Shown: positions 1-64,000 of the stretch, piece by piece
Layout: every line of letters begins with the position of its first letter
Numbering within the stretch: the first letter of the stretch is position 1
Assembly (NCBI RefSeq): GCF_030269645.1
Contig: NZ_BSTR01000017.1
Span: forward strand, 1 to 64,000
Length of the DNA stretch: 64,000 nt
Reading direction: 5' to 3'
DNA from: Actinokineospora sp. NBRC 105648
Lineage (GTDB): Bacteria; Actinomycetota; Actinomycetes; Mycobacteriales; Pseudonocardiaceae
Notes under the pieces: generated by a model
Databases searched by the model: none
What the model was told of the DNA's origin: nothing
What the model saw: only the letters and a program-made list of their open reading frames with translations
Position numbers and translations under genes: made by a program

Positions 1-105
1 ACAACCCACTGGGTGAACTGGCGACGCACCCACCAAGCACGCTCACGCTGGTTCCACAAACGCACCAGACTCGCCCGCGACATCGAGAACACCCAGGTCA
101 GCTAA
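1..105 (+). CDS. 3' end of a gene cut by the left edge, possibly a transposase tail
   Basis: A frame open from base 1 runs for 34 codons to a TAA at 103-105. The peptide is dominated by Arg, His, Trp and Lys (for example WRRTHQARSRWFH). Basic tails of the form WRRxHQAxAxxxH are common at the C-terminus of actinobacterial IS transposases, and a decayed repeat follows directly, so an insertion-sequence end is the best guess. In related genomes this position upstream of rsmA usually holds rpfB, which this tail does not resemble. Too little is visible to name a family. Confidence 0.35.
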   Translation, partial: TTHWVNWRRTHQARSRWFHKRTRLARDIENTQVS

Positions 106-116
106 CAAATGGCGGC

Positions 117-257
117 TGCCGTACTAGGCGACCGAGTGGGGAAAAAGCGTGGGGAGAAGGGCATCCCCACCACAGGTCAAGTTTAGCGGTCACCTCCCCC
201 CGCACAAAGGGAGTCCGCCAGATCGAGCACATCCGTAACGGGACTTGCGTTCCGTAG
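117..257. repeat. P-family palindromic element, copy 1 (decayed)
   Basis: About 80 bases here (GTGGGGAAA through AAGTTTAGCGG) match the core of the copy at 38904-39040, followed by a right arm ending in AGATCGAGCA and the flank CCGTAACGGGACTTGCGT. That flank also borders the copy at 25633-25770, read on the other strand. The left arm no longer pairs with the right arm, so this copy has lost its outer palindrome. It lies between the truncated gene at the window edge and the 18-bp repeat array. Confidence 0.7.
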
Positions 258-289
258 GGCTTGAGAATCAGAGATGGAAAACAGTCGGC

Positions 290-625
290 GCAACCAATCG
301 ATGGGTGGATAGATGTCGATCGGTGGAGTCGGCTCAAGTCGATGGACCCGCTTCCCATCGATGGAAGAGACTCCATCGATGGGAAGCGGATCCATCGGTG
401 GTGGAGCCTACGAGCGTGGAGTGACCGGTGTAGCCCGAGCGCCGGTGGGCCTAAGAGGCGCTGGAGTCCAAGTGGCCGGTGGAGCCCGAGCGGCGGTTGG
501 AATCCAATCGATGGAGATTGGACAACCGGTGGAGTTCAACAACGACCGGAGTCCGGACGAGCGATGGGAGTTGATCCATCGATGGGGATTTTCCCATCGA
601 TGGATCCGAGTCCATCGGCGGGTGT
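290..625. repeat. Array of about 18 degenerate 18-bp palindromic units
   Basis: The core CCATCGATGG, or variants such as CCATCGGTGG, CCGGTGG and CCAATCGATGG, recurs with centres near 299, 321, 340, 359, 377, 396, 426, 443, 460, 477, 493, 509, 527, 546, 562, 580, 598 and 616. Most spacings are 16-19 bases. Each core is itself a palindrome. The array ends about 165 bases before the rsmA start codon. The remaining bases of the 106-790 gap show no credible gene: the frames across the array encode only the repeat-derived hexapeptide pattern. Confidence 0.75.
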
Positions 626-790
626 GGAGAGGCCTCGGGGGTAGAACCCAAGCCAGACCACGGGCCAGACGATGGCCAGACCTCGGTGCCAGGCCCGCAT
701 CGTCCCGGGCCAGTTCGGCAGTGAAGGTGGGCGGGTGAGCCCCAGACTGGCAGTGCGGAGCGCGTCAGCGGCTCGGAGTAGTCTCGCGCG

Positions 791-1645
791 GTGACTGGTT
801 CGGCCTTGTTGGGCCCCGCTGACGTGCGCAGGCTTGCCGAGGACCTGGACGTGCGGCCCACCAAGAAGCTGGGCCAGAACTTCGTGCACGACCCCAACAC
901 CGTTCGCCGGATCGTCACCGTCGCTGAGCTCGACCCGCAGGACGTCGTCCTCGAGGTCGGCCCCGGCCTGGGTTCGCTCACCCTGGCCCTGCTGCCCGCC
1001 TGCGCACACCTCGTCGCCGTGGAGATCGACCCGGTGCTCGCCGCGCGGTTGCCCGCCACGGCCCGTGACCGGGCGCCGGGTCTGGCCGATCGGCTCACCG
1101 TCGTCGAGGGTGACGCGATGCGGATCACCGCCGACCAGATCCCCGCCGAGCCGACCGCGTTGGTGGCGAACCTTCCCTACAACGTCGCCGTTCCGGTCGT
1201 TCTGCACCTGTTGTCCGAGTTGCCGAGTCTGCGGACCGTGCTGGTCATGGTCCAGGCCGAGGTGGCCGACCGGATGGCCGCGCCGCCCGGCAGCAAGGTC
1301 TACGGGGTGCCCAGCGTCAAGGTCGCGTGGTATGCCGAGGCGCGCCGGGTCGCCACGGTGCCGCGTTCGGTGTTCTGGCCGGTGCCCAACGTCGACTCCG
1401 CCCTGGTGCTCATGCGCCGTCGCCCGACCCCCGATGCCGACCGGGCGCGGGTGTTCGCCGTCGTCGACGCCGCCTTCGCGCAACGGCGCAAGACGCTGCG
1501 GGCCGCGTTGGCCGGGTGGGCCGGGTCGGCCGCGCGGGCGGAGGAGTTGCTCGTCGCGGCCGGGGTCGAACCCGGGCTGAGGGGTGAGCAGTTGTCCGTA
1601 AGCGACTTCGTCCGGATAGCGCAGGCAGTCGCTCACCTGGGGTAA
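791..1645 (+). CDS. rsmA: 16S rRNA (adenine1518-N6/adenine1519-N6)-dimethyltransferase
   Basis: RsmA (KsgA) dimethylates two adjacent adenosines in the 3'-terminal hairpin of 16S rRNA, using S-adenosylmethionine, late in small-subunit assembly. The 284-residue protein has the family landmarks in order: KKLGQNFV near residues 25-32, SAM-binding motif I EVGPGLG at 55-61, the acidic EID at 78-80, GDAM at 107-110 and the catalytic NLPYNV at 127-132. Length is normal. GTG at 791 is taken as the start because it gives the full N-terminal extension seen in actinobacterial KsgA. The usual neighbour ispE is separated from it by an inserted riboswitch and MetN-like gene. Confidence 0.95.
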
Positions 1646-1754
1646 GGCGCCAGGTCGCCGTTACTCCAGCAGTGTGATGTGTGGAACGTCTGACCTCTTC
1701 CTGACGCAACTTGCTTGCCTTCGGCGGTCGCGGTCAGGTCTACTCTTTGAGCAT

Positions 1755-1841
1755 TCCATCCCGAGCGGCTGAGAGACCTGGCTCCGTGACGCCGCAGCAA
1801 CCACCCACCGTGGGCAGGTGCTACCGCCAGGAACGATGGGA
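1755..1841 (+). promoter_or_regulatory. SAM-I (S-box) riboswitch
   Basis: The bases follow the S-box layout: a P1 5' strand (TCCATC), then GAGCGGCTGAGAGACCTGGC, TGACGCCGCAGCAACC, a small hairpin (CCCACCGTGGG), GGTGCT, GCCAGGAACGATGGGA closing P1. These are the conserved SAM-I cores (GAGAGA, GCAACC, GGTGCTA). The 3' strand of P1 (GATGGGAGA, 1835-1843) contains the likely ribosome binding site of the leader peptide starting at 1849. SAM binding would therefore be expected to hide that site, giving translational control. No run of T that would make a transcription terminator follows. Confidence 0.88.
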
Positions 1842-1848
1842 GATTTCG

Positions 1849-1932
1849 ATGGGGATCCTCACCACCCGGCGGGTCATCGACCAGTGCAGGCGGACTGTCA
1901 CGGCATGTCGACTGATGTGCGGAGCTAGCTGA
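1849..1932 (+). CDS. Cysteine-containing leader peptide, 27 residues
   Basis: ATG at 1849 opens a 27-codon frame with LTTRRVID near the N-terminus and Cys at positions 13, 20 and 24, then TGA at 1930-1932. Short peptides with LTxRRxID and late cysteines are a recurrent class of putative leader peptides before sulphur-related genes in actinobacteria. Cysteine-codon attenuation has been shown for related small ORFs in mycobacteria. Here the peptide sits between the SAM riboswitch and the MetN-like gene, and its ribosome binding site overlaps the closing strand of the riboswitch. A role in sensing charged Cys-tRNA is inferred. Confidence 0.7.
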   Translation: MGILTTRRVIDQCRRTVTACRLMCGAS

Positions 1933-2040
1933 GTACTCGCGAGCACCACGTCATCGTCACCCCCTGATCGTCTTTTCCGGACCGTCCCTTGTGGACGAAG
2001 GCCGCCCTGTCGGCCTGCCGCCGTGTTGGAGCGAACCACC

Positions 2041-3048
2041 GTGATCACCGTTGAGAACCTGAGCAAGTCCTTCTGGGGCAACACCGGCCCCGTCGTCGCC
2101 CTCGACGACGTCACCCTCGACGTGCCCACCGGCACGATCACCGGTGTCGTCGGCCCCGCCGGTTCCGGCAAGTCGACCCTGGCCCGCCTGGTGGCGCTGC
2201 AGGAGCGCCCGGACAGCGGCGTGATCCGCGTCGACGGGTTCAACACCGCCGCCCTCGACCCACGCAGACTCCGCGCGGCTCGGCGCCGCATCGGGGTTGT
2301 CGCCCACGGTGAGCTGCTGCCGCAGCGCACCGCCGCGGGCAACATCGCGCTGCCGCTGGAGCAGGCCGGTGTCGACGGCCCGCAGCGCCGCGAGAAGGTC
2401 GGCAAGCTGCTCGACCTGATCGGGCTGACCGACAAGGCCGCCCGCTACCCCGACACGCTCACCCCGGGCCAGCGCGCCCGGGTCGAGGTCGCCCGCGCCC
2501 TGGTCGGCGACCCGGGTCTGCTGCTGGCCGACGACCCCACCAGGGACCTCGACACCGACGGCGCCGCGGGCGTGCTCACCGTGCTCGACCGGGCCCGCGC
2601 CGAGCTGGGCGCCACCGTCCTGGTGGTCACCAGCGACGCGGGTGTGGTCCGCCGGATCGCCGACGACGTGGCGCTGCTCGACGGCGGCAAGGTCCAGGAG
2701 AGCGGCAACCTGCTCACCCTGGTGCAGGACCCGACCAGCCGGGTCGCCCAGTCGCTGCTGCCCGAGATCGACGTCCCGCTGCAGTCGCTGACCCCGCACG
2801 ACCGGGTGGCCGAGGTCGTCCTGGTCGGTTTCGCCGCCGTCGGCGCGCTGCTGCCCGAGGCGACCGCCCGCTTCGGCGGCGTGATCTCCGTCATCGGCGG
2901 CGGTCTGACCCGCATCGGCGAGACGCCGGTCGCCCGCTTCCTGGTCGGTGTGTCCGGCCAGGAGGCCGACGCGGCGCTGGGCTGGATCGGCGAGCGCGGC
3001 GGCGTCGTGCGCCAGACCCCGGTGCGCGCCCACGTGGTCGCTGCCTGA
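2041..3048 (+). CDS. MetN-like ABC ATPase with degenerate catalytic motifs and a NIL domain
   Basis: The 335-residue protein has the layout of the methionine importer ATPase MetN: an ABC domain followed by a C-terminal NIL-type ligand domain (about residues 255-330). Walker A is intact (GPAGSGKST, 38-46), but other catalytic elements are altered. The Q-loop segment reads VVAHGELL (86-93) without Gln, the signature is LTPGQ (140-144) instead of LSGGQ, Walker B ends in DD (164-165) instead of DE, and the switch His is Ser198 (VVTSD). No MetI permease or MetQ binding protein is nearby. The gene follows a SAM riboswitch and Cys leader peptide, so it probably responds to sulphur status, but may act as a sensor or ATP-binding regulator, not a pump. 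GTG 2041 is preferred to an upstream TTG at 2023 because GGAG lies just before it. Confidence 0.8.
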   Translation: MITVENLSKSFWGNTGPVVALDDVTLDVPTGTITGVVGPAGSGKSTLARLVALQERPDSGVIRVDGFNTAALDPRRLRAARRRIGVVAHGELLPQRTAAGNIALPLEQAGVDGPQRREKVGKLLDLIGLTDKAARYPDTLTPGQRARVEVARALVGDPGLLLADDPTRDLDTDGAAGVLTVLDRARAELGATVLVVTSDAGVVRRIADDVALLDGGKVQESGNLLTLVQDPTSRVAQSLLPEIDVPLQSLTPHDRVAEVVLVGFAAVGALLPEATARFGGVISVIGGGLTRIGETPVARFLVGVSGQEADAALGWIGERGGVVRQTPVRAHVVAA

Positions 3049-3060
3049 TTTCACCTGAAT

Positions 3061-3097
3061 CCCTTGCCGTGGAACACTTCTCGTTCCACGGCAAGGG
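3061..3097 (+). terminator. Intrinsic terminator after the MetN-like gene
   Basis: A perfect 15-bp stem (CCCTTGCCGTGGAAC paired with GTTCCACGGCAAGGG) around the 7-base loop ACTTCTC is followed by ATTTTCGTT. It starts 12 bases after the stop codon and separates the riboswitch-controlled unit from ispE. Confidence 0.85.
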
Positions 3098-3212
3098 ATT
3101 TTCGTTGTCCAGCAGCGGTTTCCGGCGTGTCCGGGCGTGGTGTGCCCGGGCTCGCGCCGGGCGGCGGGGTCGGGCGGGCGGAGTGACCGGGCGGACACCG
3201 TAGGCTGAGAAG

Positions 3213-4178
3213 GTGCTCGCCGTCGTCCCTCCTCCGGTCACCGTCCGCGTGCCGTCCAAGGTCAACCTGCACCTCGCCGTCGGCGACCTGCGGCCGGACG
3301 GCTACCACGAGCTGGCCACCATCTTCCAAGCCCTGTCGCTGACCGACGAGGTCACCGTCGCGATCGCCGACGAGCCCGGCGTGCAGGTGCACGGCGAGGG
3401 CGCCGACTCGGTGCCCACCGGCCCGAGCAACCTGGCCTGGCGCGCGGTGCAGGAGCTGGCCCGGCACGTCGGGCGCGACGCCGACGAGCCCAAGGTGCGC
3501 ATCGTCATCCGCAAGGGCATCCCGGTCTCCGGCGGCATGGCGGGCGGCAGCGCCGACGCCGCGGCCACCCTGGTCGCCCTGGCCTCGCTGTGGCGGCTGG
3601 AGGTGGGCCGCGACGAGCTGGCCCAGGTCGCGGCGAAGCTGGGCAGCGACGTGCCGTTCGTGCTGCACGGCGGGACCGCGCTGGGCACCGGCCGGGGCGA
3701 GCAGCTGGTGCCGGTGCTGGCCCGGCACACCTACCACTGGGTGCTGGCCCTCGACCGTCGCGGCCTGTCCACCCCCAAGGTCTTCGGCGAGCTCGACCGG
3801 CTGCGCGCCGAGGGCGACCCGCCGCGCATCGGCGACGTGCAGCCGGTCCTGGAGGCACTGGCCACCGGCGACCCGCGCAAGCTGGCAGAGCTGCTGGGCA
3901 ACGACCTGCAGGCCGCGTCGGTGTCACTGCGCCCGGGCCTGCGCCGCACACTGCGCGCGGGCGTGGCCGCCGGGGCGCTGGCGGGCACGGTGTCCGGCTC
4001 TGGCCCGACCTGCGCATTCCTGTGCGAGGACGGCGAGTCCGCGCTGCGGGTGGCCGCCGAACTCTCCGGGGCAGGCGTCTGCCGCACGGTCCGCGTGGCA
4101 CACGGCCCGGTCCCCGGCGCCCGCGTGATCACCGCCGACGAGGCCCCCCGCCCGGTGCCGCCCGAGGCCCACGCCTGA
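3213..4178 (+). CDS. ispE: 4-diphosphocytidyl-2-C-methyl-D-erythritol kinase
   Basis: IspE phosphorylates CDP-methylerythritol with ATP in the MEP pathway to isopentenyl diphosphate. The 321-residue GHMP kinase has the N-terminal PSKVNLHL segment (14-21) that binds the cytidine diphosphate substrate. It has the glycine-rich ATP loop [11 protein letters not shown] (107-117), which is PxxxGLGGGSSDAA-like in the family, and the C-terminal [12 protein letters not shown] motif near residue 260. Length is normal. GTG at 3213 is the first usable start after the terminator. The rsmA-ispE adjacency usual in actinobacteria is interrupted here only by the riboswitch/MetN-like unit. Confidence 0.95.
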
Positions 4179-4254
4179 GCGGTGCGCACGACCGGGAACG
4201 TCATCGCGCAGCTGATCCCTGCTCGGTTAGGACTGAGCGGCGCGAACCCCGCCG

Positions 4255-4457
4255 AATCCGAACACCGACACAGGCGTCCGCCCCCAAGCCCAGGCCCCAC
4301 GCCCCCACAGCCAAGCCTCACGCCCGCAAGCCCGCGCCCCCAGCCCCAAGCCCCGCCCCCGAGCCCAGGCTTCACATCTCACATCCCAAGCGCCCGAGCC
4401 CAGGCTTCACGTCCCACAGCCCCAAGCGTCCGAGCGCAGGCTTCACATCCCACAGGC
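4255..4457. repeat. C-rich low-complexity tract with 35-bp tandem repeats
   Basis: After ispE the plus strand becomes strongly C- and A-rich (strings of CCCCAAGCCCC type). AGGCTTCAC recurs at about 4367, 4402 and 4438, each followed by a variant of CCCACANCCCCAAGCG, giving about 2.5 units of 35-36 bases. Frames through it encode only Pro/Ser-rich low-complexity peptide with no homologue I recognise. The gap 4179-4917 between convergent genes otherwise contains the D-family repeat at 4540-4632. I see nothing in 4640-4917. Confidence 0.6.
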
Positions 4458-4539
4458 CACGGCCCCAAACCCCAAGCCCCACACGCCCGGCCGCACGCCC
4501 AAAGATCAAGCTCCAAGCCCCACAACAGCTCCAAGACAG

Positions 4540-4632
4540 GCCCCACCCGTCCCAGGGGGCAGGCCCCGCAGCCAGTTTATCGGGCGGGGACCGGCGGGCG
4601 GGGCTTGTGGATCTTGCCTGTGGATAACTCGG
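4540..4632 (-). repeat. D-family repeat, copy 1, with DnaA-type box
   Basis: Read on the minus strand this segment gives CGAGTTATCCACAGGCAAG, then a GC-rich spacer, GGCTGCGGGG and CCCCTGGGACGGGTGGG. The same blocks in the same order occur at 9437-9525. TTATCCACA (4619-4627 on the minus strand) is identical to the consensus DnaA box. It lies in a gap between convergent genes. Confidence 0.6.
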
Positions 4633-4917
4633 GGTCTCGAATGGGTGAAACCGCGATCAGTCGCGCGGGGTGCCGGTCCGGGCGGCTAGGCCCGGACGAG
4701 CTGCTCAAGGCGGGGATCGGCCCGGGGTGGCGGGTTGAACGACAGGGGTGTCGTGCTGATCCGCGACCGAATCCCGGGTGGACCATCAGGGCGTGGGCCG
4801 AGCCGTGGCATCGTGGTCGACCCAGGTCGCCGTGCCTGTGGCCGGTCGCGCTGCCGCACGGCTTCGGCATGGGCATCGCCGACACCGGCATGGCCTGCCG
4901 CCGACCCCTCGACCAGT

Positions 4918-5445
4918 TCAGTACTGCCAGTGCCAACCCTTGACGTCCTGCGGCAGGTTGTGCGGGCGGTAGCTGATCGTGCCGTGCTCGCTGCTGGAGT
5001 CGAGCAGCACGACGCCGTAGTAGCCCGAGTCGTTGAGGTAGAAGTCGTCGGGCAGGTAGCGGTGCTTGGGCAGGCAGGAGGTCAGGATGCCCTTGCCGCT
5101 GTCCTTGCCGTCGGGGTCCTTGGTCGAGAAGTCGGCGTAGCTCATCCACCAGCCCGAGTCGGGTTGGTACTCCTCGCTGGTCTGCAGCACGATCGTGGCG
5201 GCCAGGTAGTGCCCGTTGTTGGGCGGCAGGCTGCCGGGTTCGGTGCAGGTGACCGGCACGACGCTGTCGAGCCAGAGGGTGGCCAGGTTCGGGCTGCCGC
5301 TCGACCGGATGTCGATCTGCCGACCCAGCTGCGCGGCCTTGGTGCCGTCGCCCGGGTCCTCGGGTGCGCTCGAACAGGCCGTGAGGAGCAGGGCCACAGC
5401 CGCGGTAGCGGCCGAGGTCCGCGCCAAGCGGCGGACTACCGACAT
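4918..5445 (-). CDS. Secreted lipoprotein of unknown function
   Basis: The 175-residue product starts with a basic segment, a hydrophobic stretch (residues 11-21) and the lipobox LLTAC with the lipidated Cys at 24, so it should be anchored on the outer face of the membrane. The mature part is acidic and rich in aromatic residues (SGWWMSYADF, DVKGWHWQY) and includes two later Cys residues that could pair. The fold resembles small extracellular immunoglobulin-like lipoproteins of actinobacteria, but I do not recognise a family. It is divergent from the ABC-F gene at 5686, and the 240 bases between them are relatively AT-rich and probably hold both promoters. Confidence 0.8.
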   Translation of the reverse strand: MSVVRRLARTSAATAAVALLLTACSSAPEDPGDGTKAAQLGRQIDIRSSGSPNLATLWLDSVVPVTCTEPGSLPPNNGHYLAATIVLQTSEEYQPDSGWWMSYADFSTKDPDGKDSGKGILTSCLPKHRYLPDDFYLNDSGYYGVVLLDSSSEHGTISYRPHNLPQDVKGWHWQY

Positions 5446-5685
5446 TTTTCGACCTCCCAGACGAACTCCTATGTCGTAATTAGTCGAATATCGTTACCAC
5501 GTCAAAAGAATCACACACAGTGTGGTCAAACCGTCGCGCAGAATCAGAGTCGTGACTATCCGTCGTCGGTCGAGTGCGCTCGATATTCGGTAAGTCTGTG
5601 AATCGGGTGTGCACTGCCCGCGACCGCTCGCGGCCACCTTGGTAACTTCCTGTGGTCCACGCCGTCTCAGCGAAAGTGCGGGTAG

Positions 5686-7458
5686 ATGGCCAACCTGGTC
5701 AATCTGGAGAACGTCACCAAGAGCTACGGCGTGCGCCCGCTGCTCGACCAGGTCTCCCTCGGGGTCGGCCAGGGCGACCGGATCGGCGTCGTCGGCCTCA
5801 ACGGTGGCGGCAAGACCACCCTGCTGGAGGTCCTGGCCGGGATCGAGCCCGCCGACGAGGGCCGGGTGAGCCGCAACCGCGACCTGCGGATGGCCGTGGT
5901 GACCCAGCGCACCGAACTGGCCCCCGGGTCGACCGCGCGGCACGCCGTGCTCGACCCGCTGGGCATCACCGAGGAGCACCAGTGGGCCGCCGACGCCCGC
6001 GCGCGCTCCATCCTGGAGGGCCTGGAGATCATCAACCTGGGCCTGGACAGCACCGTCGACACCATGTCCGGCGGCGAGCGCCGCCGGGTCGCGCTGGCCG
6101 CGGCGCTCGTGCGCGAGCTGGACCTGGTGGTGCTCGACGAGCCGACCAACCACCTCGACGTCGAGGGCGTGCGCTGGCTGGCCGACCACCTGCTCGCCAG
6201 CGGCACCGCGCTGGTGGTCGTCACGCACGACCGGTGGTTCCTCGACACCGTGTGCACCCGCACCTGGGAGGTCGTCGGCGGCAAGGTCGAGCAGTACGAG
6301 GGCGGCTACGCCGACTGGGTCTACGCCCGCGCCGAGCGCGCCCGGCTGGCCGACACGCTGGAGGAGAAGCGGCGCAACCTGGCCCGCAAGGAGCTGGCCT
6401 GGCTGCGCCGGGGCGCCCCGGCCCGCACGTCCAAGCCGCGCTACCGGATCGACGCCGCCGAGGCGCTGATCGCCGACGTGCCCGCCCCGCGCGACAACGT
6501 CGAGCTGATGGCCTTCGCCAAGCGCAGGCTCGGCCGCACGGTGATCGAGCTGGAGAACGCCTCGATCGCCGCGGGCGACAAGCCGATCCTCGACCACGAG
6601 GACTGGATCATCGGTCCGGGCGACCGGGTCGGCCTGGTCGGCGTGAACGGGTCCGGAAAGACCACCCTCCTCAAGCTCTTGGCGGGCGACACGCAGCCGT
6701 CCACCGGCAAGCGCGTCCAGGGGCAGACGGTGCGCCTGGCGCACCTGACCCAGGAGTTGCAGGACCTGCCCGGCCACCAGCGCGTCCTGGAGGCGATCGA
6801 GGAGATCGCGCGCCGGGTCACCCTCGGCAAGCAGGAGCTGTCCGCCTCGCAGCTCGCGGAGCGCTTCGGGTTCCCGGCCAACAAGCAGTGGACCCCGGTC
6901 GGCGACCTGTCCGGTGGCGAGCGGCGCAGGCTGCAGCTGGCCCGGCTGCTGATGGCCGAGCCGAACGTGCTGCTGCTCGACGAGCCGACCAACGACCTCG
7001 ACATCGACACCCTGCAGCAGCTGGAGGACCTGCTCGACTCCTGGCCGGGCACGATCGTGGTGGTCTCGCACGACCGGTACCTGGTCGAGCGGGTCTGCGA
7101 CCGGGTGGTGGCGCTGTTCGGCGACGGCAAGGTGACCCAGCTGCTCGGCGGCATCGAGGAGTACCTCACCCGCCGCGCGGCCACGCTGTCCACTGTGGTC
7201 CCGGTGGCCAAGGCCGCCGCGCCGTCGGTGGCCAAGGTGAGCGCCGCCGACCGGCGCGCCGCGCAGAAGGAGCTCGCCCGGCTGGAGCGCCAGGTCGCCA
7301 ACCTGGACAAGAAGGAGGCCGAGCTGCACGCCGCGCTGGCCGCCGCGGCCACCGACGCCAACCGGCTGCTCCAGCTCGACGCCGAACTGCGCAAGGTGGT
7401 CGCCGACAAGGCCGACCTGGAGCTCAAGTGGCTGGAAGTGGCTGATACCGCTGAGTAG
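5686..7458 (+). CDS. ABC-F family ATP-binding protein (Uup/EttA-like)
   Basis: ABC-F proteins have two fused ABC ATPase domains and no membrane domain; they act on ribosomes, in translation control or antibiotic protection. This 590-residue protein shows Walker A at 37-45 (GLNGGGKTT) and about 319-327 (GVNGSGKTT). Signatures are MSGGERRR and LSGGERRR, and Walker B regions are VVLDEPTNHLD and LLLDEPTNDLD. A linker of about 80 residues between the domains is rich in Arg and Lys. The Lys/Glu-rich C-terminal tail (about 520-590) looks like the coiled coil of Uup. The next gene starts 21 bases downstream and may be co-transcribed. There is no sign that it is a drug-resistance determinant. Confidence 0.9.
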   Translation: MANLVNLENVTKSYGVRPLLDQVSLGVGQGDRIGVVGLNGGGKTTLLEVLAGIEPADEGRVSRNRDLRMAVVTQRTELAPGSTARHAVLDPLGITEEHQWAADARARSILEGLEIINLGLDSTVDTMSGGERRRVALAAALVRELDLVVLDEPTNHLDVEGVRWLADHLLASGTALVVVTHDRWFLDTVCTRTWEVVGGKVEQYEGGYADWVYARAERARLADTLEEKRRNLARKELAWLRRGAPARTSKPRYRIDAAEALIADVPAPRDNVELMAFAKRRLGRTVIELENASIAAGDKPILDHEDWIIGPGDRVGLVGVNGSGKTTLLKLLAGDTQPSTGKRVQGQTVRLAHLTQELQDLPGHQRVLEAIEEIARRVTLGKQELSASQLAERFGFPANKQWTPVGDLSGGERRRLQLARLLMAEPNVLLLDEPTNDLDIDTLQQLEDLLDSWPGTIVVVSHDRYLVERVCDRVVALFGDGKVTQLLGGIEEYLTRRAATLSTVVPVAKAAAPSVAKVSAADRRAAQKELARLERQVANLDKKEAELHAALAAAATDANRLLQLDAELRKVVADKADLELKWLEVADTAE

Positions 7459-7479
7459 CCTTGATCTAGGCTGGCGGAT

Positions 7480-9138
7480 ATGAGCCGGTTCGTTGACAAG
7501 CTGCTCGAGACCGCCCGCGACCGCGGTGACCTGCGGGGCATCACCACGGGTGAGCCCAAGGCGCCGGTGCGGCACACCTGGGGCCAGGTCCACGAGCGGG
7601 CCACCCGGATGGCGGGGGCGCTGGTCGCGGGTGGACTGACCCGCGGCGGCGCGGTGGCCGTGCTCGCCGCCGAGCCGGTGACGATCGCCCCGGCCGTGCA
7701 GGCCGTGTGGCTGGCGGGCGGCAGCGTCACGATGCTGCACCAGCCGACCCCGCGCACCGACCTCGCCGAGTGGGCGCACGACACGGTGCGGGTGCTCACC
7801 ATGATCGGCTCCAAGCTGGTGCTGCTCGGCTCCCCGTTCGACCAGCTCGCCCCGCTGCTCGACGAGCACGGCATCGGGTACCTGCGGCTGGAGGAGCTCG
7901 CCGACGGCACGCCGCTGGCCGGGGTGGTCGAGGTCGACGAGGACGCGCCCGCGCTGCTGCAGCTCACCAGCGGGTCCACCGCCGAGCCCAAGGCCGTGCG
8001 GATCACCCACCGCAACCTGTTCTCGAACCTGACCGCGATGGTCGAGGCCGCCGAGCTCGACGTCGAGGTCGACGTGATGGTGTCCTGGCTGCCGCTGTTC
8101 CACGACATGGGCATGGTCGGCTTCCTGACCGTGCCGATGACCGTGGGGCTGGAGCTGGTCAAGGTCACCCCGGTCGAGTTCCTCACCGGACCGCTGCTGT
8201 GGGCCGACCTGATCTCCCGCCACCGCGGCACGATCACCGCGGCGCCGAACTTCGCCTACGCGCTGCTCGGCCGTCGACTGTCCGGTGTGGACGGACCGTA
8301 CGACCTGTCCTCGCTCCGGTTGGCGCTCAACGGCGCGGAGCCGGTCGACGAGAAGGCCGTCAAGTCCTTTGTGGACTCTGGCGCCCGGTTCGGGCTGCGG
8401 CCGGAGTGCGTCTTCCCGGCCTACGGCATGGCCGAGGCGACCCTGGCGGTCTCGTTCGCGCCGCTGCTCACCGGCCTGACGCTCGACCACGTCGACGCCG
8501 ACCGGCTGGAGGCGGACAACTACGCCGAGCCCGCCGGTCCGGACTCCGGGCGCGCGTTCGCCGTGCTGGGCAAGCCCTTGCGTGGCATCGAGGCGCGGAT
8601 CGTGTCGGCCGCGGGCGAGGTCGTGGGGGAGCGGTTCGTCGGCGAGATCCAGCTGCGCGGCGAGGCGGTGACCCCGGGGTACCTCACGGTGAACGGCCCG
8701 GTGGCCACCCAGGACGCGGACGGCTGGCTGGCGACCGGGGACATCGGGTACCTGGTGGCCGGGTCGATCGTGATCTGCGGGCGCGCCAAGGACGTGATCA
8801 TCCTGGGTGGCCGCAACATCTACCCCACCGACATCGAGCGCGCGGCGTCCACTGTGGAGGGTGTGCGGGCCGGGAACGCGGTGGCCGTCCGGATCGACGC
8901 GGGCACACGGCGCGAGCGGTTCGCCGTGGTGGTCGAGTCCCGGGGCGCGGGGGACGAGGCGGCGGAGAAGGTGCTGCGCAAGGACATCGCGGCCCGGGTG
9001 TTCGAGGCGGTGAACGCACGCCCGTCGGCGGTCGTGGTGCTCGCGCCTGGGACGTTGCCGAAGACGCCATCGGGGAAGCTGCGGCGAGCGGCGGCTGGGG
9101 AGCAGGTGGCGGCGTCCATCGCTGCTGCTTCGCTCTGA
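7480..9138 (+). CDS. Fatty acyl-AMP ligase / long-chain acyl-CoA ligase family enzyme
   Basis: A 552-residue member of the ANL adenylate-forming superfamily. It has the phosphate loop LTSGSTAEPKAVRITH near residues 163-178, the A5-type motif YGMAEATLAVSF, the adenosine-binding GWLATGDIGYL and the hinge GRAKDVIILGGRNIYPTDIE, followed by the small C-terminal domain with the PKTPSGKLRR lysine motif. The pattern (AEATLAVS, GRNIYPTDIE) is closer to fatty acyl-AMP ligases, which hand activated fatty acids to carrier proteins, than to classical FadD enzymes. No polyketide or carrier-protein gene is adjacent. ATG 7480 follows the ABC-F stop by 21 bases. Confidence 0.85.
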   Translation: MSRFVDKLLETARDRGDLRGITTGEPKAPVRHTWGQVHERATRMAGALVAGGLTRGGAVAVLAAEPVTIAPAVQAVWLAGGSVTMLHQPTPRTDLAEWAHDTVRVLTMIGSKLVLLGSPFDQLAPLLDEHGIGYLRLEELADGTPLAGVVEVDEDAPALLQLTSGSTAEPKAVRITHRNLFSNLTAMVEAAELDVEVDVMVSWLPLFHDMGMVGFLTVPMTVGLELVKVTPVEFLTGPLLWADLISRHRGTITAAPNFAYALLGRRLSGVDGPYDLSSLRLALNGAEPVDEKAVKSFVDSGARFGLRPECVFPAYGMAEATLAVSFAPLLTGLTLDHVDADRLEADNYAEPAGPDSGRAFAVLGKPLRGIEARIVSAAGEVVGERFVGEIQLRGEAVTPGYLTVNGPVATQDADGWLATGDIGYLVAGSIVICGRAKDVIILGGRNIYPTDIERAASTVEGVRAGNAVAVRIDAGTRRERFAVVVESRGAGDEAAEKVLRKDIAARVFEAVNARPSAVVVLAPGTLPKTPSGKLRRAAAGEQVAASIAAASL

Positions 9139-9214
9139 GGTTGCTGTCTGGGTGTTCCTGCTTCGCGCGGTCCTGGGTTTGGGTGTCCTGCGTCCTGGTT
9201 GTGTGTCCTGCTTT

Positions 9215-9321
9215 CCCTACGCACGATTGTGACTACGGGCGCGGAGTGCTTGTCAAGGCGGGAAAGATGCCTTGACAAGCACTCCGCGCCCGTGTTTTGG
9301 GCTGCGTATGGAATGCAGGGG
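9215..9321 (+). repeat. H-family hairpin element, copy 1
   Basis: A perfect 24-bp stem (9236-9259 with 9269-9292) closes on the loop GGGAAAGAT. It is preceded by CCCTACGC and followed by GTGTTTTGGGCTGCGTATGG and GAATGCAGGG. The element at 25862-25967 has the same flanking boxes, loop and apical TTGTCAAGG, but a different lower stem that is again perfectly paired. It sits between convergent genes (ligase and DivIVA-like gene), where it could also stop transcription. Confidence 0.85.
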
Positions 9322-9436
9322 CGGGAGTGGTCGCCGGGGAGGGTTGTTGGGTCGGGCGCCGGTGCCGGGGTGGGTTGCCTGGGCGTGGTGTCGGGGGGTG
9401 GGGCGGTTTCAGGAGTGGTCGTGTCAGAGGGTGGGA

Positions 9437-9525
9437 CGAGTTGTCCACAGGCAAGATCGACATGTGCCGCTGGCGGTGTTTCCGCAGGTAGAATGGCTGC
9501 GGGGGAGCCCCCTGGGACGGGTGGG
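9437..9525 (+). repeat. D-family repeat, copy 2, with DnaA-type box
   Basis: CGAGTTGTCCACAGGCAAGAT, GGCTGCGGGG and CCCCTGGGACGGGTGGG occur here in the order found on the minus strand at 4540-4632. TTGTCCACA (9441-9449) is the DnaA box form preferred in high-GC actinobacteria. The gap 9139-9684 holds only this element, the H element and G-rich sequence; I see no gene. Confidence 0.6.
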
Positions 9526-9684
9526 CCTTACCTTGGGGGGTCGCTGGGGTGGGCAGGTCTTGCCTCGGGGGACTTTGCCTGGTGGCTTGGCTTTGCGTGC
9601 CTTGAGGCGGGGTGTTGTCTGAGGAGCGGCCGAGTGGGGCAGCGGTGGAGGGGTGCGGTGCGGACGACGTCCAGCTGGCTGGGA

Positions 9685-10416
9685 TCAGCGCTCGCGGCGG
9701 CGGAGTTCGGTTAGCCAGGCGGACTTGATCGCGTCCACGGCGGCCGGGTGGTAGCCCTGTCCCGGGTAGGGCGACAGGGTCAGGCGGGTTGCCGCGACCT
9801 GTTCTGCCGTGGGGCCCGCGCCGTGTTCGATGGCGGCGCGGTCTAGCAGGTGGGCCAGGCGTTCGACGTCGGCGGGGTGGTAGCCCTGGGTGCCGGGTGG
9901 GGCCGGGGGGAGTGGGAAGTACGGGGGCTCCGGCAGCTCGGCCTGGGGGCCGTGCGGGTCGATGGCGCCGTGGTGGTCGGGCTGGGTGCCTCGGGTGGCC
10001 TGGCGGGCAGTGGGCAGCTCGGCGTGGGCCTGGTCGCGAGAGTCGTGCCTGCCGTGTGAGTCGGTGGTGGCGCGCGCGTCTGGCTGGGCGTGGGAGGCGG
10101 CGCGGGTGCGCGGGGTGGCGGGCGGTTCCGCGTCCTCGGTGGGTCGTGGGCGCGTGGTGGCGGCGCGGTGTTCCAAGGCGGCGGCGACGTCGTCGAGGAA
10201 CTCGTCTACCTGGTCCTCGTGGTAGCCGCGTTTGACCAGGGGGGCGGCGTCGAACTCGGCCTCGCGCACGTCCTGGACCGTGAGGTCGCCCCGGCCCGAC
10301 AGGGCCGCCTCGACCCGGTCGAGGAAGTCGTCCACCTGGTCCTCGTGGTAGCCGCGCCTGCCGAAGGGGGCCTTGTCGAAGGTGACCGCGCGCACCGCGT
10401 CCGGGGTCAGTGTCAT
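9685..10416 (-). CDS. DivIVA-domain repeat protein
   Basis: The 243-residue protein repeats a short DivIVA-type motif. Two good copies lie near residues 11-39 (FGRRGYHEDQVDDFLDRV) and 53-81 (VKRGYHEDQVDEFLDDV), and two weaker copies lie near the C-terminus (GYHPADVERLAHLLDRA, GYHPAAVDAIKSAW). A His-, Thr- and Pro-rich linker (about 85-170) separates the pairs. DivIVA domains mark curved membrane and recruit growth and division proteins in actinobacteria. This protein lacks the long coiled coil of Wag31/DivIVA, so it is more likely an accessory protein. It lies 18 bases beyond the pth stop on the same strand and may be co-transcribed with pth. Confidence 0.8.
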   Translation of the reverse strand: MTLTPDAVRAVTFDKAPFGRRGYHEDQVDDFLDRVEAALSGRGDLTVQDVREAEFDAAPLVKRGYHEDQVDEFLDDVAAALEHRAATTRPRPTEDAEPPATPRTRAASHAQPDARATTDSHGRHDSRDQAHAELPTARQATRGTQPDHHGAIDPHGPQAELPEPPYFPLPPAPPGTQGYHPADVERLAHLLDRAAIEHGAGPTAEQVAATRLTLSPYPGQGYHPAAVDAIKSAWLTELRRRER

Positions 10417-10433
10417 CCTCGTCGTGCCCTTCC

Positions 10434-11012
10434 TCAGCCTGCGTGGAACGTGTTCTGGGCCGCTTCCAGGCCCTGGCCGACCAGCGCCACCACCGCGTCG
10501 GCGCAGCGGTCGATCTCGAAGGCCAGGTCCTTGCGCTCGGCGGTGGCGAAGTCGCGGAGCACGTAGTCTGCGGGGTCCATCCGGCCCGGCGGCCTGCCGA
10601 TGCCGAAGCGGACCCGATGGTAGTCCTTCGTGCCCAGCGATTTGGTGATCGACCGCAGTCCATTGTGGCCGTTGTCGCCGCCGCCGAGCTTGAGGCGCAG
10701 GCTGCCGAAGGGCAGGTCGAGCTCGTCGTGCACCACCACGACCCGCTCCGGGGGCGCCTTGAAGAACTTGGCCGCGCCCGCGACCGGGCCGCCGGAGACG
10801 TTCATGAACGAGCGCGGCTTGACCAGCACCACCCGGTGCCCGTCGAGCCTGCCCTCGACCACGTCCGCGCCCGCCTTGTGCGCCTTGAACCGGCCGCCCA
10901 CCCGGGCCGCCAGCTCATCGGCGACCAGGAACCCGATGTTGTGCCGGTTCCCCGCGTACTGCGGGCCGGGGTTGCCCAGCCCGACCACCACCACCGGTGC
11001 CTCGTCCGCCAT
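10434..11012 (-). CDS. pth: Peptidyl-tRNA hydrolase
   Basis: Pth releases tRNA from peptidyl-tRNAs that drop off the ribosome. The 192-residue protein has [11 protein letters not shown] near residue 9, the catalytic His in RHNIGF (H24), [11 protein letters not shown] and the HDELDLPFG segment with the conserved Asp. A GTG lies immediately before the ATG at 11012; the ATG is preferred because of the spacing from GGAG. It follows rplY on the same strand after a strong hairpin, the same order as in mycobacteria. Confidence 0.95.
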
Positions 11013-11030
11013 CACCGCTCCAGGATCGCC

Positions 11031-11062
11031 GATGCCCCGGTCCGAACCCGGACCGGGGCATC
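11031..11062 (-). terminator. Hairpin between rplY and pth
   Basis: A perfect 14-bp stem (GATGCCCCGGTCCG with CGGACCGGGGCATC) and a 4-base loop lie between the rplY stop and the pth start, without a clear T run. It is probably a partial terminator or processing site. Confidence 0.65.
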
Positions 11063-11083
11063 ACCGCGAAGATTTCCGGGGAC

Positions 11084-11704
11084 TCAGGCGTCGGCGGACT
11101 GCGGGGCGTCCTCGACGACACCCGCACCCTCGAGGTCCAGGTCGCCCTCGAGCTGCTCGGCCGTCGGCGCCGCGTTGACCGCGAGCACCATCGCCTCGGG
11201 GTCGCCGGCCAGGGTGGCGCCCGCGGGCAGCTCCAGCTGGCCCGCCAGGATCTGGGTGCCCGCCTTGACGCCCGCGATGGACAGCTCGATCTGGTCGGGG
11301 ATGGCCAGCGCGTCGACCTCGATGAGCAGCGTGGTGAGGTCCTGGGTGACCAGGGTGGCCGCCGCGGCGTCACCGGTGATCACGATCGGGATCTCGACCG
11401 AGACCTTCTCGCCGCGCTGGACGAGCAGCAGGTCCACGTGCTCGATGTAGTTCTTCAGCGGGTGGGTGGTCACGGTCTTGGTCAGCGCGAGCTCGCTGCC
11501 GGACCCGAAGTTCAGCGTCAGCACCGCGTTGTTGCCGTGCTCACGCACGACGCGGGCGAACTCCAGGGCGGGCAGGGCCAGGTGCTTGGGGTCGGACCCG
11601 TGTCCGTAGAGCACGGCGGGGATCTTGCCGGCGCGGCGGGTGCGGCGCGCTGCGCCCTTGCCGAACTCGGTGCGCTGTTCGGCGGCCAGACGTACCTCGG
11701 ACAC
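11084..11704 (-). CDS. rplY: 50S ribosomal protein L25, CTC form
   Basis: L25 binds 5S rRNA. This 206-residue protein is the long CTC/TL5 form, with an N-terminal L25 domain (starting SEVRLAAEQRTEFGKGAARR) and a C-terminal beta domain ending in an acidic, Ala-rich tail. GTG 11704 is preceded by AAGGAGAGC, a strong ribosome binding site. It lies between prs and pth as in other actinobacteria. Confidence 0.95.
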   Translation of the reverse strand: MSEVRLAAEQRTEFGKGAARRTRRAGKIPAVLYGHGSDPKHLALPALEFARVVREHGNNAVLTLNFGSGSELALTKTVTTHPLKNYIEHVDLLLVQRGEKVSVEIPIVITGDAAAATLVTQDLTTLLIEVDALAIPDQIELSIAGVKAGTQILAGQLELPAGATLAGDPEAMVLAVNAAPTAEQLEGDLDLEGAGVVEDAPQSADA

Positions 11705-11878
11705 GGTGGTGCTCTCCTTGCGATCACAGTGCGGCGGGGGCGCGACTTCTCAGTCGGGGCGGCGACCTGCGGCGAGGGGCACGGGAGGCACGAGACGCGT
11801 TCGGCTCGAAACCGCCACGTCGATCACGCCAGGCGCGATGCCCGCCTCGCCGAGGCAACTCGAATAGTTTACGCACGT

Positions 11879-11923
11879 CCCCGGGGGCGGGTCGAACCCG
11901 GGGGGTCCGACCCGCCCCCGGGG
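11879..11923 (-). terminator. Terminator hairpin after prs
   Basis: Sixteen perfectly paired bases (CCCCGGGGGCGGGTCG with CGACCCGCCCCCGGGG) flank a 13-base loop, one base past the prs stop codon. No T run follows, as is usual for high-GC terminators. It should end the glmU-prs transcript. Confidence 0.75.
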
Positions 11924-11924
11924 C

Positions 11925-12905
11925 TCACGCGTCGCCGTCGAACAGGGAGGTGACCGAGCCGTCCTCGAAGACCTGCTGGATGGCCCGGGCCAGCAGCGGG
12001 GCGATGGACAGCACGGTCATCCCGGGGAAGCGCTTCTCGTCCGGGATGGGCAGCGTGTTGGTGAACACGACCTCCCTGGCCCCGCACCCGGAGAGCCGCT
12101 CGCGGGCGGGCCCGGAGAGCACGCCGTGCGTGGCGGCCATGACCACCCCGGCCGCGCCCTCGCCGAGCAGCTGGTGGATGGCCTTGGCGATGGTGCCGCC
12201 GGTGTCGACCATGTCGTCGATGACCACGCACAGCCTGCCCTCGACCTCGCCGACCACCCGGTTGGCGACGACCTCGTTGGGCCGCAGCGGGTCGCGGGTC
12301 TTGTGGATGAACGCGATCGGCACGCCGCCGAGGTCGTCGGCCCACTTCTCGGCCAGCTTGGTGCGGCCCGCGTCCGGGGACACCACGGTGATGTTCTCCG
12401 CCGGGTAGTTGTCCTTGATGTAGCGGGCCAGCAGGTTCTGCGCGAACAGGTGGTCGACCGGGCCGTCGAAGAAGCCCTGGATCTGCGCGGTGTGCAGGTC
12501 CACGGTCATGATCCGGTCGGCGCCCGCGACCTTGAACAGGTCGGCGATCAGCCGCGCGGAGATCGGCTCGCGGCCCTTGTGCTTCTTGTCCTGGCGGGCG
12601 TAGGGGTAGAACGGCATGATCACCGTGATGCGCTTGGCACTGGCCCGCTTGAGCGCGTCGACCATGAGCAGCTGCTCCATGATCCACTGGTTGATCGGTG
12701 CGGTGGCGCTCTGCATGACGAACGCGTCGCAGCCGCGCACCGACTCCTCGAACCGGACGAAGATCTCGCCGTTGGCGAAGTCGTAGGCCGACTGCGGGGT
12801 GATGCTCACGTTGAGGTGCTTGGAGACCTCCTCGGCGAGCTCGGGGTGCGCCCGGCCGGAGAACAGCATCAGGCTCTTCTTGGGGGTACCCGCCTTGGTG
12901 CTCAT
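11925..12905 (-). CDS. prs: Ribose-phosphate pyrophosphokinase
   Basis: Prs makes PRPP from ribose 5-phosphate and ATP, feeding purine, pyrimidine, histidine, tryptophan and arabinan precursor synthesis. The 326-residue protein contains [15 protein letters not shown], the flexible-loop region [14 protein letters not shown], the metal-binding site [17 protein letters not shown] and the PRPP loop [13 protein letters not shown]. Its start codon overlaps the glmU stop (ATGA), so translation is probably coupled. Confidence 0.96.
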
Positions 12906-14428
12906 GCCTGGTCCTCGCTGTTCTGCTCCGCGCCGCCCTGGGGCGCGCTGCCCTGCTGGTCCTCGCCGCGGCGGGTGGTGGCCCGCTGGGCGGCCTCGGC
13001 CGACGCCGTGCCCGGGCGCCTGCGGACCACCCAGTCCTCGAAGTTGCGCTGGCTGCCGCCGGAGACCGCGAGCGCGCCGGGGGGCACGTCGCGGCGCAGC
13101 ACGGTGCCCGCGCCGCTGTAGGCACCGTCACCGATGGTGAGCGGCGCCACGTACATGTTGTCCGAACCCATCCGCACATGCGATCCGACAACGGTGTGGT
13201 GCTTGTTCACTCCGTCGTAGTTGACAAACACGCTAGCGGCACCGATGTTGCTCTGCTCGCCGATCGTGGCGTCGCCCACATACGACAGGTGCGGGACCTT
13301 GGAGCCCGCGCCGATGTCGGCGTTCTTGGTTTCCACGAAGGTCCCGATCTTGCCCTTGGCCCCCAGCCGGGTGCCCGGCCGCAGGTAGGCGAACGGTCCG
13401 ACCGAGGCGCCGTCGCCGATCTCGGCGTCCGAGCCGTGCGTGCGGACCACGCTCGCCCCGGCGCCGACGGCCACGTCGAGCAGCGTGGTGTCCGGGCCGA
13501 TGACCGCGCCCTCGTCCGCGCTGGTGCGCCCGCGCAGCTGGGTGTTCGGCTCCAGGCGGACGTCGCGCGCGAGCTGCACGTCGGCCTCGATCCAGGTGGT
13601 CGCCGGGTCGGCGACGGTGACCCCGGCGCGCATCCAGCGCTCGACCGTGCGCCGGTTGAGCTCGGTGCCCAGCCGGGCCAGCTGCACCCGGTCGTTGACC
13701 CCCTCGACCAGCCACGGGTCGGCGCACACCAGCGCGCCCACCCGCTTGCCGTCGCCGCGGGCGATGGCGAGCACGTCGGTCAGGTAGAGCTCGCCCTGGG
13801 CGTTGTCGGTGGAGAGCCGGGACAGCCCGTCGAGCAGGACGGCGGCGTCGAAGGCGTAGACCCCGGAGTTGACCTCGTCGATGTCGAGCTGCTCGGCGGT
13901 GGCGTCCTTGTGCTCGACGATGGCCTCGACGGTGCCGTCGGCACCGCGCGCGATCCGGCCGTAGCCGGTGGGGTCGGGTACCCGGGCGGTGAGCACGGTG
14001 ACCGCGTTGCCCAGCTCGGCGTGCTCGTCGAGCAGCGCGGCCAGCGTCGCGGTGTCCAGCAGCGGGACGTCACCGTAGGTGACCAGGACCGTGCCGGTGA
14101 CCGCGCCCAGCGGGGCCAGCCCGCAGGCCACGGCGTGCCCGGTGCCGTCCTGGGTCTCCTGGACCGCGGGGGTGACCTCGCGGCCGAGGGCGGTGGCGAC
14201 CTGGGCCAGGTGCGCCCCCACGGCGTCGCGGCCGTGCCCGAGCACGACGACGAGGTGGTCTGGCTTGAGGCCGTCGGCGGCGCGCACGGCGTGTTCCACC
14301 AGCGGCCTGCCCGCGATCGGGTGCAGCACCTTGGGGGTGGCCGACCGCATCCGGGTGCCCTCCCCCGCGGCCAGGATGACGGTCGTGACCTGGCCCAGGC
14401 GCGCTCGATCGGGGGTGGTTGCGGACAT
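12902..14428 (-). CDS. glmU: Bifunctional GlcN-1-P acetyltransferase / GlcNAc-1-P uridyltransferase
   Basis: GlmU makes UDP-GlcNAc, the precursor of peptidoglycan and other envelope polymers. The 508-residue protein starts with the uridyltransferase loop [18 protein letters not shown]. It then has the YGDVPLL and [13 protein letters not shown] segments and a C-terminal left-handed beta-helix of hexapeptide repeats ([27 protein letters not shown]) with the acetyltransferase His. ATG 14428 is chosen because AGGGAG lies upstream and the protein then starts as in relatives; the frame stays open another 59 codons with no family support. A disordered, acidic C-terminal tail follows the beta-helix. 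Confidence 0.96.
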
Positions 14429-14528
14429 CGCACTCCCTAGCATTGGCGAAAGCGTTTCGGCGGGAACATGCAAAGGCGCGGGCCGCACCGGGCGGGGAGC
14501 GCTGGACGACGCCGGCCGGGAGCCGATC

Positions 14529-16280
14529 CTACGTGGTCTCCGGCAGCACCCACGCCGGGTCGCCCGACCGCGCGGGCTGGTCGTTCTCGGTGGCCGCGCG
14601 CTCACTTTCGGCCGCCGCCGTGGCGGTGATCGCGACGATGTCGTTGCCGCCGCCGCGCTTGGCCTGGTACATCGCCGCGTCCGCGCGGGCCAGCGCGCGG
14701 ACCGCGGTTTCCTGCGGGCGCAAGGACACCACGCCGATCGAGAGCGTCACCCCGTGCGACAGGTCGGGGGGCAGGCCCGCGACCGCGTTGACCGCGCGCC
14801 GCAGGGCGGCCTCCGCCGCGTGCAGCGGGGCGCCGGGCAGCAGCACGATGAACTCGTCGCCGCCGTAGCGGGCGACCATGTCGCTGCCGCGCAACGCGTC
14901 ACGCAGGGTGCTGGCGACCACGCGCAGCACGTCGTCGCCCTCGGCGTGCGACATCCGGTCGTTGACGCCCTTGAAGCCGTCCAGGTCGACCAGCGCGATG
15001 GCCAGCGGGTGGTTGGCGGGCGTGCGCGCCAGCGCCTCCAGCCGCTCGTCGAGCGCGCGGCGGTTGGGCAGGCCGGTCAACGGGTCCTGCAGCGCCTGCC
15101 GGGCGATCGCGCCGTGCATGCGGGAGAGCCGCTCGTGCTCGCGCCGGGTGTTGAGGGTGGCGATGCGCGACTCGCGCATGTCCCAGAGCTGTGCCTCCAG
15201 CTCGGTGGCGTAGTTCTCCAGGGCACTGGTCGTGCGCTCGCCGCCGTCGGGCCCGGAGAGCCGGGCGTACTCCCGGATCAGGCACAGCCGCAGGGTCGGT
15301 TCGGCGGCCTCGTGGTACATCCGCGAGCGCGCCTGGCCCAGCACGTGCACGGCCTCTTCCTCGTGGCCCTCGTGCTCCAGGCAGCGGGCCAGCGCGATGG
15401 ACACGATCACCAGCTCGCGCGGGTAGCGCGGCGAGTCGGTGAGCCTGCGCAGCCGGTCGACGTGCGCGCCGGAGGGCTGCGCCAGGGCCAGCGCGGCGCC
15501 GATCACCGGGTTCTGGTCGGCGGCGGCCAGGTGCGGCTCGCGCGGGAAGAGCGACTCGCGGAACGGCGCTTCCACCGCGACCGCGATGGCCGCCGCGGTG
15601 GCGAACCGCTCGGCGGCGCGCTCGTCCTCGCCGATCCGCTCCAGCCGCAGGCCCCAGCCGACCAGCAGCCGGGCCCGGTTGATCAGGTGCACCGAGATCA
15701 GGTGCGGGCCCGCGCTGGCCCGGATGCACTTGTTGGCCCGCGACATCACCTGGTCGGCGACCTCGTAGACGCCGAGCTGGGTGAGCACGATGCCGATGTC
15801 CATCAGGGTGGCGGCCATGATCATGTCCCAGCTGCGGCCGCCGAGCAGCACGTCCGGGGTGATGTCCTCGTCGAGCATGGCCAGCGCGACCGCGGCCTCG
15901 GTGAGCGCGGCGTCCTCGGCGCCGGCCAGCAGCAGCCGCCGCCCGCGCAGGGCGTGCGCGTCGGCCTGCAGCACGACCAGGCCGTGCCTGCGGGTGTGCG
16001 CGAGCAGCTCGTCGAGCAGCGGTTCGGCGGAGTCGGCCAGCTCGTTGTTGACCACCCGGACCGCGACCGCCGAGCGCAGCAGCTGCCCGACCATCCGCGG
16101 CTCACCGCGGTGCTGGGCCTCGGCGAGCAGCCGGTCGACCTCGTCGGTGTGCCACACCCGCTCGTTGACCGGGCTCACCTGGATGATGGCCAGCAGCTCG
16201 CGCGCGCGCCCGACCAGCCAGGCGTCGGAGCGCTCCTCCAACGCGGGTGGCTCGTGCGGGTCCCGCTGCTCGTGGTCCAC
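14529..16280 (-). CDS. GGDEF diguanylate cyclase with TPR-like N-terminal region
   Basis: Diguanylate cyclases make cyclic di-GMP from two GTP; in filamentous actinobacteria this signal controls development through BldD. The 583-residue protein is soluble. An alpha-helical, TPR-like N-terminal part of about 400 residues leads to a GGDEF domain with an intact active site (YGGDEF, about 471-476). A product-inhibition site, RGSD, lies five residues before it, so the enzyme should be active and feedback-inhibited. There is no EAL domain. GTG 16280 is the start of the longest frame with coding character. It lies about 100 bases upstream of glmU on the same strand. Confidence 0.88.
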
Positions 16281-16346
16281 CTGCGGCGCGGCACCCCTTC
16301 TCGAGTCTGGTAGTGGCCGGCCCCAACTCCGGGCTCAGGGTCCGTG

Positions 16347-16417
16347 CTCCGCCGCCAGGATTCGAACCTGAACCATTGGAACCAAAATCCAAGGTGCTGC
16401 CTTTACACCACGGCGGA
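16347..16417 (-). tRNA. tRNA-Gln (anticodon TTG)
   Basis: On the minus strand TCCGCCG pairs with CGGCGGA as the acceptor stem. The anticodon stem TTGGA/TCCAA closes the loop TTTTGGT, whose middle bases TTG read CAA. The T arm is TCAGG-TTCGAAT-CCTGG. The discriminator is G and CCA is not encoded. A tRNA-Gln near glmU is also seen in mycobacteria. Confidence 0.93.
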
Positions 16418-16741
16418 TCGCGAGCGGTGTTCGCTCACAGTGGGGAACATCGTGGCATGAAGGTTGCCGCGCGGGCAGCAGTACCCGCGCGATTGGGGTC
16501 TGGTCGCGTCCGATCGGGTGTTAGCGGTGTCACAGATCTTGGGGCGCTGTCACGGAACGGGGCGGTATGGGTGCGGTGCGTTCCGGGTCGGGGTGGCCGG
16601 TCGGGGCATCCGGGTCGGCGGTCCGCTTCGAATACCCCAGGTCGCCCTGGCGTGCGGCCCGACCGGGTCCCTACGCTGTCGTAGGTTACGGCGACGTAGG
16701 TGAGCCTGGCCTGAGCCGGTTCGGGAAAGAGGTGCGGACAC

Positions 16742-17692
16742 ATGACGACCACTCTCGACGCGGAAGCGGGAGACGACGCCAAGCGCGGCCCCAAGCCCAT
16801 CATCGAGGGCAAGCGCAACCTGGCCACGCGGATCGCGGTCTACATCTTCATCCTGGTCCCGTTCGCCGCCCTCGTCGCGGCCGTGCCCTTCGCCTGGGGC
16901 TGGGGCCTTGGCTGGGTCGACGTGGCGCTGGCGGTGTTCTTCTTCTACCTCTCCGGCCTCGGCGTGACCGTCGGCTACCACCGGCTGTTCACCCACGGCT
17001 CGTTCAAGGCCAAGCGCCCGCTCAAGGTCGTGCTCGCGGTCATGGGCAGCATGGCCGTGCAGAGCCCGCCGGTCACCTGGGTCGCCGACCACCGGCGCCA
17101 CCACGCCTTCTCCGACCGCGAGGGCGACCCGCACTCCCCGTGGCTGTTCGGCACCTCGCCCGCCGCGCTGGCGCGCGGGTTCTGGCACGCGCACATGGGT
17201 TGGATCTTCGACCACGACGTCACGAACAAGGAGCGCTTCGCCCCGGACCTGCTGGCCGACCGCGACATCGTGCGGGTGAACAAGCTCTTCGTGCTGTTCA
17301 CCGGACTCACCCTGCTGCTGCCCGCTGTCCTGGGTGGACTGCTGACCTGGTCCTGGTGGGGCGCCGTCACCGCGTTCTTCTGGGCGGGCCTGGTGCGCAT
17401 CGCGGTGCTGCACCACGTCACCTGGTCGACGAACTCGATCTGCCACATGATCGGCGAGCGCCCGTTCACCAGCCGGGACAAGGCCGCCAACTTCTGGCCG
17501 CTGGCCATCCTGAGCTTCGGCGAGTCCTGGCACAACCTGCACCACGCCGACCCGACCTGCGCCCGGCACGGCGTCCAGCGCGGCCAGATCGACACCTCGG
17601 CCCGACTGATCTGGGTCTTCGAGAAGCTCGGCTGGGCCACCGACGTCCGCTGGCCGACCGAGGCCCGACTGGCCAAGCTCGCCGCCGATTAG
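16742..17692 (+). CDS. Membrane acyl-CoA / fatty acid delta-9 desaturase
   Basis: The 316-residue integral membrane protein belongs to the di-iron desaturases that introduce a cis double bond into acyl chains. It has hydrophobic segments near 30-50, 57-78 and in the middle of the protein. The three histidine boxes are HRLFTH (80-85), HRRHH (117-121) and HNLHH (about 263-267), matching stearoyl-CoA desaturases and mycobacterial DesA3. ATG 16742 follows AAAGAGGTG. The TetR gene 34 bases downstream is a likely regulator of membrane-lipid desaturation. Confidence 0.92.
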   Translation: MTTTLDAEAGDDAKRGPKPIIEGKRNLATRIAVYIFILVPFAALVAAVPFAWGWGLGWVDVALAVFFFYLSGLGVTVGYHRLFTHGSFKAKRPLKVVLAVMGSMAVQSPPVTWVADHRRHHAFSDREGDPHSPWLFGTSPAALARGFWHAHMGWIFDHDVTNKERFAPDLLADRDIVRVNKLFVLFTGLTLLLPAVLGGLLTWSWWGAVTAFFWAGLVRIAVLHHVTWSTNSICHMIGERPFTSRDKAANFWPLAILSFGESWHNLHHADPTCARHGVQRGQIDTSARLIWVFEKLGWATDVRWPTEARLAKLAAD

Positions 17693-17726
17693 CGGATCGG
17701 CGCTCCGCTACGCCTAGGCTGGTTCA

Positions 17727-18368
17727 GTGGCGGCGAGAAGGACCGAGGGACCAGCGGTGGCGCGCGTTCGGATGACCGGCAAGGAGCGCAGGCAGCAACT
17801 GCTGGACGTCGCGCGCTCACTGTTCGCGGAGAAGGGCTTCGACGGCGCGTCGATCGAGGAGATCGCGCACCGGGCCAACGTGAGCAAACCGGTGGTCTAC
17901 GAGCACTTCGGCGGCAAGGAGGGCATCTACGCGGTCGTCGTCGACCGCGAGATGCGCGCACTGCTGGACGGCATGACGGCGGCGCTCTCGGAGGACGCGC
18001 ACCCACGGGTGCTGCTGGAACGGGCCGCGCTGTCGCTGCTGGACTACGTCGAGGGCAGCACGGACGGCTTCCGGATCCTGGTGCGCGACTCGCCGGTGGC
18101 CACTGCGACGGGGACCTTCTCCAGTCTGCTCAACGACATCGCCAGCCAGGTGGAGCACATCCTGGGGGTGCAGTTCGCCAAGCGCGGCTACGAGCCGAAG
18201 CTGGGCGCGCTGTACAGCCAGGCCCTGGTCGGGATGGTGGCGCTGACCGGGCAGTGGTGGCTGGAGGTGCGCAAGCCGAAGAAGAACGAGGTGGCGGCGC
18301 ACCTGGTGAACCTGGCGTGGAACGGGCTGTCCAATATGGAGGGCAAGCCTGGGTTGCGGGTCATCTAG
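17727..18368 (+). CDS. TetR-family transcriptional regulator
   Basis: The 213-residue protein has an N-terminal TetR helix-turn-helix (about residues 18-62; IEEIAHRANVSKPVVYEHFGGKEGIY) and an all-helical ligand domain. GTG 17727 gives the longest form; GTG 17757 or an ATG nearer the helix-turn-helix are possible starts. Its place between glmU and mfd matches Rv1019 of M. tuberculosis, a TetR repressor reported to act on itself and on the mfd-mazG region. The close desaturase suggests a lipid ligand, which is inference. Confidence 0.85.
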   Translation: MAARRTEGPAVARVRMTGKERRQQLLDVARSLFAEKGFDGASIEEIAHRANVSKPVVYEHFGGKEGIYAVVVDREMRALLDGMTAALSEDAHPRVLLERAALSLLDYVEGSTDGFRILVRDSPVATATGTFSSLLNDIASQVEHILGVQFAKRGYEPKLGALYSQALVGMVALTGQWWLEVRKPKKNEVAAHLVNLAWNGLSNMEGKPGLRVI

Positions 18369-18489
18369 CTGTTGGTGTCTGGGCGCTCGGGTGCATGGTG
18401 CTTTGGGCGCCTTGGGTGCGTCCTGTGGCGCTTGTCTTGAAGGTGGGGGCTTGGGTCGCGCCCCGTGGTGCTCGTCTTGGGTGTGGGTG

Positions 18490-18629
18490 CTGGATTGAGT
18501 GAACTCGCTTTGTCTGGGGCCCCTAAGAGAAGAGGCGCGGGGGTGAAGCGGGTGGGAAAGGGATCACCCACGCCGGAACCAGGCTAGCGCCTCTTCTCTC
18601 CCCAGACAAAGCGAGTTCACTCAATCCAG
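18490..18629. repeat. P-family palindromic element, copy 2
   Basis: A 30-bp outer stem is perfect: the left arm (GAGTGAACTCGCTTTGTC at its centre) is the exact reverse complement of the right arm. Inside it, an inner stem pairs AGAGAAGAGGCGC with GCGCCTCTTCTCT around a GC-rich core. The core is identical to that of the next copy (18760-18901) but the outer arms differ. The gap 18369-18980 between convergent genes contains only these two elements and a relatively AT-rich spacer. Confidence 0.9.
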
Positions 18630-18759
18630 CAGTTGGCGGGTGACGGGGAGACTTCTGGGCCTCAATTCTATTCACCCATTCTTTCTTATTGTCTTCTTTT
18701 CCCATTCATCGACAATGGTGGGATTTGGTGGGGCTTGACCACTGCCCTCATGAGGTGTG

Positions 18760-18901
18760 GCTCGATTGGGTGGAATTGCTTTGTTTGGGGAGAGAAGAGG
18801 CGCTAGCCTGGTTCCGGCGTGGGTGATCCCTTTCCCACCCGCTTCACCCCCGCGCCTCTTCTCTTAGGGGCCCCGAACAAAGCAATTCCACCCAATCGAG
18901 C
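18760..18901. repeat. P-family palindromic element, copy 3 (inverted)
   Basis: The same core as 18490-18629 lies here in the opposite orientation. The outer arms read CGATTGGGTGGAATTGCTTT and pair with their own right partner (one mismatch in about 30). The two copies form a large inverted repeat around a 130-base spacer. Confidence 0.9.
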
Positions 18902-18980
18902 TTCCACGACGGCAACCCAGGATGGCCCGAGAGAGCGGCAGCCGAGAGCAACCAAGAGCAGCCGAGAGCACCTCAAGAGA

Positions 18981-20159
18981 TCAGCCAGGCGTGATCCGCA
19001 ACAGCTTGTCATCAGAACCATTGGAGGTGGTCACGTACAGCGAACCGTCAGCCGCGACCCGAGCGGCCCGCAACCGCCCGTACCGGTCGTCGAACTCCGG
19101 CGGGATCGCTACCGAGACCACGTTCGCCGAAGCGTCCAATGTATACAGCAGCAGCTTCGCGCCCTTCAGTGCCGTGGCGACGAGGGCGCCGTCCAACGCC
19201 CCCCACTGCGCCCCCGACAGGAACGCCGTCGCGCAGATGGCTTCCGTTGTGGTTCCGGACTCCCACTTCGCCGCCACCGCGTCCGGGTAGCGGGTCAGGT
19301 CGGTCATCGGGACGCTCTCGTCGTAGCCCGGTACCGTGCCGCCCTGTGACGGGTCCCAGCCGTAGTTCGCCCCGGGTACCAGTAGGTTGATCTCGTCGTT
19401 CTTGTCCGGTCCGTGCTCCGCTGTCAGCACCTGTCCGTTCGCCCGCACGGCAACGCCTTGCACGTTGCGGTGTCCGTAGGTGTAGACCCGTGAGCCCGGG
19501 ATCGGGTTGTCCGGCAATGGTTCCCCGGTGCGCAGGTCCACGCGCAGGACCTTGCCGCCGAGGTTTCCCTTGTCCTGCGAGAAAGTTCCCTGCGCTGTGT
19601 CGCCGGTGCCCACGAGCAGTGCGCCGTCGGCGGCGATCGTCGGGCGGCACCCGGAGTGCCGGCCGCTGGCCGCGATCGGCAGGCCGGTGAGCAGTTCCTT
19701 GACCCGGGTCGCCATCAGCTCGTCGGCTGTCAGCCGCCAGGTGACCAGGCGGATGTCCACCGGCTGGCCGTTCTCCATGTGCGTCTGGCAGGTGGTGAAC
19801 TCGCGCGAGGTGGTGAAGTCAGGGTGCACCACCAGTCCCATCAGGCCGCCCTCGCCACGGACCTGAACGGTGCTCGTGTCCGCCTTCAGCATCCGCACCG
19901 TGGCCCCGGGCTTGCCCGAGGACAGCAGGGCGATGTCGCCGGTCCGCTGGGTGATGAGCACCTTGCCGTCCGGCAGGAAGCCGATGTCCCAGCCGTGGGT
20001 CAGGCCGGTGGCCACCGTCTCCACGGTCAGCGCAGGCGCGCTCGCCCGGCTCGGCGTGGTGGCCGTCGTGCCCACCGGGACCTGACCTGCGGAAGAAGCC
20101 GCGCTGCAGCCGCCCAGGGCCAGGAGGGCGGCGATGGCGGCCGGGGAGATTCGGCGCAT
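18981..20159 (-). CDS. Secreted PQQ-dependent sugar dehydrogenase-type lipoprotein
   Basis: The 392-residue protein starts with a signal and lipobox (LLALGGC, Cys18). It continues as a beta-propeller of the glucose/sorbosone dehydrogenase family: GLTHGWDIGFLPDGKVLITQ, GEGGLMGLVVHPDF with the catalytic-His region, HSGCRPTIAADGALLVGTGD, YTYGHRNVQGVA and TAEHGPDKNDEINLLVPGANYGWD. These enzymes oxidise sugars or other aldoses with PQQ outside the membrane. No PQQ synthesis gene is in view, so cofactor and substrate are assumed from the family. It is divergent from the crotonase gene. Confidence 0.87.
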   Translation of the reverse strand: MRRISPAAIAALLALGGCSAASSAGQVPVGTTATTPSRASAPALTVETVATGLTHGWDIGFLPDGKVLITQRTGDIALLSSGKPGATVRMLKADTSTVQVRGEGGLMGLVVHPDFTTSREFTTCQTHMENGQPVDIRLVTWRLTADELMATRVKELLTGLPIAASGRHSGCRPTIAADGALLVGTGDTAQGTFSQDKGNLGGKVLRVDLRTGEPLPDNPIPGSRVYTYGHRNVQGVAVRANGQVLTAEHGPDKNDEINLLVPGANYGWDPSQGGTVPGYDESVPMTDLTRYPDAVAAKWESGTTTEAICATAFLSGAQWGALDGALVATALKGAKLLLYTLDASANVVSVAIPPEFDDRYGRLRAARVAADGSLYVTTSNGSDDKLLRITPG

Positions 20160-20253
20160 AAGTCCAGAATGCTCCCCGCCGGGTCAGCTCGCCGTACGGG
20201 CAGTGACCCTGATCTCGCCGAACCGGACACGGCGGACCGCTACCGTGACCGGC

Positions 20254-21021
20254 GTGAGCGAGCACCTCATCCTCGGCGTCGACGGCCCGGTCGCGACGCT
20301 GACCATCGACCGGCCCGCGAAGCGCAACGCGCTGAGCCACGAGATGTGGGCGGCCATCCCGGGCATCGTCGAGACCGTCGCGGCCGACGGCGCCGTGCGC
20401 GTCCTGGTCGTGCGGGGCACCGACACCTTCTCCGCGGGCGCCGACATCAGCGAGTTCGGCACGCTGCGCCGCGACGCCGCCGGGGCCAGGAGCTACGGGG
20501 CCGTGGTCGAGGCCGCCATCCGGGCGCTCACCGGCCTGGCCAAGCCGACCATCGCCGCGATCACCGGGTTCTGCATCGGCGGCGGTTGCGAGCTGGCGCT
20601 GGCCTGCGACCTGCGGGTGGCCGCCGAGGACGCCCGGTTCGGCATCACGCCCGCCAAGCTCGGCATCGTGTTCAACCTGCCGTCGACCAAGCAGCTGGTG
20701 GACGCCGTCGGCCCGGCCTGGGCCAAGCAGATCCTCTACACCGGCGACATCCTCGACGCCGCCACCGCGCTGCGGATCGGGCTGGTCAACGAGCTGCACC
20801 CGCCCGAGGAGCTGGGCAAGCGGGCCCGCGAACTGGCCGATCTGATGGCGTCCCGCTCGCAGGTGACCATCCGCGGTGCCAAGGAGATCATCGGGCGGAT
20901 CACCGACGGCCGCGCCGACGAGGACGACGAGGTGCACCTGCTCTACTCGGCCTCGGTGACCAGCGTCGACTACGTGGAGGGCGTCTCGGCCTTCTTGGAG
21001 AAGCGTTCGCCCCAGTTCTGA
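20254..21021 (+). CDS. Enoyl-CoA hydratase/isomerase family protein
   Basis: The 255-residue protein has the crotonase fold motifs DRPAKRNALS, FSAGADISEF and GGGCELALACDLRVA. Glu113 sits at the first catalytic position, but the second position, usually PE in hydratases, reads TPAKLGI (Ala134), so simple hydration may not be its reaction. GTG 20254 is chosen because the family core begins right after it; GTG 20245 is also possible. The gene is alone, divergent from the sugar dehydrogenase and convergent with the HD-domain gene five bases downstream. Confidence 0.85.
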   Translation: MSEHLILGVDGPVATLTIDRPAKRNALSHEMWAAIPGIVETVAADGAVRVLVVRGTDTFSAGADISEFGTLRRDAAGARSYGAVVEAAIRALTGLAKPTIAAITGFCIGGGCELALACDLRVAAEDARFGITPAKLGIVFNLPSTKQLVDAVGPAWAKQILYTGDILDAATALRIGLVNELHPPEELGKRARELADLMASRSQVTIRGAKEIIGRITDGRADEDDEVHLLYSASVTSVDYVEGVSAFLEKRSPQF

Positions 21022-21026
21022 GCGTT

Positions 21027-21629
21027 CTAAGAGAGTCGCGCGAGTTCCGCGGTGAGGTTCGCGCGCGCGGCCGATTCCCAGCGTTCGCGTGCCAGTCTGG
21101 TGCGGTAGAGCGACGGTAGGTCCAAGAGCCCCCGCAGGACCGCCGCGCGGCCGACGCGGAACGCGTCTTCCGGTACGTGCGCGTACTCAGCTCTTACCGC
21201 CGCGACATAAGAGTCGTAGTCAGCGGAAGCCAGGATCGCCAGGTCTGCGTCGCACAAGACTTCACCGTTGAGATCGCCCGGCTCGGTCTTGTGTCCGGCG
21301 GTCAACCGCACCAGTCGCGCGACCTCTTGCACTGCCTTCCGTGATAGCCCTAACGCGGTCAGCTCATCGGACGCTAACCGTGCGCTTTGCTCTTCGTCGT
21401 CGCCGCGGCCCTGGTAGACCGCGTCGTGGTACCAGGCCGCGAGCCGGACCAGGTCGACCGACGGCGCGTGGTCGGCGAGCAGGTCGACGCCCGCCAGCAC
21501 CGCGCGCAGGTGCGCGAGGTCGTGGTAGCGCCGGTGCGGCTCGGACCAGCGGGCGACCAGCGCCCGCCCCGTCTCGGCACCGTCCAGACCCAGCCGCGAG
21601 AGCACGGACGACCACTGCTCGACCACCAT
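21027..21629 (-). CDS. HD-superfamily metal-dependent phosphohydrolase-like protein
   Basis: The 200-residue protein has spaced metal-binding residues of HD-domain proteins: His in PHRRYHDLAHL (about 32-42), HD in AAWYHDAVYQG (about 66-76), and a later Asp in LCDADLAIL. Helices predominate throughout. Actinobacterial relatives are annotated as predicted metal-dependent HD phosphohydrolases without known substrate. It ends five bases from the crotonase stop (tail to tail) and is divergent from mfd. Confidence 0.8.
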   Translation of the reverse strand: MVVEQWSSVLSRLGLDGAETGRALVARWSEPHRRYHDLAHLRAVLAGVDLLADHAPSVDLVRLAAWYHDAVYQGRGDDEEQSARLASDELTALGLSRKAVQEVARLVRLTAGHKTEPGDLNGEVLCDADLAILASADYDSYVAAVRAEYAHVPEDAFRVGRAAVLRGLLDLPSLYRTRLARERWESAARANLTAELARLS

Positions 21630-21745
21630 GGCGGAACGCTATCGGCGCGACGCCTGTCGGTGCTACGCCGTAGGCTGGATTCCGACCCCCCAGCTCGTGC
21701 CATCCGGCTCGTACCAGCCATCTCGCACTAAGGACGACTCGTCTC

Positions 21746-25333
<3,588 letters not shown>

Positions 25334-25361
25334 GGCCGCCGCAAACAGGATCCCGGCTGCG

Positions 25362-25612
25362 GCTGGTACCGCAGCGGATAGGCCGACTCCGCTGGAAGGC
25401 GAGGGACTCGCTCCCCGCTGGTACCGCAGCGGATAGGCGGACCTCGCTGGAAGGCAAGGGATTCCCTCCCTCGCTGGTACCGCAGCGGAAGGCCGACCCC
25501 GCTGGAGGGCAAGGGACTCCTTCCTTCCTTCCTTCCTTCCTTCCTTCCTTCTCTCTCCCACCCCCCTTCCTTCCTCGCTGGTACCGCAGCGGATAGGCCG
25601 ACCTCGCTGGTA
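25362..25612 (+). repeat. G-family direct repeats with a TTCC microsatellite
   Basis: GCTGGTACCGCAGCGG occurs at 25362, 25417, 25473 and 25577, each followed by a variant of ATAGGCCGACCTCGCTGG and a purine-rich AAGGCAAGGGACT segment, so the unit is about 55 bases. The third unit is stretched to 104 bases by about eight copies of CCTT (25519-25549) and a C-rich run. The array abuts the P element at 25633. Confidence 0.8.
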
Positions 25613-25632
25613 CGCAAGTCCCGTTACGAATG

Positions 25633-25770
25633 CTCGATCTAGTGGACTCGCTTCGTGTGGGGGAGGAGTACCGCTAAACTTGCCGTGTGGTGGGGATGCC
25701 CTTCACCCGCCCTTTTTTCGCCACCGCGGTGCTCTAGGGGCCCCGCACGAAGCGAGTTCACTAGATCGAG
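25633..25770. repeat. P-family palindromic element, copy 4
   Basis: Outer arms CTCGATCTAGTGGACTCGCT and its right partner pair over 30 bases with two mismatches. The inner part is the reverse complement of the core at 38904-39040 (GGGGATGCCCTTCACCC, GCCACCGCGGTGC), so this copy is inverted. The left flank (ACGCAAGTCCCGTTACG) matches, on the other strand, the flank of copy 1 at about 240-257. Confidence 0.88.
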
Positions 25771-25861
25771 CCCCCATCTTTTCCTTGGGCAGCCCATGTG
25801 TATGTGCTCTTCGAGGGGTGCGTGCTGCCTGTGGAGTGTCGCTACCCGTGGGCCCTGAATT

Positions 25862-25967
25862 CCCTACGCCAATTATCACTACGGCCTGTGATTGTTTGTC
25901 AAGGCGGGAAAGAGTACCTTGACAAACAATCACAGGCCGTGTTTTGGCTGCGTATGGAATGCAGGGG
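25862..25967 (+). repeat. H-family hairpin element, copy 2
   Basis: A perfect 23-bp stem (25882-25904 with 25917-25939) closes on CGGGAAAGAGTA. The flanking boxes CCCTACGC and GTGTTTTGGCTGCGTATGG with GAATGCAGGG are those of the copy at 9215-9321, but the lower stem reads CCTGTGATTG here against GGCGCGGAGTG there. Confidence 0.85.
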
Positions 25968-26576
25968 GAGGGCTGGTCGGTGGGGAGACTTTGGCGGCCG
26001 AGTGCGGCTTTGTTGGGTTGAGGTGGCGTGGCGGATTGAGTGGTTGGGTTGTCGGATCGACTGGTTGGGTTTGTTGAGAGTCGAGAGCCGAGTGTGGGGA
26101 GTGAGAGCGGAGAAGCGGGAGGGGGAGAGTCGAGTGTGGAGTGCGGCTCCTGTGAACTTGGGTTACCCCGTGTCGTCGAGCTATCCGGCGAATGGCCCTA
26201 CTTCTGTTTTTGTCGGGGTTCGCCAAGTGTCGTTCCTGGTTCACCTGGCCTCTTTCGGGGGCTGGTGGCCGGGCTGACCGTGAGTGGGATCCCGGGTGGG
26301 GGTGTTTCGGTTGTTGCTGGTGGGCGGTTCCGCAAAGGTTTGCGCGCAGGTCTCGGACCCGGGTTCGGGAGCGCCCCTCCTTGCCTTCCCGGGAGTTGGA
26401 TCACGGTCTGGCGGAAATCCTCCAGGGCAGTTCGGCCCTACCGGATCACTTCTGGCGGCGACAGGGTCCGGCACGGCGGGTCGTCCCGGCATGGCGGCGG
26501 TGCTGATCTGGATGGACTAAGGACGAGGTGTTCGGCGCAGCCTGCGTGGTTGTGCCGCCCGTGATCAGGAGCAGCG
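25968..26576. other. Gene-free stretch, purine-rich
   Basis: About 600 bases upstream of the EspG-type gene hold no convincing gene on either strand. Roughly 26000-26160 is strongly G- and A-rich on the plus strand (runs such as GAGAGCGGAGAAGCGGGAGGG). Short frames exist but lack ribosome binding sites and recognisable protein motifs. Confidence 0.5.
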
Positions 26577-27320
26577 GTGACCTTGACGACCCAGCTCGGC
26601 TGGATGTTCACCCCGGATGAGTTCGGTCATGTCTGGGACCGGCTGGGCATCACCGAACTCCCGTATCCGTTGCAGGTCGCGCGGGCCGGGATCACGGCTG
26701 TCGAGCAGGCCGTTGTCGCTGACCGGGTTCGGGGCAGGTTGCGGGCGGCGGGGATTCTCGGTCGTGGTGATCGGTTGGACCCCGAGCTGGAAGCCGGTCT
26801 GCGGATGTTGGGTGCGCCCGAGGTCTCAGTGGACTCGGTGTGGATGGCCGAGGACGGGTCCGACTCGCCACACCGGGTGTTGGCGGCTCGGGTGGGGCGG
26901 CGCGCGGTGATCGCCACCCAGGAGCCTGGGCCCAGTGCGCACGTCGGTGGTGACGTCCTTGTCCGGGACGTCGACATCTCCGCGTTGGCTGCTGCCGTGG
27001 TCGCTGAGCTGCCCGCCGATCGGGCGGGTCGTACGCCGGGTGGCAGTTGGCGGGCCGAGCGGGCCGAGCAGGTCGCTGTGCTCACCGAGTTGTTGGCCGC
27101 GCGCAGGTTGCGGGCTGGGCAGCTCGGGGTGAGTTCGCGGGGGAATCGTGGATCGGCGCTGTTCTGGTTCGACGTCGCGGGCGACGGTCGGTACGCGCTG
27201 ATGCGCACGGTGCGTGGTGACGGCAGGCAGTGGGTGGCCATCGCGCCCGCGGACTCCGCCGTGCTGCGGGAGCAGTTGGCGCACATCCTGGCGCAGACCG
27301 CGGTCGAACACGGCGCGTAA
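26577..27320 (+). CDS. ESX secretion-associated EspG-family protein
   Basis: EspG proteins are cytosolic chaperones that hold the tips of PE/PPE-type substrates of type VII secretion systems. The 247-residue protein has the alpha/beta features of actinobacterial EspG-like proteins: an N-terminal FTPDEFGHVWDRLG-type segment and a C-terminal region with SALFWFDVAGDGRYALMRT. GTG 26577 follows AGGAGCAGC. No ESX machinery or WXG100 gene is nearby, so its partner is encoded elsewhere. Confidence 0.8.
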   Translation: MTLTTQLGWMFTPDEFGHVWDRLGITELPYPLQVARAGITAVEQAVVADRVRGRLRAAGILGRGDRLDPELEAGLRMLGAPEVSVDSVWMAEDGSDSPHRVLAARVGRRAVIATQEPGPSAHVGGDVLVRDVDISALAAAVVAELPADRAGRTPGGSWRAERAEQVAVLTELLAARRLRAGQLGVSSRGNRGSALFWFDVAGDGRYALMRTVRGDGRQWVAIAPADSAVLREQLAHILAQTAVEHGA

Positions 27321-27373
27321 CCCGAACGGGTGCTCGTCGGCTCGCGCGGGGAGTTGTGAGAGGCTACGGCACT

Positions 27374-28372
27374 GTGACCACCGTCATCAGTCGTCGGAGC
27401 CCGATCGTCGCGATGTTCGCCGTGCTCGGGCTGGTGCTCGGCGCCTGCGCGAGCGGGCCGAGCCAGGTGAACGCCGCCGTCGTCATCGGGGACAAGACCA
27501 TCACCGTCGACCAGGTCCAGGACCTGGTCGCCAAGGCCGTCCAGGTCGAGCCGGCGGCCAAGGTGCTGGCCGAGCAGCGCAAGCTGGACCTGCTGTCCCG
27601 GGAGATCCTGCGCAGGCTCATCGAGCACGAGCTGATCACCCACTACGCGGCCAAGAACGGGATCTCCATCGATCCCGGCCAGGTGTCGGCGGGGGCCAAG
27701 GAGCTCAACGAGACCTACAAGCAGCTGCCGACCGACGGCAGCGTCGAGCCGACCGCGGTGGTCAAGCAGGCGGCGCAGCGGGCGCTCGACCCGGAGCTGG
27801 TCGCGCACGACATCCTGCTGATGACCAAGGTCGGCGCCCAGCAGGCGCCCACCCTGCAGGTCGGCTACGACTTCACCTTCATCGCCCCGGACCCGCAGAA
27901 CCCGCAGACCGGTTCGCTGCGCGCCGAGGCGCTGGCCAAGGCCAAGCAGCTCGCCGAGAGCCCGGCCGAGGCCCGGCGGATCATCGACGCGGACCTCGCG
28001 GGCGGCAAGCAGGCGGCCAAGGACAAGACCGCGGTGGCCCAGGCCAGCCAGGCCGACGCGGGCTCGGTGCTCTTCGGCGCCCCGGCGGGCAGCGTGGTCA
28101 CCTTCCAGGCCGACCCGCAGAGCGGCGCCTGGGTGGTCGTGGTGATCCGCACCCGCGACCTCAACGGCAAGCTGCCCGCCAACGCCCCGCAGCTCACCCC
28201 GGAGCTGGCCGCCGCGGTCGGCGAGCGGGTGCTCGAGCCGGTCGTGGCCGAGCTGGGCGTCAAGATCAGCCCGCGGTACGGCGTCTGGGACGAGGTCGCG
28301 ATGGCGATCGCGCCGAGCGCGGACCAGGTGACCGGCGCGGTGCTGCCGTTCAAGAACGCCACCGCCCCGTGA
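27374..28372 (+). CDS. SurA-like / PrsA-type lipoprotein
   Basis: The 332-residue product has a signal and lipobox (LVLGAC, Cys25) and a helical SurA_N-type chaperone region (about 30-200: VIGDKTITVDQVQDLV, LSREILRRLIEHELITHY). The C-terminal part could hold a degenerate parvulin-like fold, but I see no clear catalytic parvulin motif. It probably helps secreted proteins fold outside the membrane. GTG 27374 is chosen because the signal peptide starts there. Its stop overlaps the mazG start (GTGA), so the two are translationally coupled. Confidence 0.83.
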   Translation: MTTVISRRSPIVAMFAVLGLVLGACASGPSQVNAAVVIGDKTITVDQVQDLVAKAVQVEPAAKVLAEQRKLDLLSREILRRLIEHELITHYAAKNGISIDPGQVSAGAKELNETYKQLPTDGSVEPTAVVKQAAQRALDPELVAHDILLMTKVGAQQAPTLQVGYDFTFIAPDPQNPQTGSLRAEALAKAKQLAESPAEARRIIDADLAGGKQAAKDKTAVAQASQADAGSVLFGAPAGSVVTFQADPQSGAWVVVVIRTRDLNGKLPANAPQLTPELAAAVGERVLEPVVAELGVKISPRYGVWDEVAMAIAPSADQVTGAVLPFKNATAP

Positions 28373-29328
28373 CCCCGCACGCGGGTACCGCCGTCGTGCT
28401 GGTCAGCGCCGACACGGTGCCCGCGTCGGCGGTGCCCGCGCTGCGGACCGCCGAGGCGGTCTACGTCGCGGGCGGTGCCGACCCGGCGCTGGGCACCGGC
28501 CCGGTCCCCGAAGACCTGCTGGACCAGGCCGCCCGGGCGGCGGTCGTCGTGGTCACCGACGACCTCGCCGCCCCCGGCGCCACCGACCTCGTCGCCGCGG
28601 GCGCACCGGTCCACCGCACCCCCGGCACCGCGTTGCTCGAGGCCGCGCGGGTGATGGACGTGCTGCGCGCGCCCGGCGGCTGCCCGTGGGACGCCAAGCA
28701 GACCCACGAGTCGCTGCGCCAGTACCTGGTCGAGGAGAGCTACGAGCTCCTCGACGCGATCGACGACGGCGACCGGGCCGCGCTGCGCGAGGAGCTCGGC
28801 GACGTGCTGCTGCAGGTCCTCTTCCACGCCCGCGTCGCCGAGGAGGACCCGAGCGACCCGTTCGGCGTCGACGAGGTGGCGGCCGGGCTGGTCGACAAGC
28901 TGGTCAGCAGGCACCCGCACGTGTTCGCCGGGGGCGACCCCGCAGTGCGCGACGCGAGCACCCAGGAGTTCCGCTGGGAGGAGCTCAAGCAGCGGGAGAA
29001 GCGCCGGGAGTCCAGTGTGGACGGCGTGGCGATGGGCCAGCCCGCGGTGGCCCTGGCCGCCAAGCTCACCCAGCGCGCCGCTCGCGCCGGGCTGCCCGCC
29101 GAGCTGCTCCCGCACGGTGACGACCTCGGTGATCGGCTCTTCGCCCTCGCCGCCGAAGCCCGCCTGGCGGGCCGCGACCCGGAGCACGAGCTGCGCGCCG
29201 TCGCCCGCCGCTTCGCCCGGGACGTGCGGGCCGCCGAGTCAGCCGCTCGGGCGAATGGCGCGAACTCCACCCGAATGGAGCACGGCGCCTGGCTGGCCCA
29301 CTGGCCGGACCCGTCCAGTCCTCTGTAG
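28369..29328 (+). CDS. mazG: Nucleoside triphosphate pyrophosphohydrolase
   Basis: MazG hydrolyses NTPs and dNTPs, including oxidised ones, to monophosphates and pyrophosphate. The 319-residue protein has a non-catalytic N-terminal part of about 95 residues, as in mycobacterial MazG. A MazG domain follows: GGCPWDAKQTHESLRQYL, then the metal-binding EESYE and EELGDVLLQ (about 122-150). GTG 28369 overlaps the preceding stop by two bases. The mfd ... mazG order is that of M. tuberculosis Rv1020-Rv1021. Confidence 0.93.
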   Translation: MTPHAGTAVVLVSADTVPASAVPALRTAEAVYVAGGADPALGTGPVPEDLLDQAARAAVVVVTDDLAAPGATDLVAAGAPVHRTPGTALLEAARVMDVLRAPGGCPWDAKQTHESLRQYLVEESYELLDAIDDGDRAALREELGDVLLQVLFHARVAEEDPSDPFGVDEVAAGLVDKLVSRHPHVFAGGDPAVRDASTQEFRWEELKQREKRRESSVDGVAMGQPAVALAAKLTQRAARAGLPAELLPHGDDLGDRLFALAAEARLAGRDPEHELRAVARRFARDVRAAESAARANGANSTRMEHGAWLAHWPDPSSPL

Positions 29329-29500
29329 ACAGTCCGGCCAGTCGTCCGGGTCCGTTGTGCGGGCGGTCTAAGCGCGTCCGCGCGCGGCCGCGGCCCGGCC
29401 GGGCGCCGCTGTGCGGGCGGACTACGACAGTCGGCGGGTACCGCAGGCCAGGCCGGTGAAAGTGGGGGCGGGGGTCGGTGCCAGTGGCTAACTTGGCAAG

Positions 29501-32500
29501 GTGACAGACGCCTATCTCAGATTTCCCCACCTGCATGCGGACCTGATCACCTTCGTCGCCGAGGACGACGTGTGGCTGGCACCGGCCGAGGGCGGCCGGG
29601 CGTGGCGCCTCTCGGCCGACCAGGTGCCGGTGACCAACCCCCGGTTCTCCCCGGACGGCACCCGGATCGCGTGGGCCTGCACCCGCGACGTCGAGCCCGA
29701 GGTGCACGTGGCCCCGGTCGGCGGCGGTCCGAGCGACCGGCTGACCTACTGGGGCGATGTGAACACCAGCGTGGTCGGCTGGACCCCGGACGGCCGGGTG
29801 GCCGCCCGCAGCTCCACCGGCCGCTCGTCGATCCGGGCCACCTGGGCCTACGCGGTGCCGCTGGACGGCGCGCCCGCCGAGCCGCTGCCCTACGGCCCGC
29901 TCGCCTCGCTCGACCTGGCCGCCGACGGGGGCGTGCTGCTCGGCTCGGCCATCTCCCGCGAGCCCGCGTGGTGGAAGCGGTACCGGGGCGGCACCATGGG
30001 CAAGGTCTGGATCGATCCAGCCGGCGGTGGCGATTTCCACCGCATCCTGTCCGAGGTGGACGGCCACATCGTCAACCCGCTCTGGGTCGGCGACCGGGTG
30101 GCGTTCCTGTCCGACCACGAGGGGGTCGGCAACCTCTACTCCTGCCTGCCCGACGGCGCTGACGTGCGCAAGCACAGCGACCACGCGGAGTTCTACGCCC
30201 GTGGCGCCACCACCGACGGCACCCGGGTGATCTACCACCGCGCGGGCGAGATCTGGGTCCTGGACAGCCTCGAGCACGAGCCGCGCCGGGTCGAGGTGGC
30301 CCTCGGCGGGTCGCGCGGCCCGCGCCAGGTCCACCCGATCACCGCGGGCCACCACGTCGGCCACGTCGGACCGGACCGCACCGGCCGGGCGAGCGCGGTC
30401 GAGGTGCGCGGCACCGTGCACTGGGTGACCCACCGGCACGGCCCGGTCCGCGCGCTCTCGGTCGAGCCCGGCGTGCGCGCCCGGCTGCCGCAGGTGCTCG
30501 GCACCACCGGCACCGCGGTGTGGGTCACCGACGCCGACGGCGAGGACGCGCTGGAGTTCGGCCCGGTCGAGGGCCGCGAGCCCGGCGTGCGCCCGCGCCG
30601 GATCGCCACCGGCGAGCTGGGCCGGGTGCTGGAGCTGGCGGCGTCGCCGGACGGCCGCCGGGTCGCCGTGGTCACCCACGACGGCCGGCTGCTGCTGGTC
30701 GACGTCGACGACGGCGACGTGCACGAGGTGGTCAAGGTCCGCGAGATGGACCCGTCCGGGCTCACCTTCTCCCCGGACTCGCACTGGCTCGCCTGGGCGC
30801 ACCCCGGGCCCAGCCCGCTGCAGCACATCAAGATGGTCAACACCACCAGCCTGACCGTGGTGGACGTGACCCCGCTGCGCTTCGTCGACTCGGACCCGGC
30901 GTTCACCCTCGACGGCAAGCACCTGGCGTTCCTGTCCAACCGCAGCTTCGACCCGATCTACGACGTGCACGTGTTCGACCTGTCCTTCGCCAACGGCAGC
31001 AGGCCCTACCTGGTGCCGCTGGCGGCGATCACCCCGTCGCCCTTCGCACCCGTCCGCGAGGGGCGCGCCTTCGGTGAGGACAAGGACGACAAGGACGACG
31101 ACCGCGACGACGCCGACGACAAGACCCCCCGCACCACCGTCGACCTGGAGGGCATCGCCGACCGGGTGGTCGCCTTCCCGGTCCCGGCGGCCCGCTACTC
31201 GCGGCTGGTGGCGGTCAAGGGCGGGGTGCTCTGGCTGCGCGACCCGCTCACCGGCTCGCTCGGCGACGACCTCGACGACCTGGGCGCCGACCACCCGCGC
31301 TCGGTGCTCGAGCGCTACGACCTGGCCAAGCTCAAGGTGGACACGCTGGTCGACGGCCTGGACGAGGTCTGGCCCAGCGGCGACGGCCAGCGCATCGTGG
31401 TCCGCGACGGCCGCACCCTCAAGGTGCTGCCCGCCGACCGCAAGGGCGACAACGACGACAGCTCCGAGGACAACATCACCGTCGACCTGACCCGGGTCCG
31501 GGTGCGGGTCGACCCGGCCGCGGAGTGGCGGCAGTCCTTCGACGAGACCGGCAGGCTGATGCGCGACCACTTCTGGCGCGCGGACATGAACGGCGTCGAC
31601 TGGGCGGGCGTGCTCGCCCGGTACCGCCCGCTGGTCGACTCGCTGGGCTCGCACGACGAGCTGGTCGACCTGCTCTGGGAGGTGCACGGCGAGCTGGGCA
31701 CCTCGCACGCCTACGTGATGCCGCAGCGCGCGGGCGTCGACCACCGCCGCAGGCTCGGCCTGCTCGGCGCCGACCTCTCCCGCGACGCCGACGGCGTCTG
31801 GCGGATCACCGCGATCGTGCCGGGGGAGAGCTCCGACCCGCGGGCCCGCTCGCCGCTGCGCGCGCCCGGCGTCGGGGTGCGCGAGGGCGACGCGGTCGTC
31901 GCCGTGGACGGCATCACCGTCGACCCGCTGCGCGGCCCGGCGGCGCTGCTGGTGGGCACCGCGGGCTGCCCGGTCGAGTTGACCATCGAGCCCAAGGGCG
32001 GCGGCGCGACCCGCCGCGTGGTGGTCGTGCCGCTGCTCGACGACATGCCGCTGCGCTACCAGGCGTGGGTGTCCGGCCGCCGCTCCTACGTGCACACCGC
32101 CACCGACGGCAAGGTGGGCTACCTGCACGTTCCCGACATGGTCGCCAACGGCTGGGCGCAGCTGCACCGCGACCTGCGGCTGGAGATGCGCCGCGACGGC
32201 GTGGTCGTCGACCTGCGGGAGAACCGCGGCGGGCACCTGTCGCAGCTCGTCGTGGAGAAGCTCAGCAGGCGGATCGTCGGCTGGGGCCGCGCGCGCGACG
32301 GCTACTACGAGGAGACCTACCCCCTCGACGCCCCGCGCGGGCCGGTGGTCGCGGTCGCCGACGAGTTCTCCGGCTCCGACGGCGACATCGTCAACGCCGC
32401 GATCAAGGCGCTCGGCATCGGCCCGGTCGTGGGCACCCGGACCTGGGGCGGGGTGGTGGGCATCGACATGCGCTACCGGCTCGTCGACGGCACCCTGGTC

Positions 32501-32707
32501 ACCCAGCCGCGCTACGCCACCTGGATGGAGGGCGTCGGCTGGGGGATGGAGAACCACGGCGTCGACCCCGACGTCGAGGTGGTCACCCGGCCGCAGGACC
32601 ACGCGGCCGGGCGCGACCCGCAGCTCGACACCGCGATCCGGATCGCCCTGGAGCGGCTGGCGGCCAAGCCCGCGGCCACGCCGCCCGACCTCCCCCCGTT
32701 GGGCTAG
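29501..32707 (+). CDS. Tricorn-type S41 family protease
   Basis: The 1068-residue protein follows the tricorn layout: N-terminal beta-propellers of WD40/TolB type (about 1-480), an acidic, Lys/Asp-rich insertion near 527-545, a second propeller, a PDZ domain (about 760-840) and a C-terminal S41 catalytic core. The probable nucleophile is Ser959 in FSGSDGD, and the core ends with WMEGVGWGMENHGVDPD. Tricorn proteases cut peptides released by proteasomes into small fragments, and actinobacteria have proteasomes. No signal peptide is seen, so it should be cytosolic. Confidence 0.92.
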   Translation: MTDAYLRFPHLHADLITFVAEDDVWLAPAEGGRAWRLSADQVPVTNPRFSPDGTRIAWACTRDVEPEVHVAPVGGGPSDRLTYWGDVNTSVVGWTPDGRVAARSSTGRSSIRATWAYAVPLDGAPAEPLPYGPLASLDLAADGGVLLGSAISREPAWWKRYRGGTMGKVWIDPAGGGDFHRILSEVDGHIVNPLWVGDRVAFLSDHEGVGNLYSCLPDGADVRKHSDHAEFYARGATTDGTRVIYHRAGEIWVLDSLEHEPRRVEVALGGSRGPRQVHPITAGHHVGHVGPDRTGRASAVEVRGTVHWVTHRHGPVRALSVEPGVRARLPQVLGTTGTAVWVTDADGEDALEFGPVEGREPGVRPRRIATGELGRVLELAASPDGRRVAVVTHDGRLLLVDVDDGDVHEVVKVREMDPSGLTFSPDSHWLAWAHPGPSPLQHIKMVNTTSLTVVDVTPLRFVDSDPAFTLDGKHLAFLSNRSFDPIYDVHVFDLSFANGSRPYLVPLAAITPSPFAPVREGRAFGEDKDDKDDDRDDADDKTPRTTVDLEGIADRVVAFPVPAARYSRLVAVKGGVLWLRDPLTGSLGDDLDDLGADHPRSVLERYDLAKLKVDTLVDGLDEVWPSGDGQRIVVRDGRTLKVLPADRKGDNDDSSEDNITVDLTRVRVRVDPAAEWRQSFDETGRLMRDHFWRADMNGVDWAGVLARYRPLVDSLGSHDELVDLLWEVHGELGTSHAYVMPQRAGVDHRRRLGLLGADLSRDADGVWRITAIVPGESSDPRARSPLRAPGVGVREGDAVVAVDGITVDPLRGPAALLVGTAGCPVELTIEPKGGGATRRVVVVPLLDDMPLRYQAWVSGRRSYVHTATDGKVGYLHVPDMVANGWAQLHRDLRLEMRRDGVVVDLRENRGGHLSQLVVEKLSRRIVGWGRARDGYYEETYPLDAPRGPVVAVADEFSGSDGDIVNAAIKALGIGPVVGTRTWGGVVGIDMRYRLVDGTLVTQPRYATWMEGVGWGMENHGVDPDVEVVTRPQDHAAGRDPQLDTAIRIALERLAAKPAATPPDLPPLG

Positions 32708-32713
32708 CGCGTT

Positions 32714-32747
32714 CCTGCCGTGGGGGGCGCGCGTCCCCCACGGCAGG
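32714..32747 (+). terminator. Hairpin between the tricorn protease and methyltransferase genes
   Basis: A perfect 13-bp stem (CCTGCCGTGGGGG with CCCCCACGGCAGG) and an 8-base loop begin seven bases after the protease stop. The right arm contains GGCAGG, the only plausible ribosome binding site of the next gene. The hairpin could end transcription, restrict translation of the methyltransferase, or both. Confidence 0.7.
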
Positions 32748-32756
32748 ATGGCGATC

Positions 32757-33593
32757 ATGGGATTCGACACCGACACCGCCCGGATGATCGCGGCCAACGA
32801 GGCGAACTGGGACGCGCGCACCCCGATCCACCTCGCCAGCGCCTTCTACGACGTGGCCAACCGCGACCCGGAGGTGTGGTTCGCCGAGTTCGAGTGGGCC
32901 GACCTGGGGGAGCTGGCGGGCAAGGACGTCGCCCACCTGCAGTGCCACATCGGGGCCGAGACCATCGCCCTGGCCCGCCGCGGCGCCCGCGTGGTGGGCC
33001 TGGACATCTCGGCGGAGTCGGTGCGCGCCGCCCGCGAGCTCGCCGCGGCCAAGGACGTGGAGATCGACTACGTCAAGGCCGACGTGTTCGCCGCCGCCGA
33101 CGCGCTGGGCCGCGAGCGCTTCGACGTCGTCTACACCGGCAAGGGCGCCATCTGCTACCTGCCCGACCTGGACGCCTGGGCGGCCCAGGTCGCCGCGCTG
33201 CTGCGCTCGGGCGGCCAGGTGTACGTCGTGGAGTTCCACCCGCTGCTGAACGCGCTGGGCCCGACGCCGCCCGCCGACGGGAGCGAGGACCTGCTGCTGC
33301 GCCACGACTACCTCGGCGGCCGCGGCGAGGTCGAGCGGGACGCCACCCGCACCTACACCGACGGCCCCGAGCTGACCGAGGCCAAGGTGTCCTTCGAGTG
33401 GCCGCACGGGCTCGGCGAGGTGGTGAACGCGCTGGTGGGAGCCGGTCTGCGGATCGCCGGACTGCGCGAGACCGAGCAGCTGCCCTGGCCCCGCTGGTCC
33501 ACCATGACCGTTCCCGATGGCGGCTGGTTCGCGCTGCCCGCCGCGGCGCCCCGGATCCCGCTGATCTACGCCCTGCGGGCCGTGAAGCCCTGA
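32757..33593 (+). CDS. Class I SAM-dependent methyltransferase
   Basis: The 278-residue protein has the SAM-binding core: motif I-like DVAHLQCHIGAETIALARRG, an acidic VVGLDIS at the end of beta-2, EIDYVKADVF and FDVVYTGKGAICYLPDL. The N-terminal ANEANWDARTPIHL is typical of a group of actinobacterial methyltransferases whose substrate is unknown. ATG 32757 is preferred to ATG 32748 because GGCAGG then stands nine bases upstream. A hairpin buries that site. Confidence 0.82.
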   Translation: MGFDTDTARMIAANEANWDARTPIHLASAFYDVANRDPEVWFAEFEWADLGELAGKDVAHLQCHIGAETIALARRGARVVGLDISAESVRAARELAAAKDVEIDYVKADVFAAADALGRERFDVVYTGKGAICYLPDLDAWAAQVAALLRSGGQVYVVEFHPLLNALGPTPPADGSEDLLLRHDYLGGRGEVERDATRTYTDGPELTEAKVSFEWPHGLGEVVNALVGAGLRIAGLRETEQLPWPRWSTMTVPDGGWFALPAAAPRIPLIYALRAVKP

Positions 33594-33679
33594 TCGAACG
33601 GTGCCGGTCGCTGGTGCCGTGATCGTCTGCGGCCGATGGAGAAACCGGTGAGGCTGCACGTCGACCTGCCGCGGGCCGA

Positions 33680-33770
33680 GGGTTCGCCCATACCGAGTTC
33701 GGCTGGGTGCAGTCCTACGCTCGCGCTGCGTGCGCCCGCCGATCCTGTACGGCGACGTCTCCCGGCCCGG
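33680..33770 (+). pseudogene. metE: Frameshifted fragment of cobalamin-independent methionine synthase
   Basis: Starting in one frame, GFAHTEFGWVQSY matches the conserved GFxxTxxGWVQSYGSR segment of MetE. The match continues one base out of frame as SRCVRPPILYGDVSRP, the next part of the same motif. A single missing G in the GGC codon explains the shift. Only about 30 codons remain, with no similarity on either side. The rest of 33594-33963 shows nothing else. Confidence 0.72.
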
Positions 33771-33963
33771 CGAGTGGCTGCTGCGTGGGCAGCGCCGGGA
33801 GTCGGTGCTGCCGGGGTCCCTGCCGAGCGCCGCTGACCCGGGGCTGACGAGCGCTCGGCTCCCGGCGTGTTTGGCCGGCGTCCGCGCAGGTCAGCGCTTC
33901 GGGGTCGGCGGCGAAGCGTCCGGTTTGGCCGTTGTCCGCGCGGGGAACACGTAGCCTGGTTTT

Positions 33964-34788
33964 GTGGCCGCCTCCCCGACTCCTCCGCCGACCACGCTCG
34001 CCCTGCTGATGGAGCCCTCGCCCGAGCCGTCGCGCCCGCGCCGCCGCTGGGTGGGCCGGGTGCTGCTGGTCGTGGTGCTGGTCGCGCTCGGCGCCGGAGC
34101 GGTGGTGCTCTTCGAGTCCGTCGACGACAGCCCGCCCGCCGACCGCTTCGAGCGCTTCACCGTCGCCGACCTCGACGTCGAGGTCGGCGCCCTCCCGCCG
34201 GTCGGCGCGGCGGTCCCGCAGACCCGCGAGTGGGCCGACCGGCTGGCCGCGGTCACCGACATCCCGGCCCGGACGCTGGTGGCCTACCTCAACGCCGAGG
34301 CGGCGATCCGCGGCAGTCAGCCGGACTGCAAGCTGTCCTGGGTCACCCTCGCGGGCGTCGGCCGGGTCGAGTCCCACCACGGCCGCTACGGCGGCACCCG
34401 GGTGGGCGAGGACGGGCAGCTGTCCAAGCCGATCATCGGCGTCCCGCTCGACGGTTCCCCGGGTGTGCAGGCGATCCAGGACACCGACGGCGGCAGGCTC
34501 GACGGCGATCCCCGGTGGGACCGGGCGGTCGGCTCGATGCAGTTCCTCCCGGCCACCTGGGCCCGCTGGTCCCAGCGCGCCAACGGCGACGGCAGGCAGG
34601 CGGACCCGCAGAACGTCGACGACTCGGCCCTGACCGCGGCCCGCTACCTGTGCGCGATGGGCGGCGACCTGTCGACCGGCCCGGGGTGGTGGAAGGCAGT
34701 GCTGACCTACAACGAGTCCAAGAAGTACGGCCGCGACGTCTACAGCGGCGCCGACGCCTACGCCCGCAAGGCCGCGGAGATCGGCTAG
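33964..34788 (+). CDS. Membrane-anchored lytic transglycosylase, LpqU-like
   Basis: The 274-residue protein has a short cytoplasmic Pro-rich N-terminus, one membrane segment (about 29-50) and an extracellular MltB-type lytic transglycosylase domain. GVGRVESHHGRYGG contains the catalytic Glu (about residue 135), and AVGSMQFLPATWARW and AARYLCAMGGDL follow. Such enzymes cut the glycan strands of peptidoglycan. It is in the position of lpqU (Rv1022) between mazG and eno, but has a membrane segment instead of a lipobox. Its stop overlaps the convergent Imm1 gene by four bases. Confidence 0.88.
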   Translation: MAASPTPPPTTLALLMEPSPEPSRPRRRWVGRVLLVVVLVALGAGAVVLFESVDDSPPADRFERFTVADLDVEVGALPPVGAAVPQTREWADRLAAVTDIPARTLVAYLNAEAAIRGSQPDCKLSWVTLAGVGRVESHHGRYGGTRVGEDGQLSKPIIGVPLDGSPGVQAIQDTDGGRLDGDPRWDRAVGSMQFLPATWARWSQRANGDGRQADPQNVDDSALTAARYLCAMGGDLSTGPGWWKAVLTYNESKKYGRDVYSGADAYARKAAEIG

Positions 34789-35198
34789 CCCCGCCGCCAG
34801 GCGAGGCAGGTGGGGATAGCCGCGGAGTCGAGGAACTCGGCGACGGCGGTGGTCAGGTCCTTGATCGAGATGCCGGACCCGGGTGGGAACTCGTCGTCGT
34901 CGTACTCGCCGCCTGGTGATCCGGGCAGGCCGATCGGGTAGTGCTTGCCGCTGGCCATGTCTTGGTAGCTGAGGTAGCCGAAGCCGTCGTGCACAGCAGC
35001 GAAGACGTCGTGGTCGGGTAGTTGCCGAGCCTGTTCCCACAGGGGCCGTCCGAGGTGGACCAGACTGGCGAGCAGCGCACCGGGCAGGCTGATCCGGCGC
35101 ACGAAGTCGACCACATCGGCCTGGGACGTGAGCTGCACGCGGTCACCACCCTGCGAGCCGTCGGGGTGGTCGATCGCCCAGTAGGCGTCAATCGTCAT
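34785..35198 (-). CDS. Imm1-family immunity protein
   Basis: The 137-residue protein begins MTIDAYWAIDHPDG. It has the Imm1 pattern of small hydrophobic strands and the conserved HDGFGYLSYQDMASGKHYPIG and EFPPGSGISI segments. Imm1 proteins neutralise polymorphic toxins, among them DddA-like (SCP1.201) DNA deaminases. A decayed frame with a deaminase-like HVE motif lies directly upstream and its stop overlaps this start (ATGACGATTGA). ATG 35198 is preferred to ATG 35216 because it begins the family pattern. The gene looks intact although its toxin does not. Confidence 0.75.
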   Translation of the reverse strand: MTIDAYWAIDHPDGSQGGDRVQLTSQADVVDFVRRISLPGALLASLVHLGRPLWEQARQLPDHDVFAAVHDGFGYLSYQDMASGKHYPIGLPGSPGGEYDDDEFPPGSGISIKDLTTAVAEFLDSAAIPTCLAWRRG

Positions 35199-35572
35199 CG
35201 GGAGACTTCCCGACATAGGTGCGTCCTTCTCCAGAGGAGCTCGTCCAGCACCCCCTCGGCCACCATCCGGCAAGCGAACTGGATCTCGACGTGCCGGGCG
35301 AGCCTGGACACCGCCGCGCCCGCTGATGAGTCCGAACTCCTCCGCGCGGCGGTTCGCCGCGTCGAAGTACGGCCCTTGGCCGTTGACCAGGAGTACCGCA
35401 TTGCCTGCGGCGTCGTGCCACAGGCAATGCGTTCCGGCGACGATGGGCGGGGCAGCCTGACCAGCTGCTCCGCTTGCGTCGTCGTGCCGCTCGGCCCCGA
35501 GGTCGGCGCGTGATCGAGGTGCCAGACGGCGATGCCCTCAAGCAGTGCCTGGACCCGTTCGAGCGCCGGGAT
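35188..35572 (-). pseudogene. Decayed DddA-like deaminase toxin tip
   Basis: Three overlapping frames together resemble the end of small DddA-like toxins. One gives LERVQALLEGIAVWHL. A second gives HDAAGNAVLLVNGQGPYF and AANRRAEEFGL. The first frame resumes with RLARHVEIQFACRMVAEGVL, where HVE is the zinc- and proton-handling motif. The PCxxC half of the active site is absent; the DNA jumps to GRTYVGKSPDDD and a stop inside the Imm1 start. Two frameshifts and an internal deletion explain this. A short upstream frame (35603-35857) and the Imm1 gene complete the locus. Confidence 0.6.
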
Positions 35573-35602
35573 CAGTTCCCGGTCGGTCGGCGTCGGTTGA
35601 GA

Positions 35603-35857
35603 TCAGCCGCTGAGGTGGTGTTGGGCGGCGGTGGTGATGTCGTTCTGCGCCTGCTCGATGGCCGCGCCCAGGTCGGCGGCCAGGGACTGGGCCCGGCCGA
35701 TGGACTGCTGCACGGTGGCCGCGCTGGTGGTGTTGCCGAGCAGGTGGGTGACCTGGCCCAGGGCGGTGTTCAGCTCGTTGTTGATGGACTGGACCTGGCC
35801 CGCGGGCAGGCGGTCGGCGAGGTTGGCCAGTTCTTGGGCTTGGTCTTGGATGCTCAT
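35603..35857 (-). CDS. Small helical protein, possibly DUF6244-like
   Basis: The 84-residue product is entirely helical and rich in Ala, Gln and Leu (ANLADRLPAGQVQSINNEL, LAADLGAAIEQAQNDITTAA), resembling short coiled-coil proteins that accompany small toxins in actinobacteria. It lacks Cys and any signal peptide. ATG 35857 is well placed behind AGGATGAGC-like purines. It is followed on the same strand by the decayed deaminase toxin and Imm1 gene, so it probably served as the N-terminal or partner component of that toxin system. Family assignment is weak. Confidence 0.6.
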   Translation of the reverse strand: MSIQDQAQELANLADRLPAGQVQSINNELNTALGQVTHLLGNTTSAATVQQSIGRAQSLAADLGAAIEQAQNDITTAAQHHLSG

Positions 35858-35950
35858 CCTCCGGATTCTCCCGTCACAAGATCGGTTGCCGCAGACGAGG
35901 TCATCTTCGCCGACGGGGCCCGGCCCGGCCCAGGTGAATCCCCCGAATGC

Positions 35951-36337
35951 TCAGGAGTCTCGCTCGACCGCGATGCGGGCGTTCACCTCGCCGAGGGCCT
36001 CCTGGTACTCCGGGAGGGGGTTCATCGCGACGGCCATCCGCAGTTGGGTCTGCGCCTCGGTGAGCCGGGCCTGCCGCTGCAGCGTCTTGCCGAGGGCGAA
36101 CCGGGCGTAGTGGTCGGTGGGGTCGAGGTCCAGGACCCGCAGGAAGGCGGCCTCGGCGCGGCGGAGCTGGGCCGAGCCGAAGTAGGCGCGGCCCGCCAGC
36201 AGCTGCACGCTCGGGGTGTCCGGCGCGGCCTCCAGGACCGGCGCCAGGGCGGCCAGGGCGTCCAGGGGCCTGCGTTGCGCCACCAGTGACTCTGCGTGGC
36301 GGAACGCGTCGAACGCGTCAACCGGCTCCTCCGTCAT
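35951..36337 (-). CDS. Tetratricopeptide repeat protein
   Basis: The 128-residue protein is made of about three TPR units (AESLVAQRRPLDALAALAPVLEAAP, AYFGSAQLRRAEAAFLRV, ARFALGKTLQRQARLTEA split into their helices). TPRs are protein-binding scaffolds. ATG 36337 has no obvious ribosome binding site and may be leaderless; the frame extends 12 codons further. It is divergent from eno. Confidence 0.78.
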   Translation of the reverse strand: MTEEPVDAFDAFRHAESLVAQRRPLDALAALAPVLEAAPDTPSVQLLAGRAYFGSAQLRRAEAAFLRVLDLDPTDHYARFALGKTLQRQARLTEAQTQLRMAVAMNPLPEYQEALGEVNARIAVERDS

Positions 36338-36390
36338 AGTCAGATCAACATTACGCGGCGGGGCCCGGTTCATCGACCCCCTTGGTGTGA

Positions 36391-37767
<1,377 letters not shown>

Positions 37768-37771
37768 CCGC

Positions 37772-38293
37772 ATGGTCGGGCGCGGCACCGAGCGCGGTGG
37801 GCGCGGGCGGCGGGACACCGCCGCCCGGCGGCCCGAACGCGTGCGGCGCACGCGCCCGGCCGCGGCCACCCCGCGCGACGAGCCGCGCCCGGCCGCCCGG
37901 CGCAAGCGGGGGCCGGTCCTGGGCCTGTCCACCACCCGCCGGGCCGCGATCTTCGCGACGGTGGTGTGCGCGCTGGCGCTGAGCGTGGCGGTCCCCCTGC
38001 GCACGTACCTGTCCCAGCGCGACGACGTGGAGCTCCAGGAGCACCGGCAGGCGGAGTTACGCGCCCAGGTCGACGAGCTGACCCGGCGCAAGGAGCAGCT
38101 GGCCGACCCGGAGCAGGTGCGGATCGAGGCGCGCGAGAGACTGCGCTACGTGATGCCAGGAGAAACGCCGTACATGGTCCAGCTCCCGTCGGACACCGGC
38201 GGCCCCGGCGCGGGCCAGCCGCCGACCCAGTCGATCCCGCAGCAGGCCTGGTACCAGAGCCTGTGGGACTCGGTGTCCGGGGCGCGCGGCTGA
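37772..38293 (+). CDS. FtsB/DivIC-type septum formation initiator
   Basis: The 173-residue bitopic protein has a very basic cytoplasmic N-terminus (1-56), a membrane segment (about 57-77) and an extracellular coiled coil (about 80-112, YLSQRDDVELQEHRQAELRA) followed by RIEARERLRYVMPGETPY. FtsB-type proteins bridge FtsL and FtsQ in the divisome. ATG 37772 is four bases after the eno stop and the stop overlaps the next start (TGATG), so the three genes form one unit. Confidence 0.88.
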   Translation: MVGRGTERGGRGRRDTAARRPERVRRTRPAAATPRDEPRPAARRKRGPVLGLSTTRRAAIFATVVCALALSVAVPLRTYLSQRDDVELQEHRQAELRAQVDELTRRKEQLADPEQVRIEARERLRYVMPGETPYMVQLPSDTGGPGAGQPPTQSIPQQAWYQSLWDSVSGARG

Positions 38294-38781
38294 TGCTGGA
38301 ACCGGTTTCCGAGGCCGATCGCGCCGCCGTGGCCGTCCAGTTGGGACGCGAGCCGAGAGCCATCCGGGCGGTGGCGGCCCGGTGCCCCAGCGGGCACCCG
38401 GCGGTGATCCAGACCAGCCCCCGGCTGGAGGACGGGACACCGTTCCCGACGCTGTACTACTTGACCTGCTCGCGGCTGGCCGCGGCCATCTCGACCCTGG
38501 AGACCACCGGGGTGATGAAGTCGATGACCGATCGGTTGGCGGACGACCCGGAGCTGGCCGCGGCTTATCTGGCGGCGCATGAGGCTTACCTGGCTGAGCG
38601 GGACGCGCTGGACTCGTTGGGGACCCAGGTGACCGCTGGGGGGATGCCTGGGCGGGTGAAGTGCCTGCACGCCCTGGTGGCGCACTCGTTGGCGGTGGGG
38701 GCTGGGGTCAATCCGTTTGGGGATGAGGCTGTTTCGCTGCTGGCTGGGGCTTGGCCTACTGGGGAGTGCGCGGCTTCCTGA
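38293..38781 (+). CDS. DUF501 domain-containing protein
   Basis: The 162-residue protein has the DUF501 pattern: QLGREPRAIRAVAARCPSGH with a conserved Cys, FPTLYYLTCSRLAAAISTLE, and GGMPGRVKCLHALVAHSLA with a second Cys-His segment. The function is unknown, though the fixed link to enolase, an FtsB-type gene and ppx across actinobacteria suggests a conserved role. ATG 38293 overlaps the previous stop by one base. Confidence 0.9.
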   Translation: MLEPVSEADRAAVAVQLGREPRAIRAVAARCPSGHPAVIQTSPRLEDGTPFPTLYYLTCSRLAAAISTLETTGVMKSMTDRLADDPELAAAYLAAHEAYLAERDALDSLGTQVTAGGMPGRVKCLHALVAHSLAVGAGVNPFGDEAVSLLAGAWPTGECAAS

Positions 38782-38903
38782 GCGGCTGCTGGCTTGTGGT
38801 GCGGGTTGCCGTCGGGTGTTGCTGTCTTCGTTGCTCGGGTCGTGATCGTGGGCGTCGGTCTGGGGGGTTTTGCTGCCCTTCGTTGCCCGGGTTACAAGCG
38901 GGG

Positions 38904-39040
38904 CTCGATCTAGTGAACTCGCTTCGTGTGGGGCCCCTAGAGCACCGCGGTGGGGAAAAGCGTGGGGTGAAGGGCATCCCCACCACCGGTCAAGTTTAGC
39001 GGTGCTCTCCCCCCACACGAAGCGAGTCCACTAGATCGAG
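38904..39040. repeat. P-family palindromic element, copy 5
   Basis: Outer arms of 30 bases (CTCGATCTAGTGAACTCGCT outward half) pair with one mismatch. The inner stem pairs AGAGCACCGC with GCGGTGCTCT, and GTGGGG pairs with CCCCAC deeper inside. The right flank reads GATCGAGCATCCGTAGCGGG as in copies 1 and 4. It lies between the convergent DUF501 and AidB-type genes. Confidence 0.9.
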
Positions 39041-39054
39041 CATCCGTAGCGGGG

Positions 39055-39178
39055 CCGGCGGTACCAGCGGGGTCGGGATCCTGTCACGTTCCATCGGGGT
39101 GGGGATTCTGTTGTGTACCAGCGGGGGTCGGCCTTCGGCTGCGGTACCAGCGGGGTTGGCCTCTCCGCTGCGGTTTGG
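39055..39178 (-). repeat. G-family repeats next to P copy 5
   Basis: GCGGTACCAGCGGGG recurs at about 39058, 39113 (partly eroded) and 39141, on the strand opposite to the G units at 25362-25612. It directly follows the P element, as at the other locus. The gap 38782-39187 holds only these two repeats. Confidence 0.7.
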
Positions 39179-39187
39179 TGGGTTGGG

Positions 39188-40837
39188 CTAGGGCGTGTTG
39201 GGGGTTACCCGCTCTACCAAGGTCTTTGTGTGTACTCCTGGGGGGAGGGTGCCCAGGACTCGGCCGCTTCCATCTAGTCGGCTGGCCAGGAAGGCGTCCG
39301 CTACCTCGGGGATGTGTCGGATGAGCAGGCTTCCCTGTAGGCACAGGGTGATCAGCTCGGCCAGCCTTCTGGCGCGGGCGGGCTCCGCTGCTCTGATCTC
39401 TGCTTCCAGTGCCTTGACTGCTGTGTCCAGGCGGGGGTCGGTGCCTGCCGTGGTGGCGAGCTCCTGGCTTAGTGTGTCCACTGTGGATGGTTCTTTGGTG
39501 ATGGCGCGCAGGACATCCAGCGCCGTCACGTTTCCTGAGCCCTCCCAGATGGACATCAGGGGTGCCTCGCGGTAGAGCCTGGGCAGCCCTGACTCCTCGA
39601 CATAACCGTTGCCGCCGAGGCATTCCAGGGCTTCGGCGACGATCGTTGGTGCTCGCTTGCAGATGTAGAACTTCGCCGCCGGCAGGGCGATGCGGAGCAG
39701 TGGTCCGGCGCCGTTGTCCACTTTGGTGTTGTCCACTTCGGTGGCCAGGCGCATGGCCAGGATGGTTGCCGCCTCGGACTCCAGGGCCAGGTCGGCGAGG
39801 ACTGCCGCCATGGCGGGTTGGGTGCGCAGGAGGGTGCCGAAGGCGGTGCGGTGGTTGGCGTGGTGGGCCGCCTCCGACAGCGCTGCCCTGATGTTGGCCG
39901 TCGAGCCCAGGACGCAGTCGAGTCGGGTCATGGTGACCATCTCGATGATGGTGCGGACGCCCCGGCCCTCGTCGCCGATCGGCCAGGCGGTGGCTCCGGT
40001 GTACTCCAGCTCGGCGGAGGCGTTGGACTTGTTGCCGAGCTTGTCCTTGAGGCGCTGGATCCGCAGGGCGTTGCGGGTGCCGTCGGGCAGGACGCGGGGG
40101 AGCAGGAAGCAGGTGAGGCCGCCGGGGGCCTGGGCCAGGGTCAGGAAGAGGTCGTTCATCGGTGCCGAGGTGAACCACTTGTGGCCCACCAGCGAGTACG
40201 TGCCGTCGGCCCGCTTGGTCGCGGTGGTGGTGTTGGCCCGGACGTCCGAGCCGCCCTGCTTCTCGGTCATCGACATCCCGGCCAGCAGGCCCGCCTTGCC
40301 GGTGGGCTCGCGCAGGCCGGGGTCGTAGACGGGGGAGAGCAGGCCCGGCTCGAACCGGGCGGCGAGGTCCGGGGCGTGCCGCAGCGCGGGGACGGCCGCG
40401 TAGGTCATCGAGATGGGGCAGCCGTGGCCTGCCTCGGCCTGGGCCCACAGGGTGAACGCTGCGGCCCGGCGCAGGTGTGCGTGCGGGCCGCCTGCCCACG
40501 GTGCCGCGTGCAGACCGTGGGCCACCGCCCGGGACATCAGCCAGTGCCAGGACGGGTGGAACTCGACCTCGTCGACGCGGTTGCCGTAGCGGTCGTGGGT
40601 GTGCAGGACCGGTGGGTTCTCGTTCGCCAGCCTGCCGTGTTCGCGGGCAGTCTCCGAGCCCGCCTCCGCCGCCAGGGTGCCCAGGGAGTCGACCACCTGC
40701 TCGGATCCGAACGCCCGCACCGCGCTGACCAGGGCCGGGTCACATCCGAGGGGGTCGAAGCGATGCAGTGGAGGCGCCTGGTTGGCCACGTCGTGCGTAT
40801 GGTCGAGAGTGGGTACTGCGGGTGCGGTGGCGGTCAC
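39188..40837 (-). CDS. AidB-type acyl-CoA dehydrogenase
   Basis: The 549-residue flavoprotein follows E. coli AidB along its length: N-terminal NQAPPLHRFDPLGCDPAL, HPSWHWLMSRAV, GMSMTEKQGGSDVRANTT, RLKDKLGNKSNASAELEY, LECLGGNGYVEESGLPRLYRE and SIWEGSGNVTALDVLR. AidB is part of the adaptive response to alkylation in enterobacteria and binds FAD and DNA. Actinobacterial members are often annotated as acyl-CoA dehydrogenases and their true role is open. The gene stands alone. Confidence 0.9.
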   Translation of the reverse strand: MTATAPAVPTLDHTHDVANQAPPLHRFDPLGCDPALVSAVRAFGSEQVVDSLGTLAAEAGSETAREHGRLANENPPVLHTHDRYGNRVDEVEFHPSWHWLMSRAVAHGLHAAPWAGGPHAHLRRAAAFTLWAQAEAGHGCPISMTYAAVPALRHAPDLAARFEPGLLSPVYDPGLREPTGKAGLLAGMSMTEKQGGSDVRANTTTATKRADGTYSLVGHKWFTSAPMNDLFLTLAQAPGGLTCFLLPRVLPDGTRNALRIQRLKDKLGNKSNASAELEYTGATAWPIGDEGRGVRTIIEMVTMTRLDCVLGSTANIRAALSEAAHHANHRTAFGTLLRTQPAMAAVLADLALESEAATILAMRLATEVDNTKVDNGAGPLLRIALPAAKFYICKRAPTIVAEALECLGGNGYVEESGLPRLYREAPLMSIWEGSGNVTALDVLRAITKEPSTVDTLSQELATTAGTDPRLDTAVKALEAEIRAAEPARARRLAELITLCLQGSLLIRHIPEVADAFLASRLDGSGRVLGTLPPGVHTKTLVERVTPNTP

Positions 40838-41061
40838 TACCGGAGGGTAACTCGGACGCCGGGCAACCTGAGGGGTGCGGCGTTACGTCCCCGTCATGGT
40901 CAAGACGGCCACAACTTGTACCCCAGGGTTAACAACGGGCGGCCGAAAGGGCGGCAGGTGACGACTTCTGTCCCCTTTTCGCTGGTATCGGCCCGTTGTC
41001 GGTGACTCTGAGCTGGAGATGAGGCAGGGTAGATGACCGGACGCGCGAGAAGAGGTCGGCG

Positions 41062-42381
41062 GTGGCCGGCGGCGACACGATGGCCGAGGGGCGGGGTTTC
41101 ACAGTGAGTGCGGGCACAACCTGGAGCAAGCGGGCCGGGAAGCACCGGCAGCCCAGACAGCGGTGGCAGCGACGGCGGGGGACGGCGGCGGCGGTGGGCG
41201 CGCTGCTGCTCGTACCGGTCGTCGCGGCCGGGGAGCCGGTGGACTGGGCACACCCCGACGACGGGATCGCCCTGGCCGGGCACGCGGGCGGCGGCCTGGT
41301 CGGGCTCAAGGACTCCAGCGAGGTCTCGGCCGACGGGTCCCTGCCGGAGAACAACCAGCTCGGCGCGCAGGTGCTGGCGCTCGCGGGTGACCCCGCGCAG
41401 CTGGCCTTCACCGGTGGCCCGGCGGTGATCGTCCCGGGCGGGCCCAACGGCATCCCCGGCACCATGCTGCAGGCGTACATGAAGGCCGCCGCGGCGCTGG
41501 CCGCCTCGACGCCGAACTGCCACCTCGACTGGCCGCTGCTGGCCAGCATCGGGCGGATCGAGTCCAACCACGCCCGCGGCGGCCAGGTGGACGCCAACGG
41601 CAACACCGCTCGCCCGATCCTGGGCCCGGTGCTCAACGGCGGTGGCTTCGCCGCGATCGGCGACACCGACGGCGGCGCCTACGACGGCGACGCCCGCTGG
41701 GACCGCGCGGTCGGCCCGATGCAGTTCATCCCGTCGACCTGGCGGGGCTACGCCTCCGACGGCAACGGCGACGGCCAGACCAACCCGAACAACGTCTACG
41801 ACGCCACCGTCGGCGCGGGCAAGTACCTGTGCTCCGGTGGCCTCGACGTGGCCAACCCGCAGCAGCGGGCGACGTCGATCTTCCGCTACAACCACTCCGA
41901 CAGCTACGTGCGCACCGTGCTGATCTGGGCCGACGCCTACGCCAAGGGCGTCACCCCGGTCGCCACCACGCCGGTCAGCCAGATCGAGCAGGTCGCGATG
42001 CCCGCGCCGCTGCAGCCGGTCGCGCCGGTCGTGCCCGTGGTGCCGGGGGTCACGCCGACCCAGGCGCCGAGCGTGCCGCCCACGGGCGGCAGCACGCCGC
42101 CCGCTGACGGTTCGAGCACCCCGCCGACCACGCCGCCCACCGGGGGCACCACGACGCCGCCGGGCAGCAGCACGGAGCCGCCGAGCTCCACGACGCCGAG
42201 CACCACCGTGCCGCCGTCGACGACCACCCCGGCGCCCAGCTGCCCGGAGGTCCCGACGAGCACGCCCAGCCCGGCGCCGACCACCACGCCGGTGCCCGAG
42301 GACCCGTGCGCCGCGCCGACCACCCCGGCGGCGCAGCCGACGAGCACCGGTGCCGCCGGATCGGCGTTGCCGACCCCGTAG
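41062..42381 (+). CDS. Secreted lytic transglycosylase with Pro/Thr-rich tail
   Basis: The 439-residue protein has a basic N-terminus and one hydrophobic segment (about 44-56). An MltB-type catalytic domain follows (ASIGRIESNHARGG with Glu at about 166; AVGPMQFIPSTWRGY; AGKYLCSGGLD). The last 120 residues are almost only Pro, Thr, Ser, Gly and Ala, a wall-spanning or glycosylated tail. It is a paralogue of the protein at 33964. GTG 41062 gives the longest form; ATG 41080 or GTG 41104 are alternatives. It is divergent from the AidB-type gene. Confidence 0.87.
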   Translation: MAGGDTMAEGRGFTVSAGTTWSKRAGKHRQPRQRWQRRRGTAAAVGALLLVPVVAAGEPVDWAHPDDGIALAGHAGGGLVGLKDSSEVSADGSLPENNQLGAQVLALAGDPAQLAFTGGPAVIVPGGPNGIPGTMLQAYMKAAAALAASTPNCHLDWPLLASIGRIESNHARGGQVDANGNTARPILGPVLNGGGFAAIGDTDGGAYDGDARWDRAVGPMQFIPSTWRGYASDGNGDGQTNPNNVYDATVGAGKYLCSGGLDVANPQQRATSIFRYNHSDSYVRTVLIWADAYAKGVTPVATTPVSQIEQVAMPAPLQPVAPVVPVVPGVTPTQAPSVPPTGGSTPPADGSSTPPTTPPTGGTTTPPGSSTEPPSSTTPSTTVPPSTTTPAPSCPEVPTSTPSPAPTTTPVPEDPCAAPTTPAAQPTSTGAAGSALPTP

Positions 42382-42420
42382 AAATGCGCGGCCATAAGGT
42401 CGGGCCATAACATTACCGCT

Positions 42421-42457
42421 AATGTCGCCCCCGCTCATCGCGAGCGGGGGCGACATT
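42421..42457 (+). terminator. Intrinsic terminator after the lytic transglycosylase gene
   Basis: A perfect 16-bp stem (AATGTCGCCCCCGCTC with GAGCGGGGGCGACATT) and a 5-base loop are followed by GCTTCGTT. It begins 39 bases after the stop codon. Two copies of ACAGAATTGG follow at about 42467-42496. Confidence 0.85.
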
Positions 42458-42629
42458 GCTTCGTTCACAGAATTGGTCCGTTAACAGAATTGGCGCGGGC
42501 CACCCGAAGCCTCTCGCGGGCCGCCCGCGCGCATTTCGGACAGGCTTCGATCCTTAGCAAAACTACGTATCTCGGCCGGCGAAAACGGCGGTCACACCCG
42601 CCCGCGCGGCGTCGCCTAGGCTGGCCGCC

Positions 42630-43601
42630 ATGACCAGGGTCGCCGCCATCGACTGCGGCACGAACTCGATCCGGCTGCTCGTCGCCGATGTCACGGTGCG
42701 TCATGACGGCTCGTTCTCGCTGCGCGACCTGCACCGCGAGATGCGCGTGGTGCGCCTCGGCCAGGGGGTGGACGCCACCGGTGTGCTGGCCCCCGAGGCG
42801 CTGGAGCGCACCAGGGCCGCGCTGGTCGACTACACCGCCGTGCTGCGCCGCAAGGGCGTCGAGCACGTGCGCATGGTCGCCACCTCGGCCACCCGCGACG
42901 CCGCGAACCAGGCCGAGTTCTTCGACCTGACCAGGGCGGTCCTGGGGGTGTCCGCCGAGGTCATCAGCGGTGACGAGGAGGCCAGGCTCTCCTTCGTCGG
43001 CGCGGTCGGCGACCTGCCGCCCGAGGACGGGCCGTTCCTGGTCGTCGACGTCGGCGGCGGCTCGACCGAGCTGGTGCTGGGGACCTGGGACGGGGTGAAG
43101 GCCCAGGTGGAGGCCGCGCGCTCGGTCGACATCGGCTGCGTGCGGATCACCGAGCGGGCGCTGCGCTCGGACCCGCCGACGGCCGACGAGGTGGCCGAGG
43201 CGCGCGCGCTCGCCGCGGACGTGCTCGACGAGGCGTTCGCCGCCGTGCCGGTGTCGCGGGCCCGGACCTGGGTGGGCGTCGCGGGCACGGTGACCACGCT
43301 GTCCGCCATCTCGCTCGGCCTGGCCGAGTACGACCCGGAGCGGATCCACCTGAGCGCGATCCCGGTGCCCGAGATCGCGGCGATCACCGGCCGGTTGGTT
43401 ACCATGAGTCACGATGAGCGCGCCTCGATCGGGGCTATGCACCCCGGTCGAGTGGACGTCATCGGTGGCGGCTCGATCATCGTGGAGGCGCTGGCGCGCC
43501 ACATTTCCACCGAGACGAGCATCACACAGCTTCTCGTCACTGAGCACGACATTCTTGACGGGATCGCGCTGTCGGTCGCCGAAAGGGCTGACTTACAGTG
43601 A
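42630..43601 (+). CDS. Exopolyphosphatase / guanosine pentaphosphatase (Ppx/GppA)
   Basis: Ppx/GppA enzymes hydrolyse polyphosphate or pppGpp and so link phosphate storage with the stringent response. The 323-residue protein is the short two-domain form typical of actinobacteria. It has the actin-like phosphate loops AAIDCGTNSIRLLVADV and VVDVGGGSTELVLG, and VATSATRDAAN and GAMHPGRVDVIGGGSII between and after them. ATG 42630 is well supported by the family start. It corresponds to Rv1026 at the end of the eno cluster, though two genes now intervene. Confidence 0.93.
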   Translation: MTRVAAIDCGTNSIRLLVADVTVRHDGSFSLRDLHREMRVVRLGQGVDATGVLAPEALERTRAALVDYTAVLRRKGVEHVRMVATSATRDAANQAEFFDLTRAVLGVSAEVISGDEEARLSFVGAVGDLPPEDGPFLVVDVGGGSTELVLGTWDGVKAQVEAARSVDIGCVRITERALRSDPPTADEVAEARALAADVLDEAFAAVPVSRARTWVGVAGTVTTLSAISLGLAEYDPERIHLSAIPVPEIAAITGRLVTMSHDERASIGAMHPGRVDVIGGGSIIVEALARHISTETSITQLLVTEHDILDGIALSVAERADLQ

Positions 43602-43704
43602 GGAAAACGGGACGTCTCAACAATGACCTGGCACTGGTTGGACAGAATAGTTGTCCGATTAGCGGTCACTCATTGAACAGACCATCCCCCAAACGGATGA
43701 ACTA

Positions 43705-43720
43705 GAGTCGATTGTGACTC
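43705..43720. promoter_or_regulatory. Possible operator before the oligopeptide importer operon
   Basis: GAGTC and GACTC form an inverted repeat with a six-base spacer, about 140 bases upstream of the binding-protein gene in an otherwise gene-free, relatively AT-rich leader (43602-43862). A role in regulating the operon is only suggested by position. Confidence 0.3.
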
Positions 43721-43862
43721 GTTTGTGACGTGCTCGATCGCGCACCGTCTCGCCCCTCCGGTTAACTTCCACTCACTTTCGGAGCGGGCGGTTCCGCTTC
43801 GTGATCGACGGAGCCGATGGCGGACCAGCCCGAGCACGTCGAACGAGCCTGGGAGGAGACCC

Positions 43863-45524
43863 ATGCGCAAACCACGCTGGATAGCGGCAGCGGTGATGCC
43901 GCTTGCACTCGCGCTCACGATTGCGGGGTGCGGCGGTGGTAGCGAGAGCGGGACTGGCGGCACGACCGGCAGCGGCGACGCGGGCAAGACCGACGGCGCC
44001 CTGTCGGCCTTCACCACCGAGCCGGAGAACCCGCTCATTCCGGGCAACACGAACGAGGCGGGCGGCAGCAAGGTCGTCCGCGCGCTGTTCACCGGCCTGA
44101 CGCGCTACGACCCGGTCACCGGCGAGTCGAAGAACGCGATGGCCGAGAAGATCGACACCACCGACTCCAAGGTCTTCAAGATCAAGATCAAGTCGGGCTG
44201 GAAGTTCCACGACGGCACCGAGGTCAAGGCGAAGAACTTCGTCGACGCCTGGAACTTCACCGCGCTGAGCACCAACGGCCAGCAGAACGCCAGCTTCTTC
44301 GAGCAGGTCCAGGGCTACTCCGACGTGCACACCACGGACCCGGACGGCGCCAAGGGCCCGCAGAAGGCGCCGGACCCCACGGCCAAGGAGATGTCCGGTC
44401 TCAAGGTCGTCGACGACTACAACTTCGAGGTCACCCTCGCCGCCCCGTTCTCGGTGTTCCCGCTGAAGCTGGGCTACAACCCGTTCTTCCCGCTGCCGGA
44501 CTCGTTCTTCAGCGACCAGAAGGGCTTCGAGTCCAAGCCGATCGGCAACGGCCCGTTCAAGTTCGTCTCCCGCAAGCCGAACGCCGAGATCGTCCTGACC
44601 CGCAACGACGACTACAAGGGTGACGACGGCCCGAAGTTCAAGGGGCTCACCTACAAGGTCTACGAGTCCCTGGAGTCCGCCTACACCGCGGTCGTCTCGG
44701 GCGAGCTGGACTTCCTGGAGACCGTCCCGCCGTCGGGCATCGCCGGTGGCAAGTACAAGCAGGACCTCGAGGGCCGCAACGGCTCCACGCCGTACATGGG
44801 CAACCAGACCCTGAGCTTCCCGCTCTACGACCCGACCTACCAGAACGCCGACCTGCGCAAGGCCCTCTCGCTGGCGATCAACCGCCAGGAGATCGTCGAC
44901 AAGATCTTCGACGGCACGCGCATCCCGGCCGACGGCTGGGTCAACCCGGCGGTCCCCGGCTACGCCCCGGGCCAGTGCGGTGAGCTGTGCACCTACAACC
45001 CGACCAAGGCCAAGGAGTACCTGACCAAGTCGGGCTTCACCGGCGCGGTCAAGCTGACCACCAACGCCGACGGCGGCCACAAGGACTGGATGACCGCCAC
45101 CTGCAACAGCATCAAGAACGCGCTGGCCATCGAGTGCAGCTACGAGCCCATCCCGACCTTCGCCGAGACCCGCCAGCAGATCAACGCGCGGGCCATGAAG
45201 GGGCTCTTCCGTAGCGGCTGGATCGCGGACTACCCGTCGATCGAGAACTTCCTCAACCAGATCTACCGCACCAACGCCTCGTCGAACGACGCCACCTACA
45301 GCAGCACCAAGCTCGACGAGCTGCTGGCCAAGGCCGACTCGGCCCCGTCGGTCGCCGACGCCAACAAGCTCTACCAGGAGGCCGAGCGCGTCCTCGCCGA
45401 GGACATGCCCGTCATCCCGCTGTGGAACCAGACCTCGCAGTACGGCTGGTCGGACAAGCTCGACAACGTCCGGCTGTCCTCGCTGCGCGAGCTGGACCTC
45501 ACCTCCGTGACGGTCAAGAAGTAG
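43863..45524 (+). CDS. Oligopeptide ABC transporter substrate-binding lipoprotein
   Basis: The 553-residue product has a lipobox (LTIAGC, Cys23) and the extracellular peptide/nickel-binding fold (SBP family 5). FHDGTEVKAKNFVDAWNF, the LRKALSLAINRQEIVDKIF segment and the C-terminal EDMPVIPLWN are all typical. It captures oligopeptides and passes them to the permeases encoded downstream. ATG 43863 follows GGGAGGAGACCC, an excellent ribosome binding site. A large hairpin separates it from the permease gene, probably so that the binding protein is made in excess. Confidence 0.93.
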   Translation: MRKPRWIAAAVMPLALALTIAGCGGGSESGTGGTTGSGDAGKTDGALSAFTTEPENPLIPGNTNEAGGSKVVRALFTGLTRYDPVTGESKNAMAEKIDTTDSKVFKIKIKSGWKFHDGTEVKAKNFVDAWNFTALSTNGQQNASFFEQVQGYSDVHTTDPDGAKGPQKAPDPTAKEMSGLKVVDDYNFEVTLAAPFSVFPLKLGYNPFFPLPDSFFSDQKGFESKPIGNGPFKFVSRKPNAEIVLTRNDDYKGDDGPKFKGLTYKVYESLESAYTAVVSGELDFLETVPPSGIAGGKYKQDLEGRNGSTPYMGNQTLSFPLYDPTYQNADLRKALSLAINRQEIVDKIFDGTRIPADGWVNPAVPGYAPGQCGELCTYNPTKAKEYLTKSGFTGAVKLTTNADGGHKDWMTATCNSIKNALAIECSYEPIPTFAETRQQINARAMKGLFRSGWIADYPSIENFLNQIYRTNASSNDATYSSTKLDELLAKADSAPSVADANKLYQEAERVLAEDMPVIPLWNQTSQYGWSDKLDNVRLSSLRELDLTSVTVKK

Positions 45525-45537
45525 CAACGGAGTTTCC

Positions 45538-45582
45538 ACTCCGGGCCGGGGGTGCGGTGATCCCGCGCCCCCGGCCCGGAGT
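45538..45582 (+). terminator. Intercistronic hairpin after the binding-protein gene
   Basis: A perfect 15-bp stem (ACTCCGGGCCGGGGG with CCCCCGGCCCGGAGT) is extended inward by GCGG/CCGC. It begins 13 bases after the stop codon. Such hairpins attenuate transcription or protect the upstream mRNA. Confidence 0.75.
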
Positions 45583-45599
45583 CAGGTTGGGAGAGACTG

Positions 45600-46529
45600 A
45601 TGGGACGCTACGTCCTCCGACGACTACTACAGCTGATCCCGGTGTTCATCGGGACCACCTTCCTCATCTACTGGCTGGTGTGGAGCCTGCCGGGCGACCC
45701 GTTCTCCGGGAAGTGCGGCGACCGGCCCTGCCCAGACTCCTACATCGCCTTCATGACCGAGAAGTTCAACCTCGACGACCCGCTGATCGTGCAGTACGGC
45801 AAGTACATGGCCGACCTGCTGACCGGTGACTTCGGCGAGACCTTCCGCGGCACCTCGGTCGGCGAGCTGATCGGCGAGGCCTACCCGAACACCATCCGGC
45901 TCGCGCTGGTGGCCCTGGCCATCGAGGCCGTCATCGGGCTGGGCGCCGGGATCCTGACCGGCCTGCGCGGCCGCGGCTTCCTGGACAACGTGGTCCTGGT
46001 CTCGACGCTGTTCCTGATCTCGCTGCCGGTGTTCGTCACCGGTTTCGTGCTGCAGATCGTGCTCGGCTTCGAGCTCGGCTGGATCAAGACGACGGTAACC
46101 GCGTCGCCCGCGCCGTGGGGGCAGCTGATCGTGCCGGGCTTCGTGCTCGGCAGTCTGTCCATGGCGTACGTGACGCGGCTGACCAGGACGTCGATCGCGG
46201 AGAACAAGCGCGCCGACTTCGTGCGCACCGCCGTGGCCAAGGGCCTGCCCCAGCGCCGCGTCGTGGGTGTGCACCTGCTGCGCAACTCCGCCATCCCGGT
46301 GATCACCTTCCTCGGCACCGACCTCGGCGCCCTGATGGGCGGCGCGATCGTCACCGAGGGCATCTTCAACATCAAGGGCATCGGAAACCTGGTGTACCGG
46401 GGCATCCTCGGCAAGGACGGACTGATCGTCACCGGCGTGGTCACCCTGCTGGTGATGGTCTACCTGCTCTCGAACCTGCTGGTGGACCTGCTCTACGCCG
46501 TCCTCGACCCAAGGATCCGCTATGACTGA
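45600..46529 (+). CDS. Oligopeptide ABC transporter permease (DppB/OppB type)
   Basis: The 309-residue protein has six membrane segments. The N-terminal MGRYVLRRLLQLIPVFIGTT is characteristic of DppB/OppB, and the EAA loop near residue 210 (RTAVAKGLPQRRVVGVHLLR) docks on the ATPases. It forms the pore together with the next gene product. Its stop overlaps that gene by eight bases. Confidence 0.93.
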   Translation: MGRYVLRRLLQLIPVFIGTTFLIYWLVWSLPGDPFSGKCGDRPCPDSYIAFMTEKFNLDDPLIVQYGKYMADLLTGDFGETFRGTSVGELIGEAYPNTIRLALVALAIEAVIGLGAGILTGLRGRGFLDNVVLVSTLFLISLPVFVTGFVLQIVLGFELGWIKTTVTASPAPWGQLIVPGFVLGSLSMAYVTRLTRTSIAENKRADFVRTAVAKGLPQRRVVGVHLLRNSAIPVITFLGTDLGALMGGAIVTEGIFNIKGIGNLVYRGILGKDGLIVTGVVTLLVMVYLLSNLLVDLLYAVLDPRIRYD

Positions 46530-47487
46530 CCCGAGCACCGCGGCCACCGGCGCCGCGGTGACCACCACGGCGGCCGAGCACGTCACGGCCGCGGAGCACG
46601 TCGAGACCAAGGGGAGCAACAAGCCCCGCAGCCTCGCCTCCGACGCCTGGTACGACCTGCGCAGGCGCCCGCTGTTCGTCATCTCCGCCGCGCTGATCCT
46701 GCTGGTGGTGCTGATGGCGCTGGTGCCCACCCTGTTCACCTCGGCGGACCCGAACTACGGCGACCTCAACCGCAGCCGCCAGGGTCCGTCCGCGGACGCC
46801 TGGTTCGGCTACGACAACCAGGGCTACGACATCTTCTCCCGGACCATCTACGGTGCCCGGGCCTCGATCGTCGTCGGCGTGTCCGCCACCGTGCTGACGA
46901 TCCTCATCGGCGCCACCCTCGGCCTGCTCGCCGGTTTCTACGGCGGCTGGATCGACGGGCTGATGTCGCGGATCGCGGACGTGTTCTTCGGTCTGCCGTT
47001 CGTGCTCGGCGCGATCGTGATCCTGTCCAGCTTCCGCTCGCAGGGCGAGAGCTCGGCGACCGAGATCATGGTCCTGGTGGTGTTGTCGATCTCGCTGCTG
47101 TCCTGGCCGGTCTGCATGCGCATCATGCGGTCCGCGGCCATCACCGCCAAGCAGCAGGACTACGTGAAGGCCGCGCGCGCCCTGGGCGCGAGCTCCTCGC
47201 GGATCATCCTGCGGCACATGCTGCCCAACGCCATCGCTCCCGTGCTGGTCTACGCCACGATCGCGCTCGGCGCGTTCATCGGCGCCGAGGCGACGCTGTC
47301 GTTCCTCGGCCTTGGCCTGCGCGCGCCGGTGGTGTCCTGGGGTGTGATGATCGCGGACTCCCGCGACGTCATCCGCGTGGCGCCGCACAGCCTGCTGTTC
47401 CCGGCGGCCTTCCTGACCGCGACCGTGCTGGCCTTCGTGATGCTCGGCGACGCCGTGCGCGAAGCGCTGGACCCGAAGATGAGGTAA
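46522..47487 (+). CDS. Oligopeptide ABC transporter permease (DppC/OppC type)
   Basis: The 321-residue second permease has a longer cytoplasmic N-terminus (about 50 residues), a first membrane helix near 54-75, and the EAA loop ARALGASSSRIILRHMLPN. ATG 46522 lies inside the end of the preceding gene, so translation is coupled. Confidence 0.93.
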   Translation: MTDPSTAATGAAVTTTAAEHVTAAEHVETKGSNKPRSLASDAWYDLRRRPLFVISAALILLVVLMALVPTLFTSADPNYGDLNRSRQGPSADAWFGYDNQGYDIFSRTIYGARASIVVGVSATVLTILIGATLGLLAGFYGGWIDGLMSRIADVFFGLPFVLGAIVILSSFRSQGESSATEIMVLVVLSISLLSWPVCMRIMRSAAITAKQQDYVKAARALGASSSRIILRHMLPNAIAPVLVYATIALGAFIGAEATLSFLGLGLRAPVVSWGVMIADSRDVIRVAPHSLLFPAAFLTATVLAFVMLGDAVREALDPKMR

Positions 47488-47493
47488 GGACGC

Positions 47494-48534
47494 ATGTCCG
47501 CGAACACTGTGAAGTCCTCTGTGGACGCCCGACGGACCGGACCGGTCCCGGGCGCGCCACTGCTGGAGGTCGACGACCTCTACGTCGAGTTCCGCACGCG
47601 TGACGGCGTGGCCAGGGTGCTCAACGGCGTCAGCTACAAGGTCGAGGCCGGGGAGACCCTGGCGGTGCTCGGCGAGTCCGGCTCGGGCAAGAGCGTCACC
47701 GCGCAGACGGTCATGGGCATCCTCGACATGCCGCCGGGGTTCATCACCGGCGGCGAAGTGCGCTTTCACGGCGAGAACCTGCTCAAGGCGAGCCAGCGGC
47801 GCAGGCGGGAGGTGCGCGGTTCGGGCATCGCCATGATCTTCCAGGACGCCCTCTCCGCGCTCAACCCGGTTTTCACCGTCGGCTTCCAGATCGAGGAGCA
47901 GCTGCGGGTCCGCCGGGGCATGTCCCGCCGGGACGCCCGCAAGCGCGCCATCGAGCTGCTCGACCTGGTGAAGATCCCCAACCCCAAGGGGCGCGTGCGG
48001 CAGTACCCGCACGAGTTCTCCGGCGGCATGCGCCAGCGCGCCATGATCGCCATGTCGCTGGCGCTCGACCCGGAGATGCTCATCGCCGACGAGCCGACGA
48101 CCGCGCTGGACGTCACCGTGCAGGCGCAGATCATGGACCTGCTCAAGGAGATCCAGGTCGAGCGGAACATGGGCCTGATCCTGATCACCCACGACCTCGG
48201 CGTGGTCGCCGAGGTCGCCGACCGGATCGCGGTCATGTACGCCGGGCGGATCGTCGAGCAGTCCGACGCCCGCTCGCTCTACCGCAAGCCGGGCCACCCC
48301 TACACCCTGGCGCTGCTGGACTCGCTGCCCCGGCTCGACCTCAAGGGCACCGAGCTCAACACCATCAAGGGCCTGCCGCCGAGCCTGCTCAACATCCCCA
48401 GCGGCTGCCCGTTCCACCCGCGGTGCCCGCGCGTGCAGGAGATCTGCAAGACCGAGGTGCCCGCGCAGCACCGCCCCCTGCCGGGCAGGCTCAGCGCGTG
48501 CCACTTCGCCGAGGAGATGATCGCCGGTGACTGA
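47494..48534 (+). CDS. Oligopeptide ABC transporter ATP-binding protein (DppD/OppD type)
   Basis: The 346-residue ATPase has Walker [10 protein letters not shown] (60-68), signature [12 protein letters not shown] (about 174), Walker [12 protein letters not shown] and switch His in LITHDLGVV. The C-terminal oligopeptide-transporter domain has the Cys pattern [14 protein letters not shown] that binds an iron-sulphur cluster in some relatives. ATG 47494 is six bases after the permease stop. Confidence 0.94.
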
Positions 48535-49525
48535 CAACATCCTCGAGGTGGACGGGCTGGTCAAGCACTTCCCGGTCCGGGTGGGCGTGCTGTTCAAGCG
48601 CACCGTCGGCCACGTCCGCGCGGTCGACGGCGTCTCGTTCGACCTGCGGCGCGGGGAGACCCTCGGCGTGGTCGGCGAGTCCGGCTGCGGCAAGTCCACG
48701 CTGGCCCAGGTCCTGATGCGGCTCGAGCCCCCGACCGGGGGCACGATCCGGTTCGAGGGCGAGGACATCACCAAGATCCAGGGTGGGGCGCTGCGCAGGC
48801 TGCGCCGGGACATCCAGATCGTGCTGCAGGACCCCTACACCTCGCTCAACCCCCGGATGACCGTCGGCGACATCGTCGGCGAGCCGTTCGAGATCCACCC
48901 CGAGGTGGCGCCGAAGGGCTCGCGGGCGAAGAAGGTCCGCGACCTGCTCGACGTGGTCGGGCTCAACCCCGAGCACATCAACCGGTACCCGCACCAGTTC
49001 TCCGGCGGCCAGCGCCAGCGCATCGGCATCGCCCGCGCGCTCGCGCTGCGCCCCAAGGTGATCGTCTGCGACGAGCCGGTGTCGGCGCTGGACGTCTCGA
49101 TCCAGGCGCAGGTGATGAACCTGCTCGGCGACCTGCAGACCGAGTTCGGCCTGTCCTACCTGTTCATCGCGCACGACCTGTCGGTGGTCCGGCACCTCTC
49201 GGACCGGGTCGCGGTGATGTACCTGGGCAAGATCGTCGAGATCGGTACCGAGAAGGAGATCTACGAGCACCCGACGCACCCCTACACGCAGGCGTTGCTG
49301 TCGGCGGTGCCGGTGCCCGACCCGGAGCTGCGCGGCCAGCGGCAGATCATCCGGCTGGAGGGCGACGTCCCCAGCCCGGTCGACCCGCCGTCGGGCTGCC
49401 GGTTCCGCACCCGCTGCTGGAAGGCGCAGGACATCTGCGCGAGCGAGGAGCCGGTGCTGACCACGAGGGTGGCCGCGCACCCGAGCGCGTGCCACTTCGC
49501 CGAGGAGAAGTCGGTCGTTCCCTGA
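48527..49525 (+). CDS. Oligopeptide ABC transporter ATP-binding protein (DppF/OppF type)
   Basis: The 332-residue second ATPase has Walker [10 protein letters not shown] (50-58), signature [12 protein letters not shown], Walker [12 protein letters not shown] and the C-terminal [15 protein letters not shown] cysteine segment. GTG 48527 overlaps the preceding stop by eight bases. The five-gene importer is complete and all motifs are intact. Confidence 0.94.
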
Positions 49526-49572
49526 TGTCGGGGCAGAGCTCAGGGATGTTCGCCAAGCGAGGAGGAGTACGC

Positions 49573-51303
49573 GTGAATCGACGAAAGCTGGTGGGGGCCG
49601 CGGCCGCGGTTCCCTTGGTCGTGGCACTCGCGGGAATCGTGGCGCCGGTATCGGCGAACGCGCAGCCCGCGCTGTCCGGCAAGACTGTCGAGTACAACGT
49701 CCTCAGCGCTGACGGTGCCAGCGTCGAGTCGGTCGAGGCCGCGGTGCGCTCGGCCGGAGGCACGGTGGTCACCAGCAACAAGGCCGCGGGTCTGGTCACC
49801 GCGACCGCGCCGGAGAGCGGCTTCACCGCGCGGCTGGCGACCGAGCGCTCGGTCGACACCGCGGCCCGCTCGAAGTCCATCGGGCAGGCGCCCAAGGACG
49901 ACAAGGCGGCCAAGTCCAAGGCCGTCGAGCAGGAGAACCGCACTGCTCGCGCGGGCAAGAAGGACAAGCCGAAGAAGGCCGCCACCGCGGGCATGGACCC
50001 GTTGGACTCGCTGGCGTGGGGCCTGAGCGCGGTGCGCTCGGACCTGGCCCGCACGAAGCAGGCCGGTGACAAGCGGGTCAAGGTCGGCGTGCTCGACACC
50101 GGTGTGGACGGCAGCCACCCGGACATCGCGCCGAACTTCGACCGGGCGCTCTCGCGGAACTTCACCCACGACATCCCGGTGGACGAGAACGGCACCGTCG
50201 TCGACGGCCCGTGCGAGTACCGCGGCTGCGTGGACCCCGCGGACGTCGACAACGGCGGCCACGGCACGCACGTCGCGGGCACCATCGCCGCGGCGGCGGA
50301 CGGGTTCGGCATCTCCGGTGTCGCGCCGAACGTGACCATCGTGAACATCCGCGGTGGCCAGGACTCCGGCTCGTTCTTCCTGCAGCCGGTCGTCGACGCG
50401 ATGACCTACGCCGGTGACGCCGGGCTCGACGTGGTCAACATGTCGTTCTACGTGGACCCGTGGCTGTTCAACTGCGCCAACAACGCCGCCGACAGCCCGG
50501 CGCAGCAGGCCGAGCAGCGGCTGATCGTCAAGTCGATCAGCCGGGCGATGGAGTACGCGCACCGCAAGGGCGTCAGCCAGGTCGTGTCGCTGGGCAACGG
50601 GCACATGGACCTGGCCAACCCGCTGCCGGACGCGAGCAGCCCGAACTACCCGGCGGGCACCACGCACCCGCGCACGATCGACAACGCGACCTGCCTGTCG
50701 CTGCCGATCGAGGGCCCGCACGCCATCGGCGTGGGTTCCTACGGTCCCTCGCTGGCCAAGGCGGACTACTCCAACTACGGCGAGCACATCTCGGTCTCCG
50801 CCCCCGGCGGCTACTTCCGCGACGGCTTCGGCACGCCGTGGTACCGGACCAACGAGAACGAGATCCTCTCCACCTACCCGCAGAACGTCGCCCTGACCGA
50901 GGGTGCCATCGACGCGGCGGGCAACGTCACGCCCGACGGCGAGGCCCTCGGCGTCCAGAAGGCCTGCAAGGCCAACGGCAAGTGCGGCTACTACCAGTAC
51001 CTGCAGGGCACCTCGATGGCGTCCCCGCACGCCTCGGGCGTCGCGGCGCTGATCGTCTCGCAGTACGGCGACTACTCCCGCGACGGCGTCACCCTGTCCC
51101 CGGACAAGGTGAAGCGCGTCCTGGAGGGCACGGCGTCGCCGATCAACTGCCCGACCCCCCGCACGGTGGACTACACGGTCGTCGGGCGCACGCCCGACTT
51201 CAACGCCACCTGCACCGGCACGACCGAGTTCAACAGCTTCTACGGCAACGGCTCGGTCGACGCCTGGGCAGCGGTGACGAACGGCCGCAAGTTCCTGCGG
51301 TGA
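49573..51303 (+). CDS. Secreted S8 family serine protease (subtilase)
   Basis: The 576-residue protein has a signal peptide (about 1-32, ending VSANAQPA) and a propeptide with a Lys/Ala-rich stretch (about 100-140). The catalytic domain has Asp in VLDTGVDGSHPD (about 175), His in GGHGTHVAG (about 231) and Ser in GTSMASPHASG (about 481). An insertion with several Cys residues lies between His and Ser. GTG 49573 follows GAGGAGTAC. It starts 47 bases after the peptide importer operon, so secreted proteolysis and peptide uptake may be linked. Confidence 0.93.
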   Translation: MNRRKLVGAAAAVPLVVALAGIVAPVSANAQPALSGKTVEYNVLSADGASVESVEAAVRSAGGTVVTSNKAAGLVTATAPESGFTARLATERSVDTAARSKSIGQAPKDDKAAKSKAVEQENRTARAGKKDKPKKAATAGMDPLDSLAWGLSAVRSDLARTKQAGDKRVKVGVLDTGVDGSHPDIAPNFDRALSRNFTHDIPVDENGTVVDGPCEYRGCVDPADVDNGGHGTHVAGTIAAAADGFGISGVAPNVTIVNIRGGQDSGSFFLQPVVDAMTYAGDAGLDVVNMSFYVDPWLFNCANNAADSPAQQAEQRLIVKSISRAMEYAHRKGVSQVVSLGNGHMDLANPLPDASSPNYPAGTTHPRTIDNATCLSLPIEGPHAIGVGSYGPSLAKADYSNYGEHISVSAPGGYFRDGFGTPWYRTNENEILSTYPQNVALTEGAIDAAGNVTPDGEALGVQKACKANGKCGYYQYLQGTSMASPHASGVAALIVSQYGDYSRDGVTLSPDKVKRVLEGTASPINCPTPRTVDYTVVGRTPDFNATCTGTTEFNSFYGNGSVDAWAAVTNGRKFLR

Positions 51304-51321
51304 CAGCGTTCTAGTCAGAAG

Positions 51322-51351
51322 AGGGCCCCTCGGTCGGTGACCGGGGGGCCC
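51322..51351 (+). terminator. Intrinsic terminator after the subtilase
   Basis: AGGGCCCCTCGGTC pairs with GACCGGGGGGCCCT (one mismatch) and is followed by TTCC. It lies 18 bases after the stop and may serve the convergent gene too. Confidence 0.8.
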
Positions 51352-51359
51352 TTTCCGCG

Positions 51360-52172
51360 TCAGATCGACGAACCAAGTTCGTCGAGGACTTCCTCTACCA
51401 GCGCGACTACAGACGCTCTGATCACGTCCGGGTCGCCAGAACCTGCTTCCGCCGCCGCGGCGAGAGAGGGAAGCAGCCCGCCCCATTCTCTTCCGTGCTC
51501 GCGGATCGCCGCTACCGCGCTCACTACAGCATCTTCGGCCATGTGCTGCGATGCGATCTCCCGCAGGCTTGCTGCCAGGTTCGCCGGGTCCGTGGTTCTG
51601 AGCAGGCGGAGAACGTCCAACCCGTCCTTGGGCCTCAGCCGACTCGGCTGGGTGGCCCGTTCCGAGATTTTGATCATCTTCGCCACGACCAGTGCGGCCG
51701 GGCCCGCCACTTTCAACTGGAACGACCTGATGTCCAGCTCATCGAGCGCAATGATCGAATGCGTCTGGTTGTCGAACACCGCGGCTTCGAGGCCGGGTGT
51801 GCGGCGAGTGAACTTGCCGTGCGGTGGCAGATCCACACTGCGGCTCTTTCCCGGGCCGCTGAACGCTGCTGGAGTCAGCAGATCTACCGCCACCTGCCCA
51901 CGGCCCAACCAGATCCCCGGTTGTGAACCCGGTACGAACCCCGCCGCACGCAGGACTTCAGGGACTCGAGGGTCATCGGGCAGCAAACCCGGTACGACAG
52001 CCAAGTCCGCGTTCGTCGTCGTAGGCGCGGTCGTCAGGTCGGCATCCCCGGTGTTCGCGTAGACGGCTTGGGCGCCGACGAGGATCACGGCGGCTCGGTG
52101 TGGGCCCAGCGCTTCCAGGGCGTCGAGCAGGACCGAGCGGGCTATCACGTATTCGGGTGGGGGCATGGTCAT
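51360..52172 (-). CDS. Nucleotidyltransferase-like protein, candidate AbiEii-type toxin
   Basis: The 270-residue protein has a DNA-polymerase-beta-like nucleotidyltransferase N-terminus: VILVGAQAVYANTG, then TTTNADLAV where related proteins usually have a D-x-D pair, then a helical C-terminal half (KMIKISERATQPSRLRPKD contains the conserved Lys/Asp segment). AbiEii toxins are nucleotidyltransferases that block growth by modifying tRNA. The ATG at 52172 overlaps the upstream stop (ATGA), giving a coupled two-gene operon with an AbiEi-like partner. Asn in place of the first Asp may mean weak or altered activity. Codon use is less GC-biased than in neighbours, consistent with acquisition. Confidence 0.72.
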   Translation of the reverse strand: MTMPPPEYVIARSVLLDALEALGPHRAAVILVGAQAVYANTGDADLTTAPTTTNADLAVVPGLLPDDPRVPEVLRAAGFVPGSQPGIWLGRGQVAVDLLTPAAFSGPGKSRSVDLPPHGKFTRRTPGLEAAVFDNQTHSIIALDELDIRSFQLKVAGPAALVVAKMIKISERATQPSRLRPKDGLDVLRLLRTTDPANLAASLREIASQHMAEDAVVSAVAAIREHGREWGGLLPSLAAAAEAGSGDPDVIRASVVALVEEVLDELGSSI

Positions 52173-53278
52173 TCCCAACCTGGGTCGGTCTCTCCGAGGG
52201 CCGACATCAACTGCTCGGCCTCTTCGCTGGACCTGCCCGCGCCGGTCAGCAGATCTGCGACTACTTGGGCGGGGGCAGCGTAGGTGAGGCCATCCACCAG
52301 GCGTGCTCTGGCATGGACCACTTCGTCGTAGGGACTCATCACCAGGACGTTCGCGCCGTGTTCAGCCTTCTTCAGCCGCAGGTGGTCCATCACCTGGATG
52401 GGGTCCTCTGTGTACAGGCTCAGTGAGACCAACGGTGAGACCGGCGTAACGCCTTCGGGCAAGTAGGCGCGCGCCGCCGCCGATCCGGTCACCGCGTACC
52501 GCACTCCCAGAGATGCCGATGCTTCCAGCGCGTGACTTATACCTCGCGGGTCCACTGTCGTGATGACCTCGTTCGCCTTCATGACCTGGTAGTCGGCTGT
52601 CCAGCGGGTGAGCAGCGCGCGCTTCCGGACCGACGTCACCACGCCATCCGCACTGCGGTCGATCACCGCGTCCCGGTCCAGCAGTTCGAGTACGCGGGCA
52701 CTCGTCGCAGCGCTTACATCCGCGCGGAAAGCGAGTTCGCGGACACCTGTCGGCAACGGCGTTTCGGACAGCGCCAGCACGACCTTCGCGGCTGCTGGGC
52801 CGCGGAGGGACTTGAGCAACCGGTCAGCGGGATCGCGGAAGCTGCTCCGGTCGGCACCGGCTCGGTCGAGGTATACGGCGGGGCTGTCGAGCCGCAGCCG
52901 GAGGTTGCCGGTAACGTCGAGCCACCCGAGACCGTGGTCGGCCAACTGCCTGCGGGCCGTCGGTGAGATGAACGGCGCCACGACGATCGCAGCAGCGGTC
53001 TCCGCCTCCTGAAGAGCCGCGAGGCGGGCGGCCATTCCTGCCACATCCCGTGGCGCGACGATACTCTTGACTTCAACCAGTACCCAGGCACTGGTGCCGT
53101 CTGCGGCGGTGATGGTGAATCGCGCATCGGCCCTGCCCCTCGTGGTTGGCCGTTCCTCTCGATAAGCAGTCAGCTGCCACGTCCTCGGCAAGAGTGATTG
53201 AAGGGTCTGCTCGGCGAAAGCGACCATCTCCGCAGCGCTCGTTCCAGGTTTCAGATCGTTCCATGACACGTGGAACAC
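52169..53278 (-). CDS. PD-(D/E)XK-like and AbiEi-like fusion protein, candidate antitoxin/regulator
   Basis: The 369-residue protein joins three parts. The first (about 20-130) reads GRADARFTI, then WVLVEVKS, giving Asp51, Glu69 and Lys71 in the spacing of PD-(D/E)XK nucleases. A winged-helix region (about 150-225) reads LALSETPLPTGVRELAFRA, then VSAATSARVLELLDRDAVI. The C-terminal part (about 255-360) resembles AbiEi antitoxins (YAVTGSAAARAYLPE, NVLVMSPYDEVVHAR, YAAPAQVVADLLTGAGRSSE). Type IV AbiE antitoxins repress their own operon; here a nuclease-like domain is added. GTG 53278 is preferred because direct repeats suited to an operator lie there. Codon bias is low. Confidence 0.72.
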   Translation of the reverse strand: MFHVSWNDLKPGTSAAEMVAFAEQTLQSLLPRTWQLTAYREERPTTRGRADARFTITAADGTSAWVLVEVKSIVAPRDVAGMAARLAALQEAETAAAIVVAPFISPTARRQLADHGLGWLDVTGNLRLRLDSPAVYLDRAGADRSSFRDPADRLLKSLRGPAAAKVVLALSETPLPTGVRELAFRADVSAATSARVLELLDRDAVIDRSADGVVTSVRKRALLTRWTADYQVMKANEVITTVDPRGISHALEASASLGVRYAVTGSAAARAYLPEGVTPVSPLVSLSLYTEDPIQVMDHLRLKKAEHGANVLVMSPYDEVVHARARLVDGLTYAAPAQVVADLLTGAGRSSEEAEQLMSALGETDPGWE

Positions 53279-53295
53279 GCTAGTTTGTGGAACAC
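53258..53295. promoter_or_regulatory. Candidate operator of the AbiE-like operon
   Basis: GTGGAACAC occurs twice (53270-53278 and 53287-53295, 17 bases apart). The first copy also forms an inverted repeat with GTTCCA at 53258-53263 (GTTCCA, seven bases, TGGAAC). The sites overlap the likely start of the AbiEi-like gene, as expected for autorepression. Confidence 0.45.
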
Positions 53296-53540
53296 TGGCC
53301 GTCAAACGAGATGCCCTAGCTCCATCGGGTCTCCTGATACCGCTGAGCTCGGACACGTCTGTCGTGGGAGAGCGGTCGGCGAAGTGCGCCCGACGACGCC
53401 AACCTCGCGCTGCAGGCGGCGGGAGAGGACGGTGGCCACCAAGTGCGTCACCTAGCCACTCTCGTCGTAGCCGAGGAATTGCTTCACTATGGTGGCGCAT
53501 CCGTGGCGCATCCTTGACGCGCTGGGAAGTTGCTGCAGGT

Positions 53541-54110
53541 ATGAGCAAGACACCAGTTCCCCACACCGCCACCCGGAGCGATGAGCGGGTCGACGATCCG
53601 CGCATCGCGTTGCGGCTGATGGTGCGGGTATCGGCTCGTCGACGAAGGGCCCGGGGACCGCGACAGCGCCTGGATTCTCCAGGGATCGGGTCACCAGCAG
53701 CCCGGGACGCGGGACCCGCAGTTCGCCAAGATCCACACCTACCGGCAGCGGCGGCCGCTGTGCCAGGTGTGCGCCGGGCTCGCGGACAGCGACGACGACG
53801 GTGTTCTCTGGGTTCTCAAGGACACCGCGGGCTTCTGCTCGCGGCATGCTCGTCAGCGAGCCGCCTAACTGCCTGCCTTGCCTCGAGCTGTCCCGACAGA
53901 TCTTTCCCGCGCAGCGGGAAGGACATCTCGTTTGTGCGGGGTTGGGATCCTCGGGGTGGACGGGGTCCGCTACTGGCCCACGCTGAATGGGCCGTTGCCC
54001 TCGGATCTCAGGATCGCGCCGTTCCAGTCGTCTGCTGCGCCTTGGACGTTGGCGTCGAATTCGGGTCGGGAGCTCGGGAATGCGAGCCTGTCAGGTGAGC
54101 AGTCAGTTCT
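53541..54110 (+). pseudogene. Frameshifted remnant of a conserved actinobacterial gene with CxxC motifs
   Basis: A frame starting ATG 53541 (MSKTPVPHT...DDPRIALRL) passes by a frameshift near 53628 to YRLVDEGPGDRDSAWILQGS, KIHTYRQRRPLCQVCAG and GVLWVLKDTAGF, then a stop near 53866. Other frames continue with VSEPPNCLPCLELSRQ and GVDGVRYWPTLNGPLPSDL up to about 54100. The pieces in order match a small actinobacterial protein of unknown function with two CxxC pairs. At least two frameshifts break it. The remaining part of 53296-54253 holds only a hairpin at 54145. Confidence 0.55.
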
Positions 54111-54144
54111 CGACCGCCGCCACGATGCCGGTATGGATCCACTA

Positions 54145-54181
54145 GCGAAGGCCCCCTCGGCACTGCCGAGGGGGCCTTCGC
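54145..54181 (-). terminator. Strong hairpin, probable terminator
   Basis: An 18-base perfect inverted repeat (GCGAAGGCCCCCTCGGCA and its complement) has a one-base centre, so the real loop is the innermost few bases. It lies about 75 bases beyond the stop of the minus-strand membrane protein gene and after the decayed plus-strand gene. Confidence 0.7.
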
Positions 54182-54253
54182 CGTTCGTGGGACCTAGTCG
54201 CTGTCGAGACTGGTGCGCTAAGGACTGGTGCGCTGTCGGGGACTGACGCGCGG

Positions 54254-54682
54254 TCAGTTGTTGCGGCTCTCAGTGGACTCGTCGGCCACCGGCTGGGGTC
54301 CGGTCACGCGGGCGAAGGGGACGACCACGCCCGCGCCCGAGCCGGTGCCCGCGACCTCGCGGAACCTGGTCAGCGCCAAGTGGACGTCCAACTCCTCCCG
54401 CATCGCCTCGATCTGCTGGTTCTGCTTGTCCCGCATCCGGTACTGCTCGACCCGGCAGTGCTGCAGCTCCGCGTTGGCCTCGCGCAGGTCCTGCCTGGTG
54501 CTGATCAGCATCGCGCACAGCCCGGTCAGCACCGCCGCCACGGCGGCTCCCGCCGCGAACAGCCCCGGCTTGTCGCTCGCGTCCACCGCCAGCGCCAGCG
54601 CCAGCAGCGTGATCGTCATCGCCGCGAGCGGCGCGGTGAACACCAGTTGTTGGCTCAGGTAGGAGAATCGCTGTCGAGGCAC
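54254..54682 (-). CDS. Small membrane protein with cytoplasmic coiled coil
   Basis: The 142-residue protein has two membrane segments (about 13-33 and 40-60), then a charged coiled coil (about 66-110, DLREANAELQHCRVEQ and DKQNQQIEAMREELD) and a flexible tail. No family is recognised. It lies 109 bases downstream of the XRE gene on the same strand and may belong to that small module. Confidence 0.75.
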   Translation of the reverse strand: MPRQRFSYLSQQLVFTAPLAAMTITLLALALAVDASDKPGLFAAGAAVAAVLTGLCAMLISTRQDLREANAELQHCRVEQYRMRDKQNQQIEAMREELDVHLALTRFREVAGTGSGAGVVVPFARVTGPQPVADESTESRNN

Positions 54683-54791
54683 GTGGTCCTCCGAGGTCCG
54701 CAGTATCCGAGCCCGCGCGGGCGGCGGGAGGACTGGTCAGGCGTAGGGGTTGCCGCACACGTCGTCGGGCTGGTGATCTTGGACAGGAAGA

Positions 54792-55226
54792 CTAGCCAGT
54801 TTCGCCGGGTTCGTCATGTTCGGCGTGCATCAGCGCGAGCTCCTCGGCCACCACCCGGAAGAACTCCGCTCGCGGCAGCGACCGCCGCAGCACGCGGAAG
54901 TGCTCGCGGACGGCCGCTTCCACGTCCTGGTGCGTGCTCCCAGGCAGGGCCGCGGGCCGCGGCGCGGGCTCGGCGGTGTCGAGCTTGGCCGCTTGCCCGC
55001 CCGCGAGCACCTCGTCGACGCCGCCCTCGGCGACCAGCAGGGCGCGCTCGAGCCTGCGCTTGGTGCGGCGCGGCAGCGAGATCGTGCCGCGGCGCACCCG
55101 GCGCAGGTTCACCGCGGACATCCCGGCGCGCTCGGCGACCTCCTGCCAGGAGAGGTCAAGATCCACCCGGCGGCTGTCCATCCACTCCGCCAGTTCCGCC
55201 CGGGCGGACGGATCATCGTTCGACAT
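54792..55226 (-). CDS. XRE-type helix-turn-helix regulator
   Basis: The 144-residue protein has an N-terminal helix-turn-helix (about 13-58; SWQEVAERAGMSAVNLRRVR). A Pro/Ala linker and a helical C-terminal region (about 95-140, EAAVREHFRVLRRSLP) follow, perhaps for dimerisation. It is divergent from the small membrane protein at 55398 across a 171-base gap that contains a perfect inverted repeat. Confidence 0.82.
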   Translation of the reverse strand: MSNDDPSARAELAEWMDSRRVDLDLSWQEVAERAGMSAVNLRRVRRGTISLPRRTKRRLERALLVAEGGVDEVLAGGQAAKLDTAEPAPRPAALPGSTHQDVEAAVREHFRVLRRSLPRAEFFRVVAEELALMHAEHDEPGETG

Positions 55227-55245
55227 GCCTGCTCCCTACCTGGTC

Positions 55246-55265
55246 GAACATGATGCCACATGTTC
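55246..55265. promoter_or_regulatory. Candidate operator between the XRE gene and the 55398 gene
   Basis: GAACATG and CATGTTC form a perfect inverted repeat with a six-base spacer, 20 bases upstream of the XRE start codon. Position and symmetry suit binding by the XRE dimer. Confidence 0.5.
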
Positions 55266-55397
55266 CCCTGTGATCGCCGCGAGCCGCAACTCGTGACAGA
55301 TCCCAGGTCACCTGGGTTGGCCATGATCGCCCATGACCGCTAATGTTCGCTTCAGTAGTCGGGGGGCGCGCGGCGCCCGGAACGGCAGGGGGTCCCT

Positions 55398-55613
55398 GTG
55401 CACGATGTAGTCGGGCTGGTCACCGCGGTCACCGGTCTCCTCACGGCCGCCACCGGACTCGTGGCGGGGGTCTGCGTCCTGGTGCGCCAACTGCGCAAGC
55501 GGCGGGCTGACGACGCCGCGCTCCGCGAGCGCGTCGAAGCCGCCGCCGCGGACGGCGTCATCACCGAGGACGAGATCGCCGACCTCCTCGACGGCCGGGA
55601 GGACCACCGCTGA
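55398..55613 (+). CDS. Small single-span membrane protein
   Basis: The 71-residue product has one long hydrophobic segment (about 5-28; LVTAVTGLLTAATGLVAG), then a basic QLRKRR stop-transfer and an acidic helical tail ending EDEIADLLDGRED. GTG 55398 follows GGGGGTCCCT. The tail has no known motif. It is divergent from the XRE gene and probably under its control. Confidence 0.65.
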   Translation: MHDVVGLVTAVTGLLTAATGLVAGVCVLVRQLRKRRADDAALRERVEAAAADGVITEDEIADLLDGREDHR

Positions 55614-55789
55614 GGCCGCGCGGTTCGGTACACAGTGGACTGATTCGCCGCTGGGGCTGGGAGCTTTCCTGTGCGGTACCGCGTCTGTCTGATTAGGACA
55701 GTGTGTCGTGCTGCGGACTTTCGCTGTGGGCCGCGTCGGGGATCACCGCCCGTCGAGGGTGCCTCGCCGCGGCCCGGACAGCCCTCGGT

Positions 55790-56497
55790 TCACAGGCCCG
55801 CTGCTACCTTCGCCGCCGTCAGCACCTCTTCCACCATCGCGGGCGTCAACCGCCCGGTGAAGGTGTTCTGCTGACTCACGTGGTAGCAGCCGAAAACCGA
55901 CAACCCCGGTCCGCCGTCCAATGCCGCCAGGTCGTACCGCACCCCGTGGCCGAATCGCGGTCGCGGGACCGGCACCGCCCAGAATGAGGACAGGATCGGC
56001 ACCAGCGCCTGCCACCCGAACGCGCCCAGCACCACCACCGATCGCAGCGTCGGCCGCAACAGCGCCAATTCCTCGACCAACCACGGACGGCAATTGTCCC
56101 TTTCCTCGACCGACGGCTTGTTCGCGGGCGGTGCGCATTTCACCGGCGCCGTGATCCGGACGCCGCGCAGCGCCAACCCGTCGTCGATCGACACCGCTGT
56201 CGGCTGCGATGCCAGGCCGACCGCGTGCAGGGCCGCGTAGAGCACGTCCCCCGACCGGTCGCCGGTGAACATCCGGCCGGTCCGGTTCGCCCCGTGCGCC
56301 GCCGGGGCCAGGCCGACCAGGGCCAGCGCCGCGTCCGGTGGTCCGAAGCCCGGCACGGGGCGCCCCCAGTACTCCTGGTCGCGGAACGCGGCCCGCCGCA
56401 CCAGGGCCACCTCCTCGCGCCAGGCGACCAGGCGGGGGCAGGCCCGGCAGCCGGTCACCCGCTGGTCCAGGTCGTCGAGAGCGTTCACAGTCGCCAT
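55790..56497 (-). CDS. Type-5 uracil-DNA glycosylase (UdgB-like)
   Basis: Family-5 glycosylases remove uracil and other deaminated bases from DNA. The 235-residue protein has Cys pairs for an iron-sulphur cluster (CRACPRLVAWREE near 18; later KCAPPANKPSVEERDNC). It has the family-5 active-site region FGPPDAALALVGLAPAAHGA and GRMFTGDRSG, with Ala-Pro-Ala in place of the polar catalytic residues of other families, and GCYHVSQQNTFTGRLT at the end. ATG 56497 is preferred to an upstream start. It is divergent from the S10 gene with only 26 bases between start codons. Confidence 0.92.
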   Translation of the reverse strand: MATVNALDDLDQRVTGCRACPRLVAWREEVALVRRAAFRDQEYWGRPVPGFGPPDAALALVGLAPAAHGANRTGRMFTGDRSGDVLYAALHAVGLASQPTAVSIDDGLALRGVRITAPVKCAPPANKPSVEERDNCRPWLVEELALLRPTLRSVVVLGAFGWQALVPILSSFWAVPVPRPRFGHGVRYDLAALDGGPGLSVFGCYHVSQQNTFTGRLTPAMVEEVLTAAKVAAGL

Positions 56498-56523
56498 CAC
56501 AGCACAGGACGTAGGGTCGGCAC

Positions 56524-57996
56524 ATGGCATCCACCGACGAGCCCGACGAGGCGACCACGCCCGCGCCCGAGCCGACCGACGACCTGGTGACCACCGCGCA
56601 CTCGATCACCGTGCGCAGGCGCAAGCTCAACTACACGGCCACCACCGGCCGGGTCGTGCTGCGCCGGGAGGTGAGCACCGACGGCAAGTTCGACGGGCTG
56701 CTGCCCAAGGCGGAGATGTTCGTGACCGCCTACACCCTCGACGGCGCCGACCCCGCGCAGCGGCCGGTGACCTTCGCGTTCAACGGCGGGCCGGGGTCGG
56801 CCAGCGTGTGGCTGCACCTGGGGGTGCTCGGCCCGCGCCGGGTGGTCGCCCCGGACGCGGGCGCGCCGGTGCCGCCGCCCTACGGGTTGGTCGACAACAC
56901 CGAGACGCTGCTGGCGCACAGCGACCTCGTCTTCATCGATCCCGTGTCCACCGGGTACTCGCGCGCGGCCAAGGGGGAGCGGGCCGCCGACTTCCACGGG
57001 TTCAAGGCCGACCTGGAGTCCGTCGGCGAGCTGATCCGGCTGTGGACCTCGCGCAACGGCCGCTGGGTGTCGCCGAAGTTCCTCGCGGGCGAGTCCTACG
57101 GCACCACCCGCGCCGCGGGCCTGGCCCAGCACCTGCAGAGCAGGCACGGGCTCTACCTCAATGGTCTAATCCTCATCTCTTCCGTGTTGGACTTCGCCAC
57201 ATTGGACTTCACGGAGGGCAACGACCTGCCCTACGCGCTGTTCCTCCCGAGCTACGCCGCCATCGCCCACTACCACGGTCTGCACGGCGATCGCGACCTC
57301 CAAGAGGTCTTGACCGTGGCAGAGGCCTTCGCCGCCACCGACTACCCGCACGCGCTCAGCCAGGGCTCTCGTCTGTCTACTGAGGACTACCAGGCCGCGG
57401 TGGCGACCACCGCGCGGCTCACCGGGCTGTCCGAGGACTACGTCGACCGGGTCAACCTGCGGATCGAGCACATTCGCTTCTTCACCGAGCTGTTGCGCCA
57501 CCGCAAGCAAACCGTGGGCAGGTTGGATGGCAGGTTCACCGGTTGGGAGGCCGACTACGGGCGCGAACACATGAGCGAGGACCCGGCCTCGGCTGCCATC
57601 ATGGGGGCCTACACCGCGGGGATCAACCACTACCTGCACACGGAACTGGCCTACCCCAACGACTTGCCCTACGAGGTGCTCAGCCTCGACGTCAACCGCA
57701 ACTGGTCGTGGAAGGAGTTCGAGAACGCCCACGTCACCGTCACCGACAAGCTGGCGGCGGCGATGCGGGCCAACCCGCACCTGCGGGTGCATGTCGCATC
57801 CGGGTACACCGACGGCGCGACGCCGTACTTCGCGACCGAGCACTCCTTGGCGCGGTTGAACATCCCAGCAGTCCTGCGCGACAACATCGAGGTTTCCTAC
57901 TACGGCGCCGGGCACATGATGTACCTGCACGAGCCCTCGCGGGTGCAGCAGTCGAAGGACATCGCGGCATTTGTGAACAAGAGCACCAACCGCTGA
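56524..57996 (+). CDS. S10 family serine carboxypeptidase-like protein
   Basis: The 490-residue alpha/beta-hydrolase has the S10 oxyanion motif FAFNGGPGSASVW, the nucleophile Ser in GESYGTTRA (about residue 191), Asp in HVASGYTDGATPY and His in YYGAGHMMYLHEPSR near the C-terminus. No signal peptide is present, unlike eukaryotic carboxypeptidases; bacterial members are often cytosolic. ATG 56524 is 26 bases from the divergent uracil-DNA glycosylase start, so one of the two transcripts is probably leaderless. Confidence 0.9.
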   Translation: MASTDEPDEATTPAPEPTDDLVTTAHSITVRRRKLNYTATTGRVVLRREVSTDGKFDGLLPKAEMFVTAYTLDGADPAQRPVTFAFNGGPGSASVWLHLGVLGPRRVVAPDAGAPVPPPYGLVDNTETLLAHSDLVFIDPVSTGYSRAAKGERAADFHGFKADLESVGELIRLWTSRNGRWVSPKFLAGESYGTTRAAGLAQHLQSRHGLYLNGLILISSVLDFATLDFTEGNDLPYALFLPSYAAIAHYHGLHGDRDLQEVLTVAEAFAATDYPHALSQGSRLSTEDYQAAVATTARLTGLSEDYVDRVNLRIEHIRFFTELLRHRKQTVGRLDGRFTGWEADYGREHMSEDPASAAIMGAYTAGINHYLHTELAYPNDLPYEVLSLDVNRNWSWKEFENAHVTVTDKLAAAMRANPHLRVHVASGYTDGATPYFATEHSLARLNIPAVLRDNIEVSYYGAGHMMYLHEPSRVQQSKDIAAFVNKSTNR

Positions 57997-58035
57997 GCGG
58001 TGCCCCGCACGACCTCGACGCCGTACGCTTGAGCG

Positions 58036-58067
58036 CAGGCCCCCGACCGGATCCGGCCGGGGGCCTG
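58036..58067 (+). terminator. Terminator after the S10 gene
   Basis: CAGGCCCCC pairs with GGGGGCCTG, with an inner palindrome CCGGATCCGG. It starts 40 bases after the stop codon and ends 37 bases before the next start. Confidence 0.75.
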
Positions 58068-58104
58068 TCTCAGCTGAGCCTCCCTTCGGCGAAGGGGTCC
58101 AAGC

Positions 58105-59280
58105 GTGAGCGACATCGGACGAAGACTGCGCCAGATCCGCAACGCCCGCGGCAAGTCGCTGGCGGTCGTGGCGGGCCTGGCCGGGATCTCGCCCTCGTAC
58201 CTGAGCAGGTTGGAGTCCGGGCACCGCGCCCTGGACCGGCGGTCGCTGATCGTCGCGCTGGCGCGGGCGCTCGAGGTGGCGCCGACCGAGATCACCAACG
58301 CGGCGCTGATCGCCCCCGGCGAGGCCGACGACGACCGGGCCCTCGGCGCGGTCCGGCTGGCGCTGTTCGCCGCGGCGATGAACGCCCCGCGCGGCCGGGT
58401 GTGCCCGGTCGAGGAGCTGACCACCCGCGCCGACGACCTGCTCGACCGGCAGCGCGACTGCGACTACGCCACCGTCGGCGCGCAGTTACCGGCCCTGATC
58501 GCGGACCTGCACACCTCGCTGGCGCACGGCCGCGACGAGCGCGCGCTGCTGCGGCTGCTGGTGATCACGCACGTGCAGGGCACCCAGGCCTGGCTCGGCG
58601 ATATCGGCGCCAGCCAGGACCTCGCCTGGCAGGCCGCGACGCTGGCCTCGGCCGCCGCGCAGCGCCTGGAGGAGCCGGTTTCCCTAGCGGTGAGCGGGTT
58701 CGGCACCGCGTTCGGGCTGATCGGCGCGGGCGGGTTCGAGCTGGCCGGGCGGGTGCTGGCCGAGACCGACCCGGGCACGGTGGGCAACACCGAGCAGCAG
58801 CTGTCCGGGATGCTGACGCTCACCCGCTCGCTGGTCGCCGCGGCCCGGGGCGACCGGGTGGAGCGGGCGGCCGCGCTCGACCACGCGGCCGACCTGGCCG
58901 CGCACGCGGGCGAGGGCAACGCGCTGTGGTTCGGCTTCGGCCCGTCGAACGTGGGCGTGTGGCGGATGACGGTGGCGCTGGAGGCGGGCGAGCACGCCGA
59001 GGCGGCCCGGATAGCCCAGTCCGTCGACCCGGCGGCCCTGCCCTCGCCGACCCGCCGTTCGGCCTACTGGCGCGAGTACGGCCGGGCGCTGGCCCGCTTG
59101 CCGAACCGCCGTGACCAGGCCGTTCTCATGCTGCGCCAAGCGGAGCGTATTTCCCCGGCGCGGGTGCACCGGCACCCATTCATGCATTCCGTGCTGGCGG
59201 AGTTGCTGGCCAGGGCGCGCGACGACGCCATCGGCCGGGAACTGCGCGGACTCGCTTATCGGTCGGGGCTCATGTCGTGA
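58105..59280 (+). CDS. XRE-family regulator with TPR-like C-terminal region
   Basis: The 391-residue protein has an N-terminal helix-turn-helix (about 5-60; RLRQIRNARGKSLAVVAG, GISPSYLSRLESGHRAL). The long all-helical part resembles tandem TPRs and is common in actinobacterial regulators that respond to peptides or development signals. GTG 58105 follows GGGGTCCAAGC-type purines. It stands alone; the small gene at 59447 may follow it in one transcript. Targets are not deducible. Confidence 0.85.
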   Translation: MSDIGRRLRQIRNARGKSLAVVAGLAGISPSYLSRLESGHRALDRRSLIVALARALEVAPTEITNAALIAPGEADDDRALGAVRLALFAAAMNAPRGRVCPVEELTTRADDLLDRQRDCDYATVGAQLPALIADLHTSLAHGRDERALLRLLVITHVQGTQAWLGDIGASQDLAWQAATLASAAAQRLEEPVSLAVSGFGTAFGLIGAGGFELAGRVLAETDPGTVGNTEQQLSGMLTLTRSLVAAARGDRVERAAALDHAADLAAHAGEGNALWFGFGPSNVGVWRMTVALEAGEHAEAARIAQSVDPAALPSPTRRSAYWREYGRALARLPNRRDQAVLMLRQAERISPARVHRHPFMHSVLAELLARARDDAIGRELRGLAYRSGLMS

Positions 59281-59446
59281 TCGCGCGGGTATGTTGGTAA
59301 GCACCGTTGTCCTGATCCAAACGGGCGACAGTTGCCTCGGTGGCAAATTCCCTTGTCCGACCGCGCTTAGCGTGAAACGCGGTGGAGGAGGTGATGGGCG
59401 TGGTCGGGGAGATCGGGTCCGCGGGAGCTAGTGCGGGTGAGCCGAC

Positions 59447-59662
59447 GTGACGGCGACCCCGGAGCAGGTCGACACAGCACGGGCGCTCGTCCTGCTAGCC
59501 GCCAAGTTCGAGTTCTTGCCCAAGCGACTGCGCGACTACGCCTCCGGTCTGATCATCGGCTGGGCCTCGCCCGAGCAGGCCGATGCCCTGGCCGACGCCC
59601 TGGAGGAAACAGCACGGCAGGTGCGCCTCAACCGACCGCAGTTCGTGCTGACGATGGAATAA
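59447..59662 (+). CDS. Small helical protein of unknown function
   Basis: The 71-residue product is helical (ARALVLLAAKFEFLPKRL, SPEQADALADALEETA) and has no signal, Cys or known motif. GTG 59447 is preceded by GGTGAGCC. Codon position bias (G/C at third positions) supports a real gene. It lies 166 bases downstream of the XRE-TPR gene on the same strand. I do not recognise a family. Confidence 0.6.
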   Translation: MTATPEQVDTARALVLLAAKFEFLPKRLRDYASGLIIGWASPEQADALADALEETARQVRLNRPQFVLTME

Positions 59663-59859
59663 CCCTCCACCACCGCAGAACAGTGGGCCTCGTCGACGTC
59701 CTCGGCGGGGTCCACTGTCATGTCCGCCGAACCGGTTCCCGGCCCGGTGCGGCTCGTCCGCGCGTCTGTTCGGAATGGTCGAGTGTGGTCGGTGCGGCGC
59801 GCGGACTGATTGTCTGGACCACATCGGGAAATGTTCGGACCAATCACGGGGATGGGCGG

Positions 59860-62544
59860 TCACTGCTCCGAGAGCGCGGTTCGGGAGTGGACGCCCAGTT
59901 TTCGCAGGGCGGTGGCCACGTGCTGCTCCACCGTCCGCGGTGAGAGGAACAGGCGGTCCGCGATCTCGCGGTTCGTCAGCCCCGACCCCGCCAGCGACGC
60001 CACCTCGCGCTCCCGCGGCGACAGTCGCGTCCCGTAGCCCTTGCGACCGCGCCTGCGCTGCCCGTACGGGCGCAACGCCTGGTGGCACCGGGCCGCGTCC
60101 CGGTCGGCGCCCAGGCCCGAGTAGGTCGCCATCGCCGAGGACCAGTGCGAGGCCGCCATCGCGGTCGCTCCCGCGGCGGCCGCGCAGCGGGCGGCGCACT
60201 CGTCGGCCTGGGCGGACCAGTGCGGGTGCGGCAGGGCCGCGTAGCGCTGCGCCGCGTGGGCGAAGTGCGCCCGCGCCGCGTCGTGCCCGCCGCCCGCCTC
60301 GGCCAGCACGCCGCGGCAGGTGTCCACCGCGGCGACCGCCAGCGGGGCGTCCCGGCTGGCGATGCCCGCCTCGTACTCGGCCAGCAGCCGGACCGCGTCC
60401 GGCAGGCGGTTCCCCCTGGTCAGCGCGCGCACCGCGACCGGGACCAGTTCGGCGGCCCACACCCAGTTCCCCTTGTGCCGCACCTGGGCCGCGGCCCGGT
60501 CGGCGGTCGCGCACGCCGCCGCGGTGTCGCCCGCGGCCAGGTGCGTCGCCGCGCGCCCGGTGCGGGCCGAGGTCATCAGCGGCACGTTGTCCTGGGCCGC
60601 GGCCAGGGCCGCGTCGAAGCGGAGCACGGCGGCCGCGCGGTCGCCGCGCCACAGCGCCAGCCAGCCCAGGGCGAGCCAGGCGTCGCCCGCGAGGAAGGTC
60701 ATCTCGCCCGCCTGGTCGATCAGCCGCTCGCCGTCGGGCTCCAGCGACGCCCACTCGCCGGTCGCCACACCCAGCCGCAGCGCGGTGCCGTCGCCGAGCA
60801 TCGGCAGGAACGAGCCGTCCCCGGTGAGCCGCCTGCCCTGCTCGAGGTAGCCGCGCGCGGTGTCGTAGTGCCCGATCCAGGTGGCCGAGTCCGCCAGGTT
60901 CAGGTACGCCCGCGCCAGCTGCCTGCGCACCTTCACCGGGCCCATCGGCCGCGGCAGCGCCGCCACCTCGGCCCACACGCCCGGGTCGCCGGTCGCCATC
61001 AGCGCGGACATCCGGTTCGCCTGGACCGCCGCGATCACCTCGGCGTCCGCGGTCCCGGTCACCGTCTCCTCGGCCGCGCGCAGCCAGCGCAGCTGCACCT
61101 CGACCGGCTTCGTCCCGAACAGCGGCAGCGCCAGGGCCGCCATCCCGCGGGCCGCCAGCGCCGGCTTGCCGCGCAGGTCCGACAGCGCGATCTCGATCTC
61201 GGTCTGGCCCGCGTCGAGCTGACCCGCCTGGTTGATGAGCAGGCGCCCCAGGTTCAGCCGGACCTCGCCGCGCGCGGACCGGGGCAGCGACTCGTCGCGC
61301 AGCACCGCGCGCAGCCGGTCGAGCGTGTCCTGGTGCGCGACGCCCGAGAGCGCTTCCCGGCTCAACCGCACGGCGAACACGCCACGCGTGGCGGAGGGCA
61401 GCTCCGGGTCGGCCAAGGCGTCGTCGAGCAACCGCACGGCGGTGGCGCTGTCGGCCTCCCCGAGCGCGGCTTGGGTGCACCGCACCCACTCGGCGAGCGC
61501 GCCCGCCTTCCGGTGGTGCTGCGCCAACCGTGCGGCCGACCGCTCGGTCAGCGCCGCGCGGGCGTGCATCCGGCGCCGCGGGGGTCCCGGTATCGCCAGG
61601 TAGACCGCTTGTCGGGCAACGGGATGCCGAGACTCGTACCGTCCACATGAGACTTCAGTCAGCAGGGCGGCGGCCAGTGCCGCCTCGATCGCCGCACCCG
61701 CGCGCCACGGTGGCAGGTCCGCGACCGCGGCCAGGTCCGCCTCCGGCGCTGGCTCGTCGAGCACCGCGGCCGCCCGCACCACGGCGGTCACCTCCGGCCC
61801 CGCGCACGCCAGCCGCTCGGCCATCGCCTCGCGCAGCGACGGGGGCAGGTCCCCGTCCGGTCCCGCGCGCAGGACTTCCTCGGCCACCAGCGGGATCCCG
61901 CCGGTACGCCGGTGCAGGTCGGCGACGAAGTCGGCCGGGATGTCCGCGGTACCGAGCACTCCAGCGGCGAGCAGGTGCAGCGCGCCGCGGTCGAGCGGCC
62001 CCAGCCGCACCACGGCCCGCGGCCGGTCGGCCGCGCTCCGCAGGTCCGGCACCGACCGGCGCGAGGTCACCAGGAACGACAGGCCCGGTGGGGGATCGCC
62101 CGCCAGGTACCGCAGCAGCTCCACGGTCCCCTCGTCCGCCCAGTGCAGGTCCTCCACGACCAGCACGCCGCGACCGGTCAACAGCTCGCGCACCGCGCGG
62201 AAAACCTGGTGGGTCGAGGCGTCCTCCGGTGGCGCGGGCGGGAGAACGGGAGCCAACTCCGGCAGTAGCGACCGCAACACCCCGGCCACCGGCGACAACC
62301 CGGCGGCGTCGATCTTCAAGCCGCGCAGCACTTCCACCACCGGCCCGTACGGGAACGGCGCGCGCACCCGCACGCACCCGGAGACCAGTACCCCGTGCCC
62401 GCCCAGCTGCCGCACGACCTCGCGCACCAGCCGGGTCTTGCCGATCCCCGGCTCACCCCGCACGAGCACCACCGCACCGGGCTGCCGCACCAGCTCCGCC
62501 AGCTCGGCGGGCAGCGGTGCGCGGGAGGTCCCGGTCGGCGCCAT
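59860..62544 (-). CDS. Large LuxR-family (LAL) transcriptional regulator
   Basis: The 894-residue protein is a LAL-type (MalT-like) regulator. An N-terminal AAA/STAND ATPase has Walker A GEPGIGKT (30-37) and Walker B VLVVEDLHWADE (about 120-131). Long helical TPR-like repeats follow, then a C-terminal LuxR helix-turn-helix (about 830-890; LSPREREVASLAGSGLTNREIADRLFLS). These proteins activate pathway operons after ATP and inducer binding. No biosynthetic cluster lies beside it in this window. ATG 62544 is the first in-frame ATG. The divergent subtilase gene is a possible target. Confidence 0.92.
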   Translation of the reverse strand: MAPTGTSRAPLPAELAELVRQPGAVVLVRGEPGIGKTRLVREVVRQLGGHGVLVSGCVRVRAPFPYGPVVEVLRGLKIDAAGLSPVAGVLRSLLPELAPVLPPAPPEDASTHQVFRAVRELLTGRGVLVVEDLHWADEGTVELLRYLAGDPPPGLSFLVTSRRSVPDLRSAADRPRAVVRLGPLDRGALHLLAAGVLGTADIPADFVADLHRRTGGIPLVAEEVLRAGPDGDLPPSLREAMAERLACAGPEVTAVVRAAAVLDEPAPEADLAAVADLPPWRAGAAIEAALAAALLTEVSCGRYESRHPVARQAVYLAIPGPPRRRMHARAALTERSAARLAQHHRKAGALAEWVRCTQAALGEADSATAVRLLDDALADPELPSATRGVFAVRLSREALSGVAHQDTLDRLRAVLRDESLPRSARGEVRLNLGRLLINQAGQLDAGQTEIEIALSDLRGKPALAARGMAALALPLFGTKPVEVQLRWLRAAEETVTGTADAEVIAAVQANRMSALMATGDPGVWAEVAALPRPMGPVKVRRQLARAYLNLADSATWIGHYDTARGYLEQGRRLTGDGSFLPMLGDGTALRLGVATGEWASLEPDGERLIDQAGEMTFLAGDAWLALGWLALWRGDRAAAVLRFDAALAAAQDNVPLMTSARTGRAATHLAAGDTAAACATADRAAAQVRHKGNWVWAAELVPVAVRALTRGNRLPDAVRLLAEYEAGIASRDAPLAVAAVDTCRGVLAEAGGGHDAARAHFAHAAQRYAALPHPHWSAQADECAARCAAAAGATAMAASHWSSAMATYSGLGADRDAARCHQALRPYGQRRRGRKGYGTRLSPREREVASLAGSGLTNREIADRLFLSPRTVEQHVATALRKLGVHSRTALSEQ

Positions 62545-62708
62545 ATCGGCAACCTATCCGCGCCGAACCACCCGCGGTAGTGCCCGTTGTTTACGTATAC
62601 GCAGGTATTTCGCAGCCCGTTGTCCAGCCCGGGGTCGCCGGGCGACTGTTCTAGGCGCTCCGGCCGGGCATCCCCTCTCCCTGCGACCGGGCCGTGTCCC
62701 GCGGCCCG

Positions 62709-62742
62709 CAGAGGACTGACCATGATCAGAGGACTGACCATG
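62709..62742 (+). repeat. 18-bp tandem duplication covering a ribosome binding site and start codon
   Basis: CAGAGGACTGACCATG occurs at 62709-62724 and 62727-62742, so GAGG plus ATG is present twice in the same frame before the subtilase. Either ATG gives the same protein with or without six extra N-terminal residues. Confidence 0.85.
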
Positions 62743-64000
62743 CACAAGCGTTACCGAACGACCCTGGTGCTGGGCGCGCTGGCGGCGACCGGCGCCCTCG
62801 CCTGGGTCCCGATGGCCAACGCCGCCCCGACGGCCCCCGCCGCCCCCGCGGCGTCCGCGAAGTTCCTCAGCGCCGCCACCCAGAACACGGTCCCGGACCG
62901 CTACATCGTCGTGCTCGCCGACACCGCGGGCGCGGCCCAGGCCCAGGTCAGCAGCCAGGCGCAGACCCTCGCGGGCCGCTACAGCGGCCAGGTCCGCCGG
63001 GTCTACGACAGCGCCCTGCGCGGCTTCTCGGTGCGGATGAGCGAGAGCAAGGCGCGCGAGCTGGCCGCCGACCCGTCGGTCAGCTACGTCCAGCCGGTGC
63101 AGATCGGCCACGGCTCGGGCACCCAGCCCAACCCGCCGTCCTGGGGGCTCGACCGGGTCGACCAGCGCAACCTGCCGCTGGACAGCAGCTACACCTACGA
63201 CACGACCGCGTCCAACGTGACCGCCTACGTGATCGACAGCGGCATCCGGATGACCCACCAGGACTTCGGCGGCCGGGCCAAGAGCGGCTACGACTTCGTC
63301 GACGACGACACCAACGCCAGTGACTGCCTCGGCCACGGCAGCCACGTCGCGGGCACCATCGGCGGCAGCGGCTACGGGGTGGCCAAGGCCGTCAACATCG
63401 TCTCGGTGCGCATCCTGACCTGCAACGACTCCGTCGCCGACGACGACGCCGTGGCGGGCGTCAACTGGATCACCAAGAACGCCGCCAAGCCCGCGGTCGC
63501 CAACATGAGCCTGCAGTTCGGCAGCTCGGCGCCCGCGCTGGAGACCGCGATCAAGAACTCCATCGCGGGCGGGGTCACCTGGGTGCTCTCGGCCAACAAC
63601 TTCAACTCCGACGCCTGCCAGAGCTCGCCGGCCAAGATCGCCGAGGCGATCACGGTCGGCAACATCACCAAGACCGACACCCGCCGGTCGGACTCGAACT
63701 ACGGGTCCTGCCTGGACATCTGGGCGCCGGGCGACAACATCGTCTCGGTCAACTACCAGAACGACACCGGCAACCGCACCATGAGCGGCACCTCGATGGC
63801 CGCCCCGCACGTGGCCGGTGCCGCCGCGCTGTACCTGTCCGCGAACCCCTCGGCGACCCCGAAGCAGGTCCGCGACGCCCTGGTGGCCCAGGCCAGCACG
63901 ATCACCGTCGGCGACGCCAAGGCCGGGTCGCCGAACAAGGTCCTCTACGCGCGTTCGGGCGGCACGACCCCGCCGACCACCTGCCCGGCCGTCACCAACG
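62740..64000 (+). CDS. Secreted S8 family protease (proteinase K type), truncated by the right edge
   Basis: About 420 residues are visible. They comprise a signal peptide (about 1-28, ending PMANAAP), an I9 inhibitor-type propeptide (PDRYIVVLADTAGAAQAQ, FSVRMSESKARELAAD) and a catalytic domain with Asp in VIDSGIRMTHQDF (about 165), His in GHGSHVAGTIGG (about 199) and Ser in GTSMAAPHVAG (about 352). A Gly/Thr/Pro linker begins at the edge, so a C-terminal domain such as a P-domain probably follows. It is divergent from the LAL regulator gene. The start is the second of two duplicated ATGs. Confidence 0.92.
   Translation, partial: MHKRYRTTLVLGALAATGALAWVPMANAAPTAPAAPAASAKFLSAATQNTVPDRYIVVLADTAGAAQAQVSSQAQTLAGRYSGQVRRVYDSALRGFSVRMSESKARELAADPSVSYVQPVQIGHGSGTQPNPPSWGLDRVDQRNLPLDSSYTYDTTASNVTAYVIDSGIRMTHQDFGGRAKSGYDFVDDDTNASDCLGHGSHVAGTIGGSGYGVAKAVNIVSVRILTCNDSVADDDAVAGVNWITKNAAKPAVANMSLQFGSSAPALETAIKNSIAGGVTWVLSANNFNSDACQSSPAKIAEAITVGNITKTDTRRSDSNYGSCLDIWAPGDNIVSVNYQNDTGNRTMSGTSMAAPHVAGAAALYLSANPSATPKQVRDALVAQASTITVGDAKAGSPNKVLYARSGGTTPPTTCPAVTN

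Follow-up and report, generated by a model that had tools for sequence, protein, structure and literature searches.

P, a covarying nested hairpin of Pseudonocardiaceae that occurs in inverted pairs around DUF222/HNH genes

The stretch of Actinokineospora DNA analyzed here (the window; 64,000 nucleotides) contains several copies of a nested palindrome, hereafter P, whose two arms change together from copy to copy. This raises the question of what keeps the arms complementary and by what means such a structure became dispersed. The original prediction, made from the letters of the window, offered either a selected RNA fold or a cruciform mobilized by a REP-type transposase. We are evenly divided on whether P forms the structured ends of a mobile DNA family of the Pseudonocardiaceae, whose spread depends on the fold and whose representatives in the window are MITE-like.

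P copies in the window

Of the five copies originally predicted in the window, four are intact nested palindromes of ~140 bp and the fifth, placed at 117-257, is a decayed remnant. We designate as strand B the G.U-tolerant strand, which has TAGGGGCCCC on its 3' side. Two copies of the P2 subfamily, delineated by their fold and by a covariance model, lie at 18488..18631 (strand B on the minus strand) and, as its inverted partner, at 18760..18901 (strand B on the plus strand), with an arm complementarity of 100% and 97%, respectively, by the repeat finder. The 128-bp spacer between them (18632..18759; repeat finder and covariance model) contains no gene, and the same B- ... B+ arrangement surrounds DUF222 genes in other genera. 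The other two intact copies, recovered by the covariance model, belong to the P5 subfamily. One, at 25632..25771 (strand B on the plus strand), is adjoined by a degenerate flanking repeat of the GCTGGTACCGCAGCGGATAGGCCGACC type (25577..25630, plus strand), like those standing before many P5 copies, and its strand B is sense to a script-called upstream gene with a stop ~299 bp away. The second, at 38903..39041 (strand B on the minus strand), is bracketed by the modules TTCGTTGCCCGGGTTACAAGCG (38879..38902) and ATCCGTAGCGGGGCCGGCGGTACCAGCGG (39042..39070), both of a kind common to many P5 copies; it lies between two convergent genes, with strand B sense to the nearer one.

The four intact copies have RNA fold z-scores of -6.9 to -13.2 on both strands, and for each of them none of 200 shuffles is as stable. 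The decayed copy (124..229, minus strand), which has lost its left outer arm, was delimited by BLAST (136-229 at 88%), the covariance model (124-195, E 1e-8) and folding, and folds no better than its shuffles (z -0.41 and -0.07). GGGGCCCCT occurs on one side only in all four intact copies, bearing out the predicted polarity.

Covariation and strand bias of the fold

On strand B, the outer stem of P is ~31 bp long; it is followed by an asymmetric internal loop, then by an inner stem of 11-14 bp, and the structure is capped by an apical stem. The compensated arm changes claimed at the outset are borne out by 28 of 41 pairs that are changed on both arms, a count reached by none of 500 shuffles, and by 97.9% paired cells, versus 83.4% in shuffled and 30-42% in slid alignments. 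Among 128 distinct copies from 22 genomes, the arm mismatches on strand B comprise 171 G.U, 9 A.C and 35 others, and counting the same copies by genome-by-position events still favors G.U over A.C by 46 to 8. The bias also appears in 70 distinct copies oriented by GGGGCCCCT alone (147 versus 25 cells). As this G.U excess is confined to one strand, the fold of strand B seems to be under selection, and the covariation together with the strand-specific bias agrees with the predicted selected fold rather than with ordinary decayed DNA.

Family size and distribution

The family is far larger than five: in 1,236,599 bases of the source genome (G000) the covariance model recovers 44 copies at full length and 2 in part, or ~300 copies when scaled to the 8.43 Mb of the genome. 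Pairs in this sample come in both arrangements, eight as B+..B- and three as B-..B+. P is present in 15 of 16 Actinokineospora genomes and patchy elsewhere in the Pseudonocardiaceae; across the class it was found in 2 of 296 genomes, both Actinokineospora, with stricter filters applied in this and in the family-sample search. It had no match in a plasmid DNA collection or, with one exact pattern, in viral contigs. With Rfam 15 at gathering cut-offs, P is unmatched in the window, where the only hits, away from P, are a SAM riboswitch and a tRNA; one P copy searched at E up to 10 gave two matches, both far below gathering scores. Arm sequences are species-specific, built on a common architecture. 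GGGGCCCCT is strongly if not wholly conserved, with variants in other species; its invariance in 28 aligned copies is partly due to the collecting script having demanded it.

DUF222/HNH genes between inverted P copies

A coding association, new here, emerges in three other genera, where in 13 of 20 loci two inverted P copies surround a DUF222/HNH gene, and in one more the element meets the contig end. At one further place (L148) a DUF222 gene lies beside P. The arrangement is B- then B+ in all 13 cases. Pfam DUF222 is detected in all ten ORFs scanned and HNH above cut-off in four of them; the remaining three P-flanked loci share 88-94% DNA identity with scanned loci or among themselves. NCBIfam yields only sub-threshold matches in one of five ORFs, the best being to the IscB model (20.9 bits against a cut-off of 175). 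These elements are multi-copy within a genome, with aligned pieces 83-94% identical over 1.3 kb, and their DUF222 proteins form three separate groups.

The two components also occur apart. Outside Actinokineospora, P lacks DUF222 at 13 of 28 places examined, and in G030, a genome from the same family, DUF222 is matched at least 14 times and P not at all. DUF222 is found in 123 of 150 sampled genomes of the order, with five distant matches in plasmid records; in other families of the order P is within 1.5 kb of none of 30 DUF222 loci. Large hairpins of any sequence, sought with a finder that recovered 12 of 14 ends in seven P-flanked loci, occur around none of 33 P-less DUF222 loci, against two in 146,091 control bases. 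Within Actinokineospora, 14 of 16 genomes have no DUF222 match, the other two do, and none of the DUF222 genes has P beside it; the single one of the source genome has no P in the surrounding 20 kb, and the window has no DUF222 match. Four home-made profiles, run on the Actinokineospora loci other than L262-L282 and L303-L334, recovered no DUF222 remnant except the known gene in L283. This scarcity of DUF222, and its absence from the neighborhood of P, counts against it as the driver in this genus. The original prediction had set a match to an IS-derived MITE with coding parents against its own proposal. Half of that case holds: in other genera inverted P copies flank a DUF222/HNH gene, but none was found beside P in Actinokineospora. 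The covariation is thereby supplemented rather than annulled.

Genomic placement and gene 3' ends

All 75 placed copies are intergenic. Single copies in co-directional gaps have strand B sense in 15 cases and antisense in three, and divergent gaps hold 6 of 32 copies outside the source genome versus 1 of 43 within it. Ordinary hairpins are rarer behind genes with a near sense P: 5 of 23 genes with one within 230 nt have a strong hairpin of their own, versus 251 of 456 genes without P (Fisher p 0.002), and genes with a near antisense P show a milder, non-significant drop (4 of 9). At two orthologous sites tested, P is present in the source genome and in none of 15 relatives, the exception being a weak 93-nt match ~400 bp downstream in G002. 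At one of these, by our reading, an ordinary inverted repeat follows the stop in 13 of the 15 relatives; at the other an ordinary hairpin persists between gene and P. Thus, P copies are lineage-specific, with sites that differ between species, and this rules out a conserved regulatory RNA at fixed places.

A model for the spread of P and its alternatives

The inverted P copies around DUF222/HNH genes resemble the ends of insertion elements, so that those in the window appear to be non-autonomous relatives of the MITE kind; P is, as MITEs are, short, dispersed, non-coding and endowed with terminal inverted repeats. The full element would be a DUF222/HNH gene between two inverted P hairpins, as in the other genera, with the window versions being solo hairpins and gene-less inverted pairs. 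We propose that P moves through its fold: strand B would have to fold, as RNA or single-stranded DNA, at a step of its spread, and in an amplifying lineage arm changes would hence be compensated or turned into G.U. Copies would settle between genes, and those lying sense and close behind a gene may act as its 3'-end hairpin. The DUF222/HNH protein is a candidate to drive the process. A simple parent-offspring relationship is countered by P without DUF222, DUF222 without P and the lack of a direct repeat in the flanks that would suggest a target-site duplication (judged by eye, at ends that are not sharply defined). The three separate DUF222 groups, the ordinary hairpin that persists before P at the second orthologous site and the divergent-gap copies outside the source genome also weigh against the model. 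A bolder version, which we consider distinctly unlikely, is that P and DUF222/HNH constitute a new mobile system, in which the HNH nuclease would bind the structured strand, probably strand B RNA from the 3' end of the element's gene, and direct insertion; copies made of P alone would spread in trans.

The mobilizing enzyme could instead be another recombinase (HUH, tyrosine or an IS transposase) acting on P as a DNA hairpin or cruciform, with DUF222 being cargo or a later insertion. That three separate DUF222 groups share the same ends, that P so often occurs without DUF222 and that both pair arrangements are seen in the source genome all fit such an enzyme, as does a broken transposase-like frame inside one pair in G001. 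The G.U-type bias fits folded single-stranded DNA as well, in which G.T is better tolerated than A.C. On the other hand, the gene-bearing loci show a single arrangement, and the few P-P intervals read have no recurring gene other than DUF222; nor was an autonomous P element apparent in the three read in Actinokineospora (in G000, G001 and G006). The predicted REP-type transposase also failed to appear: PF01797 (Y1_Tnp, RAYT), the one family searched for, has no match in the source genome, and the same search was positive in 5 of 14 control genomes. On balance, we are doubtful of another recombinase. About as doubtful, or slightly more so, is the view that P mainly serves the host as an RNA 3'-end element (a terminator or a hairpin that blocks exonucleases), each copy being retained individually and the spread being old or incidental. 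The sense orientation of single copies, the frequent lack of an own hairpin before a near sense P, the inverted repeat that relatives have where the source genome has P and the restriction of the G.U bias to one strand would all follow from it. However, P is not at orthologous places, the drop extends in milder form to antisense copies, and the 3' flank of strand B, strong as the hairpin itself is, mostly lacks a clean U run by eye. Moreover, among one-sided variants of the source genome, those limited to one or two copies show no G.U preference (A.C 4, G.U 2), whereas shared ones do (G.U 5, A.C 0), in a tally of variant types with small numbers that kept only copies with an intact TAGGGGCCCC; it is as if selection were not holding the resident copies. 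Finally, hairpin-templated correction, with template switching between the arms, could maintain complementarity neutrally, and many private variant types are indeed altered on both arms (10 of 11 in P2, 6 of 14 in P5). Yet such correction predicts strand symmetry, and the steady G.U positions that it would remove are in fact retained and strand-specific; it also leaves the conserved internal loops and the sense orientation unexplained; we therefore hold it to be highly improbable.

Relation to known repeats

By description, P resembles YPAL/RU-2 of Yersinia, which like P is intergenic, abundant and highly folded with internal inverted repeats. YPAL is ~168 bp long, sits at or next to dyad symmetries, is expressed with upstream genes and has target duplications of 3-26 bp, of which P shows none; the excerpted text of PMC2229807 and PMC2267715 names no coding partner for it. 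ERIC/IRU and other bacterial MITEs are likewise folded, dispersed and non-autonomous, and the orientation of ERIC matters for the upstream mRNA; according to the excerpts of PMC2229807 and PMC10969869, MITEs are as a rule AT-rich, and several have TA ends and duplicate their target. P, in contrast, is rich in GC, and its covarying stems change in sequence. The pneumococcal SPRITE is comparable, by its description in an excerpt of PMC10969869, in carrying a terminator-like sequence. REP/BIME sequences share with P palindromy, polarity and frequent inverted pairing; they differ in being 20-40 bp with GTAG or CGTC tags (PMC3733652, in excerpt), against a ~140-bp nested hairpin, and in going with RAYTs, where the P genome has no Y1_Tnp match. 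IS1397, ISKpn1 and others use REP palindromes as insertion targets (excerpt of PMC1525189), whereas P looks like an element end, though it may also serve as a target.

REP13E12 of mycobacteria resembles the P elements in having a DUF222/HNH gene within a multi-copy repeat (excerpts of PMC10589994 and PMC13061034), and is described in the excerpted PMC13061034 as without a defined biological function; in these searches P ends are found around DUF222 in three Pseudonocardiaceae genera only, and at none of the 30 loci of other families. Among the literature matches listed, no title or abstract opening mentions a P repeat or hairpin-ended DUF222 genes. If some DUF222 elements end on both sides in a conserved, covarying hairpin that is strand-specific, the gene family would gain a candidate substrate and its role would become testable. 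P is further a clean example of repeat evolution constrained by a fold, documented by many natural variants across many species; it may also exemplify repeats co-opted as gene 3' ends.

A pair ~1.0 kb apart in G001 encloses the broken transposase-like frame, an interval of ~1.1 kb in the source genome holds, by our reading, one gene with a hydrolase-like sequence, and one of 3.5 kb in G006 appears to hold purine-biosynthesis-like genes and a membrane protein.

A large, fold-constrained family of nested palindromes

The nested palindromes (P) form a real, large and fold-constrained repeat family, which is probably mobile and, in some related genera, is accompanied by a coding partner. All five palindromes of the original prediction are present in the window, four as intact copies of about 140 bp (18488-18631, 18760-18901, 25632-25771 and 38903-39041) and one as a remnant (124-229). 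Strand A is here the strand that carries GGGGCCCCTA on its 5' side, and strand B is the complementary one; B+ and B- are copies with strand B on the forward and reverse strand, respectively. Arm sequences differ by species and the architecture is common to all: an outer stem (about 31 bp) is followed by an asymmetric loop, which on strand B sets GGA or a similar sequence against TAGGGG or a variant of it, and then by an inner stem of 11-14 bp; further in come a conserved stretch (CTAAGCTT or CTAAACTTG, for example) and an apical stem. In other genera the outer stem may have GGAG instead of GGGG at its foot, and with it CTCC as the partner and AGAGG rather than AGGGG in the loop.

A covariance model built from 28 copies, run over 1,236,599 bases of the window's own genome (G000; 8.43 Mb in 149 contigs, the window being 64 kb of contig C17), recovers 44 copies in full length and 2 in part, which scales to about 300 copies in this genome. 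Seven of its contigs (C1, C9, C13, C46, C55, C64 and C77) have a P copy starting in their first 300 bases; assembly breaks at P may therefore have lowered the apparent copy number. With a cut-off of E 1e-4 and scoring limited to 150 candidates in each genome, the model matches 15 of 16 Actinokineospora genomes. Protein comparison places the window in this genus: one protein encoded in it is 73-80% identical to proteins from nine Actinokineospora records, and these identities rank highest among the 74 loci listed. Matches occur in 17 of 150 genomes sampled from the Pseudonocardiaceae (11 of the 17 outside Actinokineospora) and in 2 of 296 sampled from the class, both of them Actinokineospora. 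The literature matches listed include no description of the family. It resembles in kind YPAL and other palindromic MITEs (PMC2229807); its apparent novelty lies in the nested fold, which covaries and has strand polarity, and in the link to DUF222/HNH genes.

Covariation and a probable folded strand

The earlier claim that arm changes are matched on the partner arm is borne out far above controls. In a 28-row alignment, from which the structure itself was also derived, 97.9% of cells are paired (shuffles 83.4%, slid controls 30-42%), and 28 of 41 pairs have changed on both sides. None of 500 shuffles reaches any of five covariation measures, a count that is not a probability because the rows are related by ancestry, which the slid controls retain. 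The copies were collected by similarity and a pairing script, with a bias toward intact ones.

The residual mismatches are strongly polarized. Among 70 distinct copies oriented by GGGGCCCCT only, G.U accounts for 147 cells when read on strand B and for 25 on strand A. The outer stems of 128 distinct copies from 22 genomes (most hits coming from a strand-B model, and stems of fewer than 14 pairs being dropped) show, on strand B, 171 mismatched cells of the G.U type, 9 of A.C and 35 of other kinds; with each combination of genome and position entered a single time, G.U stands at 46 and A.C at 8. Such a preference is expected neither from decay nor from hairpin-templated repair, and strand B seems to be the folded one. 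In the window's genome, one-sided variants common to more than two copies comprise 5 G.U and no A.C, and those confined to one or two copies (private) 4 A.C, 2 G.U and 3 others; private variants are altered on both arms in 10/11 cases in subfamily P2 and in 6/14 in P5. From these small numbers of shared and private variants, we read selection on the fold in the amplifying lineage, followed by little selection and some arm-to-arm correction.

Placement relative to genes

We examined 78 copies from five Actinokineospora genomes, on stretches taken by contig in G000 and picked around known copies in G005, G006, G001 and G009. None of the 75 that a simple gene caller could place lies inside a gene; 40 are in convergent, 28 in co-directional and 7 in divergent gaps. 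The corresponding figures for G000 are 23, 19 and 1, divergent gaps there taking up 53,438 of the 236,069 bases in intergenic gaps 150 bp or longer; the other genomes have 6 of 32 copies in divergent gaps. Strand B is in the sense direction in 15 of 18 single copies of co-directional gaps (10 of 11 in G000). In G000, G005 and G006 (six genes being skipped for short distance), a strong hairpin of the gene's own, below -20 kcal/mol and in the 80 nt that follow the stop, is present behind 5/23 genes that have a sense P at 230 nt or less, versus 251/456 genes that lack P (Fisher p 0.002). The other classes give 11/20 (sense, far), 4/9 (antisense, near) and 7/11 (antisense, far). Part of this shortage may come from the C-rich flank travelling with P.

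The sites themselves are lineage-specific. G000 has P behind two genes whose sequences we read as encoding an iron-sulfur reductase and an acyl-CoA dehydrogenase; the 15 relatives compared at each gene lack it, save for a weak match of 93 nt in G002, some 400 bp downstream of the former gene. By eye, 13 of the 15 relatives have an ordinary GC-rich inverted repeat past the stop of the iron-sulfur gene, where G000 has P instead; at the acyl-CoA dehydrogenase gene of G000 an ordinary hairpin still stands ahead of P. The window gene beside 18760 has P at 2 of 36 named loci searched, one about 650 bp downstream and one on the upstream side.

A separate observation concerns locus L158 (G010), where another kind of palindrome, about 70 bp long and some 15-90 bp past the iron-sulfur gene stop, occupies the loop of a terminator hairpin that otherwise matches L156 (G014), an apparent filled and empty site of insertion into a hairpin loop.

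Paired copies and a DUF222/HNH partner

The G000 sample has eight pairs in the order B+..B-, with spacers of 80-102 bp that self-fold to varying degree, and three in the order B-..B+. A short piece of a partner arm survives in several single copies, some of which may thus be decayed pairs. In G001 a broken frame that reads as transposase-like lies between two copies (L365:5763-6794).

From seven genomes outside the genus we took 20 loci, selected for strong or paired matches. At 13, from three genera, two inverted copies, always B- then B+, surround one gene, about 380-400 codons long (as called in L263, 557), the P starts being 1.4-2.0 kb apart. One of the remaining seven, cut by a contig end, has a DUF222 gene and six have none; at eight further places outside the genus, taken as short loci, DUF222 is beside P in one (L148) and absent in seven, giving 15 of 28 places in all. 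Pfam finds DUF222 in 10/10 scanned ORFs (E 7e-17 to 5e-33) and HNH above cut-off in four. These elements are multi-copy within genomes, with 83-94% identity in aligned pieces spanning 1.3 kb. In the window, the pair 18488/18760 is arranged likewise, 128 bp standing in place of the gene.

The association is confined in several ways. DUF222 matches occur in only 2 of 16 Actinokineospora genomes, none beside P, and the sole match of G000 (C14:120240-121175) has no P within the surrounding 20 kb. G030, of the same family, gives at least 14 matches to DUF222 but none to P; P is within 1.5 kb of 0/30 DUF222 loci in other families of the order, and a large hairpin resembling P is found at 0/33 non-P DUF222 loci. 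The P-flanked proteins fall into three groups (support 1.0 each) interleaved with other DUF222 proteins. This interleaving, together with the P-free loci of other families and G030, points to either exchange of P ends between DUF222 lineages, capture of DUF222 genes by P pairs, or entry of DUF222 elements into P pairs. In flanks of P sites read by eye, where the ends of P are not sharply defined, no target duplication was seen.

Adjoining repeats and other elements

In G022, the DUF222 elements L265, L272, L273 and L279 have GTCGCGAAGCGGCGATGAAATGACCCGGCTCGTCAT outside P at both ends and degenerate inverted flanks beyond it, as if each lay in the middle of an inverted repeat older than itself. 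Degenerate repeats of the GCTGGTACCGCAGCGGATAGGCCGACC type (about 54 bp and shorter) adjoin P at 25362-25630 of the window and in other intergenic regions of G000, and C-rich flanks resembling them are also present in G022. The window further contains repeated inverted repeats of the CCATCGATGG type (352-622), three tandem repeats of the CCGAGCCCAGGCTTCACATC type spaced 35-36 bp apart (4359-4472) and, by Rfam, a SAM riboswitch on the forward strand (1753-1842) and a tRNA gene on the reverse strand (16347-16417).
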